From: Morchella semilibera
Lineage: Eukaryota; Ascomycota; Pezizomycetes; Pezizales; Morchellaceae
Length of the DNA stretch: 64,000 nt
Assembly (NCBI GenBank): GCA_009192285.1
Contig: WBVU01000009.1
Span: 620,001-684,000 of the forward strand
Direction of reading: 5' to 3'
Shown here: positions 1-64,000 of the stretch, piece by piece
Numbering within the stretch: position 1 is the first letter of the stretch
Layout of the letters: each line of letters opens with the position of its first letter
Notes under the pieces: generated by a model
What the model was told of the DNA's origin: nothing
Database searches by the model: none
Seen by the model: the letters and a program-made list of their open reading frames with translations, nothing else
Program-made: the position numbers and the translations under genes

Positions 1-1563
1 CAGCTCCCGATTGAGAAGATCAATCTGTGAAACGCGCCCAAAAAAAAAAAGAGTAAGCCTCCGCTCTACAACTCCCTAAAGCAGTATGATAAAACACCCA
101 AGCTTACCGTATTCCTCCCGCTGGAGATCCTAGCGATTTCCGCTAACTTAGCTGCCGCAGACTGGTTTATGACCTGAATGTCCGGCCGGCCTAGATAAGC
201 CCTTGTTCGAGTCGAAATATCGGCAATTCTACTCCACTCATTCATTCCGAAATCCGTGATCCCGCTCTCAACGTTCAGCCTCACATAATTCTCCGTCTTT
301 ACCCCTGTCCTATGTAATCCGTCCAAGAGCTCTTTGTGGACCTCTTCGCAGTCCAGAACCTTTGCCATGTGCTTTTCCTTGGCCTCGATGAACTTTCCCA
401 GCGGCGATGCTGCGATCATAGAAGATGTCTCCTTTTTGTGCTCCATTTCTGGCGCCTTTCCGCTGCCAATGGAGACAAGAATTCCTACTTCTCTTCCGGG
501 CCATTCGTGGACAAGGGCCTCTTCGAGGACCTGTGCGACAGGGCTGTAACGACCTGACCCTTCATCGAGAAAAATACTTTGTCCGATCTGTATCGACTTA
601 AAAGCTGGGTACGTCGCGCACGTTGCGCGACCCGCTTCCCATATTGTTATGTTGGAGGAAGGTGCGGTTGCATGTGCGGAATCATAGGTCCGAAGGAGTG
701 CAGGTGAGGTCGTGTCGTCCGAGCCTTTATATACTGCTGTTAGGAACCTGAAATATGGTCAGCAAGAAACCCATCCATTCCCTGAAAGATTGCTTGTTCT
801 TACACCCTACAGATCTTAGGTCTCGGATCAAGTAACGGCTCGTTTGGGTTTCCATTTCCCCACGATGCTGCCCCCGACTTCCAACTATTCCGGCTTCCCT
901 GCGACGAGCTATTATATGAATCTGACGTATTCGATCTTCTCATAGGATGCATCGACAGATTTCCTCTCTGAAAACCTTCTCTCTCTTCATCTTCGCGCCT
1001 AGCGTACTCTCTCATCACCTCTTTGATCGACTCTTCTAGCCTTGAGGCTTTAAATAGTGTCTTCCGGTATGGCAACCCAGCTATTGTTTTATCGGTTTCA
1101 AATACTTTCTTTGTCACGTGAATGTACACCTTCTTGCATGTTTCAAGGTCGAGACGGAGGCGCCCAAGAAGGATCGCAATAAGCCTTATGTAACCCAACC
1201 ATCAGCTCTCTGTAGTATGTGGGGTAGAAGGGTATGGTTTTGCATACCCGCCAGTCCCTGTCCCTCCGATAAGGTCGAAATGGTCGCATGGTTTGGGGAT
1301 CTCTTCTATTCTAGGTGCGCGCCCATAGAGTTCGACAAAGAGTTTGAGCATCAGCTCTTGGACAAGCATTATTGTACTGAAGCCACGGACCCCTCCACCA
1401 TCTAGTATGACTTATTAGCAAATGAATTTTAATAAGTTCAACGACTTTGGTTGGGTGGGTCTATACCTAGGGAAAGGAGCCGCAGTGGGGGTAGTCGATG
1501 GTTCATGCTTGCTGTTAATCGCTTCTTTCGGAGGTTCTCGCTCACTGGCGGATACTCTGTCAT
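1..1563 (-). CDS. Patatin-like phospholipase domain protein, 3' end cut by window edge
   Basis: Five exons fit in one frame: 1467-1563, 1248-1401, 804-1184, 108-747 and 1-24, running off the left edge. The ATG at 1563 leads into LRLLSLDGGGVRG, the patatin oxyanion-hole motif (residues about 28-39). Next come FDLIGGTGTGGLIAI (about 74-88) and the Asp region FLDEG (about 270-274). Patatins hydrolyse acyl lipids with a Ser/Asp dyad. Here the usual G-x-S-x-G site reads GTGTG, so the nucleophile serine is replaced by glycine, and the usual DGG/DGA reads DEG. A Ser/Asn-rich insert lies at about residues 165-200. In fungi such domains occur alone or fused to NACHT or repeat domains, which would lie left of the window. 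The family is clear; catalytic activity is doubtful. Confidence 0.85.
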
Positions 1564-4500
1564 GGTTGGATGGTCCCTTTGTTAGTTTGTACGGTTTGAA
1601 AAAGAAGTTCAAAGGTTATGTACGGTGATATATAACCTATAGAATTTTCAAGTGAGGACCGGTGACATACTTACTATGTGTTTGATGTGTCTGGCGGCCA
1701 AGTGGGGTACTTTGGTATATATTTAGTAAGTTTGAGACTGCCCGCTACCTGTACGGTGGGTTATAGACTGCGTGGCTGTGAGACGAACGGGGAGGGCCAA
1801 ATGGAGCAGTTGGCTTCTGCTGGTTGGTGGTGTAGTAAGTAAGTTAGTGCATTTACACTCCCCGCCCAACGGTTAGTGGTCTGTGATCTATAGAGTCCTA
1901 AAGAATTATTGAATTCTACTGCGCGCGATGATTTATTGAGGTTTGAGATCCCCCTTAGTCACTGTACTACAGCAGACGCTCTCTCAGCGAAGCGCCGAAC
2001 AGCCTATATTACATCTCGGGGGGACTTTCTGGGAAATTCGACTTACCGGAGAGAGAGCTCATGCTCGGTGACAACATGTATCCTTCCTACTTTTTCCTCG
2101 CCAGAGGCACAGGAGTAGGGCTGGGATAGAGACCCTATGTAACCTAAGGATGTGTTTCAGAATCGACATGGGTAATTAGATGCTTGTCCAACTTTAAAGT
2201 GTGGAGTTTGTGTATGTATGAGTGAAGCGAAAAACGGCACCTCACTTAGTTATCAAAGGCTACTTAATAATCCCAAAGCAAGTGGTATTGTGCGACGTCG
2301 TCTATGAGGATAGAGATGCATTACGATCGATATCTTAAGAGTTGACAAGTAGGAAAGGCGTTCCGAACTTGGGTTAGCAGAGGTCTTGCGCCTCAAAGCA
2401 GATCCGGTAAAATGCTTCCCTGACACTAACCAAGACTGGGGTTTGGTGACTCTATAAAACCCATGGCATATTGCAAACAAATTTTAGAGCCACTAACTAA
2501 TATAATTCCGGCTGGGGGGAGTAACCCGCCGCTAATATCCATCTTATTCTAGAAAGGTTTACTTCACCGGTTCATATTATAGCTCCAGGAACCTCCTGTT
2601 GCCCCTCATACCATATCATGTCACGTCAGCACTGCCTATATCCAAATAGAGCAAGTAACCCATTCTAAGTCGATGCAAGTAATCATGTATAGTGGGTATA
2701 CTATAAATCTTATCGCACGGTGAGAACCCAGGCTCGGAGTAAAGACCCCCTGCGATGGATCAATGGGGAAGTGGGTTTTCTAGCTTGGTATTGGGTATGA
2801 AACTTGTGTCATCTCATCGCTTTAGACTGACAAGAGTATATAGGTGGATAGTATTTCCCTTCGATTTGGCACTGGATATATATGTTTTGCAACGCTCCAA
2901 GGTTTCGTGATCCTCTATACTGAGTGACTTTCTGTGATCCTGTGCCTGTGGTCCCGTTTCTCTCTAGTGGTAATTTGTAACTGATTCCTTATTAAATCTT
3001 CCCTGAAGCTTGTGTGTAAGGAAAGGACCAGGTACATAAATGTACATGTAGTTAAGGCTTTTTTTTAGTGTTGCACTAGTTTTGCAATAGCCCCATAGAG
3101 CGGCGGCGATTGACTGTGGGATATATAGTGGTGGGCGGGAGCTATGCTAATCATAGGATTTGAAAGGATGAAAAAGTGGGGGGGCGGCCCGGGGGGCGGA
3201 CAAAGACTTAAAAACACGCGGTCTATCAGTTTCGCATCGTCACCTAGCCCTGCTCCTACCCGCCCTTTTCTGAACTTGGCCCCACAACACCAACAGTCTA
3301 TATATGTACCGGAGTGAACTCCGATCCCCTGGCTGATATATAAGGGCAAACCCAAATGTGGCGCAACCTGAGAAATAGCTAGGGGTTAATGTATATGCAA
3401 ATTTTGTCGCCTTCTTTTTATTATGGGTATTGAGATAAATATTACTCCCCTTCCTTCTTTCCTTCTTTTCTTCGAGGTGTGGTGGGCCATGGGTGCGGCA
3501 GATGGAGCTCCTATCCAAAAGAGACCCAAATTTGACCCCAATGCCTCTGGCTATTGACTATATGCGTATGAGATGCGCCCTCCTATAAAGACTACAAGTA
3601 TTACGACATCTAGCACCCTCTTTTAGTTGACTAGCACACGACAAGGCCACTCCTCTCGCACGATTGCAATTGGAGTAGCACACCCCCCCCCCCCCCCCAG
3701 ACTGGTTTATCGGTGACTTGAGGCGCTCTGTGATCTGAGCTGATCTTCTGGATACTTGTATACGTGACTGACACTAGGGTTGAAGTTTGGTTTATCAAAA
3801 TCAACCATGGGTTGGTCAGTGCACCTGGATTACCCCATAAACCGTCGACACCCCTTCCCAAAATTCCGGCGGGTGGCTGGTACTAATAAATTCTATGGTA
3901 CTTGTTGGTGTGGCTTTCGGTCTCACATGAGGGGTGTCAGCAACGACGGTTTATTGAAAGTTTTAGAACACAGCCACGTTTTGAGACTGTGGAGAAGTAC
4001 TCTATATATGTATGTACTTACGTATACTTCATACATTGTTTGAGTACATGTAGGGGTTATACGTGGGCGCACTTTTGACCTTTAACAAGATGTGGAATAA
4101 ACCAAAGTCCTTGTCTCGCATGCAAGCTACAAGTACATGTACATGGTACATACATGTATACATGTACTCGGGGTAGGTAAAAAGTACTGGGCAATAAAGA
4201 CCAATGGGTGTGCGTACTGTACTAGACGGGAATTACTGCAAAAAAGGTCCAGAGACAAAACTTACATTGTCCGGTGCTATTTACCTGCCCCGAGTAGTCC
4301 AGGGTGTCTTTAAAAAGGCCATGCTCTTGAATGTACATTTACATGTAGAGTATCTTCCACTCTACTCTGCATACCCCTTACAGCAAATTCTTGATGGCTA
4401 CACGCAGCAGATCAAAAGGCCCATTACCTAGATCTATAGAACAGTCAGCCGGTCCTCGCAAAACCCAATCCACCCTATCTAACATGTAACTGGTCACGAA

Positions 4501-5779
4501 GGTATTTCCCAAGTTACACATCAACACACAGGTCTCGCTACTGATGTGTAGTGTATCGTTCTACGCCCTCACGCCCCGCCATTTTCGTTTTTCGAGTGCT
4601 TAAGAGTTCACATTATATTATATCTAGGGTACTAAATAGCTATTTATATCATTTACTATATATCCGAGTGATCGTTAGTGAGTACAAGGCTTAGCATTAA
4701 CACACTGTATAAGATAGTAATGTATGCAGGTTACTTATAAATAGAGTTAGCAATCTCGAATACGTGGGATCCCCTTGCACAGCCGAAAGTTGGTACTCCG
4801 CATGGATGATACGTAAATGTATGACTAAACCAATATATCAATACGTGAGAGATGCTGAATCATATGTTGAGAAGATCGGCTGTCAGCAACATCCTGCCAT
4901 GTTGGACATGCAAGTTCGATGCCTACATGTAGTTTGTCAGTCTCGCTAAGACACAGTTGGGTAATAACGCTTAATTGCAAGGAGTATGAACCACGTTTTT
5001 CGGTGCCGGGCCCGTGTAGTACATGATTACATGTAGTTTCTTGTGGCGGAGCAGGTACATACTGGTAATAGCTAATCACGTGAAAGCTAGGTATATACAC
5101 ATGTTCCCGATTTTGTTGAGGATATTGTCATTATCATGACACGGTCACTGTCATTCCCTTAAAGATCCCAATGTGTTAACATCTACACGAAAATATGTTG
5201 GAGGTATGGAACCAAATACAAGGGGTTGGTTGAAAGATAGATCGTGTAAAAGTACAAATGTATGTGGGATCGGGTGAATTCATATGAGACGTGAAACAGG
5301 GATCTCTGTACCTGGCATCAGAGTGGTACAAGGCATAGATACATGTAAGTACATGTACTTGCTCTACCTACCGTGATTAACACTCCAGATCTGTAGTGGA
5401 TACAGATGCAGGTCCGCTACCGCGGGTCTGCGGCGTAGGTATCAACAAACTTAATTGAGATGGAGGCTCTCCCTCCTCTATTGCCCTCGGTCTGTTGGTC
5501 TATCACCGGCAACTAGCTATATAGTAATCATCAATTACTGTTGGAGGTAATTTTACGCTAATAAAATAGGCTTGATAGATTACTGTATTGATAAACCCCT
5601 ATCTCAAATTAAAGCTTAAATCACCTCTGTAATTAACCACAGGGACAGGTTAGGAGGGGTGGCCCGTCATTTCGGTTGAATTGGAAAGTATCTATAAAGT
5701 ATTGCCTTCCCACTTACACACATCACCATCGGTAGAGTTGAGTAAATTCGCACTAATCAACCCACAACTCACTTTCACG
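1564..5779. other. Gene-poor spacer with TACATGTA copies and G/C runs
   Basis: I find no supportable gene in these 4.2 kb; the open frames are short and resemble nothing I know. It holds ten copies of the palindrome TACATGTA, near 3043, 4045, 4134, 4151, 4159, 4340, 4924, 5028, 5340 and 5350. Three of these lie abutting or nearly so at 4134-4166. There is a G-rich patch at 3177-3199 and a run of 16 C at 3683-3698. Confidence 0.7.
5693..5699 (+). promoter_or_regulatory. Probable TATA box of the GH105 gene
   Basis: TATAAAG lies about 80 bases before the ATG at 5780, and the sequence between is rich in C and A as in fungal 5' leaders. Placed by position only. Confidence 0.4.
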
Positions 5780-7114
5780 ATGTTTTCTACTCTCTCACTC
5801 CCCCTCGTACTTGTCTCTGCTCTCTCTGCAAACGCCCTTACCTATGGCTCCAAGCCTATTAATTATGGGTATGACGTCGAGAAAGTTAAACAACAGATGG
5901 AAGTATTGGCCACACACTCTTGGGAGTATGGCACAGCAGCAGAAGCACTTCTCGAGTTTGACAATCCAGAGCTCTCAGTGTTTGGCTCTTCCCCCTTTCC
6001 GATCCCTAGTGTTCCGGCTGCGAATGTACCGGCGCTAGCATATGCGAAACAGCACATATATCTTAACGACTCGATTCTTATACCAGCTGATGGTTTGAGC
6101 TTCCAGTTACCACAAAATCAGGATCATAGGTACTGACTGGTGCTATGTTTAGGTGCGGTGGGTGATTCGGCGTCCATGGGTGTGTTTGCGGTCCTCATTG
6201 GGCAGACAGAGCCAGCATATATGGACGGCTCCGCGCGCGAGATCAACCATCTAATCAACACCGCGCCCCGATGGCCCAATGGTGCAATCAGCCACCGGAC
6301 CGATGTCGCGGAGTTATGGTACTCCTTCAAACACCCATCTCTATGCAATAAGATATCCAATTCTAATAAACCTCCAGGGCTGATTTCATCTACATGGCTC
6401 CCCCATTTATGGCTTACTACGCCGTGGCAACTAATAACGCCACCCTTCTCAAGGAGTCGGTCCGCCAGGCCCGGCTTTATAGAGAGGTTCTTGTCCAGCC
6501 GAGTGGACTCTGGACTCATATTGTCGGCCCGCAATCCGCTGATAGTGGGGCATGGTCCACCGGGAATGGATGGGCTGCTGCTGGAATGACTAGAGTGCTA
6601 GCGACGGTGATGAAAGCACCAGTCTCAAAGAAGTGGACAGCTGAGATTCAAGAGCTGAAGAATGAGATCAAAGAGATACTAGATGCAGTGATGACCGTTG
6701 GTCTGGTACGTTATTTATTGTTAACAAGTTATCCTTCGATGTTTTAGGACAACGAGAAAGCTAATAGCAGCCACCATATAGACTGAAAATGGGCTCTTAA
6801 GAAACTATCTCACTGATGCTAGCTGGTTCGGCGAGGTTTCCGGCACCGCACTCCTCACGTCAGTAGCCTACCGTGTACACATCCTCGACAGCAAAACCTT
6901 CGGAACCAAGTATCGTGACTGGGCCGAGGCGGGACGTGCGACGATTGCAGGTTGTGTCGACGCCAATGGAATACTAGGACCCGCTATTAACCCCTTGTGG
7001 TGGGGCGATAGAAACCCGGTGTATACAGGCTCACCAGAGGGAAACTCGTTTGCAGTTCTCGTGGCCGCCGCATACAGAGATTGTGTACAGAGCGGAAAGT
7101 GCTCCAATAAATAG
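5780..7114 (+). CDS. Secreted GH105 unsaturated rhamnogalacturonyl hydrolase
   Basis: Exons 5780-6092, 6153-6318, 6378-6705 and 6782-7114 give about 379 residues. The N-terminus MFSTLSLPLVLVSALSANA is a signal peptide, so the enzyme should be secreted. GH105 enzymes (YteR type) hydrate the unsaturated uronic acid left at chain ends by pectate or rhamnogalacturonan lyases, releasing it for uptake. Family landmarks in order: GDSASMGVF, the RWPNGAISHR segment, ELWADFIYMAPPFMAYY, a GPQSADSGAWSTGNGWAAAGM core, and WFGEVSGTALLTSVAYR near the C-terminus. All intron phases agree and no break is seen. It fits functionally with the GH28 pectinase at 30 kb, though the two are not adjacent. A TACATGTA palindrome sits 41 bases past the stop. 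Confidence 0.9.
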
Positions 7115-8179
7115 ACTGGGTTAAGTAATTCCTATAATTATGAGACTTAGGCTATACATGTACTAGTTTTACTTCTAGAGGCCATTTTAGACTTTTCGTG
7201 TTTAAATAAAGACTTTCGATCCCTGATTGAGGATGCATATTCATAATCAAGGAGTTCGTGACAATGCATGCATAAACCATTCTCTCGAGCTCAAACATAA
7301 GATTACCGCTTCTGGAGACTCAAGCGCGCTGGCTGTACAGACGTATACCGGCCGGTAGCACCAAACGAGTGCAATTTCATGATCCCGCCACCGGCCAAGG
7401 CTTTGTAGAAGTTAACGGCTAACAGCAGTAGCAGCTTGGTTTCCATATCTTCTGCACTAGGGAAAATTTAGTGCATTAAGTTGTTATACTAGTTGGCTTG
7501 ACCGGAGGGACGCTGCAAAGCGGGGAGTCAACTTTCTTCAGGAATAGATATTTCAACATAAAATGCAATCCCCTCGGGAACTATGATACCTGGGTTGTCG
7601 TTTGATTAGTGTGTTGGTATAATGGGTTTTATTAGCTGAATCACGTTGGTGATAGCATGTGGAAATATAGTAAGTTGTAAAGAAACTCATAAGCTCAAAC
7701 ACTTGAAACAATAAGGGGGACAAAAGGAGCATTGCAATGTGGCACGTACGGGCAACTACTGACATGTTTAAGAAAATTAATACCAAAGAAATTCCTTCCT
7801 GGACACAGCTGGGGAAAGAGAGAAAAATAGAGGGAATATAAATGGCAATCAAGAGGTTATAGGTCATTAAAATCATGTCAGTAAGATAAATACAAAGGAT
7901 CACTAAACAAATCCATCATAAGCCCAATTTATCCTATCAGGATACTAGTACGCCAAAGCAAGGACCAAAGCAAAAACATGCCAAACGGATTGAAAGGCAG
8001 CTAGTCATTAAAGCAAGAAAGGGAAGGGGAAAAAAGAGAAAAAAAACAGAACAGGCAACAATAAGAAACCCCTCCCACCCAGGTAAAAAAGAATAACACC
8101 AGATAAAAAAAAAAAAAAAAAAAAAAAAACTCCGCCGTTATCCGTTGTAATAGTAGCCATGACCGCGAGGTCCCCAAGT
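7115..8179. other. Spacer with A-rich tract
   Basis: No gene seen. It has one TACATGTA at 7155 and a purine-rich stretch ending in a run of about 25 A at 8105-8129, which falls in the probable 3' flank of the minus-strand gene at 8180-9064. The A run reads as T on that gene's own strand, so it is not its poly(A) tail. Confidence 0.6.
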
Positions 8180-9064
8180 TTATTTTTTCCAGAACGTCAA
8201 TCTTTCTTTGAGGGATTTGGACCTCTCCGTTTCGAATTGGCCCCTCACTCTTTCTTCCCAGCTGTCTTGTCGAACGCTGGCTTCGATATCGGCCGTGCTC
8301 GGAGGGGGTTGTATAGATTCTACAACTAGCACCTGATCCTGGGGGATAGTAATTATATGTTCTCCGTTCTCCGTAGTTGTGACAAATGGTAACTGGCTAT
8401 GTCTAGAACCTGTTGAGGCGAATATGGACTTGTAGGGTGTGATATCTTCCATGGAGTCATCCGGTCGAGGGTTTAATTGGCGTTTGGCCCATCGCCTCAT
8501 TGGGATTGCTATACCGTAGCATAGAATCGGAATGGTGATTACGAGGAAGGCAAGGACGAAGAATGGGTAGTTCCGGCTCCACCTATATTATTACCTTTGA
8601 GTAAATGATTATTTCGTAGTGATAGGGGATAATAGAGGAGGAGAAACTTACCATTGTCGAACTCTAGAATCATGAATAGCGGCTTTCTTTTCAGCGTCAC
8701 TTTGGATGTCACTTGGGCTGACATCGCCTATGATTGTATTTCCATTGTCCACCCACCCATCCTCAACATCTTCACTACCACATGTCACCTCCATCCAAGC
8801 ACCAACTCTCTCCCTATCCGTCCCATTAACACAAACATCATTACACCCATCCCAGTCTCGGCCCTTCCAGCGTATCGAGCTACTATCACAGAAGCATTTT
8901 AATTGTTCCGATCCTGAAGCTGCGGCACACTCGACCTCCGTAGTAGTAAGGGCCGAACACTGCAAAGCGCAAACGGGCAGTCCGGTTGAGTCGTTAAAAA
9001 CTAGTATGTCTGCTGCCCAGACCGGTGTTGCGAAGAGAAGTAAGAATATATCAAGACGTCTCAT
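8180..9064 (-). CDS. CFEM-like cysteine-rich protein with one membrane span
   Basis: Two exons, 8652-9064 and 8180-8582, give about 271 residues. MRRLDIFLLLFATPVWAA is a signal peptide. The ectodomain holds eight or more cysteines in a CFEM-like order (LPVCALQC, then VECAA, then LKCFCDSSS, then GCNDVC). CFEM domains are fungal surface or secreted modules, some of which bind heme or act in adhesion. Exon 2 opens with a hydrophobic span, YPFFVLAFLVITIPILCYG, followed by a basic stop-transfer stretch (MRRWAKRQ) and a polar cytosolic tail of about 100 residues. This points to a type I plasma-membrane protein. Spacing within the domain differs somewhat from classical CFEM, so the assignment is tentative. 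The ligand is unknown. Confidence 0.65.
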
Positions 9065-11141
9065 AGTGCTAAACCGGGCTATTCATTCCCCGGTGATGAC
9101 GGAAGGAGGGGAAGAAGTAGTAAAGGAGGGGAAAGAGCAGAAAGAAGAAGGAGGGAAAGGACTCGAGGAGAGGATTCGATGAGAAGGGGTCAAGATGAAC
9201 GGTTGCTCCACAAGCTCGCCAGAAAACGCTCGAGCTCAGGCAGCATAGGCTTTCCTGGTTTTTGACTTGCAGATCATTGGTTGTGTTCCGGCGTCTGGAG
9301 GGTTACTCCAAATAGCCAAGTGCACACCTCACAGCCTGAGTGGTTAACTTCAACGCATCGTGTAGATGCCTGCACATGCCTGGGTTGGGTTTTGGGAACT
9401 TTATTTTTCCTCCCGTTATTACTGTTGCGGGGGGGCTGAAGCAAGAAAGGTGTGAAATCTGAAATACATTGCGCGCATATGAGACATGGCGCACGAACGA
9501 TTGGCTCGGAACAACCTTGTTTGGTAAACCACCGAACTACTGGATCGTGGAGTGCATGGGTCTTTCCGGAAAAATCTCCACATCGTCTCCAACTTCCTCG
9601 ACGGCTATTCGTCATCTTGGTTCATAAGTGGTCACTCATTCGTTATGCCGGAAACCGGTGGTTGGCACACTCCCTTCGGGACGTGGCTACATTGTGAACA
9701 AATAGAGTCCTGGTGGCAGAACAACGTTTTTTTGTTGGCATGATAAAAACCAGCTCCTCACTTTCCTGTGCTTGCATACCTGCTCAAAGGCTTGAATCGA
9801 TCTCGTGGTTGTTCCTGCATTGATGTGCCAGCTCATACTCAAATTTCACGCGCGGTAATTTCGTGGAGGCGATGATATCAAAGACACCTTCAACAAATAA
9901 AGGTTCGTGTAGAATTAGTATCCTGGTCCTTAATGGGCGCATTATAACCTCCCCAGATCGAGAGACCTTTTCCTGCCAAACCCCAACCCCTACCAAAGCT
10001 CGAGCCAGTGGCTTGTAGGCAGCACAAATCTGCATAATCGTGTGGCGGGGCGATGCAAAACGAGTGATAAGTGGTGTTTTCTTTTTCCTTGACCTCCATG
10101 CATCACCCATGTGCCCCCCCAATATAAAATTATGACGGTAATTGTCAACCAACGACAACTACTCCCTGCCTTGTGCAAAGTAAGCTCACAAACTATCATT
10201 CTGCAGATCTTAAACCTGAAGACCAATCTCGTTCTGACCAATACTCATAACTAGCTTCAGTCTGCCAAGCTGGTAATGAGGAGTACAGCTAAGGTGGCGC
10301 CCGCGCCCTTTGGGGAGCGTGTCAAGGTTCTTGGCCGCCCAGGTCAATATTGAGAGCTCGAGTGCAGAGCCATATATCGCCGCATCAAGTCAAGATAATT
10401 AGGTGGTCGCAGGGAGAACTAAGCTGGGTACTGGGAGAAAGACTAGGGCGCGAGATGAATCTCGGCGGCTATGGAGGAGCCGTGATGGAAAGGAGAGGAA
10501 TCAGGAGTTATTAGGGTTGATGTTAAGGTTGGGTTGGAAACATAAGTTGGGGGGGGGGGCTGGGGGGTACCGGGTACGGGGGCATTCAATCAAGATGTTA
10601 GGTGTAGGGAGCCACTGCCGCACATTTTAGCAGCTAGATAGGGTTCTAGAAGATGGTCAGTACAGTACGTTACGAGACCCTTGGAAACTCAGAATTTAAA
10701 GCAACCAGGATAGAGCTGTTACCTGCCCTGCGGTTGAACCTGGCAATACCGAAGCGTAGGAGGGTGAAACAGGATAGGCGAGGTTAGAATTACATATTTG
10801 AAGAGGGTGAGAATACATGTAGAGACAGTGCACTAAGGAATTCACCGTAAATACATAAGTATTTTGAGAAAAGATGTCTTCAAGGACTAAGTACGATTAC
10901 AAAGTATGTGGTATTATGACATATTTTTGGAAATAAGAAATTAAAAATTTAATTTATAATTTGATATTTACAGAAATATCATACAGTCAGGAGCGAGAAA
11001 TTTGATAGGATTTATTCATACCGAATTCAAATTCAAACATACAAAGACCAACATCTAGCTAGGATGTATTCGGGACCTGCCCTACATCTAAATTCATCCA
11101 GGTCCAGCTTGACCCTCTATCGATATTTCATTCTCATCTAA
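9065..11141. other. Spacer, no gene recognised
   Basis: Open frames of 60-125 codons occur on both strands, but none shows a domain, codon bias or splice pattern I can support. One TACATGTA lies at 10814. A G-rich stretch lies around 10549-10568. Confidence 0.55.
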
Positions 11142-11771
11142 CTACTGTTTGATATACTTCGTATGCGTCCCTGTCGCCACAATCTGAGTCTCCCCACTGG
11201 GCAAGACTTTCAAAATGTTGACTGTCAAGAAGGCCAAGCTCCTGCCCACCCTCGACGCTTGCCCTACCACTTGCAACACATCCCCCTCCTGGGCCGTTGA
11301 AATATATGTTGCATGAATATCCGTGCTCAATCCTGTCTTATCTAGCCCATGAGAAGCAATTACCATACTTCCCATCCAGTCAATCAAACACGTACTGACG
11401 GTCCCGTGCAAAAACCCCTTGGAGTTCAAATGCTTCTTTTCGACCTGAAGCTCCGCCTTCACCGCGCCCCTCTGAACCGAGGTGATCTTGATCTGACAGT
11501 TTTCAGACCTTTCGTCAGAACCGCGACTCAAAGGCAAGACTGGGTCGGCGCTAAAAGATGAATAACCTTCTCTAGTGTAAATTCGTATATCGGGCTATTC
11601 TCCCGAATCTGCGACCAAATCTGCAGCGGGGAGGTTAGCTACATGTCAGCTACTCGTGCGGGGAAGCTCAGGCTAGGGTAGAGCCGACGGATGTATCTAG
11701 GAAAGACCCACAAGCTCTACATGCTCTTGCAGAAACTCTGCTGAACATGTTTGATCTGTGGGAGTGGCCAT
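11142..11771 (-). CDS. Hotdog-fold acyl-CoA thioesterase (ACOT13/PaaI-like)
   Basis: Exons 11712-11771, 11567-11620 and 11142-11492 give about 154 residues. The model starts at MATPTDQTCSAEF. Exon 2 encodes IWSQIRENSPIYEFTLEK, and exon 3 joins in frame with IKITSVQRGAVKAELQ. The core HLNSKGFLHGTVSTCLIDWMGS has the Asn, His-Gly and Asp positions of the THEM2/ACOT13 group, followed by GLSTDIHATYISTAQEGD and a C-terminal GTHTKYIK. The family hydrolyses fatty acyl-CoA esters, often in mitochondria or cytosol. No obvious targeting peptide is seen. An in-frame ATG upstream of exon 3 (at 11537) lies inside the intron and is not the start. The exon 1 donor could instead be six bases earlier. Confidence 0.8.
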
Positions 11772-14561
11772 TTCGGAGTTTTGGTTGCGCTCTATCAATT
11801 CGGAAAGCGATCGACGGTGGTGAGTGCATGTTGTCGAGTGACGCAGACAAAAATCCCAAATCTGGATGCCAGGGTTAGGGTTTACAGATATCAAAACTAG
11901 CGATTGGCGAAATACGCCTTTCAATCCCCAAATAACTATTATATGGTCTTAAGCTTCTATGTTGGATTATCGGTCCTAGTATGCTAAAATTCTTATATTG
12001 GTGCGATGAGAATGAAAATATCCCTGATCGTGACTTATAATTACACTTGGAAGGAAGACTGAGATAACAATTCTGGAGGGCTATCCAAAGATCTATTCCC
12101 TAAATGGTTTAACTAACAAGCTTTGACATACACAGCCGCTCCAGAGCACCTCCAGTCATGGTAAGATGGGTGGTATAGAACCGATCAATTAATTGCTATC
12201 GGAGGCCACAGCCTCATACAAACAAATTCAGCAAGATATTTCTCGTAATATCACACATTTATAGATAGTACATACATCCACCTATATTCAAAAAGCACTC
12301 AAATACTACAGTCAGGCATCGGATTAACCAATCAACCCGGGATCGACGTTGTCCCAACAAGTAATGAAAACAACTGAGACAAAACGACTCTCCGAAACAA
12401 TTTTATACTTTCCCGCACTTTCCGCAAGGCCGGCCCGGGGGGGGGGGGCCCGGGGGGGGGGGGGGTTCTCTATGGTCCTGTCCAATCAGTAATTTAGGAG
12501 TCGTTCTCCGTAGAAACAGCCTTGAGCTCGGCCAGGACAAGTTCAAATATCCAGGATTTATTGTTAGGAGAGAATAAAAGCGAACAAAAAGAACCGGCGT
12601 AAATCGAAATAATCTAACTTGGCTCGCGATCATCCCCGTCATTAAAGAGTAATCACTTATTCTGCCTCCGTACATAAGTACGTAAAGTACTCAGGCCTCG
12701 ATGTTCACGAGTTGTTGAGGCGGATGGCAAGGAATAGTTGAACGTCCAATCAAGTACTGTACCAGGAACTCAACAGGATGATTGGCAGTTCCACGAAATT
12801 GGTTTCCGGAACGCGTTGCAGTTGCAGCCCAGTACTTACAGGGCAGAATCCATCCCCTAAAAATCAATCACTTTACTTGCATGTTTAAACGAACACTGGG
12901 ACTGTGCTTTAACGATAGGCTTTTAGTCCGAATCCCCTGACCGGTTATTAGCTATATTGCTAGTTTGAAATGACATAGAGGTGTGGGGTAGTTAGATTAA
13001 ATGTCGAGATATATACAATTGCGACTATAGCTGCAGCTACAGCCGCTGAGCCGCCAACACCAGGGCACCATACATTGGGGGTACTAGGTATGCGCACTGG
13101 CTTGTACATTCAGGCACGCTCACGTGCCAGCTAAGAAATTAAAGCAGGGTTACCACTACATGTAAGTATTATTCATGTAATCCCTTGTTAAGCTGTGTAC
13201 TTCATTTGATTATTATGATTATTAGTGCTCTGGCTGAACATACATCAATAGCTTGATCGAGCCCAAACCCGTGTCTGCCTCATGCAGTACAATACAATCC
13301 CACGCGTTAATAATCAAGAGTCAAACATAGTCCCTCAGACGTCCGTCTGTCACACCCATAATTTTTCCACATCACGATGTTATATACCAAACCCGGCCGG
13401 GCCCTACATACTTACGTACTTTATCACACAAGAGGTATCTTTATATTATCGTCACTATTAATAACCTCGGCTGTCTGTCTGACATATGCACTCTGAAGCC
13501 AGCGCCGCGCTTAATGCATAACTAAAGGATTTACCAGGTTACGCCCTGTGCTCAAAAGGCTTCTTTTCTTGCTGTCTCAGCCATCAATGTCTCCACCCCT
13601 CCTCCCTCCCGGCGTAACGGCCAGTGTCCCTATTGTTGGCTATGTTGGTATTGGTTAATAACCAACTACTGACCAAATTAGGGGGTCTTTAACGAGCCAG
13701 GCCTCTTCTCTAGGAAAAGGGATCCGTCGTTTTCTGTTGATCACGGCATTTAACTCGGTCTAGGCACCTATTCTATAACTCAGGTGTTAAGGGGACTAGA
13801 GTATATGATTAATTACATACGACGTTGATTACCGTTCAAAGTGCTGGCGCTACGTACGATACGATCGATCCGCGCGCCGTTGCGGTACAAGGGCTTCTAA
13901 CAGCAAAACAAAAAAAATACCACCACCAATAGATACAATCAATACACTCTTAACGTTATTGTATCTCCATACAGGACACCCAGGTCTAAGAAATCTCACC
14001 CGACCTAGGCTACTTTTTCTTTCTCCTCCTCACCTACTGGTAGATCCCCCTCTCTCGAAACCCCCCCCCCCCCCCCCCCGCCGAGGTAAGGGGACACACA
14101 CAGCATCCACCCTCCCACATGCAATCTAATCTACTCTCCTGTGTCTCTACATCTCCATGATCACAAGGCGCACCGCTTCTGTAATCGCCGTTCTGCACGG
14201 GACGTTATAAAATAGATAACTGAGTCAATATAAAACTACTTATAAACCGTCATCATTCTAGGCCTCCGACCCCACGACGGAGGTTTTATTTAGTTTTAGA
14301 CTTCCCGCTAGCTGCTGCAGCACATACCCGCGATATCGTACCATGGGTCAGGGAGTGGAAGATCAGTCTATCATTTATACCTGTTCCACCTACAGAGACT
14401 TTTCTTGGTCGATCAAACACCAGTTTAGCTATCAGTACCGGTAGAAACACTCCAGCAATACATTCCGTACATAACTCCCTCTACTGCAGTACAGCAAGAT
14501 CTCCGAGTCATTCTTCCATAATAGAAAAAAAGACTACGGCGCAATAGCTAGATAGCTCATA
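11772..14561. other. Spacer with long G and C runs
   Basis: No gene seen. It holds 12 G at 12437-12448 and 14 G at 12452-12465, separated by CCC. A 19-C run lies at 14061-14079, about 480 bases before the rhodopsin-domain gene. One TACATGTA lies at 13157. Confidence 0.6.
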
Positions 14562-15851
14562 ATGAAGGAGTCTCTCATCGTCTCTCGCATAGCATTCGAT
14601 ATCTTCTCTTGCTTCGCTGTACTAGTCTTCTTCTCCCTACGCCTCTGGCACCAACGCCGTCTCCGCCGCAGAATCGAACGCTCAGACATATGGGCTAACA
14701 CTAGCATTGTCATTAGCACAACTATGTTCGTGACATGGATTGCGCTGTCGACTAAAACACGGCTTGCGCTAATAGCATGGGAGAGGGCTGATGAGCGCAC
14801 TCGTGGGGTTGCTCCGCCGATTACAGAGAAAGGACATTATGTATGTTGTTTTTTCTGTTTTTGACGCTTTAGCTTGGTGGTGGGTCATGAGGTCTGTGAA
14901 GGCTAATATCCATATACGGGGGGCAGCTACATTTTATGGGCGGTTTTGCGTATGTGACGATATTGTGGTTGATAAAGTCCGCATTTCTTGCAACGTATTA
15001 TCGCCTGATTCCGACGCTCAAGACGAGAGTGCGGATGGCTCTGTATTTTACAACGGGGTTTACGGCAATGACTTATGTGTTGAATATGCTCCTACACGGA
15101 CTGTACTGCCTACCAATCCGGACGAATTGTAAGTGGAGTTAAAAGGGCATTGGGTATTTTCTATCTATACTCATATTAACGCCTTATTAGGGACCTCCGG
15201 CCCTCACAACTGCACTACATTCCGCTCCGTCCCCAGTCTTACCGCAAATACGTTCACAAACGTCACAACGGATCTTCTCCGTAAGTAATCCTGGAAAGAA
15301 TAAGGAAGCCACCTGCTAACATCTTATCAGTCCTCACTCTCCCACTATTTATCTTGAAAACCCTCCAACTCCAGCCACGAGAAGGTTTCGCCCTAACCTT
15401 CGTCTTCCTCGTCGGCTTCGCCTCTACAACAGCATCTATCCTTCGCTGGGCATTTATCTACAACGCTTACCGGCAGGAACAGGACGTGGAGGGCGCGATC
15501 TATAAGATTGAGATCATCAAGGTCTGGACAACGGCCGAGATTTCGACCGCAAGCATTGCCTTTTGTTTGCCGGTATTACGGAGCCTTGTGCGGAGCTTTT
15601 GGGTGTGGGAAAAACGCAGAGGAAAAGAAGAGCAGGGGAGGAGGGTCTTTGGTGGCGCTGCACCAATGAGGTGTGGGGATAGTGGGATTGATGCGGCGAC
15701 AGTGGATGAGGAGGCAGAAGGGGAGGCGGTAGAAGCAAATGCGGTGGATATGGAGGAGGGCGTGACCGGCCAGAGGGTAATAGCGCCGGCGCCGGGAGAG
15801 GGGGGTGTGATTACGGAGGCTGTACCTAGAGCGGTGGTTTTAGCGGGGTAA
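14562..15851 (+). CDS. Fungal rhodopsin-domain integral membrane protein
   Basis: Exons 14562-14840, 14927-15128, 15191-15280 and 15331-15851 give about 363 residues. Seven hydrophobic spans are visible. They include AFDIFSCFAVLVFFSLRLW, FAYVTILWLIKSAFLATYY, ALYFTTGFTAMTYVLNMLL, TDLLLLTLPLFILK and FALTFVFLVGFASTTASIL. The order of spans, the conserved W/K in TILWLIKSAFLA, the NW-x-CxT-like loop with cysteine, and the ATDxxLLxLPL-like span match the fungal 'rhodopsin domain-containing' family. That family is not light-sensing opsin, and its function is largely unknown. The C-terminal tail of about 90 residues is acidic and Ala/Glu-rich and probably cytosolic. All intron phases agree. Confidence 0.75.
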
Positions 15852-18800
15852 GCATTAGAACTGGAACCCTTTTTGGGCCTTTCCTTTATTAAACTTGGGT
15901 TTGCTTTGGTTTGTACCTGGTGTTGCAACATTGATGCCCAATGGGAATATGTGGTTGGTTTGGTTTCCCTTTTATCTGTTTTTGTTCTCTCGCCCTAGCA
16001 TCTAAAAGTTCTAGATCAACACTGGACTCTGTTAAGTATCTTTTCCACAAAACCGACTATATTCCAGGCTTGGTCATACTTTATCACTCGGTTTGGAGTG
16101 GTCTGCTATCGACCAACGCACGCACCTGTTTGAAAGGAACCATTTCTCATTACAACCCCAACATCGAGAACCGGCAAACCCTTAAATTACAAATTTGGGA
16201 TGGAAAGCAACCTACTTCTGCCGCAGCTCAATGATGTTGTTGTGGCCCGCTTCTTTAATCGGTTGCAACAATATTTGTCACTATAAGCATAATTCTGCCA
16301 AGAACTTAGTTAGAGTACACCAAGCTATTTACCGACGCAATAGTAGTTATGCCTTTAGCGGAACCATCGCGAATTAGGGAGGGTAGGATTTGAGCTACAA
16401 GTTAAAAGCACATGAGCCCCCTATGATCTAGAACCGCCTCCGAACCCACTTCTGATAGCTGGCCGTCCGAGCCTCTCATTATCTATATTCCGCCTTATAC
16501 TATAAATCTTGACCACCGGCGAGACACCTCAAATTTAGCAATGACTTCTCGAGAAATGTTTCACTATTCCATCACGCCATAAACTCTAGTTCTACCGGCA
16601 ATCCCTCCGCGCCAAGGCCCACCACACGCGCACAGACATCGAGTGAGATCTCATGACGTTACCTCGGAGCAACAGCCTTAAACAACCTGCCAAGGAAGAC
16701 ATGGGGCAGCGCCGCAGATGTCACCACCCGCAGCGCCCATTGCGCCCTTGTTTGGACTTTCTTAGTACTGTACACGGTACTGGGGTAGGGGGACAGAGTA
16801 ATTCCCGGGCGATCATATTGCTCATGGGTTTATGTCTTAATTGGTCCCCCGCGGTCGAAGGTGGGAGGCGAAGCCGAGATTGGCGAGATCGCGGACTCCG
16901 TATGCGGGGTTGAAGAGTTGTATGGCGGGGTATCCGTATGGTGATGGGTGTGTTACAGACCTTCATTGCATTAAAGACTCTAAATCCGCCCAGTAAGGCA
17001 CTCAACGCTCTCGCTGGCCATCAAAGCATCCTGAACAGAGCCTGATTTCTTTCTTTTTGGTGCTAAAGAATGACCCATGTTTATTATTAGCTATCTTTGA
17101 TATCCTTCTATCCGCAACCTACTCCGGTCCACTTATGAGTACTCGCAGTCCTCTACTGTCTTAAATATTGGGAATCAAGTATGACGAGACAGCTAGTAGC
17201 CCATGCACATTGGCGCAGAATGGCAAGGCACAAAGCGCTTCTCTTAGGGGCCTGGATCTTTATTGATGGTATTTTTCTAGGGATAGACCTATCATTAAAC
17301 AACAACAGGGAAGCCCCCAGCTTCGTCTGGTCCATTGTGGTAGTACCCCAGGTAAGGCTGAAATAAGGGTTTCGTTAGTTATACGATGTAGATTTAGGTA
17401 TGTGGGTGAGAAGACTCAAGGATAGCGGATGTATATGTAGATATCAGTTACTTACATAACATGCAATTCGTTATCCACTACAAGGGGATCACGACTCATC
17501 ACTCGCACTAACAAGCACCGTTGTGCCACAATTTCGACTTTGTCCTAGTGTGGCCAGATGATAGGTCAAAAGATACACCCTAAATAGGGACCCAGTGCAT
17601 TTCCTTGAGGATTAAAAAATTATACCCATGTCGTGCAGTAGAGCTGGCGTGGCTCGTGGCCAAAAGAATATCAGTCGTCTTAGATGTATTACCAGTAAAG
17701 AAAAGAAGGAGCATAATAAGTATGTAAGCCGTAGCCAATTGGCCAACCTAACTAAGAAACAGGACAACGAGACAAGGACAGCAAGACCGGACCACGAACC
17801 CTTTACAGGCCATCCCGCCCATGAGTAGCCAACGTCCAATAAGTACGCTCTAGAAGTAGGAGAGATGGGGTTTCAAAATTTGATACCTATCCTGGTGTGG
17901 ATCAGCCCGTTAACTTGTCCCCTACACGAACGCTAACACCCTACTCTGTGTAACTGCCTTACTACTTGACCAATTGAGCGGGCATCCTGTTGGCTACTCA
18001 AGGTCTAATTTTGGCATTCAAACATTGAAGACAGTTTACCCCACGCCCCTTCAACGCCCCCTAAACTTCGGAGGGGTAATTAGGAACTGGGATGAATGAG
18101 TAGTAGAGTAGTAGGTCGAGGGCTAATCCTCCATTCCGCCCTCGTGAGAAAAGTGGCTTTAGTGGGAGTGGAGTAGACATATGTAGTTAGGAGGGCGCAA
18201 TAAGACCTCTCTTGGGCTTAGGTACCATACTCGGGGCTACACGAAGGGCTTTTTATGCGTTAGTCACCATGGTGGGGTGATAGGTAGTAGTAAAGACCTC
18301 ACGTTAGTTCTCTAGCTTGCGTTCCCCGTCTCATTTTGCGGAGGCCGGGAGCTCAAAAGAATTTCATAATTAATGCTCTAAGAATAGTCTGGGGGTTCAA
18401 ACGCTATCTACCGCCCCTCCTTTTCTTACCCTCGTATGTGTACAATGGCTCGCGCTGGTCCGTGAAAGTTATTACTTTAGGGCGGAATGTTCGCCTATCA
18501 TCTTTCCCCCGAAGTAAGAAACTGGGGCGACGTCCCCTCAGGCAAGAAAGAAACGGGTGGGTGGAGTTTTCTAGTCCTCCTTGCGTTTTGGTTTAGGACG
18601 TTGTGCTGTGAAGATATAGCTATAGGGTTAATTTCTCCTGATGGAGGTCTTTCTGGTACTATATCTTCGGCTCTGGGCTTGACATGAAGAAGGTTCTGCA
18701 CTTGATACGGTAGACAGCCTAGGGTGTGTATTGGTGTTAGGCCAGAGATGAAGTAAGCACAGGGCGCAACACCGGGAGGATGAGTTACTTCAGCATTGAA

Positions 18801-19862
18801 GGCTCGGACGGGGTTCCTGGATCAAGGTCTCTTGTGGTGTTTGGGAGGCGACTTCAGGCGGGTTGAAAAATGGAGCGGGTTTAGTGATTTACGTGGCGGA
18901 TGATGTCAAATTATGGCACTTTGGTAATCGGTATGCTAAATTATACGCATGCAGGGCTGAACTTCTGATACTTAAGCTTGTGCCTGGAATTAGGAGTGAA
19001 TAGTTGGATTACGTAGCTAGAGTGCGAAAACGAAGGATGGGTTCAGCTTTCTATGCTACTCGACTCCCCGGGCCGGGCCGCGATCAAGGACCGGGGAACT
19101 ATAATGTTGTTCTCTGTTGTCCCTACAGAAGGGCTTTGTTCCATGTATTATCTTCTGCAGCTGGGGCCAGACTGTTTAATAATATACTTCTCCAGATACG
19201 GGAATAATACTCTCCTACGGGCATGTAAGAATCGAAGTAGTTGATGAGGTCGGAGGCTTTGTTTTGTGGGGCACGCAAGAAACAAAAATTAGAGGCGCTA
19301 GTAAAATGCTTCACCTTTTGATCTACACTTGCACGTGCCCCTTTTCCCAATCGAGACTCGTTTTTCTTCACCACCAATCACTCGTCGGAATTTCTTTTTA
19401 TCCAATGAGATCTGTAACATTTAATCATGCCCATCCATATACATATATTGGCTATTGGCATAACATATTGTAATCGTAATAAACGTGTGACTCCCACCTG
19501 ATAAATATTACTTCTCAATCAACCAAAAGGTATAAAACTACTTAATAATAGCCTCACACCTAGTACCTATGTAGGCCTTGACACCTGTCAGATCTCAACC
19601 GCGCGCTTGAAACCCTCGAAACCTGAGTTAATATCACCGTCTGGAACACAGTTGTCTCTGATGAGGTGATGTTGCCTACAACCACTCTAAACCATAAGGG
19701 GTAATATAAGCGAATAGCCGCGCATTCCCCAGACGAAATATCGGCGAATTACTAACTCCGTGCTCCGCCCCATTCCCCCACCAGCTTCAGGCTCTAAAGC
19801 TACTACGTTTCCTGGGAAAGCTCTCTCTAAATCCCACCGGACCGTGCTAAACCCATTTCCTC
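15852..19862. other. Four-kilobase spacer, no gene recognised
   Basis: Only short open frames without recognisable domains occur. I see no long repeat, and no TACATGTA copy in this stretch. This may be old degraded sequence or simply long intergenic DNA. Confidence 0.5.
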
Positions 19863-21779
19863 ATGTCCCTACCACACACTCGTTTACGGTCGCCGTCGCC
19901 GTCGCCTGCTGCCTCAACCATTCTACCAGCCGATGATACTATCGCGACACCACTGTCACCCGCTGTAAGAGTTGATAATGTCTCAATACAACAGAAGGTG
20001 ATCAGGTGGATCAAAGGACCTGTTCCACCGCAAGATACATCACTCAAGCCGTGGTTCCCCCAGTACCAGGAGATTCCAGTGAAGATTCTGCGGCGCGGGC
20101 CGTTTAAACAGAGGAAGTGGAGGGTGGTGTTGCTGGGTGTGTTTTTGTTTGTGTGGTTGACGACTTTTGTTGCTGTTGTGCACAATTCGAGGTTTCGAAG
20201 CAAGGTTGATGGGATAACGCCGTATATGGCTAGTTGCGCCGACACATTATGGTATTTATTATTTCCCTATATATATGTGCCTCATTAATATTATATCACG
20301 GAATATATGTTTACACATATATGCTTTTTCAGGGCAAAGAATAATGGATGCGGCCCCGATGGGGCCTACTGTGGCCCTTTCCAGAATGCTTCAACTGCAT
20401 TCCGATGCCCAGCGCAGTGCGCCAGGACACACGTACTTAACCCGCGGGTAGTTGGAGACCAAGTGGCTATTTACAACACTTTTGTAATCGGTGGTCCCGT
20501 AAATAATTTGAGTATCTCTGGAGAGGATGTGGAGTCAGTATATCGCTCCGACTCCTTCATCTGCTCATCTGCAATTCATGCCGGAATCATCTCAGACAAA
20601 TATGGTGGATGTGGTGTCTATTCCATGACTGGAGAAAACCACTATTTCCCTAGTTCCAGGAGACATGGAATTAGCTCTCTAGGATTCGACTCTAACTTTC
20701 CGTCCTCCTTCACGTTTCTTACTGGTGTGCCTACTTCACATTGTACCGATCTGCGCTGGCATCTTCTCGCCGTATCACTGGTGTTCACCATCATTCTCTC
20801 TATAACAACCACTTCACCAGTCATTTTCTTTACCCCCGTGTTTTGCGCGGTCTTCTTCCACGTAGCCTTGGCCTCCGACCCAGCAGCCTACCCAAACCCA
20901 TACGAGCTCGTATCACTATCCCTCTCTCGCTTTCTCCCCGCCTGTTTTGTAGCCTACGTTCTCCTCAAGCACGTAATCTCCTACACACTCGCCCTCCCAG
21001 CTGCTGCCAACCTCGAAAAGACCCTCTTCTGGCTCGGCCCCCTTTGGGTCGGCGCCCTCAACAACATTACCATCGACCCGCTCATCCCCATCACCCGACT
21101 CACCTCGCGTGATATCAAGCAGCAACCCGGCGCTATCTCTGCCCTCGTCATTGTGTGCTCCATTGTCACCCTCATCGTGCTCTACCACGCGCACACCCTC
21201 CGCCTCGAAGGCCGCCTCCCCAAGTACCTCGGCCTCTATGCCCTCGTCGGCATTGCCCTTGGTTTCCTATCTGCCATCCCCGGCTCCTCACTACGCATCC
21301 ACCACTACATCATCGGCATCACCCTCCTCCCGGGGACCAAGATGCGGACGCGCGTCTCGCTGGTGTGCTCCGGGCTCCTTGTCGGCCTTTTCATTAACGG
21401 CGTTGCGCGCTGGGGGTTCGCCGGGATCGTGGAGACACCGGAGTCGCTGAGGGGCGACGGGCTCTACTTCTCGACACTGCCCGTGATGGTGGCACCGGAG
21501 GTCCCGGCGGACGGCGCGAATGCGACATTTTCATGGGAGGCAGGAAAAATCAGGGGCTGGGAGGAGGGTGTAAGTGTGCTGGTAAATGATGTAGAGAGGT
21601 TTAGGGTGCCGGGGCTGGTGGGTGAGGTTACATGGAATAGGAGTAGGTATGACGATGAGTGGGATAAGCTGTATGTGAGAATTGGGTATTATGGAAATGG
21701 CGCGGCGGGGGATTATACGTTGGCGGGTGTGCTGGAGGCGAACGCGACCTGGATTGAGCCTAGGAGTGGGAGGTCTTAA
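19863..21779 (+). CDS. LCCL domain multispan membrane protein
   Basis: Exons 19863-20251 and 20333-21779 give about 611 residues. A Pro/Ser-rich cytosolic head is followed by one span at about residues 88-107 (VVLLGVFLFVWLTTFVAVV). An extracytosolic LCCL domain follows at about 131-270, with CGPDGAYCGPF, FRCPAQC, VVGDQ, YRSDSFICSSAIHAG, GGCGVYS and a GISSLGFDSNFP end. About eight further spans follow (for example WHLLAVSLVFTIILSITTT and GLYALVGIALGFLSAIPG), then a luminal C-terminal tail. This architecture matches the conserved fungal LCCL membrane family, whose role is not established. Codon choice in the second half is strongly GC-ending. A TACATGTA lies 24 bases past the stop. Confidence 0.88.
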
Positions 21780-23601
21780 ATCGCTGCGCGGAAAAAATCG
21801 GGTACATGTAGTTAGGACCTTGATGATTCTCTAGATCTTTTTTTATTTTGTGCCTCTAGAGGTAGACGAGATATCGGTGTGAGAAAAGATAAAATAGTTT
21901 ATGTCCAAGTCTCAAACATCTTCTATTTTGGCTACAGGGCTTTAAAAACTGAGACTCGCAAGCCTTTAGGGGGGTGGGCTTAAATAGGTGGGTCAATGAT
22001 CACCATTACAGGATATTCTTCCGACGTGGCCATAAGACAAGGAGATGGTTGAAATTGGTTTCTCCGCGGCAAGACATGAGTTGGGCAGATGTATATTGCT
22101 ACTTACAGAGTTTATTAATATATATCTCGAATTATACTATTTAGAGGATAGATCGCCCAACCTTGAACCATCTGCGACTCGAGTGTGCAATTAAGAGAAT
22201 TTATGATTGTAGATACGGCGACCTATTCTATATATAGCCCAGATCATTGAATTGAATTGCCATCGAGAGATACAAGCCACAAGAGCAGTATTCTTAAGCT
22301 AATTAATCCGCAAGGCATAGTAATAGATAGTATGAGAGGGGAATAAATATATATATATAGTAAAATTGGTTATTGGGTAGGAAAATAAGAAAATGAACTA
22401 GTATGTATGATAAAAAAAAACAAGGAAACTTGATAAAAAAGGACCCAGTGGGAAAAGGTTTGTATATTAACACAAAAGCAAGTGTCTTGACTAGACACAG
22501 CGAATCTTGAGATCTCACTATTGACCATGGGTGAGTAAATATATTGTAGGAGACTTGGTTTATTTCTTGAATACAGGATTTTTGGCATGCCTTGTAGAGC
22601 ATACAAATAATCAGACATACCGTTAAAAAACTTATGTACGTACCAAGGTCCTACAAACAAATGTGGCTGTTTCTTCCCCATGCCTCGGAATTACAAGATC
22701 AATTGCGAGTCTCCATCTTTATCGAGTGATCTCCCATGAAGCAATCTACTACGAAGATGGTACATCGTTCACCTATATTTAAGTTATCTACTTGGCGTTA
22801 GACCTATATAGAATTGAATTTAAATATTTCTTCGCCTGTAAATCGATGGATTGGAGGTCCGTAGATCTCAGTCTTAGAAACAGAAAAAATGCCAGTAATC
22901 AGAGAACACTACTTAGCTATCGCTTAACCAAGGAACGTTTGACGAGTTCTTGGCAAGAGAAAGACCTAGAAGACGGAAAGGGCTGGGGAGAGGCTGATTG
23001 GTTGGTTGATACTTCATACACGCGGCCGGGGAGAGGCCGCAATATTGCGGTGAACTCGAGAGATGATCTCGATCTGCCACGCACCCCTCCACTTTGGCTC
23101 TTTGCATCTAAACCACCTACTTTCCGATCCTTGTGCTCCTACGTTACTTCCTATCACACCCTGCACAACTCACGCCCACGGAAAAAGGGATCAGCCTGTC
23201 TTCGTATTTCGTCTCGTTAGGCTGCGCATATGTGGCATGGAGGTTGGCCTTGGCAAAGCGAGGAATGCTAACTTTGTCTATTCATTGACTGCTAAGGTTC
23301 ATGCTAGGGTTGGGTGTTATAGATTTTCTTTTTTCCCTTGGGCCCAGATCCCGGCGACTGTGTCGAAGCTATCGTATATCGTATGGGTCTGATGCACAGC
23401 ATATGCTCATTTTGCAGCATGTATACAGGAAATACATAGAAGAAACATCATTTCATTCAAGGTCGTGGAATACATATACTAAGGAAACAACAAAGAGAGT
23501 AGGATCTGCACTAGACATATCTCATCATAAAACCCGGCACATACTTATCGGCCAAAACCGGCAACACATGCATCATTAGTCCTTAACCCCCACGTCCCAA
23601 C
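21780..23601. other. Spacer, no gene recognised
   Basis: It contains TACATGTA at 21803, an (AT)n stretch near 22349, and one copy of the recurrent 18-base motif at 22722-22739. A frame of about 140 codons at 22792-23220 (+) has no recognisable domain. Confidence 0.5.
22722..22739 (+). repeat. 18-base recurrent motif, copy 1
   Basis: Reads TCGAGTGATCTCCCATGA. Related copies lie at 28419, 33753, 38411, 56125 (reverse) and 59781. Confidence 0.5.
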
Positions 23602-24356
23602 CTAAACCGCCGTTTCGCTGCTGGCCCTGCTGCCCTTCCAGTACTCTCTCACCTTTTCATCTTCCTCAAATCCCCCAATCTTTCCCTCTGGAACATGCAC
23701 TACCGCTGCTGCCGCTGCTGCCGCTGCTGCCTTCTTTCTCCTCTCATGGACGGCAACTAGAATCGCTAGTAAACCTGTTACAAGGAATAGAATACTAAAA
23801 CATTCATTAGCACCTTCCCAGCCCCGTACCCTTAAGTAAAACCTTACATCTGAATTATTATTAGTGCCCCTATAAGCCTCACCAGGTGTCCATTGAGACT
23901 CTGATGCCCCCTTGCTCCGTGACTGCGTCTAAGCGAGTTAAGATACTTCGCTAACCGATTCGGCCTCCCATCAGTATGGAAGTTATCGCGCAGCAGGCCA
24001 GCGGAAGCAATCCAACCGGCAAGGAGGGCAAGGTCGAGACATGCCGCCGTGATCTGGGCCCAGAACGGGAAGAAAAAGATTGCAAAGATACCGAATAGGG
24101 TGATTGGAATTGCAAAGGCCGACTAAAGACTGTTAATATGAATGGATGTAGATAGGGTATCGTTAAGGTGTCTAACAAAGACTTCTGGGACTAGCACTGG
24201 ATCGGGGAGGAACCGGCCCCGACGTGCAAATTCACGGTGCTCATCGATCATGTAGGAGAGCACTCCGAGAAGAATTATGCTTAGACATAGTTGGAAGAGG
24301 CGGGTACCCCAGGTGAGGGTTTTGAAGAAGCTGGCTTCGGAGGCGGTGATGGCCAT
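23602..24356 (-). CDS. Four-span membrane protein, MARVEL-like
   Basis: Exons 24177-24356, 23848-24122 and 23602-23794 join in phase to about 215 residues. Four hydrophobic spans are seen: LFQLCLSIILLGVLSYMI, FAIPITLFGIFAIFFFPF, ITAACLDLALLAGWIASAGLL, and IILFLVTGLLAILVAV near the C-terminus. The pattern of Asp in span 3, small residues and short loops is that of fungal MARVEL or NCE102-like tetraspan proteins, which sit in plasma-membrane domains. The loop between spans 3 and 4 is long. The tail carries a nine-alanine stretch encoded by a GCAGCAGCG triplet repeat, then an acidic end. Family placement rests on topology and weak resemblance, so it could be another tetraspan family. Confidence 0.65.
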
Positions 24357-25540
24357 GGCTGCGGAAGTGGTAGTTCAGTGAAAGGTTGTGTACTTGGTAC
24401 TTTGAACGGATAGAGTACAGTAATCTTTGGGGTGGATTATATATATAGGCTTCTTTCCTTCCTTATATTTGTGAGGAGTGATATAAGAAAGTGCTAATTT
24501 TAACAAGTACTCTCATGATCTAAAGCTTTGAACCGGCCAAGAAAACTATACGCAGATAACATCGCACGAATCGACTCGGAGTCAAGTGGGCCAGTATAAT
24601 GCACTTCCCCTCATACCCAGCTTACGAATTTCTAGACATGCACCCACCTGTCATTTCAAGTCTGGGCACCAAAGAAGAGACACAAGGCGGAGTAAAACAA
24701 ACCAACAAGCTCAATCATTGACGCACATTCCTAGTAACTCATTCTTAGCGGGCTTACAAACGACATAGAAATAAAGTCACCCTCTGCACTACACCCCTCC
24801 CCGGCACTCTATCGGCCGTCGTTATCGGCCTTAAGGTTGACGTTGGATGCCAAGGGCTTGGCTGGTATTATCTTTACTGGTTTGGGAACATCAAATAATT
24901 GGACACCGAGTAAAATAACCAAACCCCACGGTACAAAAGATATGTAGAAAAGCTTTTAAGGTTACATACGTGATTATTTCATACAGAGTAGCAGTTTACC
25001 CGAGTAAGGCTCGGCGGGCGGCTAGGGTCTTGTTGTGCAACTCCTATGACGAAAGTCAATGATCGTTTTGCGGGAAATACGATAATGGGACATGTCGAAA
25101 TTGGTCGACTTAAGAGGAGATCTATTGGGATTTTTATAGCCAAGGGTTTTCAGCAATGACTCACTATCGACGAATCGCGTGGAGGATCTCTTTCTATGGG
25201 GCTACGAAACATAGTGGGACTGGATGTAAGTGGAAACGACAGGCCTGCATCCTGGTTCCGAACTTCACGTGAAGAGAGATCTTTCCCTGAAAATCGTCGA
25301 ACTCTGCCATTATCACAAAAATGTGCGGTTTGAGGATGCTATCTGGTTAATGCCTTACCCTAATAGAACGGTTGAAAAAAATGCCAAAGTAATAACCCAC
25401 TAGAAAATACATATAAAACCCAATCAATAAGAATAGAAAGTTGTACATCAAACCACTCGGCGAGCCCAATAGAAATGAGACAAGCCCGATACCCATTAAC
25501 ATCACCACCATCACCACTATCGTGTCCTGATCTCCATCGA
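24357..25540. other. Spacer, no gene recognised
   Basis: A TATATATA stretch at about 24440-24447 may belong to the promoter of the minus-strand gene ending at 24356. Nothing else is supported. Confidence 0.5.
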
Positions 25541-27567
25541 TCAATACTCACGCCATCCATTTACCGCATCCCACATCAATCTGCGCCCATCTGCAGTCTG
25601 GTGGTGAAAAACCATTCCGCCGCCCTGATGCACTGGGATATGCTGCACCGGCGCTATCTGTACCGCGTTCTGCCGCTGCCCATCCTCACGCTGAATCATC
25701 CTGTAATGGCGGCCATTGTAGACAACCCACTGAGGCATGCCGTGCTGGGCGTCCAGTCCGGCGGCGCCCTGTATGCCTGCAACCGGTGCGTAGCCCGGAT
25801 GTTCCTGAGCCTGAATTACCTCGCGCAGGTTGTCATCTCTCCAAAGCTGACAATTACAGGTATGCCACTTTTCCCCACAAGTATAGCAAAACTCGGCACC
25901 GCACCTGGTTATTGGGTGTAGACGGTTAGGGTTTGTCTGTCTATCTATCTGGGTGGATATACCCACGAACGAAGATATATCTACGAACAAAGGGTTAGGT
26001 AAAAAAAGGAGGGAGAGAGGGGACTTACCTGCACGTAATGTGATTACAGCCTTGCCCAAGCTCCACCATGTCCCTACAGTTGTAACACCTCCTCCACCCG
26101 GCATTTTTCGCAAGTTTCAGCACATCCTGTGTCGCCTTGTCCTTCGGACACGCATTCCTGTGGGACGGGCCCTTACAATGGACACAAGTGCGGGCACGAC
26201 ACTTCATACACGCGCCATTCTCATCATTGATGTACATTGGGGGGATAAACGCTGAGCAGCCCTTTGTGGAGCAGTAGAGCCGATCCTTCGTCATCCACTC
26301 CTGGCCCTTTGCGTAGAACTCGTTCTGCTCTTCGGTATTGAGGACTAGATTAGCCCACGTGATTGGGATGTGCTGTTTGCAGCATCTGGGAGGGTAGAGA
26401 CTCTCGCTCTTTGTCGACTCTATGAAGAGCCGGTTCATACAGGGACGGCAGTAGTTGTGTTTGCAGTCCGCGATCATGACATCTCGAAGATTGAAGGAAT
26501 CCATGCATGCCACGCACTCGTGGGTCGGCTGCTCCCGTTCTCGACTTTTACCTTTGCCCTTGCCGTTAGAATCCTCCTGGACCGGAGTTGCCTCTGCTAT
26601 AGCGCTGCTAGATCTAGAAGCAGCAGCGGTTGTACTGCTCCCGCTGCCACTGGGCCCGTCGCTCGCTATCGCGGCCGCTAGGGCGTCATCGGCAAGTCCC
26701 GTTGGGAAAGCGACCTGGCAGCACATCGGGGGTGTATAAAACCCGCCCGCTTTGGACTGTCTTTCCCAGCAGTCTATAAACATCGAGATGACGCACATAT
26801 AGCAATAAGTGCACCCACAGGGAACGCTTTGTAACCCGGAATCGGTAGAGCAGCGGGTGCAGACCCCGTAGTATACGGGATCACTGGGATTTTTATATTT
26901 ATTGCTAGCACGTGAGTTTTGAGCAGCTAGCTTTGCGAAGATGTTCTTTTCGCGGCCTTCACGAACCTGGGAAGGACCAGGCGTCGGCATGCGCGCAGGT
27001 GCAGGCGCAGGAATGGGTACGATGGCGCCGGTATTTGCGGCAGAGGGTTCCTCGAGCGAGAGGCGACATGCTTGTTCGAACAAATAATCTTCGTTAATTG
27101 ATCTGGGTAAGTTGAGTTACATAGCTTGTTAGATAATTTACTGATATCCTGGTGGCTGCGTAAGTTCACGGAAAGGTGAGTGAGCGTAACTCACTGATCA
27201 TATGAATAATAACCGCCATCGCCTGTGCTCTGCATAGGCCCTTGCAAAGATAGCGCCTGTCTAAACACTTCGGGCATATCCCAGACGCTATAGTCGTCAA
27301 CCTGATGATACCTGCGAGAAGATGAACAATATTAATACATCAAATCGGTAATAACATAAACGGCAAGAGAGGTTATCCAAATAATAGTTTACCAGTATGG
27401 GGTCCCATCTTCTGTGAAATACTGAACCCAAGGTTGTCTGTTGGGAGTGTTCTGTAAACATTTCCAAAACTTCAGTTGTCATTAAAAACTTTCTGATATT
27501 TTTCAAGACTTACCATTTGGGGCTGGTAAGTGGCCTTGTTGCCCCACTGATACTGATGAGGGTCCAT
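25541..27567 (-). CDS. RBR-type E3 ubiquitin ligase with WW-like N-terminus
   Basis: Exons 27514-27567, 27393-27451, 27195-27311, 26029-27102 and 25541-25904 give about 555 residues. The ATG at 27567 starts MDPHQYQWGNK. Residues 26-51 (PWVQYFTEDGTPYWYHQ to VWDMP) match a WW domain, with W26, the aromatic trio and W48-x-x-P51. A first Cys module at about 158-205 (CTRC, CGCTYCYMC, PPMCC) is followed by a Ser/Ala-rich linker. RING1 lies at about 273-318 (CVACMDSF, CKHNYCRPC, PPRCC), the IBR at about 354-396, and RING2 from about 416 (CYNC, GCNHITC, CGAEFCYTCGEKWHTCNC). RBR enzymes pass ubiquitin through a RING2 cysteine, here in GCNHITC at about residue 434. The C-terminal 90 residues are Gln/His-rich. 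The gene looks intact. Confidence 0.85.
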
Positions 27568-28418
27568 TTCTTTTTCCTAGTTGAACTTGTGATATCCGTG
27601 TCTATGATACTCGTACTAGTGATTATTGATTTGAAAGTTTCTATATTCTGAAGTTGAAAATAATCTTTGATTTCTTCGAGCCACTGTGCTATTATCGAAC
27701 TACAGGTATGAGTAAAGGACAAAGAGCCTTTTTCCTAAAGGTGAACATCTTTTAACCGTGTCTTCAACGGTAGCACAGTTCCTATCACACTTTACTTTTT
27801 GACGTATCCTCAAATCTTTACATACGATCCGATGAAACTACTGGTTCAATCTGAGTAGATGTGACTAATAATCCACACTCTAGTTACTCGAAGATGGAGA
27901 ATACAATGGTAGCAAGTAGATTCTCAATCCTGTGATTCGCCAGAAATTGATTTTACGATACGTCATGAGACCAAAACTATACCAAATATTAGGTAAATAC
28001 TATTTGGACTCATCCACGTAGCTATATAGAATTCCTGACGAACTTGTAACCGTAGAATTGATCAGGGTAATACTTGGTGAAATGATTTCTATATCGAGTG
28101 ACACTTGGTGTTTAAACAGTCACGTGGAGAGGTGGCGTTTTGACCTGCTGGCAGATTGGGTCATTACTTAGCACAAGACAGCTGGTGCTATGGCTGTCGG
28201 CACCAGATTTGATGTTAGCAGGGGATATATGTCAACCGGGAATATGTTCGCCGACTCGGCAACGTAGACTTGCCGTTCCATGACCAGCTCGCTTTTGAAA
28301 GGGCCTTAGACGATGTAGTTCGGTTCTTTGATTTTAACTCCAGCCTTGGGTCTCTGTAAAATATTACCGCCAGCATCGAACTCAGCCCTGTCTCTAAGGA
28401 ATTCAAAACATGCTCAAA

Positions 28419-28436
28419 TCGAGTGATCTCTCATGA
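28419..28436 (+). repeat. 18-base recurrent motif, copy 2
   Basis: Reads TCGAGTGATCTCTCATGA, which I take as the consensus form. Confidence 0.5.
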
Positions 28437-29029
28437 CCTGGTATGCGTGGTTACCTCATCCTTGTCAAATAACAAATTGCGTGATTTCCAGGAACAGTAC
28501 CTACATGTACTTAGCAGGGAGTACGTGTTAGTGGACTGATATGATGAGCATTCCTCAAAGTGTAAATATGGCTTATGTTTGTTTAGAAAAGGACAATCGA
28601 TATTATAATTTCTCACCGACCCTCGGTCACTCGTTGATTCCATGCTTACCTCCCACTTACTCTCGCACATAGGCTACTCGGGGTGCAGTCCAGATGGTAT
28701 AGCGGGAATCGTCCCGTAGACTTGTTCTGTTCTGATATATCCAGTTCCTGAAAGGAGCGCCTTAAATAGATATCTTAATCGTGACCTATATAGGTGTATT
28801 TGCATGCCAAGATACCTGGCTTACATATTAAAAAGTCTTGTTTTTGACCTCGTTGCTTGGCGGAATGCCCATGGAATTGGAGATTTTTCTCAGCCACACA
28901 GTACGAGCACTAATATATTGGAAGTATTAATTGTGCAGTGAAATGGATATTGTCAGGGTGAATTGCGGATGGAATAGATAGAGTGCTTCCGGGTTTATTC
29001 GAGCTGGTCCCTCGAGCTAATAGCAATCT

Positions 29030-29150
29030 ACAGTATGAAAAGCGGGGTGAAATCACTACGGAATTTAGGGACAAATACCGAATCAAACTGGCATTGGAGG
29101 AAGAGTACTGTACCAATACCGTACTTTTACCCCACTTTTTTGTACCGTAT
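29030..29150 (+). repeat. Dispersed repeat R1, copy A
   Basis: Begins ACAGTATGAAAAGCGGGG and continues through GTGAAATCACTAC, ATACCGAATCAAA and AGTACTGTACCAATA to a T-rich end before GTACCGTA. Copy B at 40745-40900 matches it through the same landmarks, at roughly 75-80 percent by eye with one insertion. Confidence 0.6.
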
Positions 29151-30090
29151 GTATCAACATCGGGCTATTGCCAAGCCGATATACTACTAAACGTAAGGCG
29201 GCGTGGGAGATCGTTCTCCCCGTTCCAGCCGTGTTCGGTGCATTTTGCCCGATGTTAATTGATCATATATGAGGGGCTGGGTGTCTTCTATTCCAGTGTA
29301 GCTATACCTAAGGTGTGGTTTTGATGGGACTAGAACACAATTACTACATGTATGCTTCCGTGCATGGACCCGGATATGTCGGCGTGAGACGTATGCCCAG
29401 ACTTCCGGCCGTATACAAGGTAGTACATGTATTTACCTAAAGCTTGTCTGGGGCAATTAATTTCTAGAAGTGTTGAGATTAATATGAGACGGTAATATAA
29501 GAAGTCGAATCAAGCATTACTAGGCCTATAGGGCATACTATATACGCATCCGATACCCGAAAGCCTGTGCTCCATTCGCTTTTTAATTGTACAAAACTCC
29601 GAAAGGTTTAGAGAGTACGTAGGCCATCTAGAAGAGCCGTTTCAGTACAGGGATGCAAGATTGATGGGGAACAGCTAAGCTTTGACGTGTGTACCGAATG
29701 CATTCGCTTCCGAATTGCCGATCCTTGTAACCACAGCTCAATCTGTAACTGGCGGTAAAAACACCGATATACATGTAGTTGATCATATTTGGAAACCTTC
29801 GGGTATTTCTTACCCCATTGATCTAATAATCGACTATCTTGAACGTTGTATGCTTAGAGTAGAGATGTTTGCATCTAGTTTCAAACAACCGTTAGCCCAC
29901 GTTGGATCCTTATGGTTATTTGGATGATTAGTATTTAGAAAAAATTAGTCCTTGACCTTGCTAGCTAGTACCCACTTGCATCTCCTACTCATTTACTTAC
30001 AGTCCGTATTGTAGGAATTCTCCGTTCCCCACATTTGAAGTTCACACAAGGAATCGTTCAATTGAGACGGTTCTATACATCTCAAATCCC

Positions 30091-30097
30091 TATATAA
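30091..30097 (+). promoter_or_regulatory. Probable TATA box of the polygalacturonase gene
   Basis: TATATAA lies about 160 bases before the ATG at 30257. A long CT/CA-rich leader follows, typical of a strongly expressed fungal secreted-enzyme gene. Confidence 0.5.
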
Positions 30098-30256
30098 CCT
30101 TCCTGTGTCCGCCGTATCTTCCAAACTCCACTCCTCATTCATCATTCATTCTCTTTATCTGCACAGCTCAGACTTCGCTCTCTTACCTTCATCCTTTCCA
30201 ACTACAACGACAACTACAGACAGGTTCTTTAGTTCCTCAATCAACTTCCTATCACA

Positions 30257-31426
30257 ATGAAGTACATCACCGAATCTGCCCTGGTGGCTCTCACTGCCTT
30301 CTTTGGCCTCGCCTCTGCAGCACCTGCTGCTGGTATCGAATCACGTGCTGTCTCTTGTACCGTCACCTCCTATACCAATGTTGCTGCTGCCAAGAAAGCT
30401 TGCACAACTCTTGTCATCGATAGTGTTGTCGTCCCTGCCGGAGATACCCTTGATCTCACAGACCTTCTCGACGGTACTGCCCTGACCTTCAAGGGGACCA
30501 TCACATTCGGATATAAGGAGTGGGCGGGCCCTTTGGTTTCCGTTTCCGGCTCCAAGATCACCGTTGTTGGTGCTTCTGGATCTGTATTCGATGGTGATGG
30601 TTCCAGGTGGTGGGACGGCAAGGGTAGCAATGGTGGAAAGACCAAGCCAAAATTCTTCTATGCCCACAACCTTGATGATTCCACTATCACAGGTGTCACT
30701 CTCAAGAATACACCAGTTCAGGGCTTCTCAATTAACAGCTCCTCAAACTTGACCCTCAAGACTATCACAATTAACAACAAGGACGGTGACACTGATGAAC
30801 TCGGCCACAACACCGATGCTTTCGATGTTGGGTCTTCCGACAGTATCACCATTGACGGTGCTACCGTTTACAACCAGGACGACTGCTTGGCTGTCAACTC
30901 TGGAACCAACATCGTCTTCAAGAACGGATACTGCTCAGGTGGTCACGGTATCTCCATTGGTTCCGTTGGTGGACGCAGTGACAACACAGTCGACACTGTC
31001 ACCATCAGTGACAGCACTGTCGTCGACTCCCAGAACGGTGTCCGCATAAAGACCGTCTACGATGCCACTGGTGAAGTCAAGGGCGTCACCTACTCCGGAA
31101 TTACCCTGAAGGGCATTACCAAGTACGGTATTGTCATTGAGCAGGATTACGAGAACGGCTCTCCTACTGGAACGTAAGTAACACTCAGGTCATCAAGAGC
31201 GTTTACAATGAGTTACTGACATTTCTTCGATAGCCCTACCACTGGCGTCCCCATCACCGACCTTACCATCAAGGATGTTACCGGTACCGTCAGCTCCTCC
31301 GGTACTGATATCTATATTCTCTGTGGATCCGGTGCCTGCAGTGACTGGACCTGGTCCGGCGTTTCCATCACCGGAGGAAAGACCTCTTCCAGCTGCAAGA
31401 ATGTTCCTTCCCCTGCCAGCTGCTAA
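30257..31426 (+). CDS. Secreted GH28 endopolygalacturonase
   Basis: Exons 30257-31173 and 31234-31426 give about 369 residues. A signal peptide ([21 protein letters not shown]) and a short propeptide ending at a monobasic site (IESR, residue 30) precede the mature chain. The parallel beta-helix fold of GH28 carries all four catalytic signatures: NTD at 185-187, DD at 208-209 (QDDC), GHG at 229-231 and RIK at 263-265. It hydrolyses alpha-1,4 bonds in polygalacturonic acid outside the cell. The C-terminal cysteines ([20 protein letters not shown]) match fungal endo-PGs. Codon use is strongly biased to C-ending codons, which fits high expression. Length and motifs are those of an intact endo-acting enzyme. 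Confidence 0.97.
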
Positions 31427-32094
31427 GCGGTGGTACTTTGAGATAGTGAGTCAGTGGCGTCGATAGGACTCAGAGATTAGTTTTGGAGAGGGTGGTGGCA
31501 TGGAGCGGGAAGTAAGCTTGTTGTAGACTTTATTTCATAAGTCTCTCTTAAGAGACTATTTTTGTATTTGATATACTTAATTCATTATTGTTTAACCTTT
31601 GATCAATATTCTTTTCCGTAGAGAGAAATGGGACGAAACGTGAGATGATTATTTGTTCAAACAGAAAGGTTAAACATAAGCAGCAGATCTGCCCTGATAT
31701 GGTGTGTAGCTACTTTAGCGCCAGTTCCCATAATAATATAAACCTATATTAAGCCATTAATATTACTATTATAGGGCTTTTTTTGATTTTTAATATTTTT
31801 TTTCTATAGGCTCTTATTGACCTATGTTTCGATTAATCCTTATATTAGTAAATGATTTTAATACATGATAATAGCTTTATAAGAATTTATTTATTCGCTG
31901 AAAAACCCCGATACGCAGGTAGGCCAGTATTCACGCTTATTCTGCACAGGTAAATTTCACAGATTAAATTTTTATTTACTTCCCGATTAAATACTACAAG
32001 TCTTCGCTGCAGCTACTCACCTGCCTGCCTGCCTGCCTGCCATTCCTGCCTACCGTACCTACCTGCCATATCTACTTAATTCGCTGTTTGATTC

Positions 32095-32302
32095 ACTGCT
32101 TGATTCATTCGCTGCTTGATTCGCTGCTTGATCCTCTGCTTGATTTGCTGCTTGATTCGTTCGCTGCTTGATCCTCTGCTTGATCCTCTGCTTGATCCTC
32201 TGCTTGATCCTCTGCTTGATTCGCTGCTTGATTCGCTGCTTGATTCGCTGCTTGATTCGCTGCTTGATTCGCTGCTTGGATATTTGCTGCTTGGATATTC
32301 GC
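32095..32302. repeat. 12-base minisatellite
   Basis: Tandem units alternate between GATTCGCTGCTT and GATCCTCTGCTT, about 15 copies. The short frames through it on both strands (repeating AANQ/AEDQ on minus) are by-products of a period divisible by three. A (CCTG)n tract lies just upstream, near 32020-32043. Confidence 0.85.
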
Positions 32303-33237
32303 CGCTTCGCTGCTTGGATTCACTGATCGACTCTATGCCCGGTGCTTGCTTAGACTCGCTGCCTAATTCACGGATTAGCTCATGTATGTTTAGTAGGGGC
32401 AGAGAGCTGGGGGGGGGGGTGTAGAAATGAAGGTGTGGAGATGGAGGTGTGGAGATGGAGGTGTGGAGATGGAGGTGTAGAAGAAAGGAAGTACGTGATA
32501 TCTCTAAGTCCCAGCCCTAACCCTGATTTGCTTACAGTTTTTGACAACTCTTTTCCTTCGTATATGATTCTCTCCCAAAAGACCCTTAATTATGCTAAAT
32601 TGGGCACCAAACATCATCTTTTTCACTCTTTTAGGTTCAATTAATGGTCTTTTCGAAATTAAGTCTTTTTAAAACCATGCCGCAGTATTAGTGCTCAAAA
32701 TCATGCTTATAGAGATATCCGAACTGGCGCTAAAGTAGATACTTGTGTTTCATTTTGCCCTTACAATTGAATACACGTAGTGTCCCGGTATTGCGACGTA
32801 TGATAAGCTTACCTAAAGTCCTATGATAAGTGAGGGATTCACTATCTCAGCTCTATCTAGTCTATCGCTAAACGAGTATGAGAAATAGAAAGCTAAGTGT
32901 CAAGGGAGGGGGACCTTCACAACCGCCTAAGCCCACGTAGAGGCTGTTGTCAATTGAGCTAGACACGCCTCTCCGAGCCAGACCTCTGACCCTATCATAT
33001 ATAGGGAGGCTTTATGCCCAAAACTAATTTTTAGCTACGTGCTCAGAAGATCTACAACCTCCAGTGTCTCCTAGCTCATAGTCTAGAGCTAAAATTGCCG
33101 GTTCTCGGTTTATCCATGCTTACATTAAAGAAGGCCACTAGCTGCAAAAGCCATATATCATAATTAAATTATATATTTATTGACTCATGAATATTTGGTC
33201 AGATTGATGGATGCTTGTATCAATCGAAATCAGATCA

Positions 33238-33474
33238 CTAGACATTGAGGGCTGTCAGCCGCGAGGCAAACTCTTTAATTTCCTCATACCCTTCACTTCG
33301 TTTGGAACACTTCGTTAATGAGGGCGCCTCGCTCAGGGCAAGATCTAGATCGCTTTTCGTTACTGCCTTCTGGCCATCTGTGCACAGCCTGTATATGGTG
33401 CGGCGCGTCTTAAAGGTGACATGTCTGTATTTCAGCTGGAACAATCTTGGCTGCTCCGGATACCCTTGAACCAA
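33238..33474 (-). pseudogene. Coding-like fragment, unknown family
   Basis: A 78-codon frame (KYRHVTFKTRRTIYRLC, then DGQKAVTKSDLDLALSEA) has a protein-like composition, but I do not recognise it. The segment encoding VTFKTRRTI is repeated in inverted orientation at 33722-33750. This suggests a fragment of a multicopy gene or transposon captured in an inverted repeat. It may also be chance. Confidence 0.3.
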
Positions 33475-33750
33475 TTAGAGCATAGTAATTCAGCCACCTT
33501 ATGGCTGGAAATCACATTTTAGCAATGAAGAGGGTATAAATGGGTATAATACTGTTCCACTTCACCAAATCTTGGGTAAAAGGCATCGCGAATAACTTTT
33601 CAACCAGAGAGGATATCAAAAATCTATGAGATCGAAATCTTTATCATACCTGTACCTACAATTTGATCTCATAGATTTTCGATATCTTGTCTGGTTGAAA
33701 AGTTATTCGCACTGCAATTTCTGTCACCTTTAAGCTGCGCCGCACCATAC
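33391..33750. repeat. Nested inverted repeat
   Basis: Outer arms 33391-33421 and 33722-33750 pair, with core GGTGCGGCGC and TTAAAGGTGACA. Inner arms 33588-33633 and 33665-33710 pair over 46 bases with about three mismatches (core GCGAATAACTTTTCAACCAG). The two pairs are nested, as in foldback or MITE-type elements. Confidence 0.75.
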
Positions 33751-33752
33751 GG

Positions 33753-33770
33753 TCGAGTGATTTCTCATGA
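33753..33770 (+). repeat. 18-base recurrent motif, copy 3
   Basis: Reads TCGAGTGATTTCTCATGA, two bases past the outer arm of the nested inverted repeat. Confidence 0.5.
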
Positions 33771-34477
33771 ATGAATTCCGAAGCAATCGTCCATGCAAGG
33801 CTTTCATATATATTTAAAGCAAAGCGATTCTAAACGCTAATAGAGAAGAATTGGTTGGCGCTATTTCTGGCAAAGCCCTTCTTTTCTATCTCACAGCAGA
33901 TCAGGTCCTGCGATGGAAATCGCCTAATAGTGCTACCTGGTAGGCGTGATCCGTGAAAGGTTAGTTCTAAGCCAAGACTTGAGGTTCGATCCCCATCTAT
34001 AAGGGATATGTGGTTCTCTGAGAGCTATGAATGACTTATATATAGGCTATGGGTGTTATGTTTAGTTTCAAAACCAGGATTTAGTGTACTTATGTTGATC
34101 TAAGCTCTATCCATACACACTAGTTTGGATATTTACAAATTACTATATCATAGCAAAAGAACATGTTGATAGACTTATAGTGACAGTAAGTTTGTATTCT
34201 ATTGATAACTTTGGTCTAGGTTTGGGCCGTTAATCATCATAAAGCACTCGATTTACTATTTACCTACATATAACGCATATTCCCATTGATACTTAAGTAC
34301 ATATATGTGCTATTACAGAAAGATAATATGTGCATTGAAATCTTAATATAATCTATCTGAATATATACATATCCATGCTCAGCAAGGTCTATTTTCAACC
34401 CCCCCCCCCACCCCCCCCCATACACACCGCCGCACTAAAGGTTTCTCTCAATAGCAATCCGCCCCTTTTTAATTAAT

Positions 34478-35358
34478 CTAGGCAACCCACTTCTTCGACT
34501 TCTTGGAGCTCGAGCTAGAGATAACAGCCGCTAAAACACATTAGCCCAAACATTCTACCAATAATCATATTTTGAATGAAACTTACGTCCAGGAATCTCA
34601 TAAGTAGTAATTCCGGAATAGATATTGCAGGTGATACCAGGATCAGTGGATGCATAGGCGCCTGGGAACTTAGCAGTGGGACTTGGTGTTCCGCCACTTC
34701 CACCAGTAACACGGAGCTGCACGCATCCCATGTAGAGCTGGGCCCCAGGGTAGGAGCTGGCTGAGTGCAGAGCAATGATCTCTCCGCGGAGGAGGTAGTC
34801 ACCGTCTGGAATGTTTGTCGGGATCTTAACTGACCACTTTCCGGTCTTGTCCGCGTAGAAGGTGTCGACGGCCCAAACACCGCCGGAAAGACCGTCCTCG
34901 GCGATTTTAAACCAGTCGAGGGAGGTTACGTCGGTGACGGTGGAGGCATCATCGACCTTGGCCATGTAGGTAATGATTGGTCCCTTGTGGCTATAATTAG
35001 GGAAGGAGTAAGTAGGAGTTCAGTCTACAGGTTTTGAAGTGTGTGGGAATGTTTACCTGGCGGCAATCGGATCATCAGCATCGGTAGCTGCTTGATCACG
35101 GTTGGTGTGGTGCCACTCGTGGATCACAGTGCTTCCGGCTGTGACCTCACAAACAGACGCCGCAGGAACATTGCCGTTCACGTTGCAGGCCATGTCCGCA
35201 GATGTAACATCTTGGACCGGGTTGTTGTTGGGAGGAGCACGCACACAGGAAGTTGTGGAAGTTGAGGAGTCAGTCCAGAAGTACTGGAGAGTAGTGTGGG
35301 CGGTAGCCTGAGTGGCAAAGAGAGACGCAAGTGCGAGGAGTGGGATTGCGGACTTCAT
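34478..35358 (-). CDS. Secreted AA9 lytic polysaccharide monooxygenase
   Basis: Exons 35057-35358, 34587-34990 and 34478-34530 give about 252 residues. The signal peptide (MKSAIPLLALASLFATQATA) ends exactly before His21, so the mature chain starts HTTLQYFW. That N-terminal His forms the copper histidine brace. The second brace His is in VIHEWHH (about residue 83), and the axial region with Q-x-Y is seen in GAQLYMGCVQLRV. GDYLLRGEIIALHSA is the AA9 core strand. The enzyme oxidatively cleaves cellulose or related beta-1,4 glucans outside the cell. It has no CBM1. A short Ser/Lys tail (SSSSKKSKKWVA) ends the protein. Cysteines for the family disulphides are present. Confidence 0.93.
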
Positions 35359-36705
35359 CTTGAATTCTATATCAAATTTTTTGGGAAAAGAGTGGTAAGT
35401 TAGAAGACTAGCTTCGAAAATGAGTGAAATGAATGAATTCGGATGTCAGTATGGTGAGGATGGTACTGAAAAGAGGGGAGTGAGTGAGTGTTTAAATACA
35501 CATATTTGCTTTGATATTTTCAAATTTTGACATGAGTCTTATTGAAGGGAGCTTAAGGTAAGCAGCGAATAGATTAAGTTAATAGATTACGGAGTCTGAA
35601 GCCCGATATGCCCATGTCTTCAATATTATGATCGACAAGTTTGTACACCAAGCCAGGCATCCCAGTCGAAGACTCCCCGGGTCAGATAAAGAATGCTCTA
35701 GAAAAGAATTGATCGCCCACTTGGCGTTTCCGAAGCAAGTGATTTCGGGAATATTAAAAGTTCAAAGCGTACGGAGTATGCGCATACAGTACTGGCTACC
35801 GGCCCGAAAAGCTCAAAGTACCACGAAAGTAGCCGATCGTTACTTATTTTCGCCAGGTCGGGTCGGAGGCAGGGCCACGGCTAAATAGTTGTAAGCTGCA
35901 TGGGAACCAAGGTTTCCTAGTAATTGGGTAACGGAGTTGTTAAGTAATATGTAAACTGCTTCCCTAGGATAATTAAAGTGATCTGAGGTATGCCGATCTC
36001 GGCGGATTCGGTATATAATTCCGCAATGTAGTTTTAAGCTAGGCTCCCCAGTACGCCCAGAAGCCGACAAGAATACCGCCCTTATATGAGGGACCCTATC
36101 AAGTTGATCATTGAATAGTGGACCTTAGAGGAGGTTATGGCTTGAGGGTTTGCAGGACTGATAGTTTGACAGTAATTTCTTGAGTGGGTCTCCTTGACTG
36201 CTACAGATAGCCTATTACTAGTCTAGCTTTGAGAAATATTAGTCTCCAGTAAAGTATTCTACCTCCAGTTGCTCCGTTGGAGCAGTCAAGGGTATATATA
36301 TCCTGGATGGGGTCTGCAGGTGACTTGAGCCTCTCTTGATGTGGTCTACTATCTATGTTCTGTAAAGTTGCGAGTCTACCATGGTCTTGGTAGTCCCAGA
36401 GGGAATTATAAATCGTGATAGTGAGGAAAACTCAAAATATAGCACATGTATTCTTCCGGCACAGTATCTTCTCCGGTCCGCATCACCGACGAATTCTTGA
36501 GAAGCGGGAGATGACGTATGCATCCTCATGGCCGGCCCAGCGCCGTTTTATCTAAATGCATGCAAACCACATCTAAAGCTTACGATGTTCAAGTGGAAAA
36601 CTTTGGCCTATGGGAATCATTTATCGGAGGAGAGATGATTTTGCTATGGGATAAAGGAAGTCGTAATATATAGGCCTCGAAATCGTCCGTACAATCCCTT
36701 GATTT
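35359..36705. other. Spacer with AA9 promoter
   Basis: A TATTTAAA sequence (minus strand, at 35491-35498) lies about 135 bases before the AA9 start and may be its TATA box. No gene is seen in the remainder. Confidence 0.5.
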
Positions 36706-39700
36706 TCATAATAACTCAACTGAAACTGTGATTACCTCCTCACCACCATTCCCCTCACTTATGCCCATATCTCTCCAAGCACTCAGCAGATCTATCTCTA
36801 ACGTCGACTCTACCAGTGAGCAAAACTTTTCTGGTAATTTCTGCTTGCCAACGTGGACGCGAATCCGTTCAAGGGTACGGCTCTTGGCGATGTCGGAGAT
36901 ATAGAACACTTTTAAAGGTTAGCGATCGATACCCCAAAGAAGGGTTCAGATATATTCAATATCATACCCAGCACGCCAAGCGCGCAAACATCTGCCTGTA
37001 TAGTAACTTTCCCCTCATCCGCCCCCTTATATACCCTACTATCTGCCAATGCAGCAACCCCCGTAATATTCTCTTTAATTCCTAATGCTGCTACCTTGAC
37101 GGTCTCCCCCTCAATATACACGGCTTCTACGGGTATAACAGTGAAAATTTCCCATTCACTCGGTTCTAAAGAAATAAACAGTAAATAATCTTCCGTGCCG
37201 CTCAAAGTTCCCCCCGCTTGAATGATTCTTCCTGTAGTATGCGCACGAACCACATACTCTCTCTGCCAGTCGAGATTATGGAAGCTAGTTCTCATATCAA
37301 TGAGCTCTGCCAGCGCCATAGTCGAAACATTGAATACTCCTAATAGTGATGACTGCTTGTGCGTGTTGCTTACCTGAAGCAGTTTAGCTGCATGGTAACT
37401 GACGTATGGGTCATTAGCCATAGCCATTCTTGAGGGTCTCAGTGCACGGGGGGTTCGGTCGGCCGGAGAGGGGATATCATAGAATTGATGAGATCCACGT
37501 CATGCTCGCCGGGTATATCAGTGAGAAATACTGGGCCGCCCGAAATGCAACGAGCGGCAGCATGCAATGAGTTGTATTTGGGGAGAGATGACTGAAACAT
37601 ATCCCAATCTATATATAGGAAAAGACTCATTAGTACATAAGTAATGGAATCTAGTTTTGATGGAACCAACCTGGAAGGATATTTAATTGCCCAAAAAGAA
37701 TCATGTTCATGGCGTTGCTAAATATGTGCCATGAGTGAGTTGAAGGAACATTCGGATAGAAGTCTAGAACAATTAGCAACATGCTATCTCTTAGAAAAAG
37801 AAGTATAAATACCATCAGATGATCTGAAGAAGACAGGCTTATTATCATCTGGGAGGAGGGAATGATAAAGAATTTGCGGCACATGAGACATGCAATAAAT
37901 TACTCTCCGATCGAAATACTTAATACTGCTTTTCTTAAAAGCATCTTGGTAGGCTCTTGCCATCTTAGCTGTCTCCCTCCCACTCATCAACTCATCGATA
38001 CGACATTGTACATCTGTTTTTACGGCATCAACACCGCAACTACTCAGGTATTTGTAGAAGTCATCATAGAATCTGTCGACATCCTCAGGCGCAACCATTG
38101 TTAATTTTCTTTCGACCGACTTTACGTTGTCGAGCCACCCTACTTCGACTGTCTTGTAGGTATTTGCAATGGCACCACCGGGGGTGATTCCATCCCAGTA
38201 TCCATGCAGTGCATGCCAGACCCCTATGTGCTTGATATACGGCCACTTGGCTCGAATCGTTCCGACAAGGCCCTTTAGACCTCCGGGAAACCCCTCATTG
38301 GCCTCAAATGATGACCACGTTCCACTAGAAGTGTAACTGTTTGGCGGGATTGATTGCCAGTTGTCATCGATTATCAAATTCCCGACTGAATTCTGTTAGT
38401 GTTTGTAGCCCCGAGTGATTTCATATGAGTACTTACTTTTAACCCCTGCTCTCTCAAGATTATCTAGTGCCTTGAGAATCTTATCCTCACTCAGATTAGC
38501 ACCTAATCCGTTCCAAGTGCAATAGCTCAAGCCGTCCTCCCACGCTGTTCTCCCTTCTATTTCCTGCTCCAATTTTGATCCTTGGTCAACCAAGATGGAC
38601 TCAAGGCCACGTTTACCCATAATGAGTTTCTTCAAATACTTCGCAGCGGCTGCGACTGTCCTAGAAGGGTCATTTCCAATTGCAACAATGATCTGAATCT
38701 TTCTCTCTGGTCCAGACTCTTCTCCATCATCCCGCCCACGGACTATAATAGAGCCATCTCCGGATGCACAAGACGTTGCATAGGCGCTTCCAAATCCAAG
38801 CCCAGAAACAGGAAGAATCGCTACATGCTTTCCATCGTAGCTCCGTTGGAAGAGAATCAACGCAGCATCCTTTTTTACATCGAAACTACCTCTCCCGTGA
38901 ACAGGCCCAATCCATGGCGCTTGTGAGACACAATTATAAGCATTTGGTAGTTTGAACCCAAGTTCTTTCTGGTGGGTGGTCTTACGTGCAATCTTAATTA
39001 ACGCCATAAACTGCTCAAGGTACTTTGGCCTCCCTATTGATACTTCAGCAAAGGTATCTTCAGTGGTTGTTTTGAACATCATATCCCAAACTTTAGGAGA
39101 ATGTGTGTCGTCTTCTACTAATTGGATATCCCATTTACGGGCGTTTGCTTCAAGGGGAACGAAGATATCTGAGAGACTCATAATATTCTCTGGTTCTTTC
39201 TGGAAGATGATGCGACCATCAGCAGAGCCTATACGAGATCCAGCACGAAGCCTACGAGAGTAATTATATAATTAGAGGCAAAAAGCTTTATATCGCCGAG
39301 TATAGTAATGGGGGAATTTTTAATGGAACTTACCAAGGCCCATCTGAGTACCGGTAGTTCAGGCAGAATTGCAATGGTCCCTGGTCACAATCATATTCCA
39401 AATCCAGGAAGAAGAGATCCCTTCGCGAGTTAACTTTACTTCCATCTTTCCCGACGCCTCGAAGATAGAACTATCAAAGGATATAATCAGTACTGTCAAC
39501 GTATCTTAATACCCGCGAGCTTTAATTGACGTTATAATTAGTCAATAGACAACTAACCAATTTAACAACATCTGAGTCGGTGGCTATAATCTCTCTGAAT
39601 AATGCAGACCTCGATTTACCACGGCCGTTTACAGTATACCACATCATCAATGTGAGTCTTTCATCAGGGTTGATGGTTGTGTTTTCATCTGCCGTAATTT

Positions 39701-39797
39701 CCATACATGCGTAGAAACGAATTGGCTTGCCAGATATATGCGTGGTCGTACATGCTAGAGGAGGATTGAGAAGAGGGGTGAAAAAGAGATTTGGCAT
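36706..39797 (-). CDS. GH36 alpha-galactosidase/raffinose-synthase-like (Sip1) gene, one frameshift
   Basis: Seven exons: 39558-39797, 39334-39470, 38437-39251, 37813-38385, 37671-37763, 36968-37608 and 36706-36908. They encode about 900 residues, beginning MPNLFFTPLLN. The catalytic (beta/alpha)8 domain shows NLIIDDNWQS (about 400-409), IGVWHALHGYWDG, the nucleophile motif VDAVKTDVQ (Asp at about 522), and the acid/base motif FRSSDDFYP, completed across an intron. Later come SGGPVFLTDIPG and LLGVFNV. The family acts on alpha-galactosides such as raffinose or stachyose. There is no signal peptide, so it is likely intracellular. Exon 36968-37608 needs one extra base at the run of six G (37448-37453) to keep frame. 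All other phases agree. This is either a sequencing error or a recent break. Confidence 0.85.
38411..38428 (+). repeat. 18-base recurrent motif, divergent copy
   Basis: Reads CCGAGTGATTTCATATGA inside an intron of the GH36 gene, about three changes from the consensus. Confidence 0.3.
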
Positions 39798-39942
39798 TGT
39801 GTGGTGGTATTTAAGAAAGATGTATTTAACTGATTCAGACTTGCGGGTAGTAAATACATGTATACTAGGCCTAGGTGCGGGGTTACTGATGAGTTGCGGT
39901 TGGTCGGAAAATAGATTTTCCGAGACAGCTTCCACGGCCTAC

Positions 39943-40062
39943 AGCGATGGGGAAAATTATTGTAGAAGCAGGGGTCTAAGACCAGGGTTTAGTGGCTGCC
40001 CTGGCTAATATATATATTAATAGGACTCTTACCATACTTCTACAATAATTTTCCCCATCGCT
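39943..40062. repeat. Inverted repeat IR-B, 26-base perfect arms
   Basis: Arms 39943-39968 and 40037-40062 are perfect complements (start AGCGATGGGGAAAATT), with a 68-base spacer. It lies 146 bases before the GH36 start codon. Confidence 0.85.
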
Positions 40063-40251
40063 ATACAGTAGGTCTCTAAGCGGGCAGATACACAGAACCT
40101 TACCAAATGCTTTAGTATATGTATCCCACAGTGAGGTATGTGAGTTTATGTTGGGTACATGTACTACCCTCTCTCTACGGTACATGTAGTTATGAGGGCC
40201 TTCGGCCACCCCCCCCAATTCCCATTCTCGCCCTTCAAATGGGGCCTTCGG

Positions 40252-40282
40252 CCCTCCCCTCCCCTCCCCTCCCCTCCCCTCC
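40252..40282 (+). repeat. CCCCT simple repeat
   Basis: Six or so tandem CCCCT units. Just before it, GGCCTTCGGCC-type short palindromes occur at about 40196-40204 and 40241-40253. Confidence 0.8.
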
Positions 40283-40603
40283 GCCTCTCCCCATTTCCCG
40301 CCAGCCAATCTAATTCAGTCCACAGGTCCTGATGTGTCGTGCTTAGTCAATACTCTATATATCACTATCAACCAATCATATTGCGGTTTTATGCCAAGCG
40401 CGCGCGCAAAAGACCACTTCTGCATGACCTATTCGCTCCAGATCTCATTAATATTAAGTGACGGCCAGTTTAGACAATGCGTGTTACCGTTACCTGAATA
40501 GCTGGTGGAAAATAAGAAGTATGTGCTACAGTACATGTAGTATCGTACATGTACGTACCTGCAACCCCGCCGACAGGTCATGTGGAAATACATGCAACTA
40601 CAA

Positions 40604-40735
40604 GTACTCGCTATCCACCATAAGAACCTGAAAATGTAAGTGACAAAGACAGGGATAATTTGTATGGAGAATCGCCTTGGCCATACAAATGTTGGCGCCT
40701 GCGTTTTCAGGTTCTTATGGTGGATAGCGAGGACA
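40604..40735. mobile_element. Foldback element family C, copy 1
   Basis: Perfect 27-base arms at 40608-40634 and 40704-40730 (core CCACCATAAGAACCTG). An inner pair of ATTTGTATGG-type arms flanks the loop. The shape is that of a small non-autonomous MITE-like element. Copy 2 lies 340 bases on. Confidence 0.75.
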
Positions 40736-40744
40736 TACTCAAGT

Positions 40745-40900
40745 ACAGTATGAAAAACCGGGGTGAAATCACTACTATAGGACTGCATTTACCGAATCAA
40801 ATCGGCATCGGAGGAAAAGTACTGTACTAATATCGTATTCTTACCGATTGACGGGAATGCCATAGTGATCCACCCCTCTTTTTGGTACTGTATTAAGTAC
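40745..40900 (+). repeat. Dispersed repeat R1, copy B
   Basis: Shares with 29030-29150 the landmarks ACAGTATGAAAA, GGGGTGAAATCACTAC, TACCGAATCAAA, GGAGGAA and AGTACTGTAC. It carries an insertion near 40846-40875. Confidence 0.6.
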
Positions 40901-41070
40901 ATAAGTATGCATATGTAGTTGCAAGCCCAAAATTTACCTCATTACCTCGTTGGGGGTCTCTACACCTCACTGAATAGGGAATAGTTGTATATGCATGTAT
41001 ATGCATATACATATATTGCAAAGCCCGTTGTAATAATTTGTTACACTGCATGTTCCGTACTAGCTGTACC

Positions 41071-41201
41071 GTACATACACACTCAAAAGAACCAAAAAAT
41101 GCAAGTAACGGAACCAGGGATTATTTGTATGAGGGAACGGCGCCACTCCATACAAATTATCCTTGCCCTGAGCAACTGGTTCTTATGCTGGTAAGCGTGT
41201 A
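41071..41201. mobile_element. Foldback element family C, copy 2
   Basis: Same order of blocks as copy 1: AAGAACC, ATGCAAGTAACGG, CAGGGATTATTTGTATG, CCATACAAATTATCC, and GGTTCTTATG with a GGTAAGCGTGTAC end. The arms have drifted more than in copy 1. This is clearly the same family. Confidence 0.7.
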
Positions 41202-41554
41202 CCCCGGGGGTCCTCAAAATGATGCAACGGCGACAAAAACTACTAATCCCGCAGCTACTGGCCACCATGCCCAAAAGTTGGGAAGTAATTTATATATGTC
41301 GAATTGCATCAGGCGGAGCTATATAATAATAGTAAATGGAATAATGGAAAAAATTGACTGGGCCTAGCTTTGATAGTGGTCGCGACACCAGAATATTGAG
41401 CTCGTTGCATCACAATATGTATAGTACTCAAGTACGAATGCCAACCTACGGAACTAGAGAGTGCACATGGAACCCATGCAATAATTGTCTAGCGCTTATT
41501 ATATAGCTAGGAGTTCTTGGAATGTTTTAACAGTTTCATCAACAGTGGGTAATA

Positions 41555-41797
41555 GACCTCTTCACGGGGGTATGGTTCTCACGGGGTATGGTTCTCACGG
41601 GGGTATGGTGCAACGCCTAGTAACATCAAATTGACCACAGAGAGTGCAAGGCAAACTGATAAAATCGATACATGAATAGAATTCTCTGTGCATAATAAGT
41701 ATTCCTGTTAATTCCCCCCCAACTCTATATGGCCGTTTTCGACGTTCTCGGTCATTGCACCACACCCCCGTGAGAACCATACCCCCGTGAAGAGGTC
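41555..41797. mobile_element. MITE with TA target duplication
   Basis: Terminal inverted repeats of about 45 bases start GACCTCTTCACGGGGGTATG. They are flanked by TA on both sides (41553-41554 and 41798-41799), as expected for Tc1/mariner-type insertion. The left arm has an internal tandem copy of an 18-base block containing GGTTCTCACGGGG. At about 243 bases it has no coding capacity. Confidence 0.75.
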
Positions 41798-41976
41798 TAA
41801 GTGATGGGACACAGAGATACCCGTTTTAGTAAAACGCCACCAACATCTAGTGTTTGTAGTTCCACCACTTCTAGTTATTACCTGTCGCTGTATATCCTGC
41901 GCAGTTGGGACTCAAGGATTTGCCCCCAGGCCTAGATAAGTAAGAGGTTCTGACCCCTGTTCACCCCCTGCCATAT

Positions 41977-42183
41977 GTACTACGGGGGTAGGGGACGTAA
42001 GTCTGTAGTCTTAGTGGTCGTGGTTGCAACAGCAGTAGGTAGTACTACGGGTGTACTACGGTGTCAAGGGAAGTGGGTAGAACCGCACCGCCGCGTTCTA
42101 CTTACTTACCCTTCACACCGGAGTACTGATGTTGCAACCACGACCATTGTCTAAGACTACAGACTTACCCCTACCCGTAGTAC
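41977..42183. mobile_element. Foldback element family E, long copy
   Basis: Arms 41977-42031 and 42130-42183 are nearly complementary (outer core GTACTACGGG, GTAGGGG, TAAGTCTG; inner core GTCGTGGTTGCAACA). The central part folds again (GTACTACGGTGTCAAGGG against CCCTTCACACCGGAGTAC). Almost the whole 207 bases can form one hairpin. Confidence 0.8.
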
Positions 42184-43242
42184 CTACTTACCATATTACA
42201 GCTATACCTCGCTAAGAAACCCGTTATAAGAACCTTGCTGTAAGAAACAACACACAGGGCACACGCTAAGGACTCTGCACCGAAGTATACTGACTAGGCC
42301 TTTAACTTTATCGCCAGGTCCAACTGTAAAAGTACTATTATCAGTGGGCCTGTTACTACAATTTACTTGCAGTGTCCGTGTGCAAATTTACTTAACCCCA
42401 TCAGCAGTCTTCAAACTCATTCTGCGCATGCTGTACTGAATGAATTGAACCGTACCTATTAAGAGCGGGGTTAGTCAAGGCTTATATCCGCCCTGCCAAG
42501 ACACATTCCAATGCATCATGTCCAATAACCTGATCGAAAAGGTTCGTCAGGACCTGAACTCAACAGGGAACAGATGACGCTTGACTAATACTTACTTGCC
42601 TATTGGAGAAACCAAATCACGCGGCCGTAATCGGTTGATTATCCCGGCAGTAGAGGCTTATCATGAGAAGTCGATCCGTAAGCTCGAGGAGTCGATCCGT
42701 AAGCTACATTATAGAGTACTATAGAAATACTGCATTGCTAGCGTATCAGCGGGAACTCTCTTTGGTACTGTAGTACTATAGTGCCACGATAGAGGACTAT
42801 TATCTCGAGCACTATATAATCTCGTGAGAAATTCCATTAAATTCGCATAATCCACTATCCCCGTATTTGTATATATGTGGTAAGTCCGGATTGCCAAGCC
42901 TAATTTACGAATCAAACTTCAAGATACACAGCACACCTCACCCGGAATTAAGACTCAACGAAACGGGGATAATAGTAACTACAGTATCCAAAAAAGGAGG
43001 AAGAGGAGCGGGTGTACATGCACCCAGCTGGTCAGTACCTTATCTGGCAGAATGCCACGATACTACGGTATTGCTACGGTATTGCTAAAATTACGTTTCA
43101 GTTTGGAGGTTTTGCACGGTCCCTTAGTATACTTCTACAGTACCCTTTTTTAATAATATATATTATATCACGACCTACATAAGACCTACCTTACCTTGTA
43201 TACCCACTTAACAACCAGTTTAGAATGTCTAAGACCATAAAT

Positions 43243-43330
43243 GTACTACGGGTGTAGGGGTAAGTCTGGCGACACAGGCCGTGGTTACTGTCGCCAGACT
43301 TACCGTATACCCCTACACCCGTATAAGTAC
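43243..43330. mobile_element. Foldback element family E, short copy
   Basis: Arms 43243-43274 and 43289-43330 pair around TAAGTCTGGCGACA. The outer part GTACTACGGGTGTAGGGG is shared with the 41977-42183 element, so this is a shorter member of the same family. The right arm has about ten extra bases. Confidence 0.75.
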
Positions 43331-43489
43331 ATACCGCACATTCCATTATCTGCAGCTTACCGGTCCACGGAGCAATATGGGGGTACGTACATGGATCTAG
43401 CCGTACCGCTGAGGGGTACATGTACTTATGTACTACGTATGCACATAGTACAATTTCGGTTTACATATATCATGACTGTATCTGAAGGT

Positions 43490-43496
43490 TATAAAA
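43490..43496 (+). promoter_or_regulatory. Probable TATA box of the aldehyde dehydrogenase gene
   Basis: TATAAAA lies about 90 bases before the ATG at 43585, followed by a C/T-rich leader. Confidence 0.45.
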
Positions 43497-43584
43497 TCAG
43501 AACCCCCGCCCACTGCCACTTCTTCCTCACCTTCAATTCCAATTTATATCTATATCCGTAAATTCCCCATAGCTAAAATTCAAC

Positions 43585-45250
43585 ATGACCTTCAACAACC
43601 CCACCTACATCACTCCTTTTATCGTTAATAACAAGCCCTATACGACCACTAAAACCTTCACTGTTAGAGACCCCACTTCTCCTACAATACCGCTCTGGGA
43701 AGCCTCCAGTGCTACCCTTGCTTGTGTCGAAGCAGCTACTGCTGCTGCCTCTGCTGCCTTCCCAGAGTGGTCAGCAACAAAGCTTGTGAAGCGTCAGGAG
43801 CTTCTACATAAAGTTGCAGACCTCATCGATAATGAAAGTGGTGAGCTTAGGGAGTGCTTAGCGCTCGAAACTGGGGCAAATGAGCCCTGGCAGGACTTTA
43901 ATCTTCGTAAGGGTGCAGAGTTGGTAAGACGTGTGGCCGCTGAATTGGCAGAAATTGCAGGAATTGTCCCAGACGTTCAAGCCCCAGGTTTGTCCCGGTA
44001 TCTATTGTGATGCAGTGCGTATATTTATTGATGATTGAAGGGCGAGCTGCGATGATTGTTAAAGAGCCTCTCGGTGTTGTGCTTGCTATAATACCTTGGT
44101 GATTATAACTCATCGCAACCCCCCCGATATTTTTTCATATTATAATTAACACATATTCATTCTAGGAACGCACCAATTATCCTCCTTTTACGTGGAATAA
44201 TGTATGCTATCGCAGCCGGGAATACGGTAATAATTAAATCCTCCGAGCTTTCTCCTCGAACTCATTTCATCCTTGCTTCCCTGTTATATCCGCCGGCTTC
44301 CCGCCTGGTGTCATCAACCTTATTGGGCATTGCCGTGAAGATGCAGCGGAAATTACTAAAGCACTTATCTCGCAACGTGCTATACGTAAGGTGTCCTTCA
44401 CTGGCTCCGCAGCAATAGGGAAACAGATTGCATCACTTGCTGGGGAATATCTGAAGCCTGTTGTGTTGGAACTTGGTGGAAAGTCACCCTTGATCTTGTT
44501 TGAGGATGTCAATGTTGAAGAGGCTGCAGTAGCTGCTGCATTTGGGGCTCTTGCATATGTCTGTCCCCCCACCTCCTACCGGGGTTAAAAGTTTAGAATT
44601 GGTTGGATGTTGACTTTTATAGGCTGGGCAAGTCTGTATGTCCACTGACAAGATAATTGTCCACTCATCTATCGCAGAGGCATTTGAAAAGGCGTTCATT
44701 GCCGCTGCGGCAAATTTTGGCGTTTCTCAAACCCTACTGCACCCGGATGGTCCACGAAGGGTAAAGAAACTTGTCGATTCTGCCGTTGCAGCTGGCGCAA
44801 AGATTGTGAATCAGGAGGCCTACGATAGCTTCGACTTTGAGAACAGCAGTTCCCTGCCAAATCTACTGATCCGTGGGGTAACTGATAAGATGGATCTATA
44901 TCACCAAGAGAGTTTCGGGCCTATCGCTTCCTTGTTTATCGCAGATGACGAGGAGGAGGCTGTCAGGATTGCTAATGATACCGATTACGGTCTTGTGGCT
45001 GCGGTCTGGTCGAAGGATCTCAGAAAAGCATTGAGAGTTGCAAAGAAAATACAAACTGGGTATGAAGGCTTTTATAACTTGCGGTGAGCTGGGTGTTTCT
45101 AATCATTGTGACTGTAGTGTCGTTACTATAAATGGCCCCACACTTTCATGGGAAGCGCAACTAAAGTCTCACGGGGTCAAAGACAGTGGATTTGGAGGGG
45201 ACAGTTTGGATTCCTACCTAACTCCCAAAGTAATTACTTATGATATGTGA
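43585..45250 (+). CDS. NAD(P)-dependent aldehyde dehydrogenase, one frameshift
   Basis: Exons 43585-43987, 44041-44098, 44166-44558, 44623-45059 and 45118-45250 encode about 474 residues. Family landmarks: KEPLGVVLAIIPWN (cofactor Asn, split by an intron), AAGNTVIIKSSELSPRT, VSFTGSAAIGKQIA, LELGGKSPLILFEDV with the general-base Glu, and AGQVCMSTDKI with the catalytic Cys. It ends HGVKDSGFGG. The enzyme oxidises aldehydes to acids. The sequence most recalls the fungal salicylaldehyde/vanillin-type group, but the substrate is not readable. There is no signal peptide, so it is probably cytosolic. Exon 44166-44558 lacks one base near 44286-44291: the frame shifts between ILASLLY and AGFPPGVINLIG. 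All other phases agree, so this is either a base-call error or a recent inactivation. Confidence 0.88.
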
Positions 45251-46063
45251 GGAGAAGGTCAATATATAGCTGCCTGGGATACCTATATTCTCTGCGAGAT
45301 TAAGATATTAAAATATAAGGCAGATGAAAGACCTACATATGTATTTTCCTCAGTGATACTGCTATTTCTTATTCGAGTTATTATCCCGCCCGGACGCTCT
45401 TTTATAAAAATTGGATTTAGGGATTAGAGGTGACTACCTGGTAATAGAGTCTTTTAGCCATCAACGAACAAATTGGATGCAATTAGGATGTACGTGATAT
45501 AGTTTTCAACTACAAGACTTAAAGGTACACATAGAAATATATTCAATCCTTATGCCTATGATTTCCTTCCCAGAATACTTGTGAGCCCCTATACGGGCCG
45601 GCCAAGGGGCAAACGCATGCAGCATAGTCTTGGGAATCAATATTTTTTTGTTGCCTTTTCCGCCCGTGGCTAAAAGTCTCTGATATTTCACACACAGAAA
45701 AACACTAGATATATTGCACATCATACGCCTATCTTAACAGCACCATTGCAGGGGTATCAATCTACCGATATCCCGAGAACCTGAGGAGATCTAGGAAGCT
45801 TGTGTAGCAATGTTCCCGTGTTTTCTCCCGGAGAATTAGTTTCTCCGGATTACTCACAAGTTACAAGTGTGGTTTTCCGAGGAATGATAATGTCGTCTTA
45901 TAAGAGGGCGGTTGGGAGTGTACTTTAGTAGGGCGTTAGTTCCGAGATATTTTACCCGCAAGTTGAAAATATGAAGTTCTTTTCGCTCCACTTGCTATCT
46001 TTTGCGTCTTTAAGTCTCGTGAGAGATCAAGAAAATTCCCACAAGTTGGTTACTCATGATCAA

Positions 46064-46386
46064 CTACAGTGACGGTATCATCATCTCATCGACTGTCACA
46101 GAAGTAGACGGCAAATAGCATCTAAGACAACTGTCTCGTAGCTGACTATTAAGAGGTTCAACCTTTTCCCACCAGTTGTTGCTAGCTATCTCCTTGTCCG
46201 GTAGTGAGATATGCAGGTATCGTTTAATCTGAAAAGACCTATTATTTGATGTTGCTTTGGATATAGGTTTTCTCCACTGGCTCGGACCATTGCTTCCTTC
46301 AACATGCAGATGCATACCCCATTTCTTTTCCAGATGTCTGAAGGTGTTCTACGGCAAAAAGCACCCATTAAAATAAGCAAAGCCAA
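46064..46386 (-). pseudogene. piggyBac-type transposase fragment
   Basis: On the minus strand, QIKRYLHISLPDKE, then WWEKVEPLNSQLRD, then CYLPSTSVTVDEMMI resembles the start of the DDE domain of fungal piggyBac transposases (DDE_Tnp_1_7). There the first catalytic Asp lies in a V-D-E-M-M motif. The match stops just after this motif, with a stop at 46064. No downstream domain or flanking TTAA-bounded ends were recognised. It is a short decayed remnant. Recognition is by memory of the family and not by search. Confidence 0.55.
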
Positions 46387-47832
46387 AAATACTTAGATTT
46401 CTCTGGTAGTAGTAGGCCGGCCTTCATGGCCACTCCCTTCCGCATTCCCCAAAGTCCTCGGCTCCCCGAAAGTTAGCATAAATCATTTGTACTGTTTACT
46501 ATTGGTTCTAATATCTGCTCCGTCCAAAAGAGTCTAAAAATATCTCCAGCGGTGAGATTTTGAAGAGGTTAGCACTTATCTCCTTCATATAAGTCATATC
46601 GGACTTTGCCTCTTCAACCCCCCCCCCCCCCTGTGGCTCGTCATTGACAACAGTACTAGCTTCCAACTCCGGCTCTATCAAGTCTAGCCCAAGGGATACT
46701 CTTTGGTAGCGGGTGGTACACGCGCACCTTGCCTTGTGATACTAGAATAATAATAATAATATCGTCCCTGGTGTTGACTCGAACGCTTGGCGGTTGTGTA
46801 GTTGCTTAGTAGTATTCCTATGCACATGTACTCAGGGTGTCGGAAAATGATGCACATTCAATGGTTTATCAACCACCAGATGGTTACATGCCACATCAGG
46901 TTATTTCCGGGTTAATATGAGCGCTTAGATTCTTATTGTGACTAGGAACTAAAAAAAAAGAGTCTGTTATTAATTATTTTCTGTGACCTTTACCACTTAT
47001 TTTTACTACCTTGCAGTGACTTCTTCCCTATAAAGCAAACCTTTAGTATCCAGACATCTCTAGATACATTCTAGGCAATAAAAAAGGGAATATATACTCG
47101 AAACTCCCACCTAGAAAGTATTTTGGGTTGAGGTAATTGGGTGTATTTAGGCGTTGTTAAGTCAAAATGTGCATCACTTTCCAACACCCTGGGTACATAC
47201 ATTACATGTATACAACTACTATAAAGATATTTTTGCACAGGCCATCCACACCAAGTCTGGTTCACAGGCGTTCATCGAGTACAACGTTTTCCGTAAGGTT
47301 ACGGAGTGCACGAGTGTATTTCGACGTACGGATTGGTTATTCCCCAGGATTCTCCAAACTCGCCCCCTCTTGGAGATTATGAGCCTGATATTGGTTATGC
47401 GAACGAGCAATGTAAACGATCGCGATCAGTCCTCCCTGGGTTTCATCAGCAGTTCTAATACAAAACATTCTAGTTAATGATTTTGGCGACTACCTGAAGA
47501 ACATCACATAGGTAGGCAGTCTTACAAGTGTGCCTTATACGTATACAGCAACACCATTGGGAGATGTGATGACGGTAATGGTAAGAGATGCTGGGCTAGG
47601 CAAAATCTGAACCTTGCAAGATTCAGGGGCGAATAGAATATGTAGCTACATGATGTAGTACTGCGGGCCACTACGGCGTGTATTTGATATGCAATAGAGC
47701 CTACCCTAGGGTACATCGATTTGTATGGTGACACGGTAATCTATCCCGGGTACGGGGATAAGAAATGATAATTCTGCATGTTTTGGGCCCAAAAAGTGAA
47801 GTTATCTCTCGCACTGGATATATACCGGTAGT

Positions 47833-48003
47833 ATCCTCCTTTCAGGATATATATCCTAAAAGGACGATATATATCCTCCTGTCAGGATATATATCCACCC
47901 GTCAGGATATATATCCTGAAAGGACGATAAATATATATATTTTGATAGGACGATATATATATATCCTGATAGGACGATATATATCCTAATAGGATGATAT
48001 ATA
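47833..48003. repeat. Tandem palindromic ATATCC repeat
   Basis: Units of the type AGGATATATATCC alternate with AGGACGATATATATCC, about eight copies with small spacers. Each unit is itself palindromic, so the tract can form many small cruciforms. Confidence 0.8.
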
Positions 48004-48364
48004 GGTGGGATTACGTCCAGTCATCCCTAGCCGCGCCTAGCTGCCGCGCTCTGCCGAGTCATCACGAACTTTTTCACCTTCATCACCCGATCATCACTAA
48101 ATCACTATATGCATCACCGCCCACATCAATAGCACCTTCAGATCATCTCTTCCATCATTGGGCTTGCCAGAGTTGGGGAACACAATAACTACAAGAAGTA
48201 TTTGCACATGAATCAGAGCAAAAACAGGTTGGGTTTTATCTACTACTGTTCTAATGATCTTGATAGTTGGCATTCATGATGGTGAAGGTGAGAAGCTGAT
48301 GGTGATAGTGATGGCGATGATGATGATGATCGTAATGATGATGTTAGTGGTTTAGCTTGCTGCC

Positions 48365-48411
48365 CTGCCGTCCCCGCCACCCTGCAGGGGGGCTGGGTGG
48401 CGGAACGGCAG
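48365..48411. repeat. GC-rich hairpin
   Basis: CTGCCGTCCCCGCCACCC pairs with GGGTGGCGGAACGGCAG around a 12-base loop. It lies in a block of about 95 bases of high GC within otherwise AT-rich spacer. Confidence 0.65.
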
Positions 48412-49627
48412 GCGGCGTGGCGGCGTGCCAGTGGCGGCGTGGCGGCAGAGATGGCCGCCTGCATGATAGCTTATACCCCATATATGATAGCTTACCATAC
48501 AGCAATGATAGAAGATCGGGGAGTGGAGATATGCCTATCCCGAAAACTCGTGAAAGTGCACGAGTTACGCAACTGGAGGTATAAAGCATCCTTGGTTTTA
48601 GGATACATTAGTATGGGAGGTTTTCATCCTCTATAGACAATAACTTATCTTTTCGACTCGTGTACCACAGGGCCTAGTGTATCCAAATTTCTCCCCGACG
48701 CCTCTGAAACACAGAAGCCCGGATGTCCTAAAACTGGTACTAGAGTTCAGGACCGGTGATATACTGTCTAAAAATTACTCGAGGTAATTTAATTCAGATA
48801 TGGTGTGGCGCACCATGATTCATGCAACAATGTTTGTTGGCAATATTGATGGTCTGATTCCCAAACAAGACCGAACATAGGTTCATAACTTATCACTCGC
48901 ATGCAAACAGCCAACCGTAAATCGCCTGTTGTTAAGTCATTTATTTTACTGCAGACCACCTTTTATTTACAACATGTTGTCGGTCTTGCAGCGCCGACCT
49001 AAAATTCATTAAGACTACCTTTGGAATTGTTAGACCTGGGGGATCACTCTATTTGTTTATAAATATCCTAGGAGGCTGACTCCACGATGTATATATGGTT
49101 GCATGGATATAGAAAGCAACAGACATACTACAGCCGGCTATTGGTAGCAGAGTGGCATACAAATCCACCTAAAAGAGTTCACAGTTAATTACATTCTGCG
49201 GTGGATCCGGAGGACGTCACTAGTCTTTAGACGACAAACGGTCAAAACTGTAATCGAGTGCGCCGATAAGAGGCCGCACATGCCAACTGCCATCTACCTA
49301 AGAGCAGAATTACCAGGATAGGAGCTAGCTACATGTGTCGCTCTCAGCAGATGACCCAAATCACTTTATTTCAAAAGAACTCGGTGCCTTACTAACTCGA
49401 ATTCAACAGAATCTGGTCCCGCTATTGAAGTAACGGATTTTTGGATTTTCCTATAATAATAGAATATTCTTATAAGAACGAATCTCTGGCTTTCATCATG
49501 TCAACTTTTCTAATAAGCGGAATGCATCCAGGATGAAAGAGGTATTCAACCACCCTATCCCTCTCTAATACACCCACGCCCACTCCATGAATGCCCTCAG
49601 TAAACGGACAGGGGCGGTTTTGGGCTG

Positions 49628-51165
49628 ATGGATACCAAAACAGACACGCGGTTACGGGCCTCAGAGGTTACTGTTGACATTTCTGACCCTCACAACCCCA
49701 ATATAGTATTTACCGATGACTACTGCCTCCTTCCTCGACCTTTTATTTACATGCCCACTTTTGTTAACCTAAGTTCAAAATCATCACCATCTTCATCACC
49801 ATCACCGATTATAATGGCCGAAGCTTATAGAACTGCTGAACGTGTTCATTCACCTTTATCCAACCCTTTGATTGACATTAACCCTAAAACCGCCCATAAG
49901 AAGCTATATTGGGCATCTTCTTTTCGGAAAATACAAGAATATATGCTGGCAAACAAGGATTATTCTATTGTCAAACCTCCTCGAAAGCGGGATGCCGATG
50001 ATATGGTTGTTCTCAACATCTATACGTAAGTTTTCCTTCTTGATATGCACATTGTCTAAACTAATTTAGAGATGACCAATAGAACTCTTGGTACTAATCC
50101 TGATTGGGGCCTCGGGCCCTCACCTCTATCACCACTTTATCTCCATTATTCAGCACTCCACCCGGCGGATTTTAATCTCCCAAAAGCCCCTGTCCCTCTA
50201 GCCAGTTCCGTAGGTCAGGTTTTGCAAGCAATTAGTGACAACTACACACGCGCACCGCCACCTCCCACCCCACCAAGGCCATGCATGTTACAATACTTCT
50301 TAGACCGCAAAGACTTTGTGACTCGGGCGAACACAACCACGACCTGTGTCCGGTTTCTTGACGATTTCGCCGAGTGGCGTCTACTCGACGGCCCTGCCGA
50401 AAACGTTGGAGACGGTGATGTCGCTCCTGCGGGCTCACTACGTTACAAACTAGGCTTGAAAACCTGCCCCGAAAATTCCGGACGACGTGGACTTGACACC
50501 CTCGCCGCCAGAATTCACGTTTCTCCAGTTGTTCGTATAGTCGATCCGGATCCAGAAAATCCCATTATGAATCTTTTTACTTCGACCCCTGATATGAACA
50601 CCAGTACGCCTGTGTATATCAATGACAACGAAGTAGAGGGTGAGCCTGGTGTACAACTGTACTACATGAGAAGTACGGATAGACTTAGGAGATATTGGTG
50701 GATCTGGGAGGGATCCTCATGGATGTGCGTTTATGATTCGAATGGCCGAACCGAATGGGGCTCAGGCTGGGACAGTTCAAGGGAAAACGCTGCCATAGGG
50801 AAGCAAGAAGACGCTGATGCCCAAGGATCTGCAAGTGCCGGTGTACCTAATAGAATAAACCCCCCTAATAAGAAGAAGTTCGAGGAACTCGACTGCACAA
50901 TTATCAAAGTATGATGTCCAGTATACGCTCTTTTAATATCTAGCTAACATTACCCTTGTAGCTTTATAACTCTGGCCACGATGAACCAATTGCGGTGGTC
51001 GAACTTGCAGCAGGCCAGATGTGGATCCAAAAGACAATCATCCTTGAGACCATCGACGTTAGCGTTGCGGTCATCTTCTCCGTCATTAACATGGAGCGTG
51101 CCATTAGGGATGAGCGCGCCTTGAAGGCTGCTAGATATACTAATTTCTTCAAAAGGCATTTCTAG
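49628..51165 (+). CDS. Unknown three-exon protein
   Basis: Exons 49628-50025, 50083-50908 and 50962-51165 give about 475 residues with all phases consistent. I do not recognise the family. The N-terminus is polar, with a Ser/Pro run (SSKSSPSSSPSP), then KTAHKKLYWASSFRKIQEYML. The middle has a PPPPTPPRP stretch, then strand-like segments such as PGVQLYYMRSTDRLRRYWWIW and EGSSWMCVYDSNGRTEWG. The C-terminus, GHDEPIAVVELAAGQMWIQKT to FSVINMERAIRDERALKAARY, is beta then helix. That recalls the last strand and buried helix of tubby/LURP-one-like folds, but this is only an impression. There is no signal peptide or membrane span. The start may instead be the ATG at 49814. Confidence 0.6.
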
Positions 51166-52873
51166 GCGTTATTTCGATCTTGTTTTGCTATGCATGGAAG
51201 CGGGGCATTAAGTGGGGAGTATCAATCTTGGGGATGCGCAAAGCGAGAGATTTTGGTATTCTTTTCCACGATCTTGCTATGTATTAGCGCATAGGGGTAT
51301 GGGGATATCCAAGGTTGCTTTTGGTGGAGTTTCTGTATGAGTTACTACATGTACCTAGTGTATTATTAGCTTGTGAGGTGCTGAGTATCGGTCTGGAGGT
51401 ATGTCTGAAATTTTTGGTTTTGATGAAGCTTTTGTAATGTACTTATGTAGGTTGTAAGTACCTTTCTACTATTACGTAGTGGGAATTAGCCTGCGTCCAC
51501 GTATAAGTACATGTACTTATTAAAAATTACAACGCCAGCTCAATCCTGCAGTCCCCCGATAACCCAAGCCCAGCCCAGCGTAGGTAAGACTAGTGGGAAA
51601 TGGTCATATTACATTAAACAACACAATAATATCTGCCATTGTATACATGTAAGCTTAACGGCTATGGTGTCCCCCAGAGGGGCCGAGCTAGGTCTACTCA
51701 AATCAGTTGTACAGAAGTGTCACTGGTTCAGGCCACCTCCCAGACTTGGTCGAAAGGCTGTGCGACTGGGTAAAAAAGAGGAACCCCCACTAGTGCGATC
51801 CTCTTTTTGCTACTTTGCAATATTTTTCTTTTTTGGCCCTCTCAATCCTAAAGCTACTTCTATCACTATTCCACGGGCTTGTACTTGATAAAGCTTGTTA
51901 ATACCTGAACCCGAGACCCTATGCTGTGAGAGCTCTTGAATTAGGTTATTCGAAAGGTAGAAACCCACCACAAAGGGACTATCCGATAAAGCAGCCACCC
52001 CCATAAAATAACATGGGCTAAATTATTTACAGGAATTAATGGACCATGCTGATCCAATAGATCTAAGGAAGTTGTTCTGATTTAACCACACCATTCTAGA
52101 TCTAGAAATCTATTTCCCGACAAGGTATAGAGGATGTTAGCTGGAACTAGAACGATCCTGTTAGTGTGTAAATTTGAGCCACACACAACCCTCAGAAATT
52201 AATCTGACTGAGCTGCATACATGTATCCAAGACTTGCTAGAATAGAAATACATGTAGCCTCTTTCCTCTTTTAACGGGCGTCAATTTTCGGCCCTTTTTC
52301 TTTACTTCTAGCTGTGCTTGGTTCTGGGTATATAAAGAGTAATTAATCTCACCACGCTATAATTAAGGGTACCAGATTATTTCGCCTCTGGGTGTAGCCT
52401 TGTATATAGAAAGCCCTTGTTGTAGTTATTAATAATTTATATGTATAAAGCTATTTAAATAATACTACTACGTAGTTGGTTACCTAAGTACAGCCATAGT
52501 ACGTCCGGGAACGAGCCTACCAATCAAGTCCTATATATACCAGCACTACCAATCTAATATCAACACTGCTACTGTTGCTACATGTATTATGTATTAGTGC
52601 ACAACTACATGTAATCCTAACCTACATGTAGTTATATGTTTACCTCTCCCGCGTCATATCCCATCACTCGGCCAACCACACAATCACTAGCAGCCATTCT
52701 ATTGACGATAACAGCGGCCCAATACAATCGCAAAGAAGGGTATTAGGTCCCAGATATTCTCACTACTACCATTAGCACCATCATCAACATCACCACCACC
52801 ACTATCATCACCCATCATTATCACGCCCCCCCCATCTTCACCGTCATCGTCGTCGTCAAAATATTAACCAAAG
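51166..52873. other. Spacer rich in TACATGTA
   Basis: Eight TACATGTA copies lie in 1.7 kb (51346, 51508, 51644, 52218, 52249, 52579, 52606, 52623). The last 120 bases are a CAT/CAC-rich leader before the gene at 52874. No gene seen. Confidence 0.65.
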
Positions 52874-53896
52874 ATGCTTACATCCAACGCTCCCCCTGCT
52901 CCAATGAGACTCCCGCCAGGTATCCCGATTGACCCCTCCCTTCTAGAGCCGTACATCGAATCGCTTATCCGGCCCTCTATTTCCGACTCTGAGGGGGCTG
53001 AGGACAGCTCTTCTGGCGATATTCATGTCCCTGATCAAGACCAATCTCAAGATCAAGATGATACCGAGTCTATCTCCCCCAATAACATTCAAGAACCCTA
53101 CAAGACCCACGGCCCGCCATTCACCATGCCGTACGTCCCCCGCCCTCTACCCCTCTCCCCGCATCTCAGCATCCGCCGCAAGCCACTCCCCCCCTCAGCC
53201 TCAGCCACTACCATATACACACCTCTTCTGCCGCGCTATCAGCCGCCACCGACCGAATACGCGCCTACTCCCACCTCCCATCTCTACAAGAACTACTTGC
53301 ACAAGCTCCCGCATACGCGCTTCACCGAGCATGACCAGCCGGGCACCTGCCTAGCCTGCGACGCTGCCACAGCTACAGTGCACTACACATGCGACCTGTG
53401 CGGGTTGGTGCTGTGCGGCGTGTGCCATTACCTCATCACCGAGGAGCCGATCCGCGGATCGCTGAGGCTGTTGATCAGTCACGCGGCGAGGTGGAAAGTG
53501 GGATATTCTAAGGCATTTTTGGAGAGGGAGGATGAGGAGGTGGATAGAGAGAGAGAGAGGATGGAGGAGAGACGGGTGAGAAGGGAGAGAGAGTGGAGGG
53601 ATGGGAGGAGTAAATGGAGGGAGACGATTGTAGAGGAGGAAGATGAGAGTGTGGAGGTCGAGGTGGGGGAAGGGTTAAGGGATGTTGGAGAGGAGGAAGA
53701 GAGTGATGAGGGGGGGGTGCCGATCGATATGATTGATGGCATCCAGGAGATGATTAGGAGTATGGAGAGGGAGAGATTCCCTGATAGGGAAAGGGAGAAC
53801 GGCCAGCCGGAGAACAGTGGGCTGGAAAACGGGAAGACCGAGCCCGAGGAGGGGGATATCAAGCTCAAGAATAAGATCGAGGAGAGCATTCTCTAG
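52874..53896 (+). CDS. Unknown intronless protein with a small Cys/His cluster
   Basis: One uninterrupted frame of 340 codons. The first 140 residues are acidic then Pro-rich and look disordered. At about 158-184 lies CLACDAATATVHYTCDLC, then GLVLCGVCH. The C-x2-C, C-x2-C and C-x2-CH spacing suggests one or two bound zinc ions, like a B-box or FYVE-type fragment. The last 140 residues are dominated by Glu/Arg (REREWRDGRSKWRE, VEEEDESVEVEVGEG) and probably form charged helix or coiled coil. Part of this charge is low-complexity GAG-rich DNA. No enzyme signature is seen. It may be lineage-specific. It lies between the unknown gene at 49.6 kb and the RBR gene at 56.7 kb, all on the same strand. 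Confidence 0.6.
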   Translation: MLTSNAPPAPMRLPPGIPIDPSLLEPYIESLIRPSISDSEGAEDSSSGDIHVPDQDQSQDQDDTESISPNNIQEPYKTHGPPFTMPYVPRPLPLSPHLSIRRKPLPPSASATTIYTPLLPRYQPPPTEYAPTPTSHLYKNYLHKLPHTRFTEHDQPGTCLACDAATATVHYTCDLCGLVLCGVCHYLITEEPIRGSLRLLISHAARWKVGYSKAFLEREDEEVDRERERMEERRVRREREWRDGRSKWRETIVEEEDESVEVEVGEGLRDVGEEEESDEGGVPIDMIDGIQEMIRSMERERFPDRERENGQPENSGLENGKTEPEEGDIKLKNKIEESIL

Positions 53897-56718
53897 CTCT
53901 CCTGGTAGTTATAAATTCGTCTCTGTTGGCGTTTTTCTTGTGCTGTGTAGCCTTTTCCTTCTTCTTGTCTCCCTTATGTACAAATACAGCACTTAGCTAG
54001 CTAGTACTAGCAGAGTGAGGAGACTAGAGTACCTAGTTAAGTAATTACAAATTCGTCTCTCGTTCTTTTATGGCTTTGAACTGTTGGTTGTGAACTGTAC
54101 TGTGACCCCAGCGGGGGTGTCGATGTCAACGATTGAAGCGACATGTTTTTACGCTTAGCTCAGCCACAGTTGGCGCTTCTTATTCAGCACCGCGTATAGA
54201 AGACGACATACAAGAAGGCAACGTCTCCGGTGGCACCGCAACGGTCCGGTAGATTTCTCCGCCGATGCGCTCATCCACCAGACCCTACCCCCGCAAACAA
54301 AAGTAATCGTCACCGCCCATGGGTCTGAACTCCTACGGAAACCAGTGCCCGTAAAGAAAAAAAAAATTCTAATGATTTGCGTGGCAACCGCACCAAAAAC
54401 ACCAATAGACCCTATTCCCTAGTGAGTATATAGTGAACGACTGTGTATACACAGCTACAGTGCGTGACACTAGGTAAAAACCCAATGCCGAGGCGCCCCC
54501 CCATCGAATTCAACATCGCAGCCCCCTTGATTTTAAGGACATGCTAGACTATATTTCTTTGCCCTGGGTGTCAGAGATCGATCCGATTCGAAGCTTAAGG
54601 TCACGACTTGCAATTGAGAATGAAGCCAATTTGACGCTCGAAAGTCTCTATAATATGTAGAGTACGGTTCGGACAAAGAGGAGAGGGTGGGGGCAAATAT
54701 TGGCAAGAGTTTATGGTTGTGACTTTCTATAAGATCTAGCCTATTATCCAGATTCCTACGTCATTTTTCTGTGACTGTGTCCTCTAGTGGCCAAGAGCTA
54801 CGCCGTCGGCATTTGTTTATTGTTTTTCTTTCTTCTCCCCTATTTTACGGGTCATTTAGAGGAATTGTAGTTCTAGAAACTATCTTGGGCCAAAGCCCAG
54901 TAGTACTTGCACAGTGCAAACAAGAGACATTTTGGAACAGAGTCGTGATCCGTTAAACGCCTACTCTGTAATTAGGGGATTTAGTACAAAGTTTGGTGGA
55001 GATTTAAAATTGTGCCATATAGGCCGAGTTTTTTAGATACTAGAGTTTTGGCTCATTTACTATGGTTTATAAATGCGCTTATACAAAGCTACGCGAGAGG
55101 TGAGGTAGCAGTTGCAAAATGGAAAAAAAAATGTTTCTCAAAGCACCTAATTACCATCTCTTACTTTTAACGTTAACCTTCACATATCCTGTAGGGAGCC
55201 CTTTACACAGCGTGTACAACCACACACAAAGCTAACACCTCAAAGAAGCCACACAAAAATAACCTGCAGAGCCAGGGATTTCTTAATTCCTGAAGCCGGA
55301 GAAACGTCCACCAGGCACCACATCGCCAAACGTCAAAGAACGAAAAAGAAAAGAAAAGAAAAGAAAGAAAAGAAGGACTGAAATCGAAATCGAGGTCCCA
55401 ATATGACATCGGAAATCATGTTCTAGCCCCCATCCTCCTCTGTATCTCCACGTTGTGGGAGAGCCGTAATTTCAACGCCAACCAAGAAGCAGTGTGCGCG
55501 TGCCAGCAACTCGGCGCTGACTTCATTTTTGGGCATTTTGCGAGCAGATACTACAACATCATTGCGAGGACTGTTGATTGCGGTGCCGGGAACTGATGAA
55601 CAAGATTTGCCACGGAAGATTTCGGTGTAGACTATACCGGCGCCCTCCCACCGCTAACTTTGTCTTACCACAAATCATTACAGATTGGAGCGCATAATGC
55701 ATGTGCTGCCAAAAAAATCAGCGGCGATATGACTGCATGTCGCGAAAGAAAAAATGCTTTGAACTCGCTAGAAAAAATGACATAGGAGGCGTTAAGTTTC
55801 CAGAGTGAACTTGGGGCGGGGGGGTCTATCTGGAGAACCAAACTCTGTCTTACCCACAACAAGCTGCACAGGAACTAAAGGAATCTCTGCGTTACCTTTT
55901 ATTTTTTTAAACCACCTGCATATACCTGTACAAAACATTGCATGCAGGAAAACCTATGGCATAAAAAATACCTGCAGTAATCTTATATATATTTCAGAGG
56001 TGACATCAATTTCATCCCACTTCTATCAGTACTAGCTCTAACTCCAATGAACCCTTCACTAGCTAGCATCGATGCCAGGGCTCACATAGAGATACGGGAT
56101 GATGTCATTTAAAACCTGTGCGCATCATGAGAAATCACTCGTATATCAGCTAAATCTAAATTCGACTGATATGCGTTAATAAGCCTCGGTTCTGCTACCG
56201 ATATAATCTCCGCTTCGGCTCTAACCTCTACTATAGTTCTGGACTACATTTATTACGTAGATTCCAAAAGTTAACCCACCAACGTCATATATCACGGACT
56301 ACCGCAAATTCAGTTAGTTGGGTCCCTCAAAGTACTCCCAGGGTCAATCCATGGCGTAATTATAACCCAAAAAAGACGGTCAAACTAGTATTGACCTCAG
56401 CACCTTACGTGCAAATTCTGTCGAAAGGGCCAGCCACCCCGATCCATGATTTCTCTTTCAAAGGTTTGAAGTCCTTGAACTGTACTTCAGTACCCTAGTA
56501 CCGCAGATATAACCCGCGTAACAATTAGAAATTCACATACGTCATTTTAATACGATAATCTACTTTACTTGAAACCTCCCAGAAATAACTATAAAAAGAG
56601 GTGTTAATATTCTAATGAATCCTCCTTACCATCGGTCAGGTATACCAGGCCGGCCCTCAGGAACAAACCTTTTATTGTTAATATTATACCCATTACGTCA
56701 ACATATGGACACTCGAGC
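53897..56718. other. Spacer, no gene recognised
   Basis: It holds an AAAAG-type purine stretch near 55345-55372 and a reverse copy of the 18-base motif at 56125-56142. No gene seen. Confidence 0.5.
56125..56142 (-). repeat. 18-base recurrent motif, reverse copy
   Basis: The plus strand reads TCATGAGAAATCACTCGT, one base from the consensus on the other strand. Confidence 0.45.
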
Positions 56719-58837
56719 ATGAGGTCTAATCAACAACTTCGAAACAACTACGCTCCCCCGGCACTGCACCCGCTAAGTGAGACCGACCTACCTGACCTTG
56801 CTAACTGCTGGCGCTGCAAAGATAAAATCCGCGGCCGAGCCTTCATTGCTGCTTGTCTAGAAAAACACAGGTACTGCTTTCACTGTGTTAGGCGCATTTA
56901 TACCCTCGCAACCACTCGGAATGAAAAGTGGCCTGCACGCTGCTGCAAAGTCCCATTCGTCTCCACCAACGTATTCATCCGCGTTTTTCTTAACAAGGAC
57001 GAGATAAGTTTGTACAAAAAAAAATCCATGGAACTTTCAACGTCACCCGCAAATAGAGTCTACTGCAGTAGACAGGGCTGTGCGGCGTTTCTCGGCAACC
57101 GTGAGAACCATCGTGGTCCAATCTATTGTCCTTACTGCAATGCGGCCACATGTTGGACTTGTAAGCACCCGGCACAGCGAGATCTATTCTCTCGGGAGAA
57201 TATTAAGTTGGAGGCGCACTTTCTTCAGGTGAACCCAGGGTGGAAAAGATGTATGGACTGTGGAACGATTATTGAGATAGTTACTTCAACTGGTTGCATA
57301 CATATGGCATGCGGGTGTGTAATTCTCCTTAATGCCATGGGGTTTATATATATACATTCAAAGAGCTAATATTATGGTGGTTACATAAAGATATGATCAT
57401 ACTTACTGTTATTTCTCCGGAAAAATTAAATGGACAGGCTTATCGAGAACTTGTAGATGCAAACGTCCCGACGGACGACTACACAGGCAATCACCTTATA
57501 GCCTTCCAGATCCCTACACAACGTTTAGCCCTCGGGTTCCTGAGCCGAGACCCAGTTCGAGATTCGATGTAATTTTGACTGAGGAAAACAGATTCATTCC
57601 CATCTCTACTGTTCAAACCTCAACTACCCACCCATGCTATACTTATCCTCCGGGCGTCGAAAACCCCATGGATATGTCATATCCATATCGACTTCCCTCT
57701 ACAACCGCCGAAGGTCCGGCAGACGCTGACTCCATCCTCAGAGAGCGCAAGAGATGGGAGCTCTCATCGGGTACCTACCCCGAGCATCCTACAGAAGGCG
57801 CATGTTGTCTTCCCTCCCGACTTCTAATCTCTCTAGAATGGAAGGCGAAGTCTCTCACTGCGCAGCCGGATCCAGTTCCCAACACCGCTCCTCCCCCCTC
57901 TCCTCCACCAACTCCTTTCGCTCCCAGCACTAAGAATCCTTCTATTCTGCGTCCGGAAATGAGAAGGTTAATACAACCAGGTCCCCTTAACCGGCAAACT
58001 TTCGGCCCAATTGGCACTGAAATCGTCCCAGCCCCCAGCCCCCTCAGCACATTTTATAACACTCCTGCCACAAATGTCCGAGCGGGTCCCTTCAGCCCAA
58101 TGAACACTTTCCGTACAAGTGGCCCAGTAGCTCCCTTCGGACCAATCGGCGTTCTTCGCCGTCCAAATGGTCCAGTGAGTCCCTTTGGCCCAATTGGTAC
58201 TCCCCGCTACACAAGTAGCCCAGTGAGTCCCTTTGGCCCAATTGGTACCCCCCGCTACACAAGTAGCCCAGTGAGTCCCTTCGGCCCGGTTGGCACCCCC
58301 ACCCGCGCAAGTGGCCTAGCGAGTCCCTCCGGCCCAATTGGTACTCTCCGTACAAGTGGCCTAGTAAATACTTTCGGCCCGGTTGGCACTCCCTTACGCG
58401 CAAGTGGCCAAGTGACTCCCTTCACATCCCTAGCCGGCACCCCCCGCGGCCCGACTGACACCCCGCCGGCCCTAATTGATACGCCTCTCACTTCAATTGA
58501 CAGTCCCCTCGCCCCAGTGTGTCAAGTGGCGTCCAGCCTTGGTGCCCTGAACATTCAAAACAAAAACCCGGACAATTATTTGACTGAGGATTCAACGCAG
58601 TCCAACAGCCTTTTTACGGAAGACGTCTCGCGGAACAACCATGAGACTGATCCCCCAGAGGATAACCACGAATACGATTGGTGGGGAAGTTCCTCAGCCA
58701 GTGTCCCAGACCCCTCGGAGGCTGTGACTTATCCATTGCGTGAGCCAATTGATGTGGCGGGATGGCTGAAGCAACTGCAAGAGAGAGATCGGGGGTTCCA
58801 GCTAAATACCCCCCGGAGGGGAAGGCAACAATTCTAA
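56719..58837 (+). CDS. RBR-type RING protein with FGPIGTP repeats and altered RING2
   Basis: Exons 56719-57314 and 57391-58837 join in phase to about 680 residues. RING1 lies at 30-76 (CWRC, CLEKHRYCFHC, ARCC), the IBR at 116-148 (CSRQGC, CPYC, CWTC), and RING2 from 178 (CMDC, GCIHMAC with the presumed catalytic Cys at 198). After the intron RING2 continues as GYDHTYCYFSGKIKW, then CRC. The usual FCYxCG reads YCYFSG, so one zinc-ligand cysteine is Ser. About 440 C-terminal residues are Pro/Ser-rich, with about seven imperfect repeats of SPFGPIGTPRYTS. The family transfers ubiquitin through RING2; with a ligand lost, activity is uncertain. It is a relative of the RBR gene at 25.5-27.6 kb but lacks the WW-like and extra Cys modules. 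The RING2 join depends on my intron choice. Confidence 0.75.
58120..58440 (+). repeat. In-frame tandem repeats in the RBR gene
   Basis: About seven units of 45-48 bases encode variants of GPVSPFGPIGTPRYTS. Two neighbouring units (about 58170-58270) are nearly identical at DNA level, which suggests recent slippage or unequal exchange. Confidence 0.8.
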
Positions 58838-61800
58838 ACATCTATTAATTTGGCATGCCAATTTTGGGTAAGATCTTGTGCTTTGAAGAACTAGCTTCTG
58901 CTTCCCCTCCGTGTTGCGGGGCGCTTTCTCAAACCACCGCTTGATCCTCTATGAGAATCATCAAGCATTGCTTTATTTTGTTGGCCGGAGGATTAAGCCT
59001 CTATTCCAGGGTTACCTGGTTGGCAGACCTACCCGGACCGTACGTGATATAGTGGAGTTTTGACACCACACCTTATCTAGAAGGGGCCATATTTTCCCTC
59101 TATATATTCATCAATTCAAATTTCTTGTGTTATATTAGGGTTTTTGACGGGTTATTTGCTCTTATTATGCCTTTATGTTATATCTATTCTGGGTTTCTCT
59201 CCCCTCCTTTTAAACCTATCGCTGAGATACTAACCCGAAAGTTTTTGCTGTTTCCCATCCAGATTTCAACTCTTTGTTATAGAGTGGAATATGTCCTTTT
59301 GATACCTTTCTTCTTCGTTTTTTACAAAGGGGAGAGGGTAAGAAGGCGATCTATGGATTTATAATGCTGAGCTTTGGAGATTTTTGTCAGCCCTTTATTT
59401 TTTATTCTTATTTTATTATTTTCTTGTAGATGTTTCGATATTTCGTATTCTGAGCTGCATGCTTTATTTTAGTAACTATTAGAGATATGATCTGGCTAAA
59501 GGTTTGCTAGAATTATAAAAAACCAATACCGAGAAAATCCTGACTCCACCCAAAAAAGATTCCTCTTTTTACCGACTATAACAGTAACCGACATTAGTAT
59601 AGAGACTAGTTGCATATAGTTTACAAACTTACTACCTGACCACACGAGGCAGTTGCCCTAGGTGATAGATAGTTGTCGTGAGTAGCGGTCGGTTCCCGGG
59701 GACCTTCTCGCAAAGCTACATCATGTTCACACGAATGATCTTATAGCTATAACTAAATTGATCCATGCCACTTGATCCCGTCGAGTGATCAACCATGACT
59801 TCGGTCCCCGGTCATGCATGGATATACACGCGACGTCGAAATCTTGGATACGCCTCAGCCCAACCTCCCTTAGACTCACTTGGGGGGGGGGGTAATTCCG
59901 ACGTTTTATGTGAGTACCGGCCACTAAGGCAGACTACAATGCAAATCCAGTCATAGCATACTTCCACACTGGCTCTACAGTCCTTTGAGCTGGCTATATG
60001 AAAGGCATTGATGTGACTCCAAAGATCCCCCCCCAAACCCCCTAGTATGCCACCACCAGGAGCGAAAGGAGAATTTATTGCCATGTGTGGCCTTTGACTA
60101 AGCGGTGCATCCTTGGCGCTAGCGCAGGGTACAAATTGCACATAGAGATCCAAAATTTCAAGAGCATAACCACAGGCTAGACAAGGTCACGTGCCCCCCC
60201 CCCTTCCTCCCACCGGTTATCTTTGATCGCAGTGCCTTGTAACTTGTGAGCGGAAGGCATGTCGGTTATTGCTACTCCTCCGTTGGGTGATATCACATGT
60301 GATAATGTGTTGGGCTTCTTGATCCTGTGGTATTTCTCATTTTAGCCGTATGATAGTTATGCGCAAGATCTTCCTTTCGCTATGCAGTAAAAGCTCTTTG
60401 GGGTGCATAGTGGCCTGTGCGCTTAGGAGTCCTCGGGGTTGTCCTCCTTATGGGATGCATGATACCCATACCGTGATAGACCCGATTTCCCATAGAGAGC
60501 GGGGGTCGCCGGTAATGATATTAATATAATGCCAGTGGGAAGAATAATTAGTGCGGGTTCAAGCGTAAATATTACTACTACTGAGACATGGCATCTGTGA
60601 TAGCATTGACTGAGGCTGTTAATAATAAATCCCAGAAATAGATTTGGTCGAGCCACGGCGAGCTCGTTTTGTCCACCAAACCACTTTTGTATATCTCGTA
60701 CAAGGTCTTCGCATTTTATGCTTGTCAGATCAGTGCTTATCACTACAATCTTCACTCCAAAAAGCTCAAGGCCAGGACTTCTGATAACCGAGGAGTATGA
60801 ATATAACCATTTTAGGCTGTGAAGGCGCTGTTTGCGGTGAGGTTCAATAGATGTATGTAATGTTGGGTGCGTGTCTTGGCACGATAACGCACTACATGGC
60901 GGGCTAAACATAAATCAATTGCTTGAGCTGCTTTGAATCTCGCACTATATTACACACCCATAGCCACGTCCTGTGGAGTACCTAATCACTTTCAGCCGTT
61001 CTGTAATACAGAGTACTTACGAGTGAGACATCAGATATCACTCGGGGGCTTTTGAAATTTCAAGGTTGGAGCCCAGATAAGCGGTCGGCGTTGGCCTGGG
61101 AGCATATATTCGTTACAAAGCTGGAAATAGGGTCCCGCTGTGACAATTGATAAGTCGTTAGACACATATCAACATGCTAGTGTTGTGTCGAGTTAAAGTA
61201 TGTACGAGGTCGTGGCTGCTGCAGCTACATTCTTGGCCCACAAGGCTCGTCCTGAGTAGTGTTACAGATGAGAGGCCGATTGAGAATTTTGAGAGGCGGA
61301 TGAGGCCAAAATTTCCACCCCCCCCGGCGAAGCTTCGCGATATTATTGGTTTTCATCCTTTTTTTCTTTTCCTTATGTCCGGTACAAAGCAGGTACACCC
61401 ATTGCTTCATGCTAGTTTACGGCGTATGCTAGAGTAGGACAAACGTTCATGCATCAATTTAGACTAGGGAGGGAAATTCTAGAAGCTACATGTATTTTTA
61501 GCTAGATTTAGAATCCAAAATGTGAACTAGAATTCGGACGGCCCAGCTACACTTTGACGGCTGAATGTTTTGAAGAGCACCATAACTCCGAGGCAACAGG
61601 CTGAGTAGCAGGTACTTGATGCATAAATTATTATGTACCATCTGCTCTGCCTACTGACATGTGCTCAAGGTTAAACCCGGATCAGGGGAGGTACCTACAC
61701 CATCCGCCATTCTTACTCTCGATAGGTAGATTTTTTCCCGGGCGCGGATGTTTGTCTTGCTGTGACAGGCATCTGGTATTTCAGTTGGTGGGTGATCGTC

Positions 61801-62333
61801 ATGATACGTTGTCAGTTCCTTGATTGAGATTGGAGGATGGGAATAAAGGGGAGTGCAGCGGCTTCGGTGCATATGGACTGCTGCGAACGATAACATATGA
61901 TACGTGGACCCAAGGGTTTTGCTGCGGATGGAAGGGACGGTGGGATGGATGGAAGAAAAGATGAATTTGATGCTACTGGGGTTCACCCATGCCCACTCCC
62001 ATGCCACGTCTGTGGTTGTCTTCGGGTGTGGTGACGCAAATACATATCAAGCCACATGATGGGGCTCAGTCATGTGGTGTGGCTTCCACCATAGCGCAAA
62101 GACCAGATGTCCCCGGAAGCTTGGATTGTCCATCCCCTACACAATTACAAGATCGCCCTCCAGCTTTGACATCCCTCTCTTTCTCCCTTCTGTCACCACT
62201 TCATCCCCTTAGGTTCTGATAATACCCCTTTTACAGTTTCCACAATTTCCTATCCCCTCACCTTCAACCTTGTAATTGACTGTATCCTTAATCAATAATA
62301 TTCAACGCCCACAAGCTCACCACTTCCGAGAGA
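58838..62333. other. Spacer before SEY1
   Basis: It contains an 18-base motif variant at 59781-59798, several G or C runs near 59881 and 60196, and one TACATGTA at 61487. A frame of about 160 codons on minus at 60423-60911 (with SPGLELFGVKIVVISTDL) looks partly protein-like but is not recognised. A CT-rich leader precedes SEY1. Confidence 0.5.
59781..59798 (+). repeat. 18-base recurrent motif, variant copy
   Basis: Reads TCGAGTGATCAACCATGA, three bases from the consensus. Confidence 0.4.
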
Positions 62334-64000
62334 ATGTCCGCTATGAACGGTGGAGGCGGGATGAACGGGACCAACGGGGCCTACAGCCACTTGGGGTCGA
62401 GGGTGGACATCAGCGAAGAAGACTACAAGACTTACGAGAAAGGCGTTCAGGTTATCGATGAGAATAAGGAGTTTACGTATGTTTCCTTCCGTTGATACGC
62501 ATTCATTTCATATCGCGCTTCCCCCCCCCCCCCCCTTTTTTTTTATTCACATTTCTTCCCTGGGAATTCTATCTTAATACCAACTATGTTAGATTAAACC
62601 TTCCTACATACCTCGCCATTCAGAATTTGATCAGCGCCGGTTTTAATTATCATGTCGTCGCTGTGTTTGGGTCCCAGTCAACAGGGAAATCGACCCTTCT
62701 CAACCATCTCTTCGGGACCCAGTTCTCAGTTATGGACGAGGCAGCTCGTAGACAGACGACCAAGGGGATCTGGATGTCAAGAGCTCTTGACGAACAGGAT
62801 CACGAACAGCTAGTGGCTAATAGGGAAGGGGGCATGACAAACAACATTTTGGTTATGGATGTGGAGGGAACTGATGGTCGCGAGCGAGGAGAGGATCAGG
62901 ACTTTGAAAGGAAAAGTGCCTTATTTGCTCTGGCTACCAGCGAAGTTTTGGTGGGTTGCGCATCTTTTCACTAATTGGTTGTTATCGGGTTATGATCGAC
63001 ACCACGGAAGAAACAAACTGGTTATCCACTAAGTTTGGAGCACCCCAGCTAATATTTATGGACAAATAGATTGTCAATATTTGGGAGCACCAGGTTGGGC
63101 TCTACCAAGGGGCCAACATGGGTTTATTAAAGACCGTCTTTGAAGTGAACTTAGGCTTGTTTTTGAAGGACAAAAGGTAAGTTTCTCCTCTCCAACCTTT
63201 CTCGTTCCTGCAGGGTGCTGAAATCAGTGTAGCACCACCCACCGGTCACTCCTGTTCTTTGTGATTCGTGATCACATCGGTCATACACCTCTTGAGGGTC
63301 TCAAGTCTACTCTCATGGCTGATCTGAATAAGATCTGGTCATCTCTTTCCAAGCCTGCCGGTATGGAAGAATCAGAAATCACAGATTTCTTTGATTTCCA
63401 GTTTGCTGCGCTCCCACACAAGATTCTTCAGCCTGAGAAGTTCTTGGAAGAGACAAAGGCTTTGAGGACCAAATTCCGAGAAGGGGTTGACGTACAGGTG
63501 CTGAGCGACGGTTCACCTATTGATGGTGATAACAATGGCGTTTTCCTACCAGCATACCATAGACGGATACCTGCAGATGGTTTCCCGCTTTACGCTGAAG
63601 GTGTGTGGAAGCAGATAGTTTCGAACAAGGACCTAGATCTCCCATCGCAACAGGAACTACTTGCCCAGTTCCGATGTGACGAGATCGCAGCGTCTTGTGT
63701 TACTAGTTTCAACGAAATTATCCAGCCATTCGAGGAGTTATCTAAGAAGGGTGGAGCACTGGAGGGGCTTGGTCCAGCAATGAAAAAAGCACTGGGAGAA
63801 GCGGTTGGTGGCTTCGAGGAAGCCGGTGGGAGGTACCACAAGGGCGTTTTCGGGCGGAAGAGAGATGAACTACGTGCAAGCCTTGAGGGCCGTCTAAGAG
63901 TGCTAGTCATCAACCAGTTCACTGCGCTGTCCAAGAGGGCGCTGGCGGATTTTACCGAGGAGATCACCGCCATTCTCAAGAAAGCGAACTCAACTGCTCA
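62334..64000 (+). CDS. SEY1: Sey1/RHD3 dynamin-like GTPase, 3' end cut by window edge
   Basis: Exons 62334-62476, 62593-62950, 63070-63176 and 63233 to the right edge. The atlastin-class GTPase domain shows the P-loop GSQSTGKS (residues 74-81), the switch segment RRQTTKGIW, the G3 motif [11 protein letters not shown] (about 136-146), [13 protein letters not shown], and the G4 region LFFVIRDH. The helical stalk follows ([56 protein letters not shown]). Sey1 tethers and fuses ER tubules; the C-terminal membrane hairpin lies beyond the window. The start [12 protein letters not shown] is Gly-rich. The first intron contains a 15-C then T-rich run at 62521-62542. The gene is intact as far as seen. 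Confidence 0.96.

Follow-up and report, generated by a model that had tools for sequence, protein, structure and literature searches.

The 8-base palindrome TACATGTA is genuinely over-represented in a fungal-type genome, and in the sample examined its enrichment is confined to non-coding DNA. We tentatively read most of its copies as excision scars (TA-CATG-TA) of Tc1/mariner-type elements, a reading to which we give slightly less than even weight. The window, which is the whole 64-kb stretch of DNA analysed, contains 34 exact copies (Table 1), against 1.16 expected from an order-1 and 1.39 from an order-2 Markov model. The first-pass annotation had likewise reported 34 copies where one or two were expected, and the five clusters that it listed (4134-4166, 5340-5357, 40156-40188, 40532-40553 and 52579-52630) are all present. 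The genome-wide comparison that it proposed gave 22,206 copies in 56.76 Mb, some redundant contigs included, against about 1,050 expected (order-2, scaled from a sample), an excess of about 20 times chance. The sample consisted of the window and 20 ten-kb loci (264 kb), with L010 and L013 being near-duplicates of L009 and L012; several counts below are based on the de-duplicated sample, which contains 107 copies.

Table 1 Copies of TACATGTA and a TA-target MITE in the window.
Feature	Position	Strand	Remark
TACATGTA copy 1	3043..3050	.	exact match
TACATGTA copy 2	4045..4052	.	exact match
TACATGTA copy 3	4134..4141	.	exact match
TACATGTA copy 4	4151..4158	.	exact match
TACATGTA copy 5	4159..4166	.	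final TA doubles as the MITE138 copy's left target TA
MITE138 copy, 132 bp, TA-target	4165..4296	.	ends TA|CTCGGGG...CCCCGAG|TA
TACATGTA copy 6	4340..4347	.	exact match
TACATGTA copy 7	4924..4931	.	exact match
TACATGTA copy 8	5028..5035	.	exact match
TACATGTA copy 9	5340..5347	.	exact match; 10-bp spaced pair with copy 10
TACATGTA copy 10	5350..5357	.	exact match; paired with copy 9
TACATGTA copy 11	7155..7162	.	41 bases past stop codon ending 7114
TACATGTA copy 12	10814..10821	.	exact match
TACATGTA copy 13	13157..13164	.	exact match
TACATGTA copy 14	21803..21810	.	24 bases past stop (21779) of LCCL-domain ORF
TACATGTA copy 15	28502..28509	.	exact match
TACATGTA copy 16	29345..29352	.	exact match
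TACATGTA copy 17	29424..29431	.	exact match
TACATGTA copy 18	29770..29777	.	exact match
TACATGTA copy 19	39855..39862	.	exact match
TACATGTA copy 20	40156..40163	.	exact match
TACATGTA copy 21	40181..40188	.	exact match
TACATGTA copy 22	40532..40539	.	exact match
TACATGTA copy 23	40546..40553	.	exact match
TACATGTA copy 24	43417..43424	.	exact match
TACATGTA copy 25	47203..47210	.	exact match
TACATGTA copy 26	51346..51353	.	exact match
TACATGTA copy 27	51508..51515	.	exact match
TACATGTA copy 28	51644..51651	.	exact match
TACATGTA copy 29	52218..52225	.	exact match
TACATGTA copy 30	52249..52256	.	exact match
TACATGTA copy 31	52579..52586	.	exact match
TACATGTA copy 32	52606..52613	.	exact match
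TACATGTA copy 33	52623..52630	.	exact match
TACATGTA copy 34	61487..61494	.	exact match

No octamer in the 264-kb sample exceeds its order-3 expectation by more than TACATGTA does, several of the next most enriched 8-mers overlap it, and the reversed string ATGTACAT has only 3,723 genome copies against its 22,206. Among the 256 palindromic 8-mers, only ATATATAT (24 copies) and TATATATA (18), both dinucleotide-repeat words, approach it in the window, the others reaching at most 6. Analysis of the 16 palindromes of the form TA-XY-X'Y'-TA in non-coding DNA revealed a 29-fold excess over expectation for the CA|TG form, 5.5-fold for the repeat word TATATATA and 0.7- to 2.8-fold for the remaining 14. 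A general palindrome excess is ruled out, the CATG form alone being enriched, AT repeats aside.

As the first-pass gene models had suggested, none of the 115 sample copies falls in the 66.5 kb of coding segments, which were called with a home-made HMM (training set, 29 ORFs); since about 0.5 copies would be expected there by chance, the enrichment is absent from coding DNA and avoidance is not proven. LCCL and GH28 domains, together with the transposon types and a homeodomain gene that carries an intron, suggest fungal-type gene content. The distance to gene ends, another suggested check, revealed depletion near genes, with 5 copies in the 29.3 kb within 200 bp of coding segments (0.17/kb) and 102 in the 153.1 kb farther away (0.67/kb; de-duplicated sample). 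The two copies reported just past stop codons do lie at 41 and 24 bases, which would suit a 3'-end (polyadenylation or termination) signal, but they represent no trend: across 69 gene models, 2 copies were found in the 12.8 kb at 0-200 bp past coding ends (0.16/kb), compared with 0.6-1.0/kb across the bins from 200 to 1,500 bp. A 3'-end signal is extremely improbable and was rejected because TACATGTA is sparse directly after coding ends. Promoter enrichment is not significant: comparison of divergent with convergent intergenic regions gave p = 0.085 (permutation) and 0.73 (rank test), and no promoter-type bias toward gene starts was detected in the sampled gene models.

Flank composition of the 115 sample copies is close to background beyond 4-5 bases and revealed no homology outside the 8-mer. 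Of the options offered at first pass, the footprint of a small element fits best, as an unproven TA-target transposon footprint; a longer, repeat-like element with conserved flanks was rejected because of the near-background flanks. Extension to longer palindromes, described at first pass as frequent, occurs in 35 of 115 copies where flank composition predicts 32.5, within chance, and the reported preference for a following GTT is real but modest (24/214 half-flanks).

For the preferred excision reading, the proposed pathway begins with a Tc1/mariner element that would insert at TA, duplicating it. Departure by a staggered cut would leave behind the terminal dinucleotides, CA on one side and TG on the other, and end-joining would then give TA-CA-TG-TA; in this way each event would convert one TA to the exact 8-mer, later to decay through point mutation. 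TACATGTA starts and ends with TA, as flanks of duplicated TA would, and its core corresponds to the CA...TG termini of resident elements. A genome search for DDE_3 (Tc1-type) transposases gave 69 matches, a figure that includes fragments and redundant contigs; for DDE_1 (pogo/Fot1) elements there were 96. Among 20 DDE_3 loci fetched, terminal inverted repeats tipped by TA are clear in 12, absent in 6 and weak in 2 (L059, L065), which were dropped. The 12 readable loci represent 8 distinct elements, 5 of which start TA|CA (L050, L054, L055, L060 and L064, the first three with related ends); L056 (TT) and L066 (CT) are not CA-ended, and L048 is ambiguous. The CA-end pattern TACANNNNNRGGWAAWAAGT gave 115 + 124 (239) matches, against 1 + 1 for the control.

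The immediate flanks of TACATGTA resemble real transposon targets in part. TA lies exactly at -4/-3 outside the word in 78 of 214 half-flanks (36%; 58/154 for solitary copies), compared with 279/2,354 (11.9%) for the remaining TANNNNTA words pooled and 11.4% before any non-coding TA. Corresponding values are 15/44 (34%) for MITE138, scored at 40 places in the genome including the window copy, some on redundant contigs, and 20/72 (28%) for a CA-ended MITE. For the latter, 40 listed places were fetched, yielding 74 half-flanks, a few from loosely matched ends (e.g. L095, L098, L100, L104, L105), with stricter matching leaving 72 for the TA-context count. At -3 the frequency of A is 0.57-0.59 for TACATGTA and both MITEs alike, compared with 0.32 ahead of TA dinucleotides in general; all three also avoid T at -1. 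Against the excision reading, this context is not unique, as TATATATA (41/140 half-flanks), TACATACA (33/104), TAGCTA and TATATA share it. The two bases nearest the word also disagree with the CA-ended MITE, which has G directly outside TA at 0.88 of its 74 half-flanks, whereas the -1 base of TACATGTA is C 0.36, A 0.29, G 0.24 and T 0.11; position -2 differs as well (A 0.40 versus T 0.61). The -1 mismatch indicates that this MITE is not the main source, which we infer to be an older or so far unexamined CA-ended family. On C1, 6 of 12 MITEs have TACATGTA pairs no more than 2 kb away, where random placement would give 1.3, with weaker closeness at 1 kb (3/12, p 0.03) and 5 kb (7/12, p 0.01) and a non-significant 1/3 for MITE138 alone; the pairs tested were the first 100 of the 2,666, merged manually into 77 places.

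Near-miss words bear on how the copies arose. With TACATGTA masked, TACATA/TATGTA, which would be one-sided scars, are the top 6-mers by z-score (245 versus 114, order-2, or 136, order-3), with the TA context in 95/502 half-flanks. One-mismatch copies number 169 against 93 expected; after de-duplication, transitions are 78 versus 30 and transversions 73 versus 55. The preponderance of transitions looks as if exact units were made and then decayed. Six excess variants carry the TA context in 42/214 half-flanks, the null being 11.9% and a decay mixture about 23% (this and the other decay prediction are our simple arithmetic). The TA context like that of MITE targets, the CA...TG ends, the TACATA excess, the transition-rich near-misses and the exactness of the word all support scars. 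Other words argue against them: TGCATGCA (2,147 versus a control of 815, 2.6-fold) is about ten times the prediction of independent decay, the three-base scars TACAGTA/TACTGTA are barely enriched (35 versus 25), and MITE138, with ends CT...AG, has no excess of TACTAGTA comparable to that of TACATGTA (7 versus 2.9). TACGTA stands at 46 versus 31 expected, and the unrelated TAGCTA (81 versus 42) and TAATTA (83 versus 47) are enriched as well.

Excision as the producer of the copies is something we infer from these patterns. An empty-site search with 136 copies returned 38 spanning non-self BLAST hits, none of which was judged informative; in one paralogous case (L017), the siblings differ by substitution, without a 6-bp gap. 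The near-identical contigs C9/C10 and C12/C13 share all 8 motifs, and what separates them is almost always a short indel (one to a few bases), so they carry no information on motif polymorphism.

Another possible origin is a functionless, sequence-specific bias of mutation or repair, of the kind suggested for some cyanobacterial highly iterated palindromes. The related words ATGTAC, TACATA and GTAGTA are abundant around TACATGTA, the cloud of variants is transition-rich and there is no gene association; PMC4390886 argues that such an excess may be a by-product of mismatch-repair machinery. Such a bias should act in coding DNA too, where no excess was found, and one-mismatch neighbours are scarce for a word that point mutation would have built, leaving this explanation distinctly improbable.

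The main rival to scars is recognition by a homodimeric protein, either a transcription factor or an architectural protein of chromatin; its site would have a strict core of 8 bp and weak TAAC...GTTA flanks and would be kept by selection in intergenic DNA. The core is indeed strict, the flanks are symmetric, independent and fade outward, the central position tolerates mismatch more than the outer ones, and TGCATGCA is enriched. Homotypic clustering is pronounced: 2,666 pairs are separated by 0-30 bp, against 129 for the control and a chance value of about 270-400 by arithmetic, and a 10-bp spacing is preferred (19 of the first 100 pairs listed). That spacing is expected of two scars in TANNTA, and equally of a binding site that shares this flank preference. 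PMC3520976 and PMC3597505 report the identical 8-mer in Phytophthora as a promoter motif that is abundant and correlates with expression. Against a binding protein, TACATGTA has no clear promoter association and is depleted within 200 bp of coding, some 22,000 selected sites would be a heavy demand, and the TA context common to MITE targets would be coincidence. The one candidate factor suggested in the literature covered is an Irx-type homeodomain; such domains have alanine at position 50. The single KN (TALE) homeodomain match, in a gene with an intron (spliced reading QVSNWFINARRR), reads WFINARRR, with isoleucine at 50, so an Irx-type factor is not supported; 2 of four distinct PF00046 homeodomains from the genome search read WFQNR. 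Overall we consider a binding protein somewhat unlikely.

Three known systems invite comparison. Tc1 footprints in C. elegans have the same 8 letters, with terminal CA and TG enclosed by duplicated TA, and CA-ended TA-target elements are resident here. They differ in abundance: PMC3520976 regards taCATGta as an uncommon footprint of Tc1 in C. elegans and does not anticipate that its own motif is one, a view that speaks against scars, whereas here the word, a putative scar, is the top octamer over the order-3 model in the sample and has 22,206 copies in the genome. The Phytophthora palindrome (motif-1 in PMC3520976, M93 in PMC3597505) is identical and occurs there in thousands of copies upstream of genes, as a promoter element; TACATGTA has no clear promoter enrichment in this fungal-type organism. 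Cyanobacterial HIP1 (GCGATCGC) is likewise an exact 8-bp palindrome far above expectation, but TACATGTA is eukaryotic and, as far as sampled, occurs in non-coding DNA only. A literature search covering part of the matching papers found no title or abstract on TACATGTA in a fungus.

If the copies are binding sites, a single fungal-type genome would hold about 22,000 exact sites for one protein still to be found. If they are scars, exact 8-mers would provide a countable and datable excision history, which motif finders would mistake for regulatory sites. More speculatively, and in our view unlikely, the 22,206 copies may be the fossil record of about twenty thousand Tc1-type departures that reshaped intergenic word composition, the same process having made the Phytophthora motif; in that case, transposon excision would account for a regulatory-looking word in two unrelated lineages.

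The 34 copies of the 8-bp palindrome TACATGTA that the first-pass annotation had counted in the 64-kb window were confirmed, with ~1.4 expected from trinucleotide composition. In a 264-kb sample made up of the window plus twenty 10-kb loci, TACATGTA was the octamer with the largest excess over an order-3 model, with 0 to 15 copies per 10-kb locus; in the window alone, under an order-2 model, the only octamer scoring above it was the C homopolymer. Comparison of the 16 palindromes of form TA-XY-X'Y'-TA in non-coding DNA gave 29-fold over expectation for TACATGTA, 5.5-fold for TATATATA, and 0.7 to 2.8 for the remaining 14. The genome total was 22,206 (56.76 Mb, redundant contigs included), with 3,723 for the reversed string and ~1,050 expected, scaled from the 264-kb sample. 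As an observation, the over-abundance is solid. The contigs that look redundant in pairs, and are taken into the genome-wide counts, are C9/C10 and C12/C13 (99.7-99.95% identity in two 10-kb comparisons, where nearly every difference is an indel of a single base or a few) and C21/C22 (shared matches at near-equal coordinates).

All 115 copies lay in the 197.5 kb outside coding segments, as called by a simple coding HMM, in line with the earlier claim of confinement to non-coding DNA; since ~0.5 copy is expected in coding DNA by chance, 0/115 shows that the excess is absent there. Density was 0.17 per kb within 200 bp of coding DNA and 0.67 per kb beyond. The suggestion of a 3'-end signal did not hold, copies being concentrated neither after stops nor before starts, and divergent and convergent intergenic regions differed weakly (permutation p 0.085, rank test p 0.73).

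TACATGTA is an exact word. TACA and TGTA half-sites were joined at spacer 0 in 115 cases, with 3 to 17 per spacer length from 1 to 12. One-mismatch words numbered 169 against 93 expected; genome-wide, TACBTGTA (7,032 places over three variants) and TYCATGTA (4,731 over two) were near background, whereas the single transition variant TGCATGTA occurred at 5,179 places. We regard an origin of TACATGTA as a mutational by-product as improbable. In the de-duplicated non-coding sample, its neighbours comprised 78 transitions (30 expected) and 73 transversions (55 expected). This transition-rich spectrum matches the decay of ready-made TACATGTA units, although a binding protein with some affinity for near-matches could produce a similar pattern.

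Transposons were suggested by a Phytophthora paper (PMC3520976), which mentions taCATGta as a rare Tc1 footprint, and by the window copy of the MITE138 family (132 bp), where the left target TA doubles as the final TA of a TACATGTA. Excision of a CA-ended, TA-target element with two bases of each end left behind would yield exactly TA-CA-TG-TA. DDE_3 and DDE_1 gave 69 and 96 matches genome-wide (fragments and redundant contigs counted). Among 20 DDE_3 loci fetched, terminal repeats were clear in 12, weak in 2 (dropped) and absent in 6; the 12 represent 8 distinct elements, 5 of which start TA-CA. A pattern for related CA ends matched 239 times, and revealed a CA-ended MITE with ends resembling those of Tc1-type elements and a strong target preference for ATG-TA-CAT.

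Repeat features in the window and fetched loci
Feature	Window	Fetched loci	Details
MITE138	4165-4296	L019 9110-9248; L021-L040	~138 bp, TA target, ends CTCGGGGCAGGTAA; 40 places scored
CA-ended MITE		L067-L106	mostly 84-117 bp (TACAGCGGTAGGTAATAAGT); 40 places fetched
ATCACTCG/CGAGTGAT	4665-4672		non-palindromic; 46 vs 4.5 expected, ~10-fold (non-coding sample); possibly ends of another element
Minisatellite	32060-32299		unit ~12 bp (CTGCTTGATTCG and variants); 14 overlapping 76-nt copies seen
Inverted repeat	41553-41799		247 bp, 34 perfect bases each end (TAGACCTCTTCACGGGG...); possibly another TA-target MITE
Nested palindromes	47832-48003	L005 7682-7846	20-bp repeats ATATATATCCT...AGGATATATAT; window repeats within a 1-kb stretch common to both, 81%
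48-bp repeats	58071-58422		within 420-aa ORF, repetitive protein, ORF without Pfam match

The context around TACATGTA is short and symmetric, with little beyond and the two sides independent. In half-flanks (one side of a copy, position -1 directly outside), T is avoided at -1, and A (0.40), A (0.58) and T (0.52) occur at -2, -3 and -4. TA lay four bases out in 78/214 half-flanks (solitary copies, 58/154), whereas three backgrounds gave 11 to 12%. MITE target sites show the same feature (MITE138, 15/44; CA-ended MITE, 20/72), which favours excision scars. It also occurs around the repeat words TATATATA (41/140) and TACATACA (33/104), around TACATA (95/502) and, raised, around TAAGTA/TACTTA (48/220), the expected one-sided scar of CT...AG-ended elements; TAGCTA and TATATA, with no source at hand for either, were raised similarly. 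TACATA, the one-sided scar, ranks first among 6-mers with TACATGTA masked (245 against 114 expected at order 2 or 136 at order 3), again in favour of scars.

Pairs of TACATGTA at gaps of 0-30 bp numbered 2,666 (control, 129; chance, ~270-400 by our own arithmetic). Of the first 100 pairs listed, 19 had 10-bp spacing. This spacing does not decide between two scars in TANNTA and two protein sites both preferring TA four bases out. The main rival is such a site, bound by a homodimeric protein, which we consider rather unlikely. The candidates surveyed were homeodomains: five PF00046 matches represent four distinct domains, with WFQNR in two and the other two unreadable. An Irx-type homeodomain, the candidate from Phytophthora, is not supported, the one KN homeodomain found reading WFINARRR after splicing.

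On contig C1, pairs and MITEs lay within 2 kb of each other in 6/12 cases against 1.3 expected, favouring scars, although a shared MITE target taste could explain part of this closeness. MITE half-flanks ended in ATG in 28 of 116 cases, 7/28 of them in TACATG; since about a quarter of non-coding ATG-TA sites (214/816) come from TACATGTA, MITE insertion into it needs no special link.

Against scars, the excess of TGCATGCA exceeds the decay prediction, and TACTAGTA, the sequence that complete scars of the CT...AG MITE would have, occurred only 7 times against 2.9 expected. Among homologous pairs within the sampled sequence, none of them clearly informative, no bare TA replaced TACATGTA, and in the single paralogous case the siblings differ by substitutions. 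G precedes the target of the CA-ended MITE in 0.88 of 74 half-flanks but stands in only 0.24 of TACATGTA half-flanks, and this family was rejected as the main source. We tentatively read most TACATGTA copies as excision scars, an origin we rate as quite plausible if a little short of even; given the mismatch at G outside TA, their main source must be another family.
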